This document shows, in pieces, positions 1 through 64,000 of a stretch of DNA of 64,000 nucleotides. Every line of letters starts with the position of its first letter. Positions within the stretch are counted from its first letter, which is position 1. The notes beneath the pieces are model-generated. The model searched no databases. It worked only from the letters and a program-made list of their open reading frames with translations, and was not told the DNA's origin. The position numbers and the translations under genes were made by a program. Origin of the DNA: Plumapathes pennacea (taxonomy: Eukaryota > Cnidaria > Anthozoa > Antipatharia > Myriopathidae); the NCBI GenBank assembly GCA_964036295.1, contig OZ038462.1:38415680-38479679 (forward strand), read 5' to 3'.

Positions 1-1237
1 TGCCGAACCAAAATTTAACCCGTGCTCGGACGTACTGAAAAGTTAGCCCGATCACGGGTCCGATTTTCGGGTACGCGTACCAGAAAATCTAACCCGGCTC
101 GGACGAAATCTGTAGTGTAAACGATTAATCGAGCCAAACCAACTTTTTCCGGAAGAGCCTTCACCCGCTATGTCAGCACAATTTGCCAGTAGCGTTTTAA
201 AAACGTGAGCCCGGAAAACATTTCTTCCTGGCAGTTAGCACGGCAGAAAATGGGATGTGTAAACTGCGGTGCATCCATGCTAAATTGTTTGGTATGCGTA
301 CCATTTTTATTCGAGCCGTGCCATATGTGGTCCAAACCCTAATGCAGGTGTAACCAAAATCCTAAGTTTAGACGTAATCGAGCTCTGATAAGCCGGGCCC
401 TTGTGCAGTAATGTGACGACTGATTTTCTTAGTTCAGAGACTGACTGTCTGAGCTCGTTACTCGTGACCGAATTGAGAATTAATGACAATAGTTTGTTTG
501 ATGAACTCACAGATGTCTGCAGGGTGCATATATAATCTTTGTAGTCTCCGAGAGAGATGTGTGGATAGCATATTTCGGCACGTAGTTGGACCATGGGGAT
601 TTATGGGATTGGTTAAAATTAACTTTGAAGCCATTTTGCAGAATATCTCTAGCCTGCGCCGCATCCGAGCTAAACGCCGGTGTAGTTTTTACTTCGGATG
701 CAATGCAGGATAAATATCTCTTGTTTAGTTAAAATATGTTTATGGTAGCACAGAGGAACTTAAGGATAGGATATAGTGGTTTTAGGAAATGTTTAGCAGC
801 TTTGTGACATTACTCTGTAAGTTTCGAATTAAATTATGGTTTATAGTTACTCCAACACAATTTCAATACTCTTTGGAAAAAGTTAGCTTTGGTTTTATGA
901 ACTGTTGTGTATAACTCAAATAAGTCATGCAGGAATTGTGGCGTTTTTGTGACTAGCTGCTGTAAAACGAATAATTACTATGAACATGACGCTAAAATCT
1001 GACATTACGCACATTTCATCTGAACCGATTCAATAGCACAGTGGCTTGCTTTTCTCGTGGTAAATAGTTTTAGATTGAGAGCTGTGTCACTATTTACATT
1101 AAACTTTCCGAATTACTGTTCAAACCACAAGCAAATTTTACGGAAGCCATTTTCGTGTGCGTGTGTGCGCGTAGACACGCGCGTTTGATCTCAGAACGAA
1201 ATTCCCGGAACTCTGTGCATGCGCCGTAGTAGACAAT
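1..1237. other. Intergenic, no gene recognised
   Basis: I see no convincing coding region here. The short open frames are not supported by motifs, splice sites or start context. The right end, from about 1150, becomes GC-richer and leads into the promoter of the small gene at 1377. Confidence 0.5.
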
Positions 1238-1246
1238 ACCGAGAAA
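1238..1246 (-). promoter_or_regulatory. TTCTCGGTA element upstream of first small gene
   Basis: TACCGAGAA on the plus strand is TTCTCGGTA on the minus strand. It lies about 130 bp before the ATG at 1377, and a TGCGCATGC-type (NRF1-like) string, GCATGCGC, lies about 15 bp away. The same pair recurs upstream of several other genes of the cluster. The factor that binds it is unknown. Confidence 0.45.
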
Positions 1247-1376
1247 TCCGTCCGCGTCCACTCGGAACGCATTTGTTTTGGCAACGAAAGAGTCATTCGA
1301 AAATCGAATTTTGCGACAACGTTGGTGCAGGTGTACCGAGCATAAACTTGACAAAGCAAAGCTTCAAGGTTCCAGC

Positions 1377-1619
1377 ATGAGTTCCTATGGCGGCGAGAGA
1401 TCTGCATGGCGTGACGATCGTGAATACTCTACCGACAGGCGTCGTGGTTCGTCGAGCGAGGATTCTCAAACAAGCAGTTTGGCACAAGACCGAGAGCAGC
1501 TGGTGTTCGATCGCGAAAGCGGCAACTTAATGGTCCGAGGAGATGCTGGCTCGGCTGGAGCTGCAACCCCACCTCGCAAGCCCGTGGTCTCTGGTATTGC
1601 AACCACTGGCTTCTTCTAA
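1377..1619 (+). CDS. Small GFF-tailed protein, candidate protein modifier (paralogue 1)
   Basis: An intronless 80-residue protein. The ATG at 1377 was chosen because the frame upstream has no ATG. The first half is Ser/Arg/Asp-rich and probably disordered. The second half has LVFDRESGNLMV, a Pro-rich spacer, PVVSGIATT and then GFF immediately before the TAA stop. The paralogue at 21312-21548 has the same plan (LEFDRASGVLLV, PVV, GFF, stop), and the 2.4-5.2 kb tandem group shares the FD-x-x-(S/T)-G-x-L block. I do not recognise a named family. The conserved block is too short for a beta-grasp fold, so if this is a modifier it would be Pup-like in being a flexible tag, or would use an unknown fold. 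The function is inferred from the flexible size, the invariant terminal GFF and co-clustering with E1, E2 and JAMM genes. A non-functional short ORF is possible but unlikely given the conservation. Confidence 0.6.
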   Translation: MSSYGGERSAWRDDREYSTDRRRGSSSEDSQTSSLAQDREQLVFDRESGNLMVRGDAGSAGAATPPRKPVVSGIATTGFF

Positions 1620-2412
1620 CACGGGACTTTATACGGTTATTTAGAACTCATCGATAGTCAACTGGATGAAAGCTTTGTGTAAGTGTATGCAGTATATATA
1701 TTTTGTAAAGACGCATCAAGCTTAAATTCACTTCCAGTTTCTCAACTGCGCACAGGGTTTCGGATAAGAACTCAAACTTGCTGACATTGTTTCAGTGTAT
1801 AACCTCAAGTAACATAAATAGAATTTGATGTAACTGGTAGAACAGTAGTGTTGCAGTAGTAAGATGCTATACATTTTATTATAAGGATTCCAATAGCTTC
1901 AGTGCAGGACTTGTAATAAAAATTAAAACGAAACTAGAACAAGTTGGTCTTCGTTCTTCATGATAACAGCAGCCTGTGATTAGGTGGTTCGGTTCCCCTT
2001 TTCAGTTGCCCTCTTCGCAATAATAAAGGTTACTCGATGAGTAGATTTCTGGCAACTTTATCAGTACGAGAAATAAATATGTCAGGACTCAAGGCCACCC
2101 GTTAAGTCGACAAACTAAGGCATACTGGTCTTGTACAGTTCCGTATTGAAATGTAACACGTTTAACATAATCCTGGAAGAAGAGCGCTTTAATACGCAGC
2201 ATCTTGGATCTGAAACAAGTTGAGTTTATAGTCTCTTGTTTTGCCACCGAACGGATGTAGACCTAGCAGAGACGATACCGTTAAATTATGCTTTACACTC
2301 TAAAAGATCTTGTGTGGTCTCCTTACTTATACGCTTGTGAAGTTCTAAATGCATGTTGAGGTAAATTGGCGGCGTTTCCTCTCGAGTAGTTGCCAAGCCG
2401 TTCGGCACTCAG
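1620..2412. other. Spacer between small genes 1 and 2
   Basis: AT-rich spacer with no gene seen. An AATAAA near 1914 could serve as the polyadenylation signal for the gene ending at 1619. Confidence 0.4.
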
Positions 2413-2652
2413 TTACACTGAGCGACCAGAATGTCCCAGTGGTGATTCGAGCCGACTCGCTTGGCTCTTCTCGTACCTGGTATTTGCAGAACTGGCACCC
2501 GGTGAACAGAAGAATCCATCTCCAGCCATTTTTGTGAATACTTGTTTATCGCTTGTCTTCCTTGGAACCAGTTTTCCTGTTTCTGGATCAAAGTACGGCA
2601 TTTGGCCATTCTCCAATGCTTTCTCAAGTGCTTTCTCTTGTTCATTACTCAT
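2413..2652 (-). CDS. Small GFF-motif protein with C-terminal tail (paralogue 2)
   Basis: An intronless 79-residue protein read on the minus strand. It has an acidic/basic N-terminal helix-like stretch, then YFDPETGKLV at about 20-29, DKQV at 35-38, and MAGDGFF ending at residue 48. Unlike paralogue 1 it continues for 31 residues after GFF. That tail aligns residue by residue with the tail of paralogue 4 (pattern ASSA-x-T, SQA, PLG, SV at the end), so it is real protein rather than read-through. The natural reading is a pro-form whose tail is cut after GFF by one of the JAMM proteases in the cluster; that is inference. The ATG sits in a 5' context, CATTGGCAACATG, shared by the tandem copies. 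Confidence 0.6.
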   Translation of the reverse strand: MSNEQEKALEKALENGQMPYFDPETGKLVPRKTSDKQVFTKMAGDGFFCSPGASSANTRYEKSQASRLESPLGHSGRSV

Positions 2653-3940
2653 GTTGCCAATGTAACCGAGGTGTATATCTGTCGGAGCTTTTTGCAGGAA
2701 ACCTGTTCACCTCTTTCCTTCTTCGGGTATTACGCAGTGAAATTTGCGCCTTCGTGCTTACCAGACAAACAAGGAAAATCACGTGACTTCCGCCGTTTCT
2801 CGGTAACCAGCTGACAGAGGATTTTTTTGGTAAGAGCTTTGATGTTGACACGTTAGAAAGAACACCTTTCATTATCTGGTTTCGAAACATGAACGACTGA
2901 CACAAGCTGTTATGTTTCCGAGATTGAAGATTTTGTCGATTCTCTCAACCTTGCGCATGCAGTGTGCTGCAGATGTTGGGGTATCACTGGACTTAAGGCT
3001 GATTGAAAGTATGATAGGGACTTTAAGATACAGGACGCGAGAGGACAACGGCAACGTCGGTGAAACAATAAAACTAATCACAGAAGACAAAAGAAGCAGG
3101 TGAATATCTGAAATTGACATTTTCTCGGGGTCGCGGCGTGCTTTCGCGTGCGACTTCAAATGCTTCTTTTCTACGTCGTTGTCAGGACGTGGACGACAGT
3201 TCGATAAAATAACGACAGTCGTTCTTCTTAGTAGGAAACGATGAAAATCAGTAGAACCTCGGCAAAAGCGGCACAAATTGAGCAACCTAAGAATAGGCAA
3301 AGTTACAAAGACATAGGGAAAACAGAGACTATTTTTTGGTTCCTCGCGTTGCCGTCGCCGTCCTAGGTTTCTTTTACGACGGTTGAATCAATAGGCGTGT
3401 GTTCTCCGGTTCTTCGACCCTTTCAGTTGCCCTCTTTGCAATCAAGCTACTCGATTAGTTGATTCTAGCCGACTTATTACAAGATATAAGATGATGTGAA
3501 CTTCATTTTAAGTCGACAACCAAGACACAGCCTATTGAAAATAACATGATTAACATAACCCTCTCGTACAGTTCTCAATTGATGATGACATGATTAAACT
3601 ACCCACTGGTAGAAGATAGCTTCCAGTTTATACGCAATATTTTTGGATCTGAAATTCACAGTCTCTTGTAGTATCGACGTGGCCAGTAGACTAAAATACA
3701 TTGTGGTCTTCTCACTTCAAATCTTGTCACGTCCTAAACGATAAAGTAAATAGGTGGCGTTTCCTGTCGTAGAAAGTTGCCATGTTGTGTACAACATATC
3801 AAGTCCCGGTAACTGCGCCTTCAGCGGCTGCGAACGTGTTTTTATGGTGCTCTGCGTTATTTTCTTTCTTCGTCCAATTTTAGCACAATATGTTAAATTC
3901 ACTTCGGTGTACCTCGCTTATAGCCGCGGAGTTGCCATGG
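2653..3940. other. Spacer between tandem small genes 2 and 3
   Basis: It contains the promoter block of paralogue 2. The 142-codon open frame at 2872-3300 (minus) shows no motif, no codon bias I can see and no homologue in the array, so I left it out. Nothing else was recognised. Confidence 0.4.
2780..2806 (-). promoter_or_regulatory. Promoter block of paralogue 2: CACGTG plus TTCTCGGTAA
   Basis: CACGTG (2780-2785, E-box/USF-like) is followed by CTTCCGCC (ETS-like GGAAG on the minus strand) and TTCTCGGTAA (2797-2806), about 145 bp before the ATG. The same order recurs before paralogue 4. Factor names are assigned by consensus only. Confidence 0.5.
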
Positions 3941-4177
3941 CTAGGTCAATATCACCATAATCACAGAATTGACAGCTGGGGAACCAAAAAATCCATCCTT
4001 AGCCAGTTTTACATATACTTGTTTATCGTTTGTCTTCTTATGTTCCAGCTTCCCCGTCTCTGGATCAAAGTACTTTAGAGGTAGGCTTTCCTCTGGTTTC
4101 TCGGCCACTCTAGCCCGTATTACCAGCTTTCCTGTCATTGGATCAAAGGCCAAATACTCTTCATGCGCTGTGCTCAT
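3941..4177 (-). CDS. Small GFF-motif protein with two FDP-TGKL repeats and short tail (paralogue 3)
   Basis: An intronless 78-residue protein. The motif occurs twice: AFDPMTGKLV at about residues 10-19 and YFDPETGKLE at about 36-45. DKQV follows, then LAKDGFF ending at residue 64, and a 14-residue tail beginning GSP. The tail starts like the others (G/C-S/F-P) but is shorter and hydrophobic at its end, so its C-terminus may have diverged by frameshift. The doubled motif suggests internal duplication of the conserved block. Proposed as a candidate modifier precursor by family membership only. Confidence 0.55.
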   Translation of the reverse strand: MSTAHEEYLAFDPMTGKLVIRARVAEKPEESLPLKYFDPETGKLEHKKTNDKQVYVKLAKDGFFGSPAVNSVIMVILT

Positions 4178-4285
4178 GTCGCCAATGTAAATTAGAAGAA
4201 TGTCTGTTTCAGCTTCTTGCAGAGAAAATGCACAACCTCTTTACTCAGTGTGCGTCAGTCGTATTGATCAACAAACAAAGAAAAT

Positions 4286-4291
4286 CACGTG
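4286..4291. promoter_or_regulatory. CACGTG upstream of paralogue 3
   Basis: TCACGTGACTTC matches the E-box part of the shared promoter block, about 110 bp before the ATG at 4177. The TTCTCGGTAA half is not intact in this copy. Confidence 0.4.
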
Positions 4292-4673
4292 ACTTCTGGG
4301 TAGCCGACACGCTCGCACTTTTTCTGGGAAGCACTTTTTTTTTCTGAATTAATAAACATAAATGCCCAACAAGCTGGTTTGTTTTGAAGCTAAAGTTTTA
4401 GTCAAACCTCCCAACCTAACGCAGTCGGGTGATGTGTGGACATTTCACTTGCTGATCACTTGTAATGTTTGCATGAATAGTATAGATGCAGTGTGTGCCC
4501 GGTTTTCCTGCCATTTCAATCGCCCCCTTTGCAATAAAGTTACCTAAGAGAGTGGATCTTTAACAACTTTATTGAAGAACCCCTGAGAGAACACAAGCTT
4601 GAGGTCTTCTCACTTCTACGCTTGGAAGGTCCGAATGATCGCAGAGGCAAATAGATGGCAAAAGCACAGTTAC

Positions 4674-4898
4674 TCAAACTGATCCGCCAGGACGTCCCAG
4701 TGGTAATCCAGAACGAGTTGCTTGGCTCCTTTCGTCCTTGGTGGTTGCAGAACTGGCATCTGGGAAACCAAAAAATCCAGCTGCAGCCATGCCTACAGCC
4801 AGTTGTTTATCGTCTTCCTTCTTCGTTAGCAGCATCCCTTTCTCATAATCAAAGTACAAAGGTTCTTTATTCTCGAGTGCTTTATCCACGTCACCCAT
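4674..4898 (-). CDS. Small GFF-motif protein with C-terminal tail (paralogue 4)
   Basis: An intronless 74-residue protein. It contains LYFDYEKGMLL (degenerate FDPETGKL), DDKQL, and MAAAGFF ending at residue 43. The 31-residue tail matches the tail of paralogue 2 in length and at the ASSATT, SQA, PLG and GGSV positions. Both tails ending at the same place in independent copies argues that the tail is translated. Candidate precursor of a conjugated tag; function inferred from context. Confidence 0.6.
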   Translation of the reverse strand: MGDVDKALENKEPLYFDYEKGMLLTKKEDDKQLAVGMAAAGFFGFPDASSATTKDERSQATRSGLPLGRPGGSV

Positions 4899-5036
4899 GT
4901 CGCCAATGTAACGAGGTGAACGCCTGTTTTAAGTTTTGGCAGAGAAGAGTTAAACTTCTAGTCCTTCCTCGGGTGATGACGAAACTAACTCTGTGAAACG
5001 CCCTTGCTTCATAATTGTCATAGTGATAAAGGAAAT

Positions 5037-5063
5037 CACGTGACTTCCGCCATTTCTCGGTAA
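5037..5063 (-). promoter_or_regulatory. Promoter block of paralogue 4: CACGTG plus TTCTCGGTAA
   Basis: CACGTG at 5037-5042 and TTCTCGGTAA at 5054-5063. The sequence between them, ACTTCCGCCAT, contains ETS-like and YY1-like (AAATGGCGG on minus) strings. It lies about 140-155 bp before the ATG at 4898 and nearly matches the block before paralogue 2. Confidence 0.5.
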
Positions 5064-5068
5064 CCAGT

Positions 5069-5197
5069 CTAAAAAAAGAGGTTTTCCATTTTTGTTAGCA
5101 CTTGTTTATCTTTTGTCCTTCTTCGTACCAGTTTCCCTGTCTCTGGATCGTGGTACAGAGGTTCGTTATTCTCGAGTGCTTCATCCACGTTACTCAT
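5069..5197 (-). CDS. Short member of the small-protein array, 42 residues (paralogue 5, possibly truncated)
   Basis: The frame from the ATG at 5197 gives a 42-residue product with ALENNEPLYHDPETGKLV, then KDKQV, then KMENLFF directly followed by TAG. It keeps the array start context and the central motif. The usual M-x-x-x-GFF is one residue short and has Leu in place of Gly. It could be a decayed copy in which a T-run supplies FF by chance, or a mature-length variant. The last residues and the stop lie in the neighbouring promoter block, which favours truncation. Confidence 0.4.
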   Translation of the reverse strand: MSNVDEALENNEPLYHDPETGKLVRRRTKDKQVLTKMENLFF

Positions 5198-5308
5198 GTT
5201 GCCAATGTAATCGAAGTGAATGTCTTTAGTTTTCGCAGAGAGAATGAAACTTCTTTCCGTCCTCGGATTTCAAGATTTATGTTTCACCCTCGGATAGACT
5301 TTCGCCAT

Positions 5309-5318
5309 TTCTCGGTAA
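5309..5318 (+). promoter_or_regulatory. TTCTCGGTAA upstream of paralogue 5
   Basis: GCCATTTCTCGGTAAC, about 112 bp before the ATG at 5197. The CACGTG of the block is lost here. Confidence 0.4.
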
Positions 5319-5790
5319 CGGGCACAGTCGTGCTGACAAACTAATTCTTGGAAAGATGTTATGCTGAATACCGACTGTGTTTTCCGAGAAAACAGTTTAT
5401 CTGAATTAGCAACATAAAATACCAAACAATACGTTGTCTGTTGACAAACCTCCTAACCAATTTGGGGATTTCTTCACTTTTCAGTGTCTGCTGACTTAAT
5501 ATTGCAGGAAGTTGCTTGTAACATTTGCGATCAGCAGTTGAACCCTGCGTGTGCGTCGCCGATTCTCCTTCTCTTTAAGTTGCTATCTAGTTCGCAACAA
5601 AAAGACTCGTCAGTGACTGACCCTCTAGTAACTTTATTACAAGAATTACGATGCTACACGTTAAATGGACAATCCAAGGCAGTCCTTGCCCTAGCTTGCA
5701 TTGCAGGCGTTCTAGAGAACGGGCGAAACAAGCGGCGAACGCTTCGATTAGGTGCACATGTACTTCCGTGATCAAGAGCCAAATAAGGCC

Positions 5791-5826
5791 GAAAGTCACG
5801 CGACTTTCGCCATTTCACGGTAACCG
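5791..5826. promoter_or_regulatory. Orphan copy of the array promoter block
   Basis: GTCACGCGACTTTCGCCATTTCACGGTAACC is the same block with two substitutions (CACGCG for CACGTG, CACGG for CTCGG). No small GFF-type gene was found downstream on the minus strand, so it is probably a relic of a lost array member. Confidence 0.35.
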
Positions 5827-5829
5827 GCA

Positions 5830-8800
5830 TGCTCGTGCCTACAAAGGAACTTTTTCTTCGAAAGATGTTATGCTGATTAAGGACTTCGTTTTTCGGGGAA
5901 ATGTAAGTCTCTGAATCAGAAAACACAAATACCAATTGTTGACTAAAGTTAGTCAAAGTTAGTCAAAGCTTCTAAGTAAGCTCACGCTAGTTTGGTCAAC
6001 ATGTTGGATGATCACTTTACTTTTCATTGGTGCTCAATATGGTTGATTGCGGAAGTTGCTTGTAATTAATGTTTGTTGTTAGTGCGGGTGACTCCTCCCG
6101 TTTCAGGAAACCTCTTTGCAATAAAGCGGCTCAGTGAGTAGGCTTCCAGCAACTTTATGACAAAAAGCCACACGTTATTGTCGCCGGGACAAACAATGAG
6201 GCATATTCAGTGCAGTCTCCTATCGAATATTACATGATTAACATAATCATGCCCGAGATGTGCTTTTGAACACAACCTGCGACTAACGACTACCAACCAC
6301 GTTTCGTCTCGCTTTCATAATCAATATTGTCCAGTACATTACAATAATCCTAGATTTACCTCTTGTGCGTAAACGGATGATTAATCTGGGGCCCGTTCAT
6401 ACTAGACTCAATCTAGGCAAAATGCAGCCATCTGATATTGTTTAGACTGCAGCTGAAATATTATGCCCGAGTCAGCATAATTTAGTTTTGCTTATGCTTC
6501 GATTGCATTGAATGATTGTGACAAAGCCGCTCCGGACTGACCTCGTGTTTACACTGCACCGGATAGTTCTTTTTGGCCAACTCCGCTCCGGACCGATGGT
6601 CTATTCGCGTGTACCGGATAGGCTTTCCCCGTAAACGGCCCAAAATCCTATCCGGTCATAATGTAGCGTAGCGTGGAAAACCAAGCTCCAGAATTTTTCT
6701 CGGAAATTCGCGGAAAATTCAAATAGGCGACATCTTTTGGAAACTGTGCCTCGTTGTGGTTATTTCCAGGCTGCTTTTATTTCAGATGCACCTGTTTATG
6801 CTTAAATTAATGTGTTAGAAATTTCTCACAAGAAGTATATTTAGTTTACTACAAAATGCACTTCATCGAAATCACTGTATCAGGGCGGAGGGGGGGGGGG
6901 GGGGGGGGGGGTATCTTTGAATATTGTATTTGAATGGTGGTTTGATACGCAGAATCTTGGATCCGTGAAACAGATAAATTGAAATTGCAGAAGGCGGCTT
7001 TCCCGGTAAAGGGGAGGGGGTCCGGTTCAAGATCAAACGCTCCACCCCGTTCCCCCTCCTGGCGTTCACGTTCGCACTCGGACTGGACCCTCCCCTCCCC
7101 TCCTCTCCTCTCACCTGAAACGCGACATTGTCGTCGGATATGACACAAGTCGCAAAGGAAATATATGCGGCAAAAAAAAAACAAAATAATAATCCCGGAC
7201 AAAAGCCTTGATGTATGCTATTGGGCATTTCTGCAACAAGAAAGAAAAAAAGCACCTCTTTCTTTTTCTACTGTATCGGGTTCTTACGTTTCTTACGACC
7301 TGAATCAAGCAAAGGCAGTTTAAGTCCATACGTTGTTTAGATCAGCTTCGCAACTGAACTAAAGACATTCGCACTCATTTACATCGTATAGTATACTATT
7401 CAGCCTTGGCCTTGTTCTGATTCTGTTCGCTCCGAAAGCACGAGGAAGAAGAAGTAATATAGCTATATTTAACGACTGAGGCCATGTTCGAACTTTGTAA
7501 ATTGTATGCTAGGGGGCGCAATCTCTACTGTTTCCGGACTTGATACCCTTGTTGGCAAATTGGCACGGCTTCCTTCTGGTACTAGCTTTCTCAGTAATGA
7601 ATGAATCAGGAAAGGAAGTTGATAGTTCAAAGCATGACAATTGTTTAGATTCCTCATTGTGTGACGCCGAAACCGGAGTAGTTAACCAGTTCAATCCTGA
7701 GCTATCCAATCTATATCAAGTGGCAAACTCTCCATACTGCACCATATATCTCTGGCGAGAGACTGAAGGAGAGAATTGTAGTTGATCACACTCAGGAGCT
7801 AAAAGGGTTAAAACGGGTACAAACGCCGTCTTCACGTATTTTGATAGGCCCATGTATTTGGCAGGAAGTAAAATTACTTTCGCTTTCGTCCGGCTTCGCT
7901 GTTGCATATTTTTAAATATGACTAGTGCGCAGGTCGAACTCACAGGTCGAATTCACAGGTCGAATTTACATTATGGGCATGTCCGCAAGACATCTCTGCA
8001 TCGCCCACGAGTGTACTGTTTTTATTACTAAAAGCTAATTTAGAAGGTTCTCGTATGTGTCAAAGCCACCATTTGACCATCCAACATTATTCACATAAAT
8101 TTGAATGAAATTTAGGATTTAGCGATTTTGAACAGCAGTGAATATCGTATGAAGCTTCGCTGGGCCTGCATATAAACACCGCTTGCTGCTTTATGATGCT
8201 AATTTAAATCCCGTGTCATTGACCCACTTATAGGTTTCATTATCCGAATACCTCCGACCGTGACCTCAATAAGGCATTGTTCTCGGCTACAGGTACTGAA
8301 AGTAGGTTTCGAAAGTAAAAACAAAATCCATTTACTTCCGTTGCAAATGAGATCGATTAAAATAATAGATTTAATGTATTCTGCTTGTCTTTGAAGGTTT
8401 TTCGTACGTCATAGTCATAGGAAAGGTTTCAAACGGATGTTGAAAGTTGTAACCGCACGTCATCAAGCAAAGTAGAAAAACAACCTGGATATTTAAAAAT
8501 AGATATGTTCAAATTGAAGGACTTAAAGCGAACAGTTTGAACAGTGTCCGCATGATTGACGCAATATTTCATTTTACTCCGCATCTTTGTTGGTTCTGTT
8601 TACAAGAGTTATATTTAGGCTGGTATGACGTGTTCTTAACCTGTCTGTCTCCTCAGAACAAGCCTTTATATTTGACACCATATAGTTTGAGAAGACTTGT
8701 TGAAAATACTTGCTCTAATTTGAAGTGCGCCGCTATTTTAACCGCTTTCAGCATCTGTGCGGTTCTGTGTGCCATAATCAATACCCAGAAGGCAGAACTT

Positions 8801-9245
8801 ACGCTTCCAGGAAGTAACTCATTAAGATAAACAACAGCGCTAGTAGCATACTGAAACGATAGTGTAAGCTACTCTGAGACGGCTATGTAAGGGGGTGTTG
8901 GCGCTTGTAAAGATTCTTAAACGTCATTTCAGTAGCATATCAGATTTACTGTATATAAAGGTATAAACGTATCGAGCCAGCTTTAAACCAAAGCAGAATT
9001 CTGCGCTCTTGGTCGACAGAATGCAAATTCACGTGACTCTGTTCACATTCTATTTATAAGTGGATTTTCCCTTTTGACAGGAAGAGTTAAGCACCAGTTA
9101 TTATCCACGTGTATGATAAATTTCGGAGTATTTTAAAGGTTGCAGTTTCGAAGGCTGAACTCTTGCCATCGCCAAGTCGTTCCTGCGAGGTCTTCTGGTT
9201 GGTCAAGTTCTGATCTGATACATTTTTTATTCTGCTGAACCAGTG
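5830..9245. other. Long intergenic spacer
   Basis: No gene was recognised. It holds a TTCTCGGAA at 6697-6705 followed by TTCGCGGAA, a 22-G run at 6890-6911, and an A/C-rich low-complexity patch around 7000-7110. The 81-codon frame at 7540-7785 has no supporting motif. Confidence 0.4.
6890..6911 (+). repeat. Poly-G tract (22 G)
   Basis: An uninterrupted run of G, able in principle to form G-quadruplex DNA and likely length-polymorphic or an assembly risk. Confidence 0.8.
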
Positions 9246-10789
9246 ATGAATATCTTAGCGGGTGCAACTGCATTTCTTTTGTTGCTCACTTGCTGTGAGG
9301 AGGTTAGTTTGGTTTTCTTGACCCGGCAAACTTGGGGAAACTTTACACAGTGTTCGTCTTTTTGTATAACCTTTTGAATGTTATTATATGACAGTTTCGA
9401 ACTGGAAAACACCAAGTGCTTACATTTGCTCGTATAGTTACTTGATAGTTAACCGTAATTGTTCCACGCAGTATATAGTATATATTTGGACATTCAGATG
9501 AAAGCCTTCAGCTGGAAACACTTAGCTTCGCATATCTCTCGCAGGAGGCTTTTGTTGTTAACTGAGTTCACTTGCGTAAACTTTGAATATTTTTCTCTGT
9601 AAGAACTAGTTTTCAGTAGGTGTCGGCGTGGCAGCGAAAGCTGATATGGATGTGCTAAACAACTAATATATTGGAATATCATTTCAAGCATTGACCCAGA
9701 GCAAAAACAACGGATATTACGCTCGAAACGTCAGCCACCGTACAAATGATGCTTTTACAGTGCGTTCAGGATACTTTATCCACATTAACAGCTTACGTTT
9801 ATACATTCTACTGCAATAGACTCGTCAGTTGTGCTACCCGTGTTCCTCCCGTGTTAGTGTCGCACAATCGATTCCGGCATGCACTATTGAGTTTAGAATT
9901 TTAAATGAACTCTTAAAAAATCTATGTAGTCTAACGGACTTCAATTTTGATGGTTGAACGACTCATCTTGTCCTCTCGGCGCACTTCAATTCTCCTTTGT
10001 TTTCTATCTTGGTTATACTTCTTGTTGCCATAATAATTTCATGTTCGCTCTTTTTGATTATTATTCTAGAAATCATCGCAACATTCAATACATCAATATA
10101 TTCATATTTGATCGAGGAAGAAACCACATAACAAGACTAAACTAAGCTGTTAGGCGCCGTGATTTCCTACTTATATTGGGCTTCGTGTGTGTAGTATATA
10201 GTGCGATTCATTGTCGAAAGTAATTGTGTGAAAGCTTTAGTTTTGTAACTAATCTAATTGGTTGTAGCGAGTTTCGAGACATTCTCGGCCAATCAAAAAC
10301 GAAAGCAGCACTCCAGTTTAGACAGTAGGTCTGTCTGCGTGTGTGCAAGTGGTGCTCGTTATCCATTTGTTCCTTGTTCATTTGTGTTTTTCGTCCCCGG
10401 TACAGATTTCTGCAGCTCCACGTGGCTGCGACTACGCATCGTTCAGAACTAAAAACGGGCAATGCAAAAAGTGTGGAAAGTGTGGTTTGGGCGAGGAGGT
10501 GACCGAGAACTGTGGTCATGATGCCAAGGGAAATCTATTAACCAATGCAAAGTGCGAACCGTGTCAGAACGGGACTTATCAAGACCAACAGGCAGCCTAT
10601 GAGTGCTCGCCCTGTACAGTCGAGTGCCCTGAGGAACGACCTAGGATTAAGAAACACTGTACCGCGACGTCGGACCTGGTCTGTGAGTGTGAACTGGGGT
10701 AAGTCCACTGTGGCCGGTGCAGCTGTATTTCATTGTGTTTTTATGTTTTCATTTTTACATTCATCGTTTTTGTTCTAGTTTAATATTCC

Positions 10790-10820
<31 letters not shown>

Positions 10821-13800
10821 TTTTTAACTTTTTATGTCTAGCTATCCATCTACTGTCTCTCTTATTGTTATCTCTATTTTCCGGGAGTACCACAGTCAAA
10901 TTAATGTTTTCTCGCAATCTTATAATTACTTCTTGTCGTGTTGAAGATGGTACGACGACGAGGGAACTTGCAAGAGATGCGTGTACTGCTGTGAAGATAT
11001 TTACAACCTCAGTAAACTTTATGAAGGGAAGTGCGCCAACGATGGCATGGGCCGATGCAGCTGTAGACATAACAAGGCCTGTACAGTGCAAGAATGTAAA
11101 ACAGCGACTACAGCACCGTCCCATTCAGCGCCAGTTTCCCTCGCCTTCAGCAAAGAAACAACTCAGAAAGCGACTCCAACAACGAAAGTTTCATCTACCA
11201 CAGCTCAGATTCGAGAGAGTACAGAACTAGCCACAACAGAAGGTCAGTATGTTTTCTTTTTCTGTGTGTCCTGTTAACTATAGAACAGTTAACTCTTGTG
11301 AACATAAATTACTAACTTGCGCATCTCGTTCTTTCTTTTCAGCTGGGTCAATCTTTCCACCTTGGTGGATTGTCGCTTCTGTGGCTTTTGCCATCGTGTT
11401 AGTTTTAGTTTTGCTCGCGATTCTCGTATGGCGCTGTAAAAAACGTGTCAGTGTTCAGTTGCACTATGACGATGACAGCCCCTCGACTCCAGGAACGGTT
11501 CACATACAGGTCCCACTCGAACTGGTCGATGACCGCGAAGTTTTGCCGAGTGAGTCTGTCACTTCTGGTTATACTAGATTGTGGTGTAAAGTAATGTTGT
11601 AATGCTTTGGTTCTGCGTTAATTGCTATGCAGTCGAATTTGTTCAAAAACAGAAATAACAGCATTTCTAACCGATCAGGAGCCAAAGCAAAACCTGATTG
11701 CGATATTCTTACGCAAACAAGCAAGTGGCGGTGGCGTTTCCTGCCACTGCTGATTGGTTTCGTCTTCAAAGTAACACAAAACGCGAATTGCTTTGGCTTC
11801 TAATTAATTGGAACTGTTTCTTACAGTCTCTGTGATTGGCGGTGAACTTTCTTTGGTTTTCGACAGTCATGCGCAGTAACATTTATTTACTTGTTCGTGC
11901 GTGTGTGCCGTGTGCTTCTTTATTCTGGTCCCATAAGTGCAAGACGTAAAAAGAAAGTCTTAGTATAAGGCGCCGGTCGCACTCGTAACTTTGACGACAT
12001 CAATATCGACATTTGCATCATTTGAAGTGCAAACAGCGCTTGTCACCAGAAATTTATTCCAGCAAGTTGCTACCAAACATTGAAAAAGCCATCGTATTGT
12101 TTTCGATGCCGAGTTATTATCGACTAAACTTCCTAGTGCGACCGGCCCTAAGCTGATCTATTTGCAGTCATTTTAGTTTCAGTTATATACGAATGTATTG
12201 TTTCTTTTATTTCAGACATGGCCAAACTTATGGAACCAGCTGAAAACTCTTCTGGTAAGAACCCTTTAACTCACAAGTTTATAACACAAATTATCTCATC
12301 CTCAAGAAGAACTTTCACTAATCTGAAAACGAATGTCTCAAATCCGGATAAATACACTCGTGTAAGCTTGCGCTACAAAATAAATCTAATTCATCGGGGA
12401 TCTTTATTTTTCTAGAATCCTTGGATCAAAAAATAGTTTGCTCTTGTTCATTGGACAGCACACAACATGCCCACGGATCAAGTAAGTATCTGCATGGTCG
12501 TCATTTACACACTTGATTTGGCTCTAATAGTCTTGAAGTGTGGTCAATTATTTTTTCAACCCGGACTTTCTTTTCTATTCAACAGTGCGAGTCGAAATCA
12601 AAATTGAAATATTTTGACATCACAATCATAAGACCTAGCCATTTTTTAGGTGAAATCTTTTACCAAATTCAATATGCTTTTCATTGTCGAATATGAATCT
12701 CGTCCTTGGAAGGAGAGAGTGCATTCATTTGGCTGTACATTTTGATCTTTGACTTACGAAATGTTTTGTTTTTCAGAGAGTTTATCAACTTCAAGCACTA
12801 AAATTCAGGGTAAGGCATTCAACGAAGACGACACCATAAGTGGGCAGCGTTTAGATGAAATAGAACCTTTGCTAAAAATGACGACTGAATTGACAGCCCA
12901 AACAACTGTTCCCGCCAAAATATCGGCCAATGGCCGCGGGACACCAAGGGATGTTGCTGAAAGTGAAATCAATGGTGATGCAACCTGCACAGAACAAGAT
13001 GATCTCGAGAAAATGCAAGGTGGTGTGCCGATATCTGATACAATGTATCCCCCACAGGACCCGCAAATTGTGCCAGGTCAGTGTATTTCTGATTTATAGT
13101 CTCTCCCCCATTCACCTGTCTTACCTTGTGTCCACTTCCGGCTTCCTGAAAACTTAGATTGGATAATCAAGGCATATTTTGTACAACATAAAAGTGTACA
13201 CAACAAAAAATGAAGCTTGTATGCGATGCAAAGTTTTGCCTCCAGTAACGTTACCCACTAATAATGATGAACGCTGCCAAACGGAAGTGACGTTACTACT
13301 CTACTCCACTCCTACTCCTACCCTCCTCCAGACATGCTTGTTTTGCGTTGATTCTAGCTTGTGTCAGAGACAAGCAAGCTTTATATGAAGAACATTTATT
13401 AATCCCGATCGTTCTTAGAAATGTTTCCATCCACGTTTGTCATTTTATTCTACTCATGCTCTGCTATCTTTCTCATTATAGGCGCCCAGTGTGTGTGCCG
13501 GCAAGTCATATACTTGACTCAGCAGGAGGAGGTACAGAAATCGACATTGTATCTTTTATTGAAAGTTTATAATAAAGTGTCAGTCAGTAATATTTCTGTT
13601 ATTTGGATTAGGAATTCATTCGATCAACATAGTGAGAGATTCCTTAAATCTTTACAACAGTCACAAGCTGCAATTGACTTAACTCTTTCATTCCTTCAAA
13701 ATGCAGATTCTTTTGCTTTCTGTTTATCTCTGTCATTCCTGTGTATCTCTTTCCGTAAACCGGTCTGGATCCACCTCTGGAGGCTCCACCGACCAAAGCC

Positions 13801-15339
13801 CAGTGTTGCACTCCATTCCTGTGAGTTTTCAACAGATCCATTTTATTTTATCTTTTCACTTAGATCGAAAGGTACAAAAGGAAAACGAACAACGGACACT
13901 TCCACAAAGGTATAGTTGTGCAAATTTGTAAAAGTCGATTCTACATCAGTTAAGTAGACTTTGATGTAACGTCATGCCAGCCATGTTGGGTGAACATTGA
14001 CATCTGAATCTCCAAGGACTGATTGCAACCAAATAATAGTCGAACATTTCTTAGTTTGAAGTATGAATTATAAAATGATATGCTAAACATCAAAACTATT
14101 TACTTTTTGATACACGTACTGTATGTACGTACGGGTATGTGTATCCGCTGCTAAGTTGTATTGCATTGACGAGTGTTGTATTGATGAAATAATTTTCATC
14201 AATTTCATTTTGATATTATCAAGACACAAAACATCCAAACATGCTGATCTTTTTGCTTCTCAGTAGAAACCAATGACCACTGCCCGTACCGTCCGAAAAC
14301 TAATCGAACTGGGCATTCTTGCAGAGGTAGGTAATTAAAGAAGCAGGATCCTTAGTACATTTTAGACATTTATCCTTATGTCTCCCAGACTCTAAAAGCG
14401 AAGGTAAACTATCTATCACCATAGCAGCCCCTTTCGCGTCATAAGATGCAGCCCATAGGGAAGTTAAGCAAACTTGGACGGTGACGGCAGCGCAAGGAAC
14501 CAGGAAAAAAGTGTCTCCGTATTCCTTATGTTTTTGTAACTTTGACTATTCTTGAGCTGCTCAAATGTGTTCCGCAACTAAACAAACATACGCAGCTAAT
14601 TATTCTTTGTCTGATGTGGAATAGAGCGGTTTTCCGATGACTGTCGAAAGTAATTGTGTGATTGCTTTGGTTTTGCGTTTGCTTCGCTTTCGGATTGGTC
14701 CACACCAGTTTGTCAGCATGCTCAGCCAATCAGGAACAAAACCAAAACCAAAACCAAACACTTCTCACGCAAGCGATGGCGTGTACTGGCACTGCTGATT
14801 GGAAAGTAAAACCAAACGCAAGACCAAACGTGAATTACTTTGGCTTCCAATTGGCTGAACTGTTTTCTCCCAGTCTCTGTGATTGGCCTGTGTGATTACT
14901 TTGGTTTTGGTTTTCGACAGTCATCCGAAAACGGCTCTATATATAATGTATAATCTATTTAGGTTACTACAATTTCTATTTCTGTTCTATCTCAGAATGC
15001 CAGCCTCAACCAACTGATTCTTTATGGGATATCCTAGAAAGAAATTGTCTTCAAGAAGAGCTGCGTGAAAAACTCAATCAGGACAACGACTGGAAAAAGA
15101 TTCTGACGTTCATACGACAAGAAAAGAGTATTGAGACCCTAGAGGGCAAAAAAGATTCAGCACAAGGCACCTTGAATAAGCTGAGAACTTTGAAACCACA
15201 CCTTACTCTGGGGGAATTTTTTGACATTTTGAATGAAATAGAAAGGCCAGATCTTCAACAGGTTATCACTGAACATCACATGAAATGTGATCTTTGCAAA
15301 AAGAATTCATTTGATAATGCCTCGCGTAGCAGCCCTTGA
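9246..15339 (+). CDS. TNF-receptor-superfamily-like type I membrane protein with C-terminal death-domain-like exon
   Basis: A spliced gene. Exon 1 (9246-9302) encodes MNILAGATAFLLLLTCCEE, a signal peptide, ending at a GTTAGT donor. The next exons are 10406-10698 and 10947-11242 (cysteine-rich TNFR repeats; CKKCGKCGLGEE, then ECSPC and CRHNKAC), 11343-11549 (Thr/Ser stalk end, WWIVASVAFAIVLVLVLLAILVW helix followed by CKKR stop-transfer), 12216-12254, 12416-12481, 12777-13076, about 13484-13531, about 13864-13909, 14264-14326 and the last exon 14996-15339. Most junctions are phase 1 and join in frame. The last exon (DSLWDILERN, then DWKKIL, GTLNKLRTL, RPDLQQVI) looks like a death domain by its Trp/Leu/RPDL spacing. 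This predicts a surface receptor signalling through death-domain adaptors. The two exons near 13.5-13.9 kb are the least certain, and an extra exon near 13.7-13.8 kb is possible. The exact subfamily and ligand are unknown. Confidence 0.75.
9600..9760 (+). mobile_element. Penelope-like element remnant in TNFR intron 1
   Basis: GTCGGCGTGGC near 9627 and GCTCGAAACGTCAGC near 9720 match pieces of the inverted Penelope-like structure at 59.3-59.5 kb. The copy is short and degraded. Confidence 0.35.
10210..10330 (+). mobile_element. Partial copy of the 318-bp MITE family
   Basis: TGTCGAAAGTAATTGTGTGA followed by 'ggttgtagcgag...ggccaatca' corresponds to one half of the element at 14622-14939. It sits just upstream of the second TNFR exon. 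Confidence 0.5.
11600..11880 (+). mobile_element. Diverged copy of the 318-bp MITE family
   Basis: It shares GCCACTGCTGATTGG, CAGTCTCTGTGATTGG and TTTGGTTTTCGACAGTCAT with the full copies. It lies in a TNFR intron. Confidence 0.5.
14622..14939 (+). mobile_element. Full-length 318-bp MITE (copy A)
   Basis: Bounded by TAGAGCGGTTTTC and the inverse GAAAACGGCTCTA, with inner inverted parts (GATGACTGTCGAAA / TTTCGACAGTCATC) and many CCAAAACC / CCAAT strings. It is non-autonomous, with no transposase frame. A near-identical copy of the same length lies at 47393-47710 in opposite orientation, and a longer diverged one at 16099-16440. It sits in the last TNFR intron. Confidence 0.75.
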
Positions 15340-17714
15340 CGACTTCAGATTTTTTTAGAACAACTTCAGTTTTTTTATTTAGAACTTCAGGAAGCTAGTA
15401 GGAATTCAAATTGGCTTAAATGCTGTGATGTATATATAGGTATATGCACGCCACTTGACAAACACCACTTTTTCGCTGGTGGTGTAACCGAGAAATCTGC
15501 TTCGGTTTAAAACATTTAAGGGCGTTGCCGCGTTACAAGCGAAACTTATCCGTTTTCATGCTCAGATGAGAACAAAGATACAAAAGGACCTAGTCCAGGA
15601 GCCTGTTTGTTATCATGCCGTTTGAACAATTAGGCTCTGAGTCAAATGCATGAAGGTTTGTTAGCATCTGTCTGTTTCTTCTGTTTTCTGTTTTAATTTT
15701 AACCTCTACAACATCTTTCTCTTGCCGAGTAAACTCCATAATAGGCTAGCAATAAAATAGAGTACGATGCTTGACATGTGGACGCATTGTTGTAAGTAAA
15801 CGCTTTTATCAACTATGTACATGCTTTTTCTTCTGTTGTGTATCAGTGGCCCGAGGATATAATTCTGGCTTGTAGTGAACTTCTATCTTTCTCTTGAGTA
15901 AAACAGCTTTCCTCTTGAGTAGACGCTACACTCGCGTGTTCACGGTTGACGTCGCTTCACGAACAATATTTAAAACTGTGGTTTTGTGTATCAGTCAACC
16001 AGAATGTTATTTAGTACGCTAACAGCACCTTGGACACCAACGCACACCACCTCTCCGCCTCTGTGATTGGTGGTGTACTTACTTTTGCTTTTGGTTACTA
16101 GAGCGCTTTTCTGATGACTGTCGAAAACCAAAACCAAAACAATTTCAGAGCCAATCGATGAGGCGAGCAAAAACTCATCCGACCAATTAGAAGTGCGAGC
16201 AAAACCAAAACCAAAACCATTCTAAGTAATTGCGATTGGTTTTACGAACCAATCAGTAGTGTAAGAACACGCCATCGCCACTTGCTTTCTTGCGTGAGAA
16301 TATCGCAATCAAGGTTTTGCTTTTGCTCTTGATTGGTCAAGAATGTTGCTAAACATGTTAGGACCAATCGGAAAACGCAGCAAGCGCAAAACCAAAGCAA
16401 TCACACGATTACTTTTGACAGTCGTGCGAAAACAGCTCTAAAGCCATCCGAAAACCGCTCTCCTGCCCGATAAGAGTTCGGACTCTCGTGCCAGTTTGAT
16501 AACGAACTATCAATGCGCTACCATCAACTGCCATCAACTATCTTTCACTTTGAACAATCATGTTCAAACTTTCACAGTTCGCTCCTTGTTTGGACCGTCC
16601 AAATAATCTCGGTTTTCACGGTACAGACCTACCGCCAAAACATCGGGCTGAGATTTTTACGCGCAGACCTCGTGCTCCGATCAGCGGTCAGCGGTGCTCG
16701 TGTTTTTCGCTGATTCCTTGCGTTTCTAAGCTGTATTCACGCAACCAAGGCTGTCTTTGGCAAAAAGCATGGGCTAATGTCTTATTATTATTATTTTTTT
16801 TTTGTTTTTCAAAAATGGGCCATTTTGTGGCTAGAGTTCAAAACTCTCCAAACTTCTAGGAACCTTTGAGAATCGCATAAAGTTTTCACCAAATGTTCCC
16901 GGTACAATAATGACGTTTTTGATATATAATTGTTAATAGTTTATCCAGAAAAGTTAGAGAAATCTTTGACTAAAATATCACATTTTTGGAACTAAGGAGC
17001 CTCAAGTTTTACGTGGTTTTGCTGCTATATCTCATCAACGGCTGAAATGAAATAACGCAAATGTATTGCAAAAGGTCTCGTTATAGTCTCAGGAAGGACT
17101 TTCCTGAAAGTTTCGAGAGTTTATATTTTTGATCTGACCCCCCAGCCCTCCCCCCCCCCCCCTCCCCCCACACACACACACACACTACCATCATAACTGC
17201 CACCGTGTCCTGTATTTTTTTTTCTGCGATATCAATGAAATTTCAAACATTTTATTAGTTTTTTTTTTACATGGTTTTGAAGAATCTATGCAACGAAAAG
17301 CCTATACATTATTTACAGCACTGGGAAAATCGATACTATTACAGGTTACGAGCTTACCGAGATAAAACTGTTTTGTGAAGAGTATTGCCCTAATGGCACA
17401 AACAGTTTGAAACAATATACTTCATAAAGCCAAAGATCTTCCTTTTTTTACATTTTCATTATGCTCTTCAGTATTTACAGATAGTCACACGCAACACCTT
17501 GAAAACCGTAAATCAACTTATGTACACTTTGATAACCGAGATCGTTAGAATACTTCATATCCAGAGGCCTCCCTTGTATGTCACTCAAAGTATTGTTCGC
17601 GAGTACTGGGACTCCTCTCTTGGGAAATATGCAAGCTGGAGTGCTGCTCCTATTCTACTTGTATCACAAATTACGTTCTGGACCGATGGGCTTGCGCCTT
17701 ACAGCCAATATTAA
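15340..17714. other. Spacer after the TNFR-like gene, repeat-bearing
   Basis: It holds the TNFR 3' UTR region, a third MITE copy (16099-16440) and a C-rich/CA tract near 17140-17185. No other gene was recognised. Confidence 0.4.
16099..16440 (+). mobile_element. Diverged MITE of the TAGAGC family
   Basis: Starts TAGAGCGCTTTTCTGATGACTG and ends GAAAACAGCTCTA, so the ends are inverted repeats of the same type as copy A. The interior has rearranged CCAAAACC blocks. 342 bp. Confidence 0.65.
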
Positions 17715-17908
17715 CTCTTTCACTCCCAGGTTCACAATACATATTCTCCCAACCACTCAAGAAGAAAATGTATGAGTGATGTAGTGAGAATTGAGGCTGT
17801 CATCCGAGCAGACCATTACAAACCAAGTTCTCTACATTGTATGATACTACTGTCTGACGAGATACTGAAAGAGAGTATTCAATTACTTTTGGGAGTAGAA
17901 GGGTTAAA
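17715..17908 (+). mobile_element. MITE with TTAACYCTTTCACTCC-type ends
   Basis: It begins AACTCTTTCACTCCC and ends GGGAGTAGAAGGGTTAA, imperfect terminal inverted repeats flanked by TTAA-like sequence. Related stretches occur near 41050-41258, 41740-41957 and around 61700 and 62260. Confidence 0.5.
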
Positions 17909-17934
17909 CTGTGTCACTGTTCAATCCTATTCAG

Positions 17935-19821
17935 TCACCGCCAACGCGGTCTCACAGCGGTTTCTGTTTTAGCCTTACTGCGACTGAAACCAGGGCGGAT
18001 GCTACCAGATCCTTTGGCTGTGTGGTGCACGCTGCTTGATCGATCGCCTGCTCCTGTTTTAAGCGGAGATCTTGAGGGTCCATATTTTTGTGAACATGTG
18101 GGACAGTGGAAACGTACATTGTGTACTATTTTTTTCATAAGGTCTTTCACGGAAAGAGTTTCACGGTTGATTTTCACCTCTTCGTTGAACTGAGGACCAT
18201 TTAAAGTCACGTCTGACTCTGGAAAGTTCCTTGGAAAATCAATAAACCACCTTCTTTGGTGACACTTAAAACGTATTCTGAGATCATTGGTTTTTCTCGA
18301 GCGATCTGGTTTTACATCCTGTTCGTTTTGTAGCTCATCAAATATTTCTTCCAGTCTGTTTTTACCTTCTTCGGTATCGTACCACTGCTCCCCCGTGGCA
18401 TCATTTGACTTTGCGGAATATGACGGCAGGTAGCGAGGACTTTGCCTCACTGGGGATGGACTTCGCCGGGACGGACTATTTGTAGTACTTGATATGGCTC
18501 GGTTTTTCCTGATGCTCCACAACCCCGTAGATTTGTTACCAATGGGAGGCAAATTTTTTTGCTCCTTTAATAACGAAACTTCCTTTGATCGATGTTCCAC
18601 AGCTACTCCAGAAGGTGGTGAATGGGAAGTAAGTGTCTGACCGCTCGGGTTTTGGTAATGGCTTTCATAAGTTGTAGTATTCGGCGGGGATTCGTCAGAA
18701 CCCTGGGAGCTCCTTTCAGTTTCTCCCCCTCTGGATGCGCTTGCATTGCCTGCTGCAGGATATGGTGTGTGGTCAGGAGGTGCACCAGAGCCTGGCACTT
18801 GAGGTTCATGGCTCGTCTTAACCTCAGTGGATTCATCAGAGACCAGGGGCCTGCCCGTGGGATTAACTGAGGGCAAATGACTTCGAGTACCTGTTGCTGC
18901 TTCTAGTGGCGAAACGTCAGACGAGGATGAAGTGTCTTTTTCTTCTTGGCTTGTGTTGAGTTTACGGTTGTATGTTGGCCTGTTAGTGAGTCGTCTCTCA
19001 GGCGAAGGACTTCTTGTTATGGATGCTCTAGCAGAGGACGAGGCAATGACAGGAGACTGCTCGCTAGCGCCTTTTCCTTGGTGTATATTTTGGACAAGCG
19101 TAATATTTGTGGATTCGTTGTAGCCTCGATGCCTGTTCACAGATTGCCTCTTTGCCGACCGACTTAGGCGATGCGCCGCGGTTTCGTAGTCGATATCCAT
19201 CGCGGATTCCCGGTCAATGTATCGCGTAACTTCAACCTCGGCGCCCTCGCTAATCGCTCTCGGAATGTCGAAAGTTTTAGCCCTAAACGGGCTTTTGCCT
19301 GGAATGATTTCGACACGTCCTGTCTGATAATGGCGCGAGTTTTCCGAGTAAAGATAGGGGGAAATCTTCACCTCTTTGTGCGACAATATATTGACGATTA
19401 TCAAAATAAAGCCGTAAGCTCCACGTGGAAAGTTCGTGCAAACTGTGTTAGAGTCCCCTCCGCTCGGCTCGAACAGCCCGAGTTGGTGATGCGAGTGCCA
19501 TTCGCCGATGTGACCGAGCATGTACTTCTGTGTCAACAGGCTGCCGACTTTCTTAAGATAAGGAATGCTCTGAAAGAAGCTGGTCGAGGTTCGGCGGCAG
19601 CCAGAGCCGGGACCAAGAACAACGTGAATGACCGGTTCGAGTTTATTGCCGTGCTCTGCAGGCGTCCACAACCCGAACAGATCTCCTCCGGTTTCGTTGT
19701 GAGGATGCTTTAAAACCCACCGTCCCATCTCGTTAACATCCTCCTGGAACATATTGATGACAAAATCTCGTCCAACGAAGTTACGAAAGCCATACGGCGG
19801 CAGTTCCTTGGTGTACGCCAT
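17935..19821 (-). CDS. JAMM-motif JAB/MPN protease-like protein with long linker and C-terminal RWD/E2-like domain (JAB-A)
   Basis: An intronless protein of about 628 residues from the ATG at 19821 (two in-frame ATGs lie upstream at 19869 and 19911). I chose 19821 because the N-terminus then resembles the paralogue starting at 35236 and the TTCTCGGAA element falls 68 bp upstream. The MPN domain comes first: ETGGDLFGLW, GPGSGCRRT, and the complete JAMM signature HIGEWHSHH followed by PSGGD (Glu, His-Ser-His, eight residues, Ser-x-x-Asp). A PGKSPFR motif and a long Ser/Pro-rich, probably disordered linker follow. The C-terminal block starts EQWYDTEEG, contains WFIDFPRNFPESD (RWD/E2-like pattern) and ends with CPTC and a basic tail. 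It likely removes or matures a ubiquitin-like tag. JAMM metalloproteases are zinc enzymes; the substrate here is inferred from the neighbouring GFF proteins. Confidence 0.8.
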   Translation of the reverse strand: MAYTKELPPYGFRNFVGRDFVINMFQEDVNEMGRWVLKHPHNETGGDLFGLWTPAEHGNKLEPVIHVVLGPGSGCRRTSTSFFQSIPYLKKVGSLLTQKYMLGHIGEWHSHHQLGLFEPSGGDSNTVCTNFPRGAYGFILIIVNILSHKEVKISPYLYSENSRHYQTGRVEIIPGKSPFRAKTFDIPRAISEGAEVEVTRYIDRESAMDIDYETAAHRLSRSAKRQSVNRHRGYNESTNITLVQNIHQGKGASEQSPVIASSSARASITRSPSPERRLTNRPTYNRKLNTSQEEKDTSSSSDVSPLEAATGTRSHLPSVNPTGRPLVSDESTEVKTSHEPQVPGSGAPPDHTPYPAAGNASASRGGETERSSQGSDESPPNTTTYESHYQNPSGQTLTSHSPPSGVAVEHRSKEVSLLKEQKNLPPIGNKSTGLWSIRKNRAISSTTNSPSRRSPSPVRQSPRYLPSYSAKSNDATGEQWYDTEEGKNRLEEIFDELQNEQDVKPDRSRKTNDLRIRFKCHQRRWFIDFPRNFPESDVTLNGPQFNEEVKINRETLSVKDLMKKIVHNVRFHCPTCSQKYGPSRSPLKTGAGDRSSSVHHTAKGSGSIRPGFSRSKAKTETAVRPRWR

Positions 19822-19888
19822 CGTCGCTTTCCAAAAGGACGCGGGAAGTGTTTCGGTGAATCTGGACATGCGCAGATGCGGCCTACGA

Positions 19889-19897
19889 TTCCGAGAA
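19889..19897 (-). promoter_or_regulatory. TTCTCGGAA upstream of JAB-A
   Basis: TTCCGAGAA on plus, a 9-bp palindromic-type site fitting TTC-N3-GAA (STAT/GAS-like consensus). It is 68 bp before the chosen ATG, with TGCGCATG about 20 bp further in. The same spacing is seen at 38118-38126 before 38194. Confidence 0.45.
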
Positions 19898-19921
19898 TTT
19901 AAGGCATGCAAGTGTCATATT

Positions 19922-21311
19922 TGTTCTTGTTTATTTTGTTTGTTTGTATGTTTTACTCCATAGTCCATTAGTCATTTTGACCAACCAGGCTCCAGATAAG
20001 AAATGCAATGAGACTCACCCATTTCTAGCCTTATTGTCAGGGCTCGAGACTACGATAATGTTTAGTCCGGATATTGAATGCATGCATACATTTGTACGGT
20101 TTATTACAAGTATAAAGTCTTCGCATTTCAATCTTCCCTGGAAAAGCCATGGCTTTGCGAGGGGAGACTTCCGGTGGGTTTATAGCGTGATGTTTATCCG
20201 TGAAAAGGATCCGATTTCAAAGGTCAGTTTCTGATCGCGCGTGTTTCGGCTTTGAGCTGCCAGTGGGTGTATAACGCAATCCACTCATGCGAAGCTTCGC
20301 TTGTTCCGAGATACGACAAAAATCTTACCGCTTTACGCGTATAAAATATTTAAGCGATTCCGAACGGTTCCACTTTCCGTGCAGATACTGATAAATGTGA
20401 AACATGAGCATGTTTTTTGACTTGCAACACTTCATTTAGCTGACAAGCGTGCTGCATGGCCCGCAGAAGCCTGGTGAATATATTTGTATTGAACCCAAAC
20501 CATAGATGTGAATTAAGGTCCAAATTCTAATTGCAATATATACCTTGAGGGTTTCTAACATTTCACTCAAATAGTATGGAGGTTTTAATGGGAGACAAAG
20601 CGTAGACTTACCTCCAAAACCAGCTCAAAACTACAAGCCGAAACTTCGTCGCTTCCGACATTATACGTTTCGCGTTCACATACTGTGAGCTCATCGCTCT
20701 GAGGGGCAACTTCAGAAATGTTGTTTATAAGCCATCGATAAACTGATTTTTGCATTTGCATGTCGAATTTGTCTCGTTGCACGAGGTAAATAAAATGTAG
20801 TTGGCTATGAACTCGTGTCTAAGCATTACCAGGGGCAGAATTCACCAAGAAAAAAAAGTTATGAATTTCAGAAGAGAATGTGGAGGTTCTACTCACGTAG
20901 CTTGCGCACAAAGCCGCCATATTCTAGCCTAGCTATTGAATCTATTAATAAAAATTGCTGAGCCACACACGCGAAACTGAAATATTTACACCAAAGGGTT
21001 GAAGTTCTCTTTTCGTGAGCATGTAACTTATTCATAATTAGAAACATTTTAACTTAAAAAATCAGTTCGTATAAAGTAAAATGTTCTTGTACATTAGCAG
21101 ATATCAAAAGGAAGAAGTTGTTAGAGTTTATAACATATTTACTGGAACAGTTCAACTTGTATCACCCAAACTGCTGTACATAATAACATGGGTACACTGG
21201 TCCATCGTTAGGCCATTTCTTCAAACGTATACGTTTTGCTGTCGTGTCCAAAAGAATTGAGAACAGTTTAAACATTGACACATAGATGTCGCAGAAACAA
21301 ATCCCTGCTGT
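19922..21311. other. Intergenic spacer
   Basis: AT-rich. The ORFs are short and unsupported. No RNA gene or mobile element was recognised. Confidence 0.4.
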
Positions 21312-21548
21312 TCAGAAGAAACCTTGCGCCGCCATTTCAGTCACGACCGGATTGGCCGGTTTCGGACGAGCTGTAGCCACCAGAAGCACACCGGAAGCTC
21401 TGTCGAACTCCAACGTTTCATTGCCCCTCTGGCCAGTACCACGTCCTCCAGCTTGTGCGGAATGAGTTCCTAATTCTAGCTCCTGGCTCTCGGGTTGACC
21501 GCCTTCTGCACACGAACCCGCCCCGTCACCGAAGAAATCACTAGACAT
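21312..21548 (-). CDS. Small GFF-tailed protein, candidate modifier (paralogue 6)
   Basis: An intronless 78-residue protein with a Gly/Ser/Gln/Glu-rich, probably disordered first half. The conserved block LEFDRASGVLLV is at about residues 45-56, then a Pro-containing spacer, NPVVTEMAAQ and GFF, followed directly by TGA. It is the closest relative of paralogue 1 in layout (FDR-x-SG-x-L, PVV, GFF, stop) and links to the tandem group through MAxxGFF. It would need no C-terminal processing. It lies divergent to the JAMM gene at 22321, and the spacer carries three related TTCTYRGTAA elements. Confidence 0.65.
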   Translation of the reverse strand: MSSDFFGDGAGSCAEGGQPESQELELGTHSAQAGGRGTGQRGNETLEFDRASGVLLVATARPKPANPVVTEMAAQGFF

Positions 21549-21767
21549 GTCGGAATTAATGTTGACCTGTCGAGTTATGGACTAAAACGTCTCAGTGTAG
21601 TATTCAACAGTTTTTGTACCAATTGGTTTATCACCAAACTCGCAAGGATAAACACTCTGCCTCCACGAAAACTAAAAATACAACTGCGGCAAATTTAAAT
21701 CCATCGACTGCGCAAGTCCTAGTTCCCAGTATTTCCTTTTGCAAATATTAAACTGCGCATGCTTCAA

Positions 21768-21897
21768 TTCTTGGTAATGCTTCCGTCAAGCAGGGCAATC
21801 CACAGTTCCAGGTAATCGTTGATGATAGTTACTGCGCGTGCCTCGATTCTTAGTAATGTTTTTCTGTGCCAGCGTGGCATATTCCAATTCTTAGTAA
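21768..21897. promoter_or_regulatory. Three TTCTTRGTAA elements in a divergent promoter region
   Basis: TTCTTGGTAA at 21768-21777, TTCTTAGTAA at 21847-21856 and 21888-21897. The first two are each preceded by ACTGCGC(A/G)TGC. They lie between the minus-strand gene starting at 21548 and the plus-strand gene starting at 22321. Confidence 0.4.
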
Positions 21898-22320
21898 TCG
21901 TATTTGTTGTGATGAGTTTAGAATGTAGACAGAAACTACCTCACACAATAATAATCTACATCTCAAGAAAAGCAAATTGAATATTTTCTGCAGAGGAAAG
22001 TGAGGAAGGATTAGTAGTTGTTTCTATTTTTTTAGTTTTCTATGAATTTTCTTGCACTTATCAGGCTTGAATAATTCGGTTTATGAATAAAATATGAAAG
22101 GTCTTGCACTTATAAGCGACGCTCTAGTGCAGACACCAGGCAAGATGGAAACATTCGTCCTTGCCTCTTTGTTAGAAAAGCCCCCTAGCGTGACTTCATC
22201 AACTAACTCTGTCGACTGATTGTGGCAGTGGAACCTTCAATCAAGAACAATGAAATTTTCATAGTCACTTCGTTTCCGCAGAAAATTGTCGCAAACGTTT
22301 ATAGCAAAATTGTATTTAAG

Positions 22321-22992
22321 ATGTCAGGCAACCAGCGGAGATTCACCGTAGCTATAAACGCTATGGAATACAAACGAATTTGTATCTGGACCTTGGAGCA
22401 TCAAAACTTGGAGACTGGAGGAGACTTGTTTGGACTATGGCTCGACAAACGTACCGCGGTCATGCAACTTGTCTTGGGCCCCGGGAAAGGTTGTCGGAGA
22501 ACTGCCACTTCGTTCTACCAGGACGTGCAGTACCTGAACAGCGTTGGTTCTCATTTGACCCACAAGGAAGGTCTCGGTCATATTGGTGAGTGGCATTCAC
22601 ATCATAAACTCTCACTGACTCGTCCGAGCGGTGGTGATGAGAACACTGTTTGGTCCAACATGCAAACGTATGGCCTGACTCGTTTCGTCCTCTTCATTGC
22701 GAACATTAATCTTGGTGAATGCGAGAAAGCCTGTGCACGATGCTTTTTATTTGAGGTGGATCCCAAGACGAAGAGAAGACTGCCAGTTCTTCAGGGTACG
22801 TTCCTGGTTTTGCCAGAGGAGAGTCCGTTTCGGTTGAAGGAGACGATCCATATAGAAGTCCAAAGGGGCGCAGAGATGAACTCTCGTGCACTGGCTCCCA
22901 ACATTACAACAAGCAGAATTGGTTCAAACCAAAAATACCAAGAGCAAGATGAATTTGAGATTCCGTGCCCTCAGTGTTGCTCAGTAATGTAA
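22321..22992 (+). CDS. JAMM-motif JAB/MPN protease-like protein ending in a CaaX-like box (JAB-B)
   Basis: A 223-residue intronless protein starting MSGNQRRFTV. The MPN core has ETGGDLFGLW, LGPGKGCRRTATSF, the full JAMM motif GHIGEWHSHH with PSGGD, and the PEESPFR element seen in all paralogues. The long linker and the C-terminal QWYS/RWD-like domain of JAB-A and JAB-D are absent. The protein ends EIPCPQCCSVM: CSVM fits a farnesyl-type CaaX box and the two preceding cysteines could be palmitoylated, as in Ras proteins. The same place in JAB-A reads CPTCSQ, so the terminus may also be a cut-off cysteine pair. Predicted as a possibly membrane-tethered deconjugase or processing protease. Confidence 0.8.
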   Translation: MSGNQRRFTVAINAMEYKRICIWTLEHQNLETGGDLFGLWLDKRTAVMQLVLGPGKGCRRTATSFYQDVQYLNSVGSHLTHKEGLGHIGEWHSHHKLSLTRPSGGDENTVWSNMQTYGLTRFVLFIANINLGECEKACARCFLFEVDPKTKRRLPVLQGTFLVLPEESPFRLKETIHIEVQRGAEMNSRALAPNITTSRIGSNQKYQEQDEFEIPCPQCCSVM

Positions 22993-23618
22993 GGTTCACT
23001 CGTAAACTGCTACTGTGTTAGTTTGTCTGGAGGACAAATTCCTAATTTGTAAAATGTCGCTTCAGGGAAGTCGAGTGTACAAAGCAAAACAGACGCCCAT
23101 AGAAGAACAAATTTATCATATCAGTGCATTGCAATCTCTGACGAGTGCCTGTCTGATGGTTATATAATAGTGTAAATCAGTTCTCAATTTTCTGTTCAAT
23201 TTTCTTCAGTGAAGCCTCAAAATGAGATTATGCCTTCAGTTAGCGTTATACGTAAATGTTGGACATAGACAAGCCCCCAAACTTCGAGACGTACAAAACG
23301 TAAAAACCCAAACAGTCTTAGCATTAGAATTTGGGGATTGCTTATATTATACTAATAAACAAAACTCTCGATGAGATATGTGAACAAGTGAAATTAGAGC
23401 AAAGTCATCGACTTAAAGAACTTTTTAATTTCCTGTAAAAGGAAGATACATTTTTTCAATACACGAATGCAAGATCTGTAGGAGCAGTTCTGCCAATACG
23501 TGACAAATTTGATAACAAGCAACATGGATTGTCCCGCTTATTATGTTCTATCATTATTTAATTCCCATACAATTAGGCACTCTTGTTGTTCAAACATAAC
23601 TGCTTTTGCCCATCCTTC
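22993..23618. other. Convergent intergenic spacer
   Basis: Lies between the ends of JAB-B and JAB-C and holds their 3' flanks. No gene seen. Confidence 0.4.
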
Positions 23619-23619
23619 C

Positions 23620-24000
23620 TGCTCCTCCTTCTTCCCCTCTTCCGCTCTCCCTCCCTCCTCCTGATCTGTCCCCTGTCCCCCTCCCTCCCCCTACTCCTCC
23701 TCCTTCTTCCCCCCTCCCTCCCCCTGCTGTTCCTCCTTCTTCCCTTCTCCCTCCCCCTGCTCCTCCTTCTTCCCCTCTTCCGCTCCCCCTCCCTCCTCCT
23801 AATCGGTCCCCTGTCCCCCTCCCTCCCCCTGCTGCTTCTTCTTCCCCTCTCCCTCCCCCTGCTGCTCCTCCTTCTTCCCCCCTCCCTTCCCCTGCTCCTC
23901 CTCCTCCTTCTCCCCTCCCTCGCCCTCCCCCTGCTCCTCCCCTATTCCTTTCTCCATCTCCGTTTCCTCGACCCCTCCCTTGTTCTTCTGTCCTCTTTTT
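23620..24000. repeat. Polypyrimidine low-complexity tract
   Basis: About 380 bp of (CTCC/TTCTTCCCC/CCTG) irregular repeats on the plus strand. The right half encodes the Glu/Gly/Gln/Lys-rich tail of JAB-C on the minus strand, and the left half lies past its stop at 23799. It is probably length-variable, and purine-strand mirror symmetry could allow triplex DNA. Confidence 0.75.
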
Positions 24001-25637
24001 CCTGTAACAAGGCGCTTCATATTATCACACAGTTCTTGTGCAATTTCTTTGTGAGAGCTGCTCTTTAGTACGCTAATCGCATTGTTGCTAGCTCCACGGA
24101 CAACATTAGCTCTAGAGCTGGGGAAATCCGCCGGAAACTCCAAGCGCATATCCGTCGCTTGATACCTCAGCGTCAACCGAATGTCGTGAGAGGACACATC
24201 ACGGCTGGTTTCCACGACCTCAAACTGGTTTTCCTTAAGAGTTCCAAAAATCAGACCAAACAGCTTCATTCCGTCTTCATTTGAGTACCACTGCTCCGCC
24301 TTCACTTCTACTTGGTCAGTTGTGGAATCATCGTCATCACTTTGTCCTTCATCTTCTCTGGCTTCCAGTGGACTGACATCAAAGCCCAACATATCTTTCA
24401 TCGCACGAGTGAGGGGTTCAAAAATACGAAAGGCGCTCTGGCCGGGAAGTTTATCTGCAAAGAGGACACGGTTATCTGTATCAGTATGTTGTACTCTATT
24501 ACTTGAGAACGTGGAAAAAGAAAAGAAGTAAGATTAGTTTAAGTTCTGGAAGAGCAATCGATTTTCAAATAGATATCAGTCTTCCAAATGAGGCAACAGA
24601 CAGGAAGAAAAGTATACCTTTCATTATATCAAACATGTTGTATTTAAATGGTCGTCAAACAGAGCAGAATTTATCCTTAGTTTACATGTTAGGTTAAGGT
24701 AAAGTTATTCTATTTAACGTCAGTAGTTCCGTCAGCTCTGAAGGCTGTTATCAATGGAAGCCGTCGGTGCACCCTTCACCCCGTCCCCCCTCCCCCTCTC
24801 TCTGTCAGTGCTCCGTTATGAGGGTATTTAAAGCTTAAGCTACACAGAACAGAGAGGAGTTGAAACAGACGTTGAGGTCACTAAGGATCGAACCGTGAAC
24901 CTCTTGCTCGGACTAACCGACCGAGCTACGCCTGTGGATCTTAAGAGCTCACAGTTTCATAAATGCCGACTGAATGCAGTGAACTAATTGAACATGGCTG
25001 AGTTTGGGGATGGAAGGAGAACAAACACTCACCGAGTCTCCCTTGTTCAGTCTTTTGCGTGTCTGCGTCGTAAAATGTGCTTTTAATCTCCAGGTGTTTC
25101 TCTCTCTGGTTTATATTCAGCCGTAGTTCGTACTGATTATGGTTTGCAGGGAATTCTGCCAGACAAATGAAACATTATAATAGTGAGTGTCAGCAGTAGT
25201 TCAGTGAAGGTGCGGCAAAATGACCTACACAGATGATACTATCAAATATGTAACACCCGCCCTGTTTTCAGTGTTTTGAGCCTCCTTTTCAGCCATTCTT
25301 TCAAGTCGACTTTATTTTGGTCGAGTCAGAAGATTCCTAGGTCAAGTTAAAGTGAAAGGTTTAGAGATTCAAGCATTTACTCACGTCCATTCTTTTCTCG
25401 CGTGCTCCAGTTGCCTAAGTGCACCAGCGCATGGTTTTCCCGCATGTACTCCTTAACGTCAAGATCACCGGACCTTCCTCCCCTGGATGAAGGTCCTGTG
25501 ACGAACTGTATCACGGGCTGGAAAGAGTGAGTCCACAAGCCGAAAAGCTGCCCTTGCGTCTCTTTGCCTTTGGCCTTCTCCACAAATCTCTTCAACTGTC
25601 TTATCTCGCCGCGGTGGATCGTTACGTTCACACTCAT
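23799..25637 (-). CDS. JAB/MPN pseudoenzyme with QWYS C-terminal domain, three exons (JAB-C)
   Basis: Exon 1 25637-25385 (ATG of MSVNVTIHRG), exon 2 25155-25033, exon 3 24454-23799. All donors are GTGAGT, all acceptors end AG, and phase 1 is kept at both junctions. Exon 1 has GQLFGLWTHSFQPVIQFVTGP, the MPN strand pattern, but the metal site reads HLGNWST where active paralogues have HIGEWHSHH: the Glu is Asn and both His are gone. Exon 3 opens with the family PGQSAFR motif. An acidic linker and the EQWYSNEDG domain with MRLEFPADFP (RWD/E2-like) follow. The C-terminus is a 65-residue Glu/Gly/Lys/Gln low-complexity tail. It cannot be a JAMM protease; a scaffold or decoy role is inferred. Confidence 0.7.
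24884..24935 (-). mobile_element. tRNA-derived SINE fragment in JAB-C intron 2
   Basis: On the minus strand TAGCTCGGTCGGTTAG (A-box-like) precedes GGTTCGATCC (B box) by a tRNA-like distance. The flanks do not form a full cloverleaf, so this is a SINE head or tRNA relic rather than a functional tRNA. Confidence 0.55.
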
Positions 25638-26322
25638 AGCTGTTCCACAGAAGAAATATTCCGATCCGCAGGACAAACTCAATCGAAAGTTTCGGTTATT
25701 ATGCGCTTGTCGCGCATAAAGTGCCTTTTCCAGGAAAAATGAAAAACAGATAAGCCGAAACCGCGTGCTTGAACACTTCTTCCGGTATTTCCGAGAATTA
25801 TGATGAAATCCCAGCGTGATTATAGCCAAGCTCAAAATTGCCCAGTCAATTGCATCTGATTGACACTTTATAATATTACATTCCAGTCTAAAAATGCAAC
25901 ACACAACAAGTTTCTATTTCTGAGAATTCAGCAGGCCTCAACCAATAAAGTCGAAACAAGCTGGGAAACCCCTTAAGGATGATGTCATTATCCGTGATAG
26001 GCGCATAAGTAACGCTTTCATCTGACAGGCTAATCACAAACCAAGAGGCAAAGAGGACAATCACACCAAGATTACCTTTACATCACTAATTTTATTAACC
26101 TGATTCACTGTATGTATCACATTAACGATCAACCAACTCAAGTCGAATTGGTAACTTGTCGAATAAAACGTGAACATCTATTCGTTAATTCTGCAGTCTG
26201 CTAGCGAACGCCCGCTTCTATTGTTTCTATACCCAAGCGCTTTTCTCTACATGTTCGTTTCTTGTTCGGATCTATATCAACAGAAGAAAAAACGTTTTTA
26301 TAGTAGACTAGCGTCCAGCAGT
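25638..26322. other. Spacer between JAB-C and E1
   Basis: It contains the JAB-C promoter, with TTCTCGGAA (minus) at 25789-25797, and the E1 3' flank. The 5' extension of the open frame to 25904 lacks family similarity and is not taken as coding. Confidence 0.4.
25789..25797 (-). promoter_or_regulatory. TTCTCGGAA upstream of JAB-C
   Basis: An exact copy of the 9-bp element, about 150 bp before the ATG at 25637. Confidence 0.4.
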
Positions 26323-27597
26323 TTATGAGCTAAAAAAGTCCACATTTTCTTCGCTGACTTCAATCTCCTGACACGCTTTGCAATCAGGATCCCGCTCCAT
26401 CTCGGCCGGATACCAGCGCAAAATGCCTGGCTGATCAAACCTGTGGAACGGCTTGTAGCTTTTAAAACGATCCTCTCTTCGGTTGGCCCACAGGTAGTAC
26501 GGAGCTTTGAAATCTTCCTCCAGTGGAGCCAGAGCGCTGTCTTTCCCGCGACACAGCTCGACCAGAGCCAACTTTACAATCATGTTAGCGATCGGGGTGA
26601 TGTCTGAAGAGAGACCAACTTGGATGGTCGCCGCCACCTCGTCGTCAGGGACGTAGCTCGGGGCGGCCTCTCTTGCCTGACGGAAGGAGGTTACCTCTTC
26701 ACGAGAGGCCTCTACCATGGCTTCTTTGTAGATGCAGCTGAAACAGGGACCATTCTTAGGGCGGACGCGGAGTACCTCCCCCCCTGCCGCACGCACCGCG
26801 CACTTGCCATACAGGGTGGGAATGTTTAGCTCGATAGTCAGGCTGTTGATGTTCAGCCGGCTCCTTATGTTGTCAGTAGCGGCAATGATGAGGTCGCAGC
26901 CTTTGAGAATCTCCCGCCCTTCGTCAAGCTTGTTAATGCTGGTGCTGTAGCATTCTATCTCGGCGAAGGGGTTCTTATCGAGGATGCAGTCGCGAATGGC
27001 GTTGGTTTTTAGCCTTCCCAAATCGCTCATGCCACAGACATGGCGGATGATGTTGTGCAGCTCAACGCGATCAAAGTCGACCAAGACGAACTTGCCAACT
27101 CCAGCCTTGGCCAACTCGAGAGCAATGTGAGATCCACCACTTCCAAGACCAACAACGGCCACCTTACGGCTCTCCAGAAGGCTAGTCTCCAAGATGCCTT
27201 TGCTGCGCGAGTATAGATCCCCTTTGCAAGGTTGTCGCAACACTCTGGCCTTCTTCAGATTCTCCTTGGAATTCACGCGCAAGAATGCCACGGCGGGACC
27301 GTCTTCGGCAATGATCAGAGCAATTTGCGGCTCGTCGGCAACTTCCAATACTTTGAAGAGTTCTTCAGCATACTCTACGACTTTTGGCTCTTCCTCTGGC
27401 AGCTTTTCCAGCAGTTTATAAACGACGCGTTTTTCGGTTTTGTTTTCTTCGGCAACGAGCGTCACTCGGAGATGGAAAGTGTCATTTTCATCCAGCGACT
27501 GAACGGCGAACGACTTCGATGGCCCATCTTCTTTTTTCAAAATTTCAACAAAGTCAGGCTGTAGCAGGCAAACAACGGGGCCTTCGTCTTCGGACAT
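26323..27597 (-). CDS. ThiF/E1-like ubiquitin-activating-type adenylating enzyme
   Basis: A 424-residue intronless protein. Residues 1 to about 125 are an acidic N-terminal domain I do not recognise. The ThiF/MoeB/E1 Rossmann core follows: VAVVGLGSGGSH (GxGxxG at 150-155), VLVDFDRVELHNIIRH (acidic pair 174/176, Asn182 and Arg185), AATDNIRSR (Asp at 242), and GPCFSC (CxxC 285-288) paired with DPDCKAC (CxxC 406-409), the usual structural zinc site. The family adenylates a modifier C-terminus with ATP. I see no cysteine between 288 and 349, where the crossover-loop catalytic Cys of canonical E1s would lie, so thioester formation may skip the E1 or use another Cys such as 266. It is the only E1 in the cluster, so it probably serves all five E2s. 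TTCTCGGAA lies 122 bp upstream. Confidence 0.85.
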   Translation of the reverse strand: MSEDEGPVVCLLQPDFVEILKKEDGPSKSFAVQSLDENDTFHLRVTLVAEENKTEKRVVYKLLEKLPEEEPKVVEYAEELFKVLEVADEPQIALIIAEDGPAVAFLRVNSKENLKKARVLRQPCKGDLYSRSKGILETSLLESRKVAVVGLGSGGSHIALELAKAGVGKFVLVDFDRVELHNIIRHVCGMSDLGRLKTNAIRDCILDKNPFAEIECYSTSINKLDEGREILKGCDLIIAATDNIRSRLNINSLTIELNIPTLYGKCAVRAAGGEVLRVRPKNGPCFSCIYKEAMVEASREEVTSFRQAREAAPSYVPDDEVAATIQVGLSSDITPIANMIVKLALVELCRGKDSALAPLEEDFKAPYYLWANRREDRFKSYKPFHRFDQPGILRWYPAEMERDPDCKACQEIEVSEENVDFFSS

Positions 27598-28639
27598 AGC
27601 TGCGAATAATGACGATTTGCTCTATCCAAGACGCTTTCTATTGACTACTGAAAATAGCTCCCGAAAGTGCAACGATCGAGTTGGCATTCCGAAAACCAAT
27701 GTGCCATGTGACTTGCTATTCTCGGAAAAAGAACTAAAATTCTTAAATATTAAGAGCTTTACTTGGTGAAAAATGTGTCACATGTCTATTCATTCGACAT
27801 GTGCTAAATACTTTGGAACTAAACATTCATTACTGCGTGACGGCTTTTCGTGGAACTCGGCATATGATTGACAGGCTGGAGTACGCCAATGGCTCGTCCA
27901 CAAACCGAATATATCGCCTCCGATATCGAAGCTGGGACAAAATGATAGGCCCAGCCCTTGACCTCTGCTTTTTCGTTACTTTTCGAGTTCTGTTCATCTA
28001 GCTGGCAGTGCTTATTCTATCATTTAAAAGATGTTATAATTTCGGTACAAATCATCCCTGAACATACGAAGAAGTTCCCTATTCAGGTTAATTTATTCCC
28101 AGCAAAATGCTGAATTGCACACACATTTATACACACGAAAAGACATAATTAAGTTGCAATGGATGGGAAATAACGTGCAAAACTACACGTAAAAATGAGA
28201 TAATATTTGCACTTCACGCAGAGAGACAAACTCCTTGCGTTAGTGACCAATAATCTGGTGTTACTGTGACCCCTTGCTGGGTTTCCGAATTCCAAGTAAA
28301 AGAAGATTTCACTTTGTTGTGTTTTCTAATACTCGGAATCTATTCCAATATTCTCAGAACATCTTGTTTGGTCCGTTGCAACACAAATAATTGCTATGCA
28401 TTTTTCGGAATCAGAAACTATGACTTCGGGTTAGTATTAGTAACTTTGGTCTAAGAAAGCGTTGTTTATAGTACATCTCGCCAAGTGCACTTGTCGGATA
28501 AAACGACATTTCCGGCTTGACCGATTGGAAAAGGTTGAAATTTGCTTTGACCGTGATCCTCCTCAGCCTGCTTTCGCTCGAACCGCTCGTAAGCCCGGAA
28601 ACCGCGTCCGTTCTTTTCAGTTCGACCACCGGGAGAAAA
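27598..28639. other. Divergent promoter region between E1 and the TRADD-N/E2 gene
   Basis: TTCTCGGAA is at 27719-27727. The rest is AT-rich with no gene. Open reading upstream of 28640 lacks an ATG. Confidence 0.4.
27719..27727 (+). promoter_or_regulatory. TTCTCGGAA upstream of E1
   Basis: TATTCTCGGAAAAAG, exact 9-mer, 122 bp before the E1 ATG at 27597. Confidence 0.4.
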
Positions 28640-30313
28640 ATGTCAAAGCCAGCGGGAGGACCGATCGCTCAAGAGACAGAAGCTGTCGGAAAAGAGTCAA
28701 TTGAAGAGACAGAAGAGGTTGAAAGACAACCCGTTCAAGAGACAGAAGAGGTGGAAAGACACCCCATTCAAGAGACAGGAGAAGTGCCCGAGAAACGGCC
28801 AAAAATCGACCCAAACCGCGAGACGGCGGGTGCAGTGAGCAGACCTGCCTTAGACTTGACCGTTGCACACGGGGCCTCCTCTGGATCACTTAGAATTGAA
28901 AATCCTTATTTGGCTGCTGGTGCAATTGCCGGGGCATTAGTTTGTCTGAAACTTGACAGCACTCAGCTCGTTGAAGTTGCGCGAGGTTTTGGCGTAGCTG
29001 CTGGGGTCGCAGCTGGAGTGACCAGTGTAGGTGCACTAACATATCTCTGGGTGACCAACAGAGGACCAACTGAAACAGCCATCAGAAATAGCCTGGAAGG
29101 AAGACCAGCCGCTGGTGCACATGCTAGAGACCCAGAGGTCGAAACCTTCCAACATGGTTCTCTTCTCGTCAAAATCCGTTGTCACTCTCGAGGGAGTTTG
29201 GTACAGTTTATCGAAGATTACGAATCAGGAAATGTTAAGCGGCGCTTGAATAAGGAATTGTCCAAAATTGGATTCACGGGAGACCTGAAAGCTACCATCG
29301 AAAATAGAAAAGAGTTGGAGGAGCACATCAAGACATTGAGGTAAGTTTGATCGTTTTGATAATGGCAGAGTCTTGAATGAGAAATCACTAAAGGAAGGGG
29401 GTGAATAGGAGGTCATCGATCCTCTGATCCGCACCAGATTTGTATCAATTCTGCGTTCAACATTAGGCTGCGACAGTGATTATATAGACAAGATTCGCGC
29501 TCCAAAGCGAGAAAACTCCAAAATCCGCGCCAAGCTTTTCCGTAGTTTTGGCTTATCCAGAAAAGAATAGTTAGGATTATCAGGAAAATATTTTAGTTAA
29601 CGATATACAGTGTTAACAATCATCATTAGGAATTATGTGTCTCAGTAAAGAAATTCAAAACTACCTGGAATAAAACAACCATGAATAATAAATTCTCTGT
29701 TCCTTCTAATATCTTACAATGTAATCCGTGCCAGCTTTATTCTCCACACGTCTGAAGTGTAGGCCAGTACTCTCAAGCAATTAACATGAAAATCCATTTA
29801 ATTCTCAGCGTTCCTGCAAAGACATTAACTTCTCGTCAACAACGGAGTTCTGGTTCAGAGTGGAGTCAGGATCAAGCAAAGCGACTTGGGCTAGAGAAAG
29901 GCATCCTTTCGAAATACTTTCACAACAGAGTGACATGGATGAATCCAAGAGATAGAAGGAACACGATGGTCGAATCAAGAATGACGACAAGCAACGACAA
30001 GAGCTATACACTGAGGATTTACATTCCTGCTGACTATCCAAATAGCTGCCCCACACTTGCGGTTTGCAGTCCACACGGCTCGCTGAAAAAAGTGGACGGA
30101 TCGATGATGACCAAGGAAACATCACAGGATCATACGTATGGCAGTCGAGATGGTTTGACTGTTATCTGCCACTTTAGACCAAGTTGGTGGACCGGTGTGA
30201 ACACTTTGTTTCAAGTGTTCATGAAAGGTCTCCTTTGGTTGGAGGCTTACGAGGGACATCTTCATACTGGAAAACCACTGAGTGCTTACTTAAGGGAAAT
30301 GTATTACTATTAA
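28640..30313 (+). CDS. Predicted fusion: membrane segment plus TRADD-N-like domain spliced to an E2-like domain (E2-1)
   Basis: Exon 1 (28640-29340) ends at GAG|GTAAGT in phase 2. The next AG acceptor (TTTAATTCTCAG, exon from 29809) restores the frame exactly (AG+C gives Ser) and opens an E2-like exon to 30313. The product is about 401 residues. In order: imperfect QETEEVER repeats (about 10-50); hydrophobic Gly/Ala segments (89-103 and 117-138), probably membrane-inserting; GSLLVKIRCHSRGSLVQFIEDYESGNVKRRL type block (172-232), the coral TRADD-N-like pattern; then the E2-like domain with YTLRIYIPADYPNSCP, HTYGSRDGLTVICHF (candidate catalytic Cys) and WLEAYEGHLHTGKPL. Alternatively the E2 may start alone at the ATG 29786. 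The matching phase, canonical sites and short 468-bp intron favour the fusion. Confidence 0.65.
28669..28785 (+). repeat. About 33-bp coding tandem repeat
   Basis: The unit GAGACAGAAGAGGTTGAAAG(A) with a variable CACCCC(A/G)TTCAA part is repeated three to four times. It encodes the QETEEVER-type repeats of the fusion protein's N-terminus. Confidence 0.6.
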
Positions 30314-31183
30314 ATGTAGGCGACTTGGAATTCCGAACTGAATCGTAAACAAAATTAAATAGCTCTTTCTTTTACCGGCCAATAGATCTCTGGTTGATAC
30401 ACAATAGGTATGAAAGTATCACTGAATAAAAGCTGGTTGGATGGTTTGTTTGAGATTCTTTGCTGCTCGTTAAACGCGCCAGCTATGTCACTTATGTGTA
30501 TAAATTCTGTCTGTAGATTAGTTTCTAGGCCTGTTAACAAGAAGTTAGGGTTACCCTATAATTTCCTCTAGCTGTTTTTAAGCAGCGTGTTTACAAGCGG
30601 GCAGAGGACATAACCCGTTTATCCTACCTATGCTACACACATAGTATGGTAAACACAGACCTCGAAAGTGAAAGAGAACCTTTTGAGCAATAACATTTTA
30701 TGCACATGCGCTTTGCTGCCAATTCTCGGTAATCGGTAAACGCTGAATAGTCAGCCACGTTAGACCACTCGGACTCTTGGCTAAACGTTTTATTTAAAAT
30801 TGTTAACTAGTAAACCATAAAATGTCTTGTGTTTAGTGCTATGTATCAACCTCACGAATTTATACTGATATAACGCTGTTATACAGATGTACGTAATTTG
30901 CACCCTGGTACTAATTCTCAGTAACTGTACGTCAAATTTGTGCGCTTGACATGCCAGATTCTTAGAAACGTGATTTATATAATTTGTTTTATCATTCACG
31001 AAGGACTCTTGGATTCGTAAAATCCACCTAGGTACTAAAGTGTACAGCTTTTCTAACGTGACAGTGAAATTGTGATGCCTGAAATTGTCACGTGAACTGC
31101 TGTGACTGAAAACGAGGCTGTGGACGAACCTTCGTGCGTGCTGTTCATTTCTGTTTTGTGAATATTAAACGAAAGCATTCTCC
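30314..31183. other. Spacer before E2-2 with three shared elements
   Basis: TTCTCGGTAA at 30723-30732 (preceded by ATGCACATGCGC), TTCTCAGTAA at 30915-30924, TTCTTAGAA at 30959-30967. No gene. Confidence 0.4.
30959..30967 (+). promoter_or_regulatory. TTCTTAGAA element upstream of E2-2
   Basis: AGATTCTTAGAAACGTG resembles AGATTCTCAGAAACGTG before E2-4 (35361), showing a common promoter origin. It fits TTC-N3-GAA. Confidence 0.4.
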
Positions 31184-31633
31184 ATGGGTTGGTCCGACAT
31201 TCAACGGAGAAGGCTCGGGATGGAAAAGAACATCCTCGAACAATATTTTTCTGGAAATGTGACATGGATTGACCCGACGGGAAGAACGAAAGTCGAAGTG
31301 AGGATGACGACCAACAACGACAAGCGATACACGCTGAGGGTGTATATTCCCGAGGATTGCCTCAACTCCTGTCCTGTGATGGTGGTGAGTAGCCCCTCAA
31401 GCCCACTGAGAAAGAAAAATGGAGAACAGCTAGTACATACTAGTGGCGACTACCATTGTTGGGGAGCACACGATGGGCTTACTAAAATTTGTCACTTTGG
31501 CAATAATACCTGGTCTAACAGCAACACCCTGTACCAAGTGTTCATGAAAGGTCGGATCTGGTTGGAGGCTTACGAGGCGCATCTTCGCACTGGAAAACCT
31601 CTCAGTGTCTACTTAGCAGAGATGAAAGGGTGA
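31184..31633 (+). CDS. E2-like conjugating enzyme of bacterial type (E2-2)
   Basis: A 149-residue intronless protein starting MGWSDIQRRRLGMEKNILEQ. E2-fold marks: an N-terminal helix; strands with VTWIDP and VEVRMT; RYTLRVYIPEDCLNSCP (the E2 Y-x-L-x-(I/V)-x-(I/F)-P-x-D-(Y)P-x-x-x-P-like line); then HDGLTKICHF with Cys103 as candidate active site; and a C-terminal helix WLEAYEAHLRTGKPLSVYL. It is shorter in the middle than eukaryotic UBC domains and lacks the HPN motif, so it belongs with prokaryotic-type E2s. It is nearly identical to E2-3 outside residues about 77-108. It would carry the modifier as a thioester from the local E1. No E3 partner is visible. Confidence 0.75.
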   Translation: MGWSDIQRRRLGMEKNILEQYFSGNVTWIDPTGRTKVEVRMTTNNDKRYTLRVYIPEDCLNSCPVMVVSSPSSPLRKKNGEQLVHTSGDYHCWGAHDGLTKICHFGNNTWSNSNTLYQVFMKGRIWLEAYEAHLRTGKPLSVYLAEMKG

Positions 31634-32433
31634 GCCGAACTATCACTGAAACTGACAATTTGACTTTCAGTAATAGGGCCGAAAATACAGACTATAGTCT
31701 GTTTAAGAACAATGACTGTTCGAGAGAACTGTTACAAAGCAAGACGTGCAAAATAGATCAATGTAGTGCAATACAAATCGAAAGCTTGAAATTTATGTAT
31801 AAAACCGCCGCAATACCAATGCTGGTAGAAATGAAAAGCATGTCAGTATAAATGATAATTTAATGTTATAAAGCGCAACCAACTGTGCAACATGTTAAAT
31901 AGACTTATCAAACGGCTTGGGTTGTGCTTCTGTGCCAAATTGGTTTTACGCGGAAAGCTACCAACTATACTTTCGGTGTTTCCGAGAATCCACTATCGTA
32001 AACATCGCATTGACGGGGAAACCCCATGCACTTTGGTGGTGTCTGATTGCAGCTCTCATCTGATAGGACAATCGAAAGAGTCAAGATGCAAGAAGGGGGA
32101 GAGGAGGCGAGGAATTTCCTTGGGGCGATCGATGTTTAACTTTTACAAACCTCCTTCCAACATCCCATTCCGCAATTCTGAAACAAAACGCTTCTATCTG
32201 ATAACAAACTGTGCTCTTATCGATATTCATTCGATCCCTGAAATAGTGTTCGTGGAACTCGTCGCATGATTGACAGGTTGGCGTAATCAATTGATATGTG
32301 ACACTGTAGATGCGCATGCTCCCCAGTGCTAATTCTCGGAATTTGTAACTAAACACGAGGCTGTGGATGGCCTTTATTTCCTTACATCAGCTGCGCACGG
32401 TTTCTGTCTTGTGATTAAAGCAAAGCATTTACT
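31634..32433. other. Spacer between E2-2 and E2-3
   Basis: TTCCGAGAA at 31980-31988 and TTCTCGGAA at 32333-32341 (93 bp before the E2-3 start, preceded by ATGCGCATGC). No gene seen. Confidence 0.4.
32333..32341 (+). promoter_or_regulatory. TTCTCGGAA upstream of E2-3
   Basis: GCTAATTCTCGGAATTTG, exact 9-mer with GATGCGCATGC about 15-20 bp before it, 93 bp upstream of the ATG. Confidence 0.45.
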
Positions 32434-32877
32434 ATGGGTTGGTCCGACATTCAACGGCGAAGGCTCGGGATGGAAAAAAATATCCTCGAACAATATTTTT
32501 CTGGCAATGTGACCTGGATCGACCCGACTGGAAGAACGAAAGTCGAAGTGAGGATGACGACCAACAACGACAAGCGATACACGCTGAGGGTGTATATTCC
32601 CGAGGATTGCCTCAACTCCTGTCCCGTGATGGTGGTGAGTAGCCCCTCAAGCCCACTGAGAATGAAAAACGGAGACTTGTTACCTGCATCCAGTAGCTCC
32701 TATCACTGTTGGGGAACACACGATGGGTTTACTCAAATTTGCCATTATAGGTCAAGCACCTGGTCTAACAGCAACACCCTGTACCAAGTGTTCATGAAAG
32801 GTCGGATCTGGTTGGAGGCTTACGAGGCGCATCTTCGCACTGGAAAACCACTTAGTGCCTACTTAGCAGAAATGTAA
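32434..32877 (+). CDS. E2-like conjugating enzyme of bacterial type (E2-3)
   Basis: A 147-residue intronless tandem copy of E2-2. The first 76 residues match E2-2 with only silent base changes, and the last 35 or so are nearly identical. The segment between them, around the active site, differs at many residues (GDLLPASSSSYHCWGTHDG, then FTQICHYRSSTW). The ICH cysteine is kept at the equivalent position and the protein ends AEM. It may serve a different substrate or modifier. See the finding on the diversified segment. Confidence 0.75.
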   Translation: MGWSDIQRRRLGMEKNILEQYFSGNVTWIDPTGRTKVEVRMTTNNDKRYTLRVYIPEDCLNSCPVMVVSSPSSPLRMKNGDLLPASSSSYHCWGTHDGFTQICHYRSSTWSNSNTLYQVFMKGRIWLEAYEAHLRTGKPLSAYLAEM

Positions 32878-33222
32878 TACATGTGAAAAGAAACGGAATC
32901 AAATAAGTTTCATACAAGAAAACTGCATAATTGTTCATAAGAACTGTTCAAGGAATCCAGTGCAAGAAAGACAAATGTACTCTAGTAAATCGGTTATCAT
33001 ATGCAAATCAAAAGCTCTGTTGTTGTGTTAGTAAATGAAAAGCATGACTGCGTAATAAATGGTTTGAGGTTGTTTTACCCAGCTCGAGCTCAAGCGACTG
33101 TGCATTGATGTGAGAGAGAGACCTAATTAAAGCCTTATAGGTTATGCTTCTGTGTCATTTTGTTGTTGTTGCGACACATGGCAAACGTGGGCAATTTAGT
33201 TCCCCTTACATTTCCGGTGTAT

Positions 33223-33231
33223 TTCCGAGAA
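33223..33231 (-). promoter_or_regulatory. TTCTCGGAA relic before the E2 pseudogene
   Basis: TTCCGAGAA on plus, about 60 bp before the decayed E2 copy, consistent with a promoter duplicated together with the gene. Confidence 0.3.
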
Positions 33232-33292
33232 TTTATAGAATTAAACACTAAGGACGAGAAATGGACACGAGTTGTCTTGTAGTATTGTGCAT

Positions 33293-33460
33293 CAATGTTG
33301 GGGAACGTACGACGGCTTCACTCAAATTCGCCATTTCAAGGAAAGCGCCTGGTGTAAAAGCAACACCATGTACCAACTGATCATGCATGAAAGGTCCTGG
33401 CTGCAGGCTTAGGAGGGATACCTCTTGGTGCGTACTAAGGAGAGATGCAGTAACGAAGAA
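33293..33460 (+). pseudogene. Decayed E2 copy
   Basis: Translation gives WGTYDGFTQIRHFKES, W-x-KSNTMYQL and SWLQA followed by a stop, matching the C-terminal half of E2-3 (WGTHDGFTQICHY, SNTLYQVF, WLEAYE). The catalytic Cys codon is Arg, a stop replaces the Tyr after LQA, and the N-terminal half is missing. Non-functional. Confidence 0.7.
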
Positions 33461-34093
33461 ACAAAGAATAGAATAGGAAAAGACTTTCAAAACAAAATGT
33501 AATGATTCCAAATGGAAAGCTTTTTTGCCCCTATAAACTCAAGGCGCAGTAAAACAGCTAGAAATGTAGCTAAGTTTATTTTACTCGGCTCAAGCAACTT
33601 TATAATGAGAAGGAGACTTGGGCTGGGCATCTGTGGAAATTTGGCGTCACGCGGAAAGTAAAATAAAACGTGGAAACTGTGATTTACAAACTGCAAACAT
33701 CCTCCGGGACATTATATCTGAATATTCATCAGTCAAATTTGATCGCATTGTCGGGGAAACCCCTTCACGTTCGTAGCATGATCGTTGTTTAGCATTGAGT
33801 GGCACTGCCAACAGGATAAGACTGATAAGGAGAGGAGAGGGGGACCAAAGTACGACGCCAAGAAATAACTTTTGCAAAACAAAAACAAAAACAAACAAAA
33901 AAAAAAGCCAGTCTGTTCGTGCTGTCCATTCTTTCGGAACAACCTGAGCGCCTTCGAACATTACCTTACACATAAGCGACACGTAAATTTTATTTCTACG
34001 GATATCACTTTATTAGTCTCGATTTGACATATGAATGATCTAAATGTCTAACATCTCAAAACATGCACGTTATATATTGAAAGCAGATGGGGC
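33461..34093. other. Spacer, no gene
   Basis: AT-rich. It holds an A-rich stretch near 33880-33905 and the 3' flank of JAB-D. Confidence 0.4.
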
Positions 34094-35236
34094 TTAGTGC
34101 AAACCTTTCTGTGCTATAGAATCCATTTTATTAATTATGGTTGTCATGGTAGCGCTGTAGCAGTCCGTACCCTGAATCCTAACAATATGCAAAACCGTGT
34201 TGGACGATTGAGGCGAACATTTCAAGACGGTCGTCCCCCTCGGGTAATTCGAAGAGCACTGGACATTCCAGAGAAGGCTTTTGCGTTCAATTTTAAAACA
34301 CAAATTTTCGTTGGAGTCATGATACATGCTCACACTCTTCACGCCATCTAAACGCTGAAAGCTTTGCTGTATGCGTTGTAGCTCGGCTTTACCATTCTTC
34401 GTCGAGTACCACTGAACTACCGGTGCTGGTGGAAGCGGCCTTGTTCCTGGCTGTGTAGTTTGGCCAGTTTCTAGCTTTGTTGTCTCTGAAACTCTGGGGT
34501 TTCCGTGTTTTGGGCATTCCTGGCGATTGGAGTATGATGTTGACTTATATTTTGGCGCGGCGGCTGTGTCCCAGCTTTGACCCCGGCCTACTGCTGTGAC
34601 TCTTGCTCTGTCCGGTCTCACTTGCACGGCTGGGCCTGCAGGCTGCCTACCACGTGTAGCGACCTCAGTCCCTCTCTCTATAGCCCCTTTAATTGCGCCT
34701 TGCCTTCTGAAGGGACTCTCACCGGCAAGTAGTCTCACGCTGCACCTTTCTATCTGGCTCGCCCCTTGTCTAAACATGTAAGGAGACAAGACAACCTCTG
34801 AGTTAGGCGAGATGTTTGCAATGAGGAGGAGAAAACCGTGGAATCCTTGAGGATAGTTTCTCTTGACAGTGTTGTAGTCTCCAATACTCGGCTCAAACAG
34901 GCTTAAACTATGATGAGAGTGCCACTCGCCGATGTGGCCCAACATGAAGGTGTTAGTCAGCGTGTTGCCAACGTGTTTGAGGTAGGGAACGTCTTGAAAG
35001 AACGAGTACTCGGTTCGTTTGCATCCCTCGCCTGGTCCGAGAACGATGTGGATCAAAGGCCTCAAGTCGTGTCTACTGCTCGTCCACAAACCAAATAGAT
35101 CACCTCCGGTCTCCAAGTTGGGATAATTCAATACCCAGTCCTTGATCCTTTCAAAGTCTTTCTCAAACATGTACACAGGCAAGGCCCCTGCGCCTGCTGC
35201 TATAAATTCTCCGCACGAACTATAATGCTGGGCCAT
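34094..35236 (-). CDS. JAMM-motif JAB/MPN protease-like protein with C-terminal RWD/E2-like domain (JAB-D)
   Basis: A 380-residue intronless protein from the ATG at 35236 (MAQHYSSCGE). In-frame sequence upstream runs through the promoter element and is not counted. The MPN domain has LETGGDLFGLW, LGPGEGCKRTEYSFFQDV, the complete JAMM motif LGHIGEWHSHH with PSIGD, and LAGESPFRRQ. A Pro/Arg/Thr-rich linker follows, then VVQWYSTKNGKAELQRI and LLWNVQCSSNYPRGT, the C-terminal QWYS domain. It has the same plan as JAB-A with a shorter linker. It is divergent from E2-4 across a 283-bp shared promoter, which suggests co-expression. Likely a deconjugase or precursor-processing protease for the local modifiers; the substrate is inferred. 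Confidence 0.8.
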   Translation of the reverse strand: MAQHYSSCGEFIAAGAGALPVYMFEKDFERIKDWVLNYPNLETGGDLFGLWTSSRHDLRPLIHIVLGPGEGCKRTEYSFFQDVPYLKHVGNTLTNTFMLGHIGEWHSHHSLSLFEPSIGDYNTVKRNYPQGFHGFLLLIANISPNSEVVLSPYMFRQGASQIERCSVRLLAGESPFRRQGAIKGAIERGTEVATRGRQPAGPAVQVRPDRARVTAVGRGQSWDTAAAPKYKSTSYSNRQECPKHGNPRVSETTKLETGQTTQPGTRPLPPAPVVQWYSTKNGKAELQRIQQSFQRLDGVKSVSMYHDSNENLCFKIERKSLLWNVQCSSNYPRGTTVLKCSPQSSNTVLHIVRIQGTDCYSATMTTIINKMDSIAQKGLH

Positions 35237-35313
35237 CACGAACACTGCAGATCTTGAAAGCGAAGGTAACCATGTGAACAATGGCTCTTTATGCACATGC
35301 GCTTTGCTGCTAA

Positions 35314-35369
35314 TTCTCGGTAATCTGTAACACAACAGTTCGCATTTTTGACCCGTTAGATTCTCAGAA
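35314..35369. promoter_or_regulatory. Divergent promoter with TTCTCGGTAA and TTCTCAGAA
   Basis: TTCTCGGTAA at 35314-35323 (78 bp before the JAB-D ATG; flank ATGCACATGCGCTTTGCTGC is shared with 30.7 kb) and TTCTCAGAA at 35361-35369 (151 bp before the E2-4 ATG). Confidence 0.45.
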
Positions 35370-35519
35370 ACGTGTTTATTTTTGTCATTTCAACATCAAC
35401 AGAAGGAGAGGTATCTTCCAATAAGTGTTGAATTTACTGCAAGACATCTGAAAAGCAGACTTTATTTTTTGATCGATTTTTACAAGTTTAGCACGAAACC
35501 AACGCATTCACCGTATCCA

Positions 35520-35966
35520 ATGGCTTGGTCCTTAGCTCAGCGGATAAGACTCGGAAGCGAAAAAGAACTACTCGATAGATATTTCCGTGGCAGAACTACC
35601 TGGACCGACCCGGCGTGGAGAACAAAAATCGAAGTGAGGATGACGACCACCAACAACAGGAGATACACGCTGAGGGCGTATATTCCGGAGGATTATCCAA
35701 ACTCCTGTCCGGTGATGGTGGTAAGCAACCCTCCAAGTCCACTAAGAATGAGAAATGGATACATTTTACCCAACAGCACCAGTTATCATTGTTGGGGGAC
35801 GCACTACAGTGGCTTCACACAGATTTGTCATCACCGTCCTGAATACTGGACTAGCCAGAACACCCTGTATGAAGCGTTCATGAAGGGTCTCATGTGGCTT
35901 GAGGCTTATGAAGGACACCTCCGCACCGGAAAGCCCTTGGATGTTTATTTAGCAGAGATGCGATAG
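35520..35966 (+). CDS. E2-like conjugating enzyme of bacterial type (E2-4)
   Basis: A 148-residue intronless protein from MAWSLAQRIRLGSEKELL. It has the family layout: VEVRMTTTNNRRYTLRAYIPEDYPNSCP, YHCWGTHYSG, FTQICHHRPEYW (candidate active-site Cys), and WLEAYEGHLRTGKPLDVYL. The frame upstream is open to 35382 but has no ATG, and the MAWS start aligns with MGWS in the paralogues. It is closer to E2-2/E2-3 than to E2-5 by the SCPVMVVS and YHCWG strings. Confidence 0.75.
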   Translation: MAWSLAQRIRLGSEKELLDRYFRGRTTWTDPAWRTKIEVRMTTTNNRRYTLRAYIPEDYPNSCPVMVVSNPPSPLRMRNGYILPNSTSYHCWGTHYSGFTQICHHRPEYWTSQNTLYEAFMKGLMWLEAYEGHLRTGKPLDVYLAEMR

Positions 35967-36618
35967 AAGTGAGGTGAAATAAATGTAGAGCGAATCAAAC
36001 ATTATTAAACGGAGACTTCGATTTACAAAGAAAACGCTCGTTCGGCAAATGAACGGTGATAAATATCAGTTGAAAATCTATTACACCTGTTTTTCAGGAG
36101 CGACGCCAGAATACTATATAAAGCGCTTTTTTGCTTGTTTCATTGAGATGTCACTTTTGGCTTTCGCTTGTGTTTGTGTCTCCCAAAGCAGTAAAACGTA
36201 GATTTCAAAATATAAATAACATAAGTGAAACTTTAGTTTCGCTTTCGATGGATATTTGAAATTAATGCATAGCTCAAAGTTGCATGTCGTGTACTCTGAA
36301 TGTTGTTTAGAGTCTTGGCTGAATGTTTCTTTCTGATATTTTCTCAAAATAAAATTGTTGATGAAAGGTCGTGAAGCATCCTATGTTTTGCAGCTCGGAT
36401 AAACCGAAGCCTTGAATCAGTTGACTCGCTACCTGTTGATTGACAGATGGGTCATCCCCGGCGTTCTGCCTGGGACGCACTCCTTTTGTAGCGCTCTCTC
36501 GCGTTTGCGCATGTGTAGTTTTCTTGGTATAGCACACACCCTTCGAGGCTCGAACATAACCAGCAAGGCTCTATTGTCGCTGACATAAACGCGTGTAGCT
36601 CTTCGCTACAATTTGGCC
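35967..36618. other. Spacer between E2-4 and E2-5
   Basis: AATAAA near 35979 could end the E2-4 transcript. No TTCTCGG element was found before E2-5. Confidence 0.4.
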
Positions 36619-37080
36619 ATGGGTTGGAGCCCGGCTCAACAGCGGCGACTAGGCATGGAGAAAGACTTGTTGTCGCATTACTTCCGCGACAGGGTGACAT
36701 GGATTGACCCAAGAGGAAACACAAGGGTCGAAGTGAGAATGACCACGACAAACAACCAACACTACACGTTGAGGATTTATCTCCCGGCGGATTTTCCCAA
36801 CACGTGTCCACAACTCGTAGTATGCAACCCATCATCTCAGTTGAGAAAGTTAGACGGTTCATTAATGAGAGGGGAATCTGACGAAGATCATACATACGGT
36901 ACCAGAGACGGACTCACTGTTATCTGCCACTTCAGGCCGAATTTGTGGACCAGTGAGAACACTCTGTATCAAGTGTTCATGAAAGGCCTCATTTGGCTGG
37001 AAGCTTATGAGGGACATCGCCGCACCGGCCAGCCAATGAATACCTACCTGCGGGATATGTCCCCTTATGGTTACCGATGA
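36619..37080 (+). CDS. E2-like conjugating enzyme of bacterial type (E2-5)
   Basis: A 153-residue intronless protein starting MGWSPAQQRRLGMEKDLL. Motifs: VTWIDPRGNTRVEVRMTTT, YTLRIYLPADFPNTCP, DHTYGTRDGLTVICHFRP with Cys103, and WLEAYEGHRRTGQPM. The DHTYG-TRDGLTVICHFRP string groups it with E2-1 rather than with E2-2/3/4 (YHCWG), giving two E2 subtypes. A short Tyr/Arg C-terminal extension (SPYGYR) is unique to it. Confidence 0.75.
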   Translation: MGWSPAQQRRLGMEKDLLSHYFRDRVTWIDPRGNTRVEVRMTTTNNQHYTLRIYLPADFPNTCPQLVVCNPSSQLRKLDGSLMRGESDEDHTYGTRDGLTVICHFRPNLWTSENTLYQVFMKGLIWLEAYEGHRRTGQPMNTYLRDMSPYGYR

Positions 37081-38117
37081 ATCGGCCATACTGTCTTATG
37101 AACCAGAACCAGAAACTCGCGCGTCTTCGGCGTTTGTATTTCCCAAATTATAAGTGTGACCGACATTGCACAGGGCAGTTTCAAGGTCTCCTGGGTCCAA
37201 TCCATTTGAATGTATTCTTCTCTAAATGTTTAATAAGTGCATTTTCTTGTACGGGTTTAAGTTATTGTGAAAGCCTTGTCTTGTACTTCTTGAAAGCAAC
37301 CGGAACTCGTAATAAACAATTTACGAATAACTCAGCATTCGAAAGAAAGACACCGGGAAACTGTGCTGAATCTAATTATTTTATGTATTGCGTTGCATTT
37401 TTGCCAATAAATTGTACACAGGTATGAAGTCTGTGTTAACAGGTTTTTTTGATTGAGATTTGCAAATCTGCACCCTAGGGCGAATTGAATAAAACATTTA
37501 CAAGTGTATTTTACAAGTCAAACCAATCTTGCCACATGTTTTAAAACACTTTAATCTAGCATTATGCCAAAGTATTGTTGAAGAGACTTTTGTTAGATCA
37601 GTCTGAATAATGGTACAACTTGTAAATTACACTTGTAAAAATGTTGGCTCAGTGTTTACATGAAAATGAAAACGACAAGCAGCTGTCCGAACTTGCAACG
37701 GATCCACTGGGCCCTTTAGCGACAGCAAGCCTGGTCCTGTCTTTGTGGCAAAATAAAAGGTCACGCAATGACAGACAGCTGCCGAAAGCGAAATATCAAA
37801 GCAAAATGCAATTGCACGCCCTACTCGGAAACTGAATGAAACATTTACACGCGTATAGAGCAAGAGAGTATTCCCCAGCTCTTCAGTTTCGTATAGTTTT
37901 AGTGTATGGCTTATTTACTATGCCGCGCCCTTGCCAATGTTGAAACAGCGCGACCGTGACCCTTCAAAGTTTAATTGCCATATTCGGCTTGATCAACATT
38001 GTTTTCCACGAAAAACAGGAAGACGCTTTTATAAATTTCGCGGAAAATGACGTCATAGTTTTGTGCCAATCAAAGCCTCGCAGAAACCCTTTTGTTTACC
38101 CCTGTAGAATTGCTTGA
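37081..38117. other. Spacer between E2-5 and JAB-E
   Basis: No gene seen. It holds TTCGCGGAA at 38037-38045, another TTC-N3-GAA site close to the JAB-E start. Confidence 0.4.
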
Positions 38118-38126
38118 TTCTCGGAA
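38118..38126 (+). promoter_or_regulatory. TTCTCGGAA upstream of JAB-E
   Basis: GATTCTCGGAATTG, exact 9-mer, 68 bp before the ATG at 38194, the same spacing as JAB-A. Confidence 0.45.
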
Positions 38127-38193
38127 TTGAAAATTTTAGTCGCAGCGAAATCAGGCAGAACTGAGCGGAGTTGTACGCCGAGTCTGTGATATC

Positions 38194-39108
38194 ATGCCAT
38201 CCTACGATGATTTTACTCTGTACATCTTTCAAGAAGACTTGACAAGACTTGAGACGTTCCCTCCTGGATCAGAGGGGAGCCTGTACGGTCTGTGGACGAG
38301 CACTCTCAATCCTGTAGTTCATGTGGTGCACGAGCGACCTTTGTCAACCCAAAACGTGGATTCAATCCACGAAAGATTAGCTCAAAGGTACAAAATGGCC
38401 TACCTCGGCAACTGGCGGGTTGTGGGACAATCGGGCGCAGAAAGCATATCTCCACCACATTCCTTTCAGCTGGGAGGACCGACTGGGTTTTTAGCGGTGA
38501 CTGTGAAGAACGGTAAGGTCATTCCACAGATGTATGAGAGACCCACAGACATACACCCAAAGCGTGGATCGGTAGATGCTCTACAAGGAGACAATCCATT
38601 TGCTAAGGACCAAGATACCCGAGCTATCATCAGTGGGACTGCCAGAGCGGGCCAGCAGAGGCAGGAGCGTGTAGTCCCCACCGGCAGCGAAGCCTACGAG
38701 ACTTACCGCAATCAACAGCAGCGGCAGAGGTACGGCGATACGAACCCACGGCCAAACCAGAGGTGGGTTGCGGCGGCTGGGGAGCCTGCACAGACGAGTA
38801 GTTCGCAGTGGTATTCAAGTGAAGGAGGTGAACAAAGTCTTAAGCGCGTGTTTGAAAGGATGAAGGGAATTGCTGATGGAAGAGAAGTGCAGATGGCGCG
38901 TAACTCCCAAACTCAAGACATCACGTTGTCATTCAAATGCCGCCAGAGGGACTGGAACATTGAATTTCCCGCCAGATTCCCGGGGGTGGGTGCTAAGATC
39001 AGAGGAAATGGTACCCGCTTCGAATTGCTCGTCGAAAAGCGGACGAGTAGCACAAGAAATATACACACAGCCATTGGGGAGATATGCGCGATTGTTCAGT
39101 CGACTTAA
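38194..39108 (+). CDS. JAB/MPN pseudoenzyme with QWYS C-terminal domain (JAB-E)
   Basis: A 304-residue intronless protein starting MPSYDDFTLYIFQEDL. It has SLYGLWTSTLNPVVHVVHE and QGDNPFAK, both family MPN marks, but the metal site reads MAYLGNWRVVG in place of HIGEWHSHH (Glu to Asn, both His absent) and no Ser-x-x-Asp follows. A Gln/Arg-rich linker leads to SSQWYSSEGGEQSLKRVF, KCRQRDWNIEFPARFPG (RWD/E2-like) and a C-terminal helix. Together with JAB-C it shows that a catalytically dead branch kept its C-terminal domain, so that domain is probably the working part. Confidence 0.75.
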   Translation: MPSYDDFTLYIFQEDLTRLETFPPGSEGSLYGLWTSTLNPVVHVVHERPLSTQNVDSIHERLAQRYKMAYLGNWRVVGQSGAESISPPHSFQLGGPTGFLAVTVKNGKVIPQMYERPTDIHPKRGSVDALQGDNPFAKDQDTRAIISGTARAGQQRQERVVPTGSEAYETYRNQQQRQRYGDTNPRPNQRWVAAAGEPAQTSSSQWYSSEGGEQSLKRVFERMKGIADGREVQMARNSQTQDITLSFKCRQRDWNIEFPARFPGVGAKIRGNGTRFELLVEKRTSSTRNIHTAIGEICAIVQST

Positions 39109-39455
39109 TACCAGTGATACTATGCTGAAACTTTACGCGTCAATTACTGTCGTGCTGTCGTAGCTGACACTGTTGTTTAAGAATGTAGTATAGTATTGAG
39201 AAGTGCACTTCACTAAGCTCAAAAACATCCATTAGCGTGTGAGGCTGTGGAAGTACGTCCGAGTATCAAAAGCGAATTAGGCAGGAATATCATATGGAGC
39301 ATAAATTGAGGTATTTACCTTTCAAATCTTGGACTGCTTGGTATTAATTCTGTCACACAGCTGCCGATTTTGCTTGCGGCTTCTTACAATCTTTATGTTA
39401 TTTACCATCCTCGTTTGTATGCACATGAGCCTGCGATACTTGACACGAAAGCAAC

Positions 39456-41713
39456 ATGGCCGACCTGCCTCCACTGCGTTCTCTTCGAGATTTCCTGACT
39501 GATGCACAGTTTACCACTCCAAGCTTCGATGACTTGGAGCGACTGTCGAATAGAATGGCAAATAACCTCCTGTACTATCAGACCAATCACTTCCTGTTCA
39601 CCATTGCTATATTTGTAATCGTAGGGTAAGTTAGAATTCTTTGACGAAGTTCGATCCCTTCAAGACTAAGATCGATTCTTTGCAGGGGGAAATAGCTATG
39701 CTGCTTGGAGCAATAAAAAATAAACTATTTGCTGCATCTTCTCAAATATTTGGTAGTAAATAAACTTGGGCACAATTGTGAAAATTATGCACCTGGCATG
39801 TGTCATATTTCCTAATTCTTCTAATTATAAGTGGCTGGTTTATATTTTTATACGGTTTACATCTTGGTTTTGAGAAACAAGGAGTGCAGGTTTATTTTGC
39901 AGAAGAGGATTTATCTGGTTTTGTTGAGTATATTATTTTATTATTATTCTTTTTTTGTTTTGTTTGACATGCACTTGTTCAGATGTATACACCCAATGGA
40001 CTTCATCTTGGGAGCTTTGTGTCTGGTTGCAGCAGTGTTCCTGTACAAAACACTTACAAACACAAAAGACAAACACACCCACCAACTTAGAAAGCAGCAT
40101 CCTCTTGTTGGACCAGCAGTGGTGTTAGGTTTACTGGTTATCTTATGCCTACTTAGCTCAATAATGGTCTTCATGTTTGGCATCATTATGCCCATTGGAG
40201 GTACGGCTTATGTTGCTTACTGTTGATATTTTCATCAAAAGGCAAGCTTGCACTTAATTTTGAAAACAAGAGTAAAGGAGGGACAAATTAGAGTACTAGG
40301 TATTTTGATTTAATATAGCAATCAAAACTCTTAACTTATGTACTACTGCATGACTACAGTGCTCGACATTGAGGTTTTAGGTTTGTTGCCCTTTGGACTG
40401 TGGATTGTCTTCAAGCAATAGAGAGTTGCCTGGCCAAAATTTTTGGTTGCCCTGGGCATAGCGGGCAACCGTTAATGTTGAGCACTGGACTAATGTACGT
40501 ATACCTGCCAAATATTTTTCGATTGCAAGGCGTGAGGTTTTTTCAGAATTGCGAGGGTGGGGGAGGGGGGTTGGTACGAGCACCTGAAAGGTGTGAGCTT
40601 CCAGGGGAGTCTGGGGAAAATTTTGAAATCTAGTCTCCCTGAAATGGCATTTCCTTCATTTTCGTGGTAGTTTTTAGCCAAATTTAAGCGGTTTAAATCG
40701 TTTTTTTGTATTAGCCAGCCAGGCGTGAGAAATTGGTCCGCAGGCGTGAGAGTTGGCAGGTATAATGTATGTAGTAGTAATACATGCACAGTAGTGAGAG
40801 GATGAAAAGAAAATGAATAAACATCTTATATACTTGAGGCAGGCGTGTGGTCAAAAGTATGAGGGGACCCTCATACCCTAGGTGGGGTACTCAGATATAC
40901 TGACGGGGAGATGCATTAAATTAAGGCCAGATTTGTGGACCAAAAAAAAAGCCAACGGCCCAGAACACAACCCCAAAGGTCATCTTTTTCTCCACATAAA
41001 AAAAATTATTAAGTACCAAAAACATCAAGAAGGTGAAATAGGAAGACTTAAACTCTTTCAGTCTGAAGAGTGAAGAACTTCTTTGTCTTTCAGTTTCTCA
41101 CCAGACAACATATCATACATCAGTAAGCAGAACGTGGGTTTTGATACTTTGTTCATATGAAATCTGATAACTATCAATTTGTTCTCATAATGTCACTTAT
41201 ACATTTTCTTCTTGGTTGGGAGAGTCTGTGTCTTGTTGAGCTTGGGAATAAAAGGGTTAAGCTTGTAAAATGTAATATATTGATACAATGTTGTTTATCA
41301 TTCTTCATCTTGGCCATTATCAGGAACAAACCCTAACCCACATTGCAGTCACTCATGCAACCAAGCTTCAAGTGACTATGGCATTTTCTAGTGTTTATTA
41401 TTATTCTTTATTTGGATAAGCTAGTCTACAGTATCGATAGTCTGATCAGATTATTTTGTATAGTTTAGAGCTCCGTTCATCTTGTTTGTCTTGTGTGTCA
41501 CAACAGTAATCATGATTGTTTTTCTCCTCTCATTACATTCCATGTGCAGTGGTACTTCTTCATTCAGCTTGTCGGAAAAGAAACTTGAAGAACAAATTCA
41601 CTAATATAATGACAGAGCTCAAGGACAACCCTACTCCTATGGGGGTGATACTTCATGCACTTTATCAGTTGGAGGACAAAATGGAACACAGTGTAAAGGG
41701 TGTTTCAGGATAA
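39456..41713 (+). CDS. PRA1 family protein, ARL6IP5/PRAF2-like
   Basis: Three exons: 39456-39625, 39983-40200, 41550-41713, with donors GTAAGT/GTACGG and in-frame phases, giving 183 residues. The N-terminus ends NNLLYYQTNHFLF, the signature of this family. Exon 2 encodes two hydrophobic hairpin regions (FILGALCLVAAVFL; VLGLLVILCLLSSIMVFMFGI). Exon 3 has HSACRKRNLKNKFTNIM and TPMGVILHAL, as in vertebrate PRAF2/ARL6IP5. Length equals the family norm (about 180-190). An ER/Golgi membrane protein of the Rab-prenylation-acceptor group affecting trafficking and transporter delivery. It is unrelated to the conjugation cluster as far as I can see. Confidence 0.9.
40357..40487 (+). mobile_element. Short MITE with CAGTGCTCGACATT ends
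   Basis: Starts CAGTGCTCGACATTGAGG and ends inverse GTTAATGTTGAGCACTG, flanked by GACTA on both sides. Lies in intron 2 of the PRA1 gene. Relatives at 45225-45315 and 62514-62678. Confidence 0.6.
41050..41258 (+). mobile_element. MITE copy, TTAA-type ends (diverged)
   Basis: AAACTCTTTCAGTCTGAAG to GGGAATAAAAGGGTTAA, similar throughout to 41740-41957 (QTTTCTCACCAGA-type string TTTCTCACCAGA, CATACA, CTTGGGA). Confidence 0.5.
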
Positions 41714-41739
41714 TTTAAGAGAATGCGAGCACTGTTTTA

Positions 41740-41957
41740 CCCTTTCACTCCGAAGTGATCAGCTTCAAATTTCTCCTGCAGTTTCTCACCAGAACTGTAT
41801 CATACACTAAGGAGAACTTGGCCTTTGATGCCCTGCTCATGCCAATCAGATAAAAGCTGATTAAATAAACAGTTCAGTACGAGTTACTCATACTTTTTGT
41901 TTTAAAACTGGTTGAGAGAACATCTCTGCATTTTGAGCTTGGGAGTGAAAGGGTTAA
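41740..41957 (+). mobile_element. MITE copy, TTAA-type ends
   Basis: TTTACCCTTTCACTCCGAAG to GGGAGTGAAAGGGTTAA, clear terminal inverted repeats. Confidence 0.55.
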
Positions 41958-43571
41958 GAATCTCCTTCGGCAGAATAGGGATAGCTGAAATAACTTTGGG
42001 AGTGTGCCGCCCGGGTCTGAAAGGCTCTCAGTTGTTCAAGTGCAATGGGCCATTTCTGAGATACCTGTTGCCTTTGTTTTGAAACAAGGTCTAGTGCAAA
42101 TCCTTTCCACAGGCAGCCCACAATCATCAGAAACATATCTTGTTAAATCGGCACCAAATCACCTCAAAAGTTATCATAGGCGGCAAGTAAGGACTCTTCT
42201 ATTGTTAGACCAATTTAAGAGCCACATTTATTATTTTCACGAGTAAAATGTGATTTGAAAATCTTCCTTACAAATAATCCCTATTTGCCAATCAGCCCTG
42301 ACGTCATCAAACCGTGGGCCGCCTGTGTCCTTTCCAATGTAAATTAGTTCATTTTCATGCAAATCAAATTCATTTTCATAAGAAAGGATTCACATAGACC
42401 CATTTGAAACAGAGACAATGGGCATCTCAGAAATGGCCAACATGCTAATCATAGATACTTATTATATTTATTTAACCAAGCTCAAAACATATTTTGCTTG
42501 CCAAGATTGGATGAAGAAGTAATTTATTGTTTATCCTAGATTAGTGCTAATCGGCTTTCAAAAAACCAGGATAGCCTCAGAAAGAAAATAATTTAAATAC
42601 TTTTATTCAACCATTTTTGTACTGTTGGTACCCATAATATTGTAATTGCTTTTTGTGACAAATGACAGCACTCACAGTGGTAACATATCTTGTCCCTAAA
42701 AGAGCTTTTGTCTGCCATTTTCAGTGCTAAATCATTCCTGAAACAGTTACCCAGTAGGGATGTGTTTTAAATCAAGGGAACTCAATGATAATCTTACAGT
42801 ACAAAACAGAACAGTGAAAACAGACCAGCCTGAAACTTGCACTAGCTTGCAAACTTGATAAAGTCAGGTTTACTGTAGAACCATATTTATGCCAGCTTGT
42901 AACAATAAATTACTATCTTGCATCAACTTTGCCATCTGATCATGATTTGTTTCAGAACAAGGTTCAAGTTGATGTGTATTGGCAATACAACCTGAAACCA
43001 TGCAGACAGTTTCCTGCCACTGCACCCCACTCCACTTGTCCCCCAACCAATGCTAAAACTTGAATAAAGCCATGAAACATTGAGAATTCAAGCTCTAAAG
43101 AATTTGAAATGTATGTAAAACAACATACTGTACCTGCACACAAACAAGTTTTAAAATCTCATTTAATTTACTGTCTTACAAAATAATATGAGACATAATC
43201 TGTCAAATTTGTTGCTCCTGTTTTTATTCTTCTGTAGATATCTGGATGGAGTTGACTGTACACTTAGAAAAAAAAAAGACTCAAGTTGTACTGGTACATT
43301 TCACCCAATTTTTCTTGTGTCTTGCTTTCTTTGAATTCAACAAATGACACATCACACTGCGCTTTTCAAACCCTTGAAACCAAAGGAATGGGTGCAGCTT
43401 TGCAGTTGTGGAGTCCAGGTTCTAACCTCTGCTCTCAATATTTTGTCAAAACTAAATTATTCTCAAGTACTATTTCTGCTAAAAAGAACTGCTTTGAGTC
43501 TTCCCTCTGGTAACAAATCTGTCCCATGCAGACTTGTGATAGTCGACATTGTGGCTGTGGATGCCTGCCGT
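41958..43571. other. Intergenic spacer between PRA1 and SEC24 genes
   Basis: 3' ends of two convergent genes. AT-rich with no gene recognised. Confidence 0.4.
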
Positions 43572-45114
43572 TTAGTTCAGCTGGTTGCGGATTTCCTTGT
43601 GCATTACACAGAGGAAGTCCACATAGCTGTTTGCTGTAATATTTGGTCCTTTGTCCTCTACAAGGTAGTGCTTGAACCATCCTTCCAGTTTGTCTCTCTG
43701 TCGTACAATGGTAAGCTGCAGAATCAAAAGAAAAATCATCATCAATGCTGATAAAACCATTCGCAAAACAAGACAGTATACATTACTCAATGGAACATTC
43801 TACCCTGTAGTTTCATATAAACTTCTATCTCCAATACCTCACCACTTACAATTATCATAATAAAACTGTGAACTGATTATATTTATACCTTGAGGTAGTG
43901 TTTCCTTTGCACTCGAATTTTCTGGATAATGCCTCGGATGCGAACTGACAGAGGATTTTCCAGGACTGGCAGTGAAGTCTGCAAGATTGTGTACAAAACA
44001 ACACCTATTAGCATTGCAAATAGACTTACTGGAAGTAAGAAAGTGAATTGTTAATTTTGATGAACTTGCCATACCATTTCAATGTCCACCTGCCCTATTG
44101 TGGAGCCACCAAACACCTGTTGGAGCCAGTTGGGCTCCACTTGCAGGCCAATCCACATGAACAAGCTGATGCCATTCTCTGTAAAAGGATACAAAGTTGC
44201 AGCACAATTAAGGTGGGCTAATATAAGAGATACATGACTTATGATACGATTTATATAAGAGAAAGTACACACACGCACATATATATATATATATATATAT
44301 ATATGAACTGTGGATAGAGATGTGGCTTCATAGCTTAGTGGTTAGAGTGTTGCACTGGTATTGAGGTCATGGGTTTGATTTCCATTGAAGCCCGGATTTT
44401 ATTTTTCAGACTATCTTTGCAACTGCTTAAGTTGCTTCATAACTGCAAAGGTAACTTTCACTGTCATACATGACAAATGTATGGTAATATTGTCTTTGTA
44501 ATGTTTAATTTTTTTTATTATTTTGTTGATTGGCATACACACAGGCCTGTCATTACTGTTTCACACACAGCACCAGCATTCATAGACACCTCATGGTACT
44601 ACAGTGGAATCTCCCAGAGTGACCACCTCTCGTAAGTGACCACCTCCTGTGACCAGTAATCAAAGTACTGATTGGTTTCTCAGTCAGATTACTGTTAGTA
44701 AAGGAGGTTCTACTGTAGACTTGGTATAATTACTTTGTCTCCAGAGGCTTATTACCCACCTAACAAATACACTCCATTCTCAAGCATCCGATCTGCTGAA
44801 CATCTGATGGCTTGTGGAAGGTCATCTGACTCTGCATCTAAGTCATGCTAAACAAAACATAACAAAAGTTAAGAACAAATTTAAAATGATAAAGCAAGGG
44901 AGTGCAATGCAAAATTAATGGTAACTACGCATCATTATACATGTACATGTACTGTACTATTCAAGAACACAAAGTTGAATTGAGTGTAAAAAGCACACCA
45001 GACTGACCAAGGGCAGAAGGCGAGGATAGAAGAATGGCACTGAAGCATTTTGGTCCATGGCCATAACAGTTCTCATGAGCCAGCTTCTGTCATCAGAGCT
45101 CATCTCAGACCCTT

Positions 45115-45163
<49 letters not shown>

Positions 45164-48100
45164 AGCAGCAAGTTAGCAACTTTCACTGCCACAGGTAAAA
45201 AATGACTCAACCAACAAATCATCACAGTGCTCGACATTAAGGTTTTAGGTTGGTTGCCCTTCGGACTGTAGATTGACTTCAAGCAATAGAAAGTTTTATA
45301 ATTTCTGGTTGCCCGGCCTTAACTTAGGTCTCAATTTGCACTGCATCACTCACATTCTTCTTAAACAGTTGAGAGAATTGAGTTATGACCACAGGAGTAT
45401 AATTAAGAGCCTTGAACAATTTCTTCTTCTTTTATCTTACCTCCAAGTAAAGCATCATTTTTGATAACACAGTTCACATAGAGTGGCAGCAATTTCATAC
45501 ACTCTGGGAGGATAAGCTGCAAAGCAAAGAATTACTATTTTCAAACTGCAGCTTCTAAAAATGTCTACCTCTAAAAGGCACTGATCAATTCCAGCTGTCC
45601 AGCTGTTATCAACCCCATAAAGCCAGGGACGCTGAGGGAGGGAGGGGGGGGGGGGGGCTGCTTTTAAATGCTATCAACAGATACGGAGTACTGTAAGCAA
45701 AATGCAGCACAGAGTAGCATCTGATAGCTTGCTTAACTGGTGAAAACTGCTACAACAATCAATAATTCTCACTAAATTACACATACAATACATTTCCTCT
45801 TAACTCTTTTAATAACATGCATACAATAATTTCTGCATTCTGATTGGCTGAGCACGCGTCAATTTATCCCAAACAGTGCAAAAATGTGTAATTAACAGTG
45901 CAGAAATGTGAAATTAACAGTGCAGAAATTTGAAATTGAAGATTGCTGATAGTTGGTGCACGTATTTGCGGCAAAGCCAAACAAAACAGAAAGCGTTTTC
46001 ATTGGCTCAGGACGATTCCGATTCAAGTTCTTGAGACAATTGTGAATTGTAACGACATTGAAAAAAAATTGCACGCCGTAAATTATTGTATGCATGTTAT
46101 TAACAAGTAATCACATGATTTCTCATGCAATTTTGGAATAAATAAGTACTCGTAAATTTTTCAAAGACCACAAATTGCACTCACGTGGCGCTTGTGCAAT
46201 TTTGTCGTCTTTGAAAAATTTACTCGTGCTAATTTATTCCAAATTGCACTCAAAATCACGTGATTACCTATACAAATTGCACGAGTTGTACACAGATAGG
46301 CTTGAACTACTTGTACATGTACAGCATTAACCTGCAATGTTCCTTTGTCTCACCTGACCAGCTGAAGAAGGAGATGCACAATGTCTCCTGTAACAGGCAA
46401 GGATAGTGGCACACTGCTGGATCAAGCTGTCCCGAATAGCTTTAGGAGTAGAAGTGTATGTTTGTCTCACAGCTGAGAAATAAAGAAAACATGGAAGATT
46501 AGTTGTGTGTTTACTCTCAACTCTGCTGAAGAGTCTTGTTTAATGATTTCAATAACATTATGATCAGAAATAAACCCACAACAAGAACAATATGGGTAGA
46601 CATACACCCAAATACATGGCAAACAAACAAACTAACTACAGTACAACATGGAAATATTGCAAGATTTCTTTGAGGGATGCCTAACCTTGTTTGGACACCA
46701 CATTGACAAAGGTGTCCATTTCACAGCATCTAAATAACTCAGAAAGCTGAGAGCATGTGGCTAAGGCCAAATTGTGAATTCTCAACCTTCGTTGACCAGA
46801 GATCGATGTGTACAGCAGAGCACACTGGAAGTAAGCTTGGCTGTCCTCTGGCAATTTGTCGTCATGTTTTATCTCAATTGCAATGGCCTTGAATGATAAT
46901 CAGTGATTGAAAGAAGGTAAAAAATAAGCAGATGAGCCTCAAAAAAAAAAAAAAAAAACAAAAACAAAAACTAACTACTACATGATTATATGATCTAGTG
47001 AACAGCAAATACACCATATGAAAGGGACCAAACTGTATGGTGTTGTAAGATAATTGTAAGATACATGTATTGTGATTATCAATATTGATTAGCATACTGG
47101 CATTCTAGCTCTGAACAACTGAGTATATGCAGGGTCTTGGGTCATTACCTTATTAGGATCCACACAAGCAAGTTCCACATCTGTTGTGTTGCTCATGTAG
47201 CAATTTCCCCAGAAATCAACAGGCCGTAGCCCTAAATGAAATAAAATGGAAAGAAGACGAAATTATTAACTCTGGCCACTGGTTGTTACTAAAACCCACA
47301 AGCCTATTGAGGTAACTTACTGTAAATAATGCATATAGAATCTAAGTTTTGAGTTTCCTGATCAAGTCTTGAAGTTTTATAATATTGCTAGCTAGAGCCG
47401 TTTTCGGATGACTGTCGAAAACCAAAACCAAAGTAATCACACAGGCCAATCACAGAGACTGAGAGAAAACAGTTCAGCCAATTGGAAGCCAAAGTAATTT
47501 GTGTTTGGTCTTGCATTTGGTTTTACTTTCCAATCAGCAGTGCGAGTACATGCCATCGCTTGCGTGAGAAGTGTTTGGTTTTGGTTTTGGTTTTGTTCCT
47601 GATTGGCTGAGCATGCTGACAAACTTGTGTGGACCAATCCGAAAGCGAAGCAAACGCAAAACCAAAGCAATCACACAATTACTTTCGACAGTCATCCGAA
47701 AACCGCTCTATCTTCTCCAGTAAAATAAGCTAATCATAAGATTCTGCAGTGGCTCAAAAATGTGGAACAAAGCTACAGTACAGTGCTGTAGGAATTCCCA
47801 AAAATTTACTCCTGAGAATTCCTGGGAAATCCTAGGTATAAAGGTATGAATTTTCAGTTGGGCAAAAAGCTGGGAATCTATTTTGCAAGGGCTCTGATCC
47901 CCACTGTAATCAGAAAGGAAAGCTGAAGAATCTTCAACAACACAATAAAATTCTTAACTGGCAGCTCAGAACCTACCTGTGCTACATCTTAGTCGCATGA
48001 TGGCATCAAAACCAATGTTCTTCTCAATGTCTCTCAAGAGATCACCTCTGAACTGCTCCCCATGTGTAGATTCCTTTACAGAAAGATCACACAAATGAGC

Positions 48101-51100
48101 CAGTGCAGTGTGACGAGACCAAAAATTGAGAAATAAAAATAAAATGTTGTGGAACAGAGACTTGTCATTGCACAATAGGACAACCCCTGGACACTTGTTT
48201 TGAAAATCTTGACTAATAGATTGAGCAAAGTTATCACAAAAAAGTGCTTGACTTGATCACCTAGTGATTCAGCTTCACAAAAATAATATATGGTATAGCC
48301 AGTATTGATACTTGCTTGTTTGTGTGTGTGTGTGGGTGTGTCCCTAAATAACTCTCTTCCTGAGATCAGCTCAAGAAGTGCACACTTAGTTTGGCAGTAG
48401 ATTAGGTCAGTTGTACTAATCAAATGATACACAAGGAAGTCAGAAATAGAATAGTATTCTGGAAGTTCATCAAGTAAAGTGTTACCCTGAAATAAGAGTA
48501 TCTGTAGACATCTCCTCCAGTGAGTGTTGCTATGGATCCTATGGTGGCCACATCAATATAGGCATTTGGGAAGAGAAACAAGTCCACTGTGACACCATTC
48601 GATACACACTCCTGTGCAAGCTTCTCATAGAAATTTGTCTGAGGATTCAGTATAGTCTGAAACAAAAAAAATGTGTTATGTGTAAAATTATTATGAGATT
48701 GATTGCCAATATGAACCCTTACTCTAGATCATTAATTTGATACATATTCAAAAAAGGTCCACTTTAGAGAGGTGTTCACTTGGAGAGAGTTCACTGCAAA
48801 GGCAATCTAACAGTAAACATACCTTTTCTTTTTCTGTTGCCAGTAATTTCCTGTCTTCTCTGTTCTTTAACTTTCCTGGGGCTTCACCGATGGGCAGTGA
48901 CGAGTGGAACACAAATAATTTACCAGAAATCCCTGCAGACTAAAAATAAAAACAAAACAACATAAAAATAAAAACATTTCTAACAACATCTTCAACTCTT
49001 CCACTGCTTGGAGTAATCAATTTTATTGTTCCCACAAGACATTTATCATAAAGCATAGAAAACGCACTTGGTATTAATTTGATATAAAATTGCTAAAAGG
49101 TAATTGAACTATGAAGTTTCTCTACACTCATAAAAACTAGTATGCTTTCTCCTTGCATGGCTAACAATTATTTTGTACAATGTATCTTGAGCTAAAGTAT
49201 AAACTGCACATGCACTGTACACTGATAAAACCTTGAGTACATCCAACTGTACTGTTATATACTTAGTCACAAAAGGTATCAACATAAGAAAACAAACAAA
49301 AACTTGTGGTACCCACCTTTAGAGCGTCAAGCCCAGCCTGGACCACTGGACCTAATATTGATTCTGTGTCACGAGTGTCACCAAACATTGCTGGAATCTG
49401 TTCCAGTAGGCTGTGAAATAATCCAAAAAAGTTTGTCAAATCAACATTGTAGTCCACTATCCACATAACAGCCTGAAAAGGAACTGTCTTTAATTTGATA
49501 CTTCAATAATACTGAATTAATACATTGTATTGAAGCATGAGTTGCTACCCTACCTGTCAATTACACTTCTTGCTTCCTGGGCATCAACAAGGAAACCATC
49601 GACAAGTGGGACAAACACATCCTCAACATCTGAGACCACCATCATTTGAGGCTGTGCCAAAGAAGCCTGCAAACAACAACAAAAATAATGATGAACATTT
49701 TGAGATAATCATAGAACAGCAGTAATGTCCCATTAATTTTGGTAGGGCAGGACAATATATTGTCTGATTCACATTTCCCAAATGAACACTGACAGACATT
49801 AAGCCAACACGACATCACATGTTCAAGTTTATAACTGTTCATATAGCAACAGAAATACCAATTTAACCACATGCTTTTTGTGGTGAAGAATGAGGGGGCC
49901 CAATACAACTACAGTAGATGCTGACAATATCAACAGAATAGTAGGTAAGAATAGCAGCTAAAATCTGTATGATGGACAGTTATAGTCACCAGGCAAGACA
50001 CTTTTCCTAGAGCAAGCTCTTGTACCATGAATGGAACAGGCAACTGTACATGTATGTAGCATATCTGCATGTAAAATGCCTTTAGAACAGTTCACTGATG
50101 CAGAAAAAGATTACCTTCACATTGTAGAAGTGCAGCTGTGTGCTGTATGTTACAAATCCTACTTTGATAGGAGAGTGCTCTTGACCAGGTTCCCTGCAAC
50201 ATGTAAAGAGCAGAGAAATTAAGCAGGTTGTACAAGATGGGCAAACCAAAAATCAACAGTGACCTACTTTGGAAGATGGTTCAGCATTTCTTTGATCTCA
50301 CGCATCAGCATTCGGACCATTCCACATTGAATGCTTTGGTAGGAAACATCAATCATGAACACATAGGCTGGAGGGCTCGGTAACTTCTGATCCTGAAAAT
50401 GAAGAGGAAACAGAATCCTTCACACTGAATTACACTAACAGCCATGAATCTGGGTCACTGTCACAACTACACTACCGTACATCAAACCTGAATTTCATAA
50501 TGATATTAGTAACAGAATATTATTTCTTTACCTTGCAGTAGTCAGCTGTGGCAATAAATTCATAAGAGCCCTTGTGTAATTCTGGTCTATTATAGATATC
50601 CACTCTGATCCCTTGGTGGTCTAAGTGACAGAAGTACTCCCCAGGAACTACAATTTGAAAAGGAACATATTTAAGAATACATCATTCCCTTGCACTCTTG
50701 TAAGTTGTTTAGATCAGATGAGAAACTTGAGGAAGTCCAGGAAGTAAATGGGAGTCCAATGGAGAGATTCAAGATCTCAAGGCCAAAAGAACTAAGCTGG
50801 ATTATTTATGTACCTTCCGAGGAGTAGGAACATATGTTGCAAGAAAATCTCCGGCCACCATCGATGAACTGGACAAATGGATTGATGTAAGCTTTACAGC
50901 GATTACATCTGACAGGGCCACTTGTACCAGTGTCTATGATCTGCAGAGGGCCCTGATGAGAGAAAACTGAATTTAGCTCTGACTAAGCAAGGAGGCAAAT
51001 CTACTGTAACACACAGTGTTATACAATAAAGCCCTGGCCAAACAACTTCCAAGTGGAGCCAACTTGGCTGAAAATTAGAGCTCAATCGAAGTTGAGCCAA

Positions 51101-53887
51101 GTCAAGCCAAGTTGAGCCAAGTGGGTGGCCAAGCAACAACCAAGTTGAAAACTTGGCTTGAGTTGGCTCGACTTGATAGTTTGATTGGCAAGGGCTTATA
51201 CAGCAATTGTGCTAAGTTTTGTGTCCTCTGAAAACGGCTCTACGAATGTAACACTTGAGATATAACTGAACAATGGGAAAGCTGCAGGTACAGTGTAGAG
51301 TGCCAGGAAAGCTTTTAAAGGCTGATCATGTACATGTAACTACCTCTGTAGGTGGCAGGTCAGCAAAGGCTGTAACAACAGCAGCAAGAGGGATTTCACA
51401 GGCTTGAAGCAAGTCTTTGTTGGTTGGAATGTTGTACATTGTAGACCTCATGTACCTTGGACTGCAGTTACCTGGAAGCAAGGAGGTTCTGTTGTATTGT
51501 ACTGCATATTTGTTTACAAATTACACATTGTTCAAGTTACCCACTTATGCCCCTTCATGAAAATTAATAATGATCAAATGTAGAACATGGAACAAGGCTT
51601 CATAGTACAGAGTCAACTTTTTGTGTTGTTACCCTTTTCAGCTTACAGTTTAAGCAGAATAGATGCTAGTGTTGATAGACTTGGCCTGAAATGTGATTGG
51701 CATGACAGAGGGCAGACAGAAGTTTAGCAAGCATTTGTACTGTAACAGAGCCCCTTTCCACTATTTCTCACTTCTTTCTTTCTGATTCAAGGTGACCGCA
51801 TAGCAAAACATGTACATGTGAATTCCAGACAAACATCATGTCATCACACTGCTAAACTTACCATTGTCTTGAATGGAGTATTTACTGGTGACCAGAGGTG
51901 GGATCCTGCTTCGGACATTTGTAATAAATGGAGTGTCCTTGTGTAAATCATTGTCATCTTTCATAACTTGGATCTAATCCATTGAAAGAAAAAAAAAAAA
52001 AAAAAAAAAAAAAAAGAAAAGAAAGAAAACATTCAGCATGGTCAAAACAGCCAATCTTTCTAAAGATTTTGGACATCTTTTTATAGTTTGTAACACAAAA
52101 TAAGACTACTGTAACAGTATGTATGTACCTTTTGTCTTACTTGCAAGATGTTACAAAGTGCCAAAACTTGAAAACATGACTAATTTACATGTAATGTCAA
52201 ACCTATTTACCACATCGAGAAAGGAATTAGTAATAGACCATGGAAACAGCAAATTTTAAGGACTTTTCAGCACAAAATGCTGTTTTAAAGAACCGTACAG
52301 AAGATCAAATTCAAAGACTTTCAAGGAGAACATGAACCCTGTACAGAAATGAGAAGAAAAATTGAAGTTCCTGACTGCATTAAGTTATTAACTTACAGGA
52401 CTGGGCATTTGGTCAGGATCGATCCTTTTCTGCTGCTGCATGGGTGAGTTCATGGGCATTGGTGCTGGCTGCATACCCCGGTGCTGCTGCGTGTGCACTT
52501 GGCTGTGAGGCGGCATACCACCCATGGGACCTGCGCTGGGATATCCTGCAGGACCCTGTGATAAAGGAGAGTCAACCGTCAACATCATCACCAACTCTAT
52601 TAATTTCTTTGTATTTCTCATTAAAACTTTTTTTTCAGTTTATCAAAATTAACAATCAACTTGAAATAACATTAAAACCCTTTGTTTTAAACATGAAATA
52701 AAGGGGATTACATTTACATGTATACGTTACAAACATTTGAGAGGTACAGTACTTGATCAACATCTCTCATTTGAATACTTACTGTACATGTTTTTGCCCA
52801 AAGGTTAAGAAGTTAGGCAATCTCACATTGTTTAATTTGTCAAACATGTACAGTATGTAGTTTAGATTGTATTTATAGATGAAATAAAATCAATAAGCCA
52901 CTTTCTCTACTCACTCTGACAGCTCTTTACAGTTTAGTTTTAGTTTCTACATAATATTGCATCATGAACAATAGATAAGTTATCCATCAAGTGGCTTGCC
53001 AAAATATCTCAGCCTCAACAAATACACTGGAGTGTGAATGTGGCTTACTTATTAGCATAAAAAATGCACATATCTTACTTTTATTGAGTGCATAAATACA
53101 AAAATTAAAACTGTACTTTTTACAATAACACGTCAGTTTCCCGCTTTGTGATTGGCTAATTTTCATTATCAATAAGAGGACAGACACATAAAATCGAGTG
53201 CTGACGACAGTGATTTGGACGAAGAAGGTGAATTCAGCTTCAATTTTACCTCAGTTCTTGCAAAAGCAACATTCGGCATTTGAAGTAGAGAACCAGAAGT
53301 GTTCAGAGGCGAATTCCTTGAGCTTTGTCTTGAAATTGTTGAGAAAACCGCAGCAGAAAAGCGTCTAGTTTCATTTCTTTCCAACTTCTTTGACAAAATT
53401 TTAGTTTGCGCGCACGCAATGCTCATGTCAAAGTGTCACTTTTTGGCCAATGAAATGTCTTGAATTTCAACCTTGACCAATTAGAAAGCGGGAAAAGTTG
53501 TTGACAACATTTCGGTCAAATCGAACAAAATCCAGGTTTCTTGTGTGTTTTCCCCGCATCGTCGCTTGAGTTTTGTTATTGTAAAAAACAAACTGACGCC
53601 AGTTTTTTTATGTGTCTGTCCTCTTATTGATCATGAAACGCGTCATAACATTGTCAAAAAGTTGCGGATCCACAAGGCGCTTCCACAACTTTTTGACAAT
53701 GTTACGACGCGTTTCATGATCAATAAGAGGACAGACACAAAAAACTGACGTCAATTTCTTAAGTAAACTTAGCAAAACTGGAGAAGTGAAAACAGTGTTG
53801 TTATTTTTATGTTGTTTAAGTTACTGTACATAAACAGGAGCATGTGATATATTTTGTGCTGAAGAAAAAGTGGTAAACACATTGATC

Positions 53888-53922
<35 letters not shown>

Positions 53923-55032
53923 ATATTATTATCATTATGTCCTTGGCAGCTTTCCACACATTGGATTTAACACATTCTAGTGATCCATGCAGGTGATGTC
54001 CAGTGGTGTAAGTGGCTACAACTCACGCTTTGCTGGTACATTCCCATTGGTCCAGTGGGACTGTCTTTAGTGGTGGGCGACTGTCCAGGATACATCCGGC
54101 GATTTCTGCCAGGTGGCAGCCCGGCTGCACTGCTTGGTGGCCCTGACATTCCATAGGATGGCATAGCCTGATTGTAAACCGGTCCCGGCCCCATGCTTGT
54201 GGGGCCAGAATTTGACGACTCACTCCCAGCACCAAAAGAAGGACCTGACATACTAACCTGAAGTCCGGGATACGAGGTTGGTGGCATTTGAGGATAGCCT
54301 GGTCGAACTGCTGGAGACTGACTCATCACAGGATGTGGGGCGGCCGGGTTTGTGGGAGGAGCACCTTGAGGACCTGTTAGGGGACCAGACATTCCCGGAT
54401 GCATTCCCATTGGTGGGCCAGGGGGTCTGTTCGAAGAGTTGGCCATGCTTGAGACTGGCTGGCCTCTGTATTGCTGTTGTTGCTGCTGCTGCTGCTGCCA
54501 GCCTGACATCATTGAGGGCTGAGAAACGTTTGGCTGAGATGGAGCATTCAGCCGTAGGTTGTTGAATTGCTGATCAACCTGTTGGAAGGAGACTTTTCAT
54601 TAGTGAACAAACTTGGTTACCACATGTGTACAGTAACATATAAATGTCACAGGTTTATTATTTTAAATATAAATGTTTACAAAACAATGCAAATTGTCTG
54701 CACTCCAATAATCTCTTGCTCTGCAAAATCCTTGTGCAAACTAGTCTATAACACAAGTCACTTTCACAATCACACAAAGTAGCTACATTGTAAGCAGCAC
54801 TTTTTAATTCCTACATAAACAAGTGACTGTGAAATAAATTACTGTATTCTGTTTTGACCAGTATACTGGTTCTCTAATCTGCCTGCTAAGTTTGATATTC
54901 AAGTGGTCTCCCCGAATATCTACGCCGAATATCTCAGCCTCAACACTACACATGACTGTGAAGTGGCTTGTTGCCAAAATGTACAGAATGAAATATTGGG
55001 CTCAGGAAAGAAGGTTTCATTGCAGAAAGAAA

Positions 55033-55076
<44 letters not shown>

Positions 55077-57965
55077 ATTTGATACAGGGTATTCCCTGGC
55101 AGTCGCCCATCCAAGTGCGGTATTAACCCCATCTGACTGGGCTTAACTTGCAAATTTGTTGATGTTCACATAAATACATGAAGAAAAGGTAGCAATAGAG
55201 AAGAAAACTTTCTCATACTTAATGGGGTTCCGATAGGCAGTACTGCAAGTATACATTAATATTCAGTAGCACTTTAAAACACACTTGCTCAGAGGCATAA
55301 AACCTCTTGCAGGAAACACCAGTGTAAATAGGTAAATTCCTGGAACTATACAGTTCAAGAATGTAGATGGAATGTTTGGGGGAAAAGACAATATGGCAGA
55401 CAGCTGAAAATTATCACTGTCCAGTAAAGTCCCGAGATTTACATACATGTACATACAGTAATATTTCTGACCTGTCCTGAAAAAAACAAAAGTATTTTAA
55501 AAAGAATAAATCTAGTCTAACAAGCTTGAACCCAAGTAATCAGTCACCTGCCACTGCATTACTATTCTCCAGTAATATATACAATGCATGTCATTGTGTC
55601 CTGGGACACACAGCTAGCAGTTTTTATGGACAAACTTCAAGCAAGTGCACCTTTCTGGACATGAAAAATCGACATGACAACCTCTGGCAGAATGGATTGC
55701 TTGGATAATTTGTTTGGATAAAAATCGTGATTTTAGGCTAACAACAACATGCAAAAGGAAAACCATACTGCATGTAGTTGCAGATGTGAGAATTTGCTCA
55801 GCTGTTGTAAAAAGTGCTCAGACTGACACTTCCATTGTGAGAAAACTACTGAAAAGGATGACCAAAGTCATATTTTCTAATTGCTGAAAAACATCCCCAT
55901 ATTTTACAGGGGTCCCGCTATATGTAATACTTACTTCTCCATTTGTTGACTAACCCCTGGAGTACTGCAAGAAATTAATCTTGGGGTTTTGATGATTTTT
56001 ATTTTATTAGCTTTGCCATATTTGATACAAAGGAAATGTAGAAAGTGAAAACTAAATAATAATAAGAAAGACTATGGCAGGGTTACTGCAACAGCATAGC
56101 GAATTACTGCGAGCCCAAATAAATTAAACTTGTTGTAAAAAATATTTCAATTTTACTACAACAGACAACTTTAAAAAGTGAGAAAACTTACGATGACTTG
56201 AAACTGAGAACAACATTTGACAGGGTGCGTGAGGCTGCATGGGAGGATTCAAAGAATCCTTATCCACTGGATCAGTTATATGTGGTGTTTGTACTGACTA
56301 AGTATGTACAGAAGAAAGGGATAATGACCCAAGTCTATCAGACTTTTTACCTGTTGTATAGGGCCTGAAGACTGTACAGGATGTGGCTGTGAATGTTGCT
56401 GCTGAGAGGGTGGTGGTCTCTGGACTTGACCCTGTGGTGGCATTCCTTGTGCCTGAGGAGGCTGTGTATGTTGATGATCTGGGGGCCCCCTTGGCCCTTG
56501 AGGGTGTTGTTGATACTGCTGGGGGGAGGGCGAGGAGTGTGGAGGTCGTTGGTACTGCTGTGTTGGTACTGGTTTCTGACCTTGTTGAGGTGCTTGGGGT
56601 TGTATATGTGGCTGATTCTGGTAAGAACCACCCATCTGTCATGAAACAAAGAAATTACAATAATGGATTGCAACTTTGGTGTGAACATAAAAAGCAGATG
56701 GCTGGTTCTTAGGATCAATCAAAGCAGCGAGGTCGCTGTAAGCTCGGCTCTATATTTAATTGGCAGTTTGTCTCACTTTTCAAAAACCTCCAAACACAAT
56801 AAAATCAGTTTTCAACTGAATACGCATCCGTTTCTGCAGGCCTCCACTTTTGCTGAACTGCATGTTTGAAAGCCTCAGTTTCAAAAACCCTCAATTTTCA
56901 AGGCCAGCAGAGGGTGAAAATCATAGAACTTAGTGTGGCACTTGAAATGGGAGCCTTCAAAATTATCTGCGGCAATCATTTAGAATTCTTCACTGTTGAA
57001 TCTCTGAACTGAATCAAGACAGTCCCAAGTCAGTAAAGATTACTGAGGAACTTGATGAAAATTATCACTCGAAATGCAGGAAATTACATCCCATTGCATC
57101 TAAAATTGCACTAGAGCCACTTCCTGGTAAAGGGCTGTCCACTACTGCATGAAAAATAATGAAGTCCCTTGTCTTGGTTACAAGTATGTCTAGAATAATG
57201 ATGTGTATGAGAATTAGCCACATAATGCCACAATTACTACAGGTATCAATAGAATTATTGTATTTGACACCATTAACTAATGCAGTAGAACTAAAACAGG
57301 CTTCAACGTTTTGAAGACCAGCATAGACATTTATAACATAACTCTATCCTGGGTGTTTTCGAATGATTTCTCGTGTAAACAAAATCAGATCAGTGTGCAC
57401 ACGTATAAAATAATTAAAGTATTACACGAAGCGGCTGTAAAGAGATCTAATAATTTGCAATTTTCTCTGTTTAACGAAAGCTTACAGGAGAACAAAAACA
57501 CGCAGGGTTTTCCTTCACACTGTAAATTTTCATTGAAAAAAATATATACCGGCTTCCGTTATAAATCCTGACATTTAAATACATCAGCGACACTGTGTGT
57601 CTGGATGAATGATTCCTGATACTATTATTGGCAAAGTAAACGTCTAACATTACCTTTGGCGTTGTCTGTTGTGTTGGAGGTTGATGATAACCGCCGTACT
57701 GTTGATTCATGCTTTGACTCTGAGATCGTGGGCCATTCATCTGTGGTCCATTTGACATGTTGGATGATGGAAATTGCTGCGACGGAAAGGAACCAGGGCT
57801 TGCCATGTTGTGTCCTTGTGCTCCTTTGTCTACCCCATTAAGCTGTGCAGTCCTAGGGAAAAAGATCTCGTTATACCGCCACTTTTCACTGTCAACAATC
57901 TGGTTCTAGTGCTCTAGTGGCGGCCATTACCTGTATCCGGACGGTGGAGGACCTTGGTTCATCAT
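43572..57965 (-). CDS. COPII coat protein SEC24, C/D type
   Basis: About 25 exons from [12 protein letters not shown] (57965-57931) through 57852-57654, 56635-56351, 54578-54027, 52555-52397, 51973-51862, 51471-51344, 50952-50814, 50647-50532, 50392-50268, 50193-50115 and on to the last exon ending NQLN at 43572. The first five exons encode the Pro/Gln/Gly-rich disordered N-terminus. The zinc finger is [13 protein letters not shown] with FSCNIC. The Sec23/24 trunk ([16 protein letters not shown]), beta-sandwich, helical domain ([42 protein letters not shown]) and gelsolin domain ([24 protein letters not shown]) follow in order. SEC24 selects cargo in ER-exit vesicles with SEC23. The [12 protein letters not shown] and zinc region resemble SEC24C/D more than A/B. 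Complete in the window. Confidence 0.93.
44279..44304. repeat. (TA)n microsatellite
   Basis: Uninterrupted AT dinucleotide run in a SEC24 intron. Confidence 0.85.
44323..44392 (+). mobile_element. tRNA-derived SINE
   Basis: GGCTTCATAGCTTAGTGGTTAGAG is an A-box type head and GGGTTTGATTTCC a decayed B box, with GGCTTCA/TGAAGCC acceptor-like pairing. No gene function is expected; it lies antisense in a SEC24 intron. Confidence 0.6.
45116..45159. repeat. (AG)n microsatellite
   Basis: Perfect AG repeat just upstream (in transcript direction) of a SEC24 exon beginning near 45112, so its polypyrimidine complement forms the 3' splice-site tract. Confidence 0.8.
45225..45315 (+). mobile_element. Partial CAGTGCTCGACATT MITE
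   Basis: Left end CAGTGCTCGACATTAAGG and the shared interior (GACTTCAAGCAATAGAAAG); the right terminus is missing. Confidence 0.5.
45809..46103 (+). mobile_element. MITE with 23-24 bp perfect terminal inverted repeats
   Basis: TTAATAACATGCATACAATAA at the left pairs with TTATTGTATGCATGTTATTAA at the right. About 295 bp, non-coding, in a SEC24 intron. Confidence 0.7.
46107..46267 (+). mobile_element. Foldback MITE adjacent to the previous one
   Basis: GTAATCACATGATTTT and TTTTTCAAAGAC pair with GTCTTTGAAAAA and AAAATCACGTGATTAC; nearly the whole element is an inverted repeat around 46185. Confidence 0.65.
47393..47710 (-). mobile_element. Full-length 318-bp MITE (copy B)
   Basis: Same length as copy A at 14622-14939 and highly similar in reverse orientation, with TAGAGC termini. 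In a SEC24 intron. Confidence 0.75.
51987..52014. repeat. Poly-A tract
   Basis: A-rich run in a SEC24 intron directly before an exon in transcript direction (minus), where it acts as a T-tract near the 3' splice site. Confidence 0.7.
53592..53757. repeat. Long inverted repeat (about 70-bp arms)
   Basis: TGTCTGTCCTCTTATTGATC and ACGCGT(C)ATAACATTGTCAA in the left arm pair with TTGACAATGTTACGACGCGT and GATCAATAAGAGGACAGACA in the right arm around a 20-bp loop. A further copy of the AATAAGAGGACAGACACA end lies at 53170. It is a foldback element in a SEC24 intron. Confidence 0.7.
53896..53941. repeat. (ATT)n microsatellite
   Basis: ATT trinucleotide run with minor interruptions, SEC24 intron. 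Confidence 0.75.
55034..55073. repeat. Poly-A tract (about 38 A)
   Basis: Homopolymer next to the 5S-like sequence at 55081. On the minus strand it is a T-run after the 5S-like part. Confidence 0.8.
55081..55148 (-). mobile_element. 5S rRNA-derived fragment or SINE3-like remnant
   Basis: On the minus strand: AAGCCCAGTCAGATGGGGTT, ACTTGGATGGGCGACTGCC, GGGAATACC, matching the internal promoter and 3' half of 5S rRNA, followed by a T-run. The 5' half is absent, so it is not a functional gene. Confidence 0.55.
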
Positions 57966-59249
57966 CTTCTAGCAGTCTTAGAAGGACAAAACGAGCTAGA
58001 GAAATGGCTTGAGCCTCTCAGAGGCCAATCAAGGCAATAATCCGCAGATTAAATGCACAAATAGGCGATTTTTTGTCACAATAATGTGGCACAAACTTCC
58101 TCCACACAACGCTTATTTTGCCACGTAGTCTTCGTTTCCATAATGAAATTCCCGGATGTAACCGCTGACGCATGATCAGCTCAGTGGGACAACGTGTCCT
58201 TTGTCGACTCGAAAGTCGTTTGTTGGCAGAGTTTAGAAAATGGTTTTTTGTTCCGGTTTAGCATTAGTATCAAGTCTGTTCGACAGCAGAGCTCTTGTAC
58301 TAAAATTCACAATGATTACTGAATTTGTGCCTCGCCTGCTTTCGACTTCAAAACCGGATTTTTTCCCCGGAGGCGGGCACACATGAGCTTTTCCAAGTTT
58401 TCCGTTTCATTCTTGGCTGATACTGGCAAAACACAAATAGCATCCCGTCTTCTTTACCCGAGAAGGGGGGTGGGGTTAAGGTACTCCCTATAGTGGACTA
58501 TACGGGGAGGCTCCGCCCGAAAGGGGTACTTTTTTTAGGCTGAAGGTATATGAAAGGGGGTCAGTAGTTGAACGCTAATCAGATAGGCAGAGAATAAGGG
58601 GTGCCCTTTTTAGGCTGGAGGTACTGAATAAACTATATTGTTTTGCTTCTGACGGCCTCTATCGGTAAAACTTGATGTTCTTGATGTGGCCAAAGTCAAT
58701 TCAAGGGGTACAGACTAAGAGATAGTGTTTTACTGGGGTACCATTTTCGGAAAGGTATATTAAAGAAGTACCATATTTTATGAAAGGTATGTGAAACTTG
58801 GGTACCTTTTCTTTCAAAAATAGTATATGAAAGGGGGTAAGGGTTTGGACCTCCGCCTCCCCCATACAACTTTACCACGAAAACTTGCAGACTGTGCACG
58901 CGGTTGTCTGAGTACTTACCCCCCCCCCCCCCCCCTCCCCCCCCCCCCCCCCGAGCTTCTTTACTGGGATTAACTGTGGTATACTTTTGTTACAGGAACT
59001 CTCATTCCCATTGTTTCACAACGCACGTGCGCACCACAGGTCACCAATTCCACATTTCTGCCCATTTACCACGTTCCCTACATTTCAACAACCCGACCAC
59101 AACCGCATTTTAGCGCTGCAACATGTTATCACGCACAATTTCTTATTACAATCATATTCGCCAGTTTATCACCCCCGTAACCCCATATATAACTCACCCA
59201 TTATTAATTTCCACACATTAGCACAGGGGTCAAAATACCCGCAATACAA
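57966..59249. other. SEC24 upstream region
   Basis: SEC24 promoter side, then low-complexity sequence with G/C tracts (58456-58560) and a C-run near 58918-58952. No gene. Confidence 0.4.
58918..58952 (+). repeat. Poly-C tract
   Basis: C-run with a single T interruption; G-quadruplex or i-motif capable. Confidence 0.8.
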
Positions 59250-59518
59250 TTGATATTTTGTAACAATGTAATACCAGCTCTTAAGAGAAATAGGTTGACT
59301 GCGTCGGCGTGGCGGAAGACAAACTGGTGTATTAACTAAGTGTTGATGAGGGTAATGGAATGCCGTCAAAGAGACAATAGCTGACGTTTCGAGCGCTAGC
59401 CCTCCGTCAGAGCGAATGACGAAGGGCTAGCGCTCGAAACGTCAGCTATTGTCTCTTTGACGGCATTCCATTACCCTCATCAACACTTAGTTGATACACC
59501 AGTTTGATATTTTGTAAC
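59250..59518. mobile_element. Penelope-like element end in head-to-head inverted repeat, with hammerhead-like core and 15-bp target repeat
   Basis: An exact 15-bp direct repeat TTGATATTTTGTAAC (59250-59264, 59504-59518) flanks about 240 bp. Inside, arms of about 82 bp (59321-59402 and about 59424-59505) are nearly perfect inverted repeats. At 59413-59442 the sequence GACGAAGGGCTAGCGCTCGAAACGTC fits the hammerhead core (CUGANGA, stem II GGGC/GCUC, GAAAC, GUC) typical of Penelope-like element terminal repeats. No reverse transcriptase is present. Confidence 0.6.
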
Positions 59519-60626
59519 CCTGCTTGCTACCAACTTCAAAGAAACCTAATTTTCAGCCAACTATATTTTTAGTGGGAAAGAGCTCTAAACTAGTTATCGA
59601 TCGGTAATCCTGGCTGGCTTGTCGTGCCGTATACCAGCCGGGTTTGTATGCAGGGAATTATAATTGTCCTAAACAAGCGCTGAAATGCAATAAAACTGAT
59701 AATTTCCTTTGTCTACAGAGTACAGTTCCGCATACTTCACGAGATGGGGCGATTCAGCTCTAGACACTGAACCGGCTGAAGAACAGCAAATCAGTCACAG
59801 GCTCACGAGCGACTGTGAATTCCGCCGGCTTCTGCGTAAGGACTTGACATTACCGTGTTTAGTGCTTGTGCGATCAGTGGTGTTGGCACAAGTATGCAGC
59901 TATTCAACCACAATCCAGGATAAATTTAATCATTTCCATCTTGAGTTTGCTGAAACAGTCGCAAGAAACTAGCCCTACGATGACCACAGAAGTAAAATAT
60001 TAAAAAAAAAAAGTTGTTGCAGCGAAGAGAAAAGGGGTTCATCGATGTGGAGTAAATCTATCACGAGCCAATCTGCAGAAGTTCGTTTAATTACTAGCCG
60101 TTACACAATCACCCGCCTTCCCACAATGCAGAGATCAGTAAATAAGAAGCAAAACTGCTGTATCAGTCGTAACATGTCTAAAATGCATTCTTTTTTCGTG
60201 AAGGCGCCATTGTACAAGGAAATACACAAGTACGGCGAGAATTCATTGTTCAATCACAAGGACAAAACATCAAATTCCAAATTGACCTAGCTTGTATGAT
60301 ATACCTCTGAAAGAAGAGATACTGAAGGAGAAAATCGAATTCATCACGCACTCCAGTCTAAAACTGCTCAGTACTAACTGTACACTAGTAATTTATACAG
60401 ACATAAAACGACGACGAGACAGAGTAAAGACATCTGACCACGGACAATCTCGTTACATGCCTGTACTCCAGTGTTTTATTTCAGGTTACTGTTCCAGGCA
60501 TCGGTAAAAAAATTGTGTAAAATGGTCGACGACAAGTGAAGCCATAGCCAGCGACTGAATCACTCTTCTGGTCTTGCATACAGACATGAAATACACAGAA
60601 ATTATGGGAGCAGAGACTGCGGTCGA
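59519..60626. other. Spacer between the Penelope-like insertion and SEC61A
   Basis: The frame at 59709-59972 follows a CTACAG acceptor-like site but has no recognisable domain. Otherwise no gene; the SEC61A 3' UTR lies at the right end. Confidence 0.4.
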
Positions 60627-63721
<3,095 letters not shown>

Positions 63722-64000
63722 CTGTGTAAAAGAAGACCAAATGGACATGAGTAACTTCACATCCACACTACATGGATAGAATTCAGATCTTGTGATCATG
63801 CACTTATCAGCAGCTATCCCTGGGGGGAACCCAAAAGACAATGTTGAAAAAAAAAACTGTCTTTGGACTGATAAGAGCATAACCCTAAATGATTAACTTC
63901 AACCGCACATATGGTACTGTAATTTGCTATGGTTTACTGTCCTCAGATGAAGATTACGAAAGTGATTCATCCATACATGGTACATAGAGATTACTTCATG

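Follow-up and report, generated by a model that had tools for sequence, protein, structure and literature searches.

A CBASS-related cluster of E1, E2 and JAB genes with small companion ORFs in the antipatharian Plumapathes pennacea

Related systems

Type II CBASS (Cap2/Cap3), in its split form with separate JAB, E2 and E1 genes, encodes enzymes homologous to those of the cluster described here. The CxxC pairs of the E1, the Cys of the E2 and the JAMM motif are retained, and the E2 fold is that of the Serratia CBASS E2. Unlike type II CBASS, the cluster resides in an animal and possesses multiplied E2 and JAB genes, extra small ORFs, CaaX ends and a common promoter element. Moreover, no operon-type CD-NTase was matched in the host genome with one operon cyclase as query, a search run without a positive control. 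We refrain from classifying the cluster as CBASS, since the CD-NTase cyclase feature is not demonstrated; a host search with a single operon cyclase would overlook a diverged animal cyclase.

The initial annotation had cited both Bil and CBASS as examples of such bacterial pathways; the source type is here refined to CBASS with separate JAB, E2 and E1 genes rather than Bil. In comparison with the ubiquitin-like Bil/Bub operons, three of the small proteins here (sm1, sm2 and sm6) gave no match over the cut-off, beta-grasp domains included, in a Pfam scan. TirBCD of Dictyostelium (PMC13142454) is likewise a bacterial immune gene in a eukaryote, but it is a TIR domain in a locus reported to hold no other operon components, whereas a three-enzyme set is present here.

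Gene content and genomic setting

The window, the whole 64,000-nucleotide stretch that was analysed, belongs to a 42-Mb animal contig. Within 38 kb of it lie one intact E1 (ThiF), five intact E2s plus a dead sixth, five JABs (three with JAMM, two without) and six small ORFs. The enzyme counts had been proposed beforehand and are confirmed. The further claim that all parts lie within 38 kb is accurate for the part list of the window and not for the cluster as a whole, which continues past the window with extra JABs, E2s and a seventh small ORF (sm7), one further E2 member sitting 8 Mb away. Among 269 ORFs, CaaX ends occur only in JAB2 and this distant E2. Expansion in an animal, as the initial annotation proposed, is supported.

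Each intact member is a single open frame, and other ThiF matches in the host are exon-sized. Such single-frame genes of bacterial type might suggest bacterial contamination or an assembly error, an exceedingly improbable explanation that is already contradicted by the genomic setting. The contig is 42 Mb long; a nuclear-receptor ligand-binding domain, which supports the animal nature of the locus, lies ~6 kb upstream of the closest member found; the tandem copies differ in age (dS 0.30 for E2b/E2c, >1 for the remaining E2 pairs); and the promoter element is also found at the copy 8 Mb away. A host search for GFP, meant to place the animal among corals or anemones, came back empty; it had no positive control.

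Conjugation enzymes

The enzymes of the cluster match JAB-E2-E1 genes that lie side by side in bacterial CBASS operons. The bacterial origin of E1, E2 and JAB that the initial annotation proposed is supported, and its link to immunity is plausible. The E1 (26323..27597, minus strand, 424 aa) is a single open frame of the ThiF family (E=6.3e-36), and shares 42-47% identity with CBASS operon E1s over the ThiF domain and 25% with UBA5. Its CxxC pairs are kept, as in CBASS E1s. That the enzymes are ordinary eukaryotic ubiquitin-system paralogues is very improbable: the E1 does match UBA5, ThiF and MoeB in the PDB, but at about 53-55 bits (phmmer), whereas a bacterial operon E1 reached 235 bits in a genome search, and the region C-terminal to the ThiF domain is also present in operon E1s. 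In a full-length tree the animal E1 was unplaced; because long multidomain rows dominated that tree, a ThiF-domain tree, built without L017 and L020, was used instead. There the animal E1 falls among prokaryotic E1s with support 97/92, UBA5 being the sole eukaryotic row. The alternative with the E1 as sister of UBA5 was not rejected by the AU test (p-AU 0.069), so that for the E1 the paralogue explanation is largely contradicted, with an AU test that is not decisive.

The E2 genes of the window lie on the plus strand: E2a (29786..30313), E2b (31184..31633), E2c (32434..32877), a broken copy with an in-frame stop (33293..33424), E2d (35520..35966) and E2e (36619..37080). They share 26-36% identity with CBASS operon E2s, have the CBASS-E2 fold and keep the catalytic Cys, invariant within ICH. 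E2e was modelled and shows an E2 fold like that of the Serratia CBASS E2. The model had no Foldseek match at E<=0.001 (best 1.8e-3), and is similar in fold to one BubCD structure. A PDB sequence search with a single E2 yielded nothing significant, and an E2 profile gave only weak matches, RWD/E2 proteins first (best 0.016). Of ten E2 pairs, five have an estimable dS, with dN/dS of 0.08-0.23; two of the five are near saturation.

Three JABs carry JAMM and are, judged by their sequences, putative Cap3-like isopeptidases: JAB1 (17935..19869, minus), JAB2 (22321..22992, plus), which ends in the CaaX box CCSVM, and JAB3 (34094..35236, minus). JAMM is lacking in JAB4 (38194..39108, plus) and in an 86-aa JAB fragment (25377..25637, minus). 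JAB1 is 32% identical to a bacterial operon JAB; PDB sequence searches with a single JAB and with a JAB profile gave nothing significant (best profile value 0.084). In a host JAB search, a row on C11 (E=0.85) was taken as chance.

JAB1, JAB3 and JAB4 have a C-terminal QWY domain, which also occurs free-standing (23799..24401, minus). Homology of this domain to the bacterial JAB C-terminus was rejected (hhalign Prob 0.2). It resembles the E2 profile over a short local stretch (Prob 7.5, E 0.0047), which, together with a predicted strand-helix order, hints at an E2/RWD-like domain.

Common promoter element

Of the 27 member genes, 20 have TTCYYGG(T)AA in the 300 bp upstream of them, compared with 2.2% of background segments; among these 20 are the distant E2 and all but one of the seven small ORFs. 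The remaining seven genes are without it, even in its loose form. The JAMM-negative ORFs, sm5 and TRADDN, which has no element, are counted among the 27, and the broken E2s are not. The strict pattern, TTCTCGG(N)AA, was drawn from repeats at four sites, so that the remaining ones had no part in choosing it; the loose pattern, TTCYYGG(T)AA, was widened once near misses had been seen. The copy before the E1, TTCTCGGAAA (27719..27728, plus), is one of 14 sites in positions 1-40000, and TTCTCGGTAA (35314..35323, plus) stands between JAB3 and E2d. Upstream elements are also present at E2c, E2d, JAB1, JAB3, JAB4 and the 86-aa fragment. None lies within 300 bp of E2a, E2e, JAB2 or the free-standing QWY domain, and the nearest to E2b is 461 bp upstream. 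The element is STAT-like, and a transcription factor of corresponding type presumably reads it.

Small proteins

Of the six small ORFs of the window, an exact GFF stop is confined to sm1 (1377..1619, plus, 80 aa) and sm6 (21312..21548, minus, 78 aa). GFF is followed by a 31-residue tail in sm2 (2413..2652, minus, 79 aa) and sm4 (4674..4898, minus, 74 aa), and by a 14-residue tail in sm3 (3941..4177, minus, 78 aa), which has the motif FDPxTGKL twice; sm5 (5069..5197, minus, 42 aa), probably degenerate, ends in LFF. The six small ORFs first noticed are confirmed, and their supposed mostly GFF end is corrected to two exact GFF stops. A STAT-like site precedes sm1, TTCTCGGTAA lies ~145 bp upstream of sm2, sm4 and sm5 have the element, sm6 has a looser one and sm3 has none within 300 bp.

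The core of sm1, sm6 and sm7, compared as three non-independent pairs, shows an excess of third-codon-position changes (44/34/72 differences in 101 codon pairs). The excess is weaker in sm2-sm5 (49/64/67 in 177) and absent from the tails past GFF; dN/dS of 0.89 (sm4/sm5) and 0.76 (sm3/sm4) indicates weak constraint. Genome searches with sm4 and sm6 returned cluster places only (four and two rows, the second sm6 row at E=2.06). At E<=1, tblastn found no match for sm6 or sm2 in plasmids or for sm2 in phages, and comparisons with bacterial operon loci were empty or not significant. A GFF-ended small ORF beside the E1, a counterpart suggested for bacterial operons, was seen in none (motif script on 13 loci; ORF lists by eye). 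Mimicry of the cyclase tail LWRKLFGSxFG was also rejected: in a test of six small ORFs (of seven) against nine different bacterial tails, 715 of 5000 permutations were equally good, and holding the last two residues constant left 455 of 5000.

The common promoter elements, the confinement to the cluster and the coding constraint tie the small ORFs to the enzymes; that they are the modifier is an inference. The same three observations argue against a quite unlikely alternative, in which the true substrate of the enzymes is an unrelated protein encoded elsewhere in the host, such as a host cyclase or a ubiquitin-like protein, leaving the small ORFs as regulators, targets or decaying by-products. 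That alternative draws on the CD-NTase search without positive control, the degenerate look of sm5 and the weak constraint on some small ORFs.

Bacterial operons and the E1 N-terminal segment

In three surveys of bacteria, genomes with an E1-like match at E<=1e-25 numbered 6 of 392, 2 of 369 and 3 of 384, and those with a match of the 42-45% class across the entire E1 region numbered 1, 1 and 2; every tally includes its previously known centre genome, and the one new close relative is G873. One bacterial-locus scan used two short patterns and was not exhaustive. Most operons seen carry a 60-residue segment fused to the E1 N-terminus. Two differ, one from an Omnitrophota genome and one from a genome sampled within that phylum: there the segment has a 60-aa gene of its own, which overlaps the start of the E1.

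This arrangement keeps alive an unlikely rival, namely that the enzymes are domesticated from CBASS and the small ORFs are unconjugated, free-standing E1 partners equivalent to the segment. The segment is strongly conserved in 12 aligned bacterial sequences and missing from the animal E1, and the hairpins QLVFDRESGNLMV and KLVYDRTKKTIVAV resemble each other, 4 of 400 shared permutations scoring equally. This permutation test is the sole one in favour of kinship. Against it, the bacterial segment does not end in GFF, and profiles give no support: hhalign Prob was 0.1, HMM scans were negative both ways, a 13-residue PSSM ranked the small ORFs 15 to 394 of 6212 ORFs, and a 26-residue PSSM ranked six of the seven 26 to 713 of 4570, the seventh coming first via a stretch outside the hairpin.

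Proposed mechanism and implications

The explanation that we prefer, with an even chance of being correct, is a horizontally acquired and domesticated CBASS conjugation module, arranged as a co-regulated cluster, with the small proteins as likely substrates. An ancestor of the animal would have acquired a CBASS-type JAB-E2-E1 module from bacteria; the cyclase and effector that accompanied it would have been lost, and the module amplified. The E1 would adenylate the C-terminus of a small protein, which one of several E2s would accept on the invariant ICH Cys and attach to targets, and JAMM-positive JABs would mature or remove it. A JAB cut after the conserved Gly of xxGFF would remove FF and any tail and leave the protein with a terminal Gly such as CBASS E1s use. 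Six of the 12 cyclase-like tails seen here end in Gln, and Jenson et al. report that cyclases of other CBASS architectures are without a conserved C-terminal residue; hence the rule of a C-terminal Gly may not apply here. The CaaX-ended E2 and JAB members would act at membranes. The module is probably immune-inducible, the STAT-like element turning the set on during immune responses, and the small proteins may be its substrates.

A more far-reaching version, which we hold only tentatively, would be a second ubiquitin-like system of bacterial antiphage origin, with very small non-beta-grasp tags, the same JAB cut after Gly, attachment partly at membranes through prenylated enzymes and a regulon under a STAT-like immune signal, its tags maybe derived from or replacing the detachable N-terminal partner of the bacterial E1.

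The apparently intact, expanded machine, the tiny proteins and the common promoter element suggest an animal takeover of a bacterial immune module. If so, a multi-gene module, beyond a single domain, would have multiplied in an animal under one promoter code. It would also offer a testable case of a conjugation pathway swapping its substrate, the cyclase, for something new, and a test of the minimum size of a conjugated tag.

Composition and extent of the cluster

The window covers OZ038462.1:38415680-38479679 in a host genome of 290 Mb in 24 contigs. The inventory of the initial annotation, comprising one ThiF/E1-like enzyme, five E2-like proteins with a dead copy, and three JAMM-positive and two JAMM-negative JABs, is borne out. 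The E1 (26323-27597, minus strand) matches ThiF at 6.3e-36 and its query hits a single host place. All five E2-like ORFs carry an invariant ICH motif, four being 59-65% identical to E2e, and a broken copy lies at 33293-33424. HSHH..S..D is present in the JABs at 17935(-), 22321(+) and 34094(-) and absent from those at 38194(+) and 25377(-).

The cluster extends beyond the window, with additional E2s, JABs and a seventh small ORF, sm7 (1179-1568, minus strand, of the host stretch L038). Ten of 11 genome matches to an E2 query fall within OZ038462.1:38.407-38.453 Mb, two being pieces of one broken copy and one the dead copy noted above, and the eleventh is distant, at 30.22 Mb of the same contig. 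Further JABs were found at 38.413, 38.414, 38.273 and 38.277 Mb and read as ORFs, JAB8 in part, as it runs past the stretch end. Also inside the cluster is a 234-aa ORF (28640-29344, plus strand) that carries repeats at its N-terminus, includes hydrophobic segments and matches TRADD-N weakly (E 0.19-0.22); Kaur et al. (PMC8195603) describe how TRADD-N has expanded in marine invertebrates, which bears only on this neighbour.

Contamination is rejected, given a nuclear-receptor ligand-binding domain (2.6e-21) in the frame at OZ038462.1:38400000-38401010, some 6 kb away from the closest cluster gene identified, and animal TIR-domain frames adjoining distant JABs of the same family (38265000-38274999). 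Ordinary host paralogues are very unlikely: the E1 of the cluster spans a single 432-codon frame, as opposed to the exon-sized open frames of 34-213 residues in the other 11 host ThiF rows, and the intact E2 and JAB genes described here are also single frames.

Relationship to bacterial CBASS operons

The proposed bacterial-type origin is supported by operon matches for E1, E2 and JAB. In tblastn searches of plasmids, the E1 was 43.4% identical (E=7e-57) to a Bradyrhizobium gene, whose operon also held the only two E2 matches. Pattern-based scanning of a genome collection yielded 12 loci, which belong to Planctomycetota, Acidobacteriota, Alphaproteobacteria, Steroidobacter, a Cyanobacteria bin and Omnitrophota, and E2 was present in all seven of these genomes searched. 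The gene order is JAB, E2, E1 in 12 of 13 operon loci, ORF picking leaving L017 unresolved, and in L025 a small gene sits between E2 and E1. One operon was typed as HTH-JAB, ThiF, SMODS cyclase (1e-26) and SAVED-Cap4-like effector.

The animal E1 is 42-47% identical to operon E1s versus 25% to UBA5. A ThiF-domain tree places it within the prokaryotic E1 group (support 97/92), its position inside the group being unresolved, although the AU test does not reach rejection of UBA5 as its sister (p=0.069). JAB3 and JAB1 are 31-32% identical to the Bradyrhizobium operon JAB, and cluster E2s reach 26-32% identity to operon E2s by alignment and up to 36% by genome search.

Several variants were observed among the bacterial loci. 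E1 and cyclase read as a single 770-aa frame in an Afipia MAG (L023:6605-8917), possibly a natural fusion. Operon JABs carry an HTH-like N-terminal extension in L014, L015, L018, L021, L024, L025 and L077, confirmed by Pfam in L015 (HTH_3, capH-like) and judged by eye in the other six, which suggests that such a JAB would also regulate its own operon. In other bacterial genomes (L057/L079, L078), E2 proteins beside ThiF and JAB genes bear an N-terminal stretch akin to a PHD-type antitoxin.

Small ORFs and the E1 N-terminal segment

Common to the six small ORFs are a D...G.L core and GFF or LFF, so the claimed shared motif stands; GFF as the exact end does not, since only sm1 (1377-1619, plus strand) and sm6 (21312-21548, minus strand) stop there, while sm2 and sm4 extend 31 residues past it and sm3 extends 14, and sm5 terminates in LFF. 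Queries with sm4 and sm6 matched cluster places only. Differences by codon position in the sm1/sm6/sm7 core (44/34/72) are a mark of coding constraint; the pattern is weaker in sm2-sm5 (49/64/67), and no third-position excess was found past GFF (12/31/22). Selection thus appears, from these substitution patterns, to act on the portion through GFF.

Most operon E1s seen open with a strongly conserved 60-residue segment. In L025 (6483-6665, Omnitrophota) and L077 (2686-2868, from the same phylum) it is a 60-aa gene of its own between E2 and E1, its stop overlapping the E1 start by four bases. The animal E1 likewise lacks the segment, and the small ORFs could be its counterparts, a status that sequence tests against the segment did not establish.

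Substrate ends and CaaX-type tails

According to PMC10097602, Cap2 depends on its cyclase substrate ending in Gly or Ala, and other operon architectures have no conserved cyclase end. Cyclase tails were read in 12 of 13 loci (all except L014): Gly is penultimate in 11, before a final Ala (4), Gln (6) or Val (1), with FG in 10, and the twelfth ends in Lys. The L077 cyclase ends in FSLPI. Trimming one residue from bacterial tails might leave Gly, and a proposed cut at xxG/FF by the animal JABs would produce a Gly end with the tail present or absent.

JAB2 and the distant E2 end in CCSVM and SCSVM, respectively. Of the 269 Met-to-stop ORFs of at least 60 residues in the stretches scanned, no others have a CaaX-type end, and JAB2 and this E2 are predicted to be prenylated there.

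A shared promoter element

Two intergenic repeat families have TTCTCGGTAA in common. The window has 11 copies of TTCTCGGNAA versus 0.51 expected (0 of 100 shuffles had as many). Allowing an optional base gives 14 occurrences in 1-40000, none in the other 24 kb, two in 70 kb of control loci and none in 15 kb of coding sequence. Of 27 member genes, 15 have this optional-base form in the 300 bp upstream of them, versus 0.8% of random segments taken outside. With a looser form, TTCYYGG(T)AA, picked after near misses had been seen, the figure rises to 20 of 27 versus 2.2%, and the genes covered include the E2 8 Mb away and six of the seven small ORFs; those with no such site in their upstream 300 bp are the TRADD-N-like gene at 28640, sm3, JAB2, a free QWY domain, E2a, E2b and E2e. 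TTCYYGGAA is a putative STAT/GAS site, agreeing with the pattern TTCN3GAA; the TTCTCGGTAA variants agree less well.

Derivation of the cluster

Among the matches listed in literature on CBASS or bacterial ubiquitin-like enzymes in animals, in cnidarians or via horizontal transfer, with subscription journals mostly outside coverage, no title or abstract start describes such an animal cluster. The full mechanism, with the small proteins as substrates, has roughly even chances of being correct. As to its derivation, the cluster is very probably a CBASS-derived conjugation module that has been domesticated in an animal.
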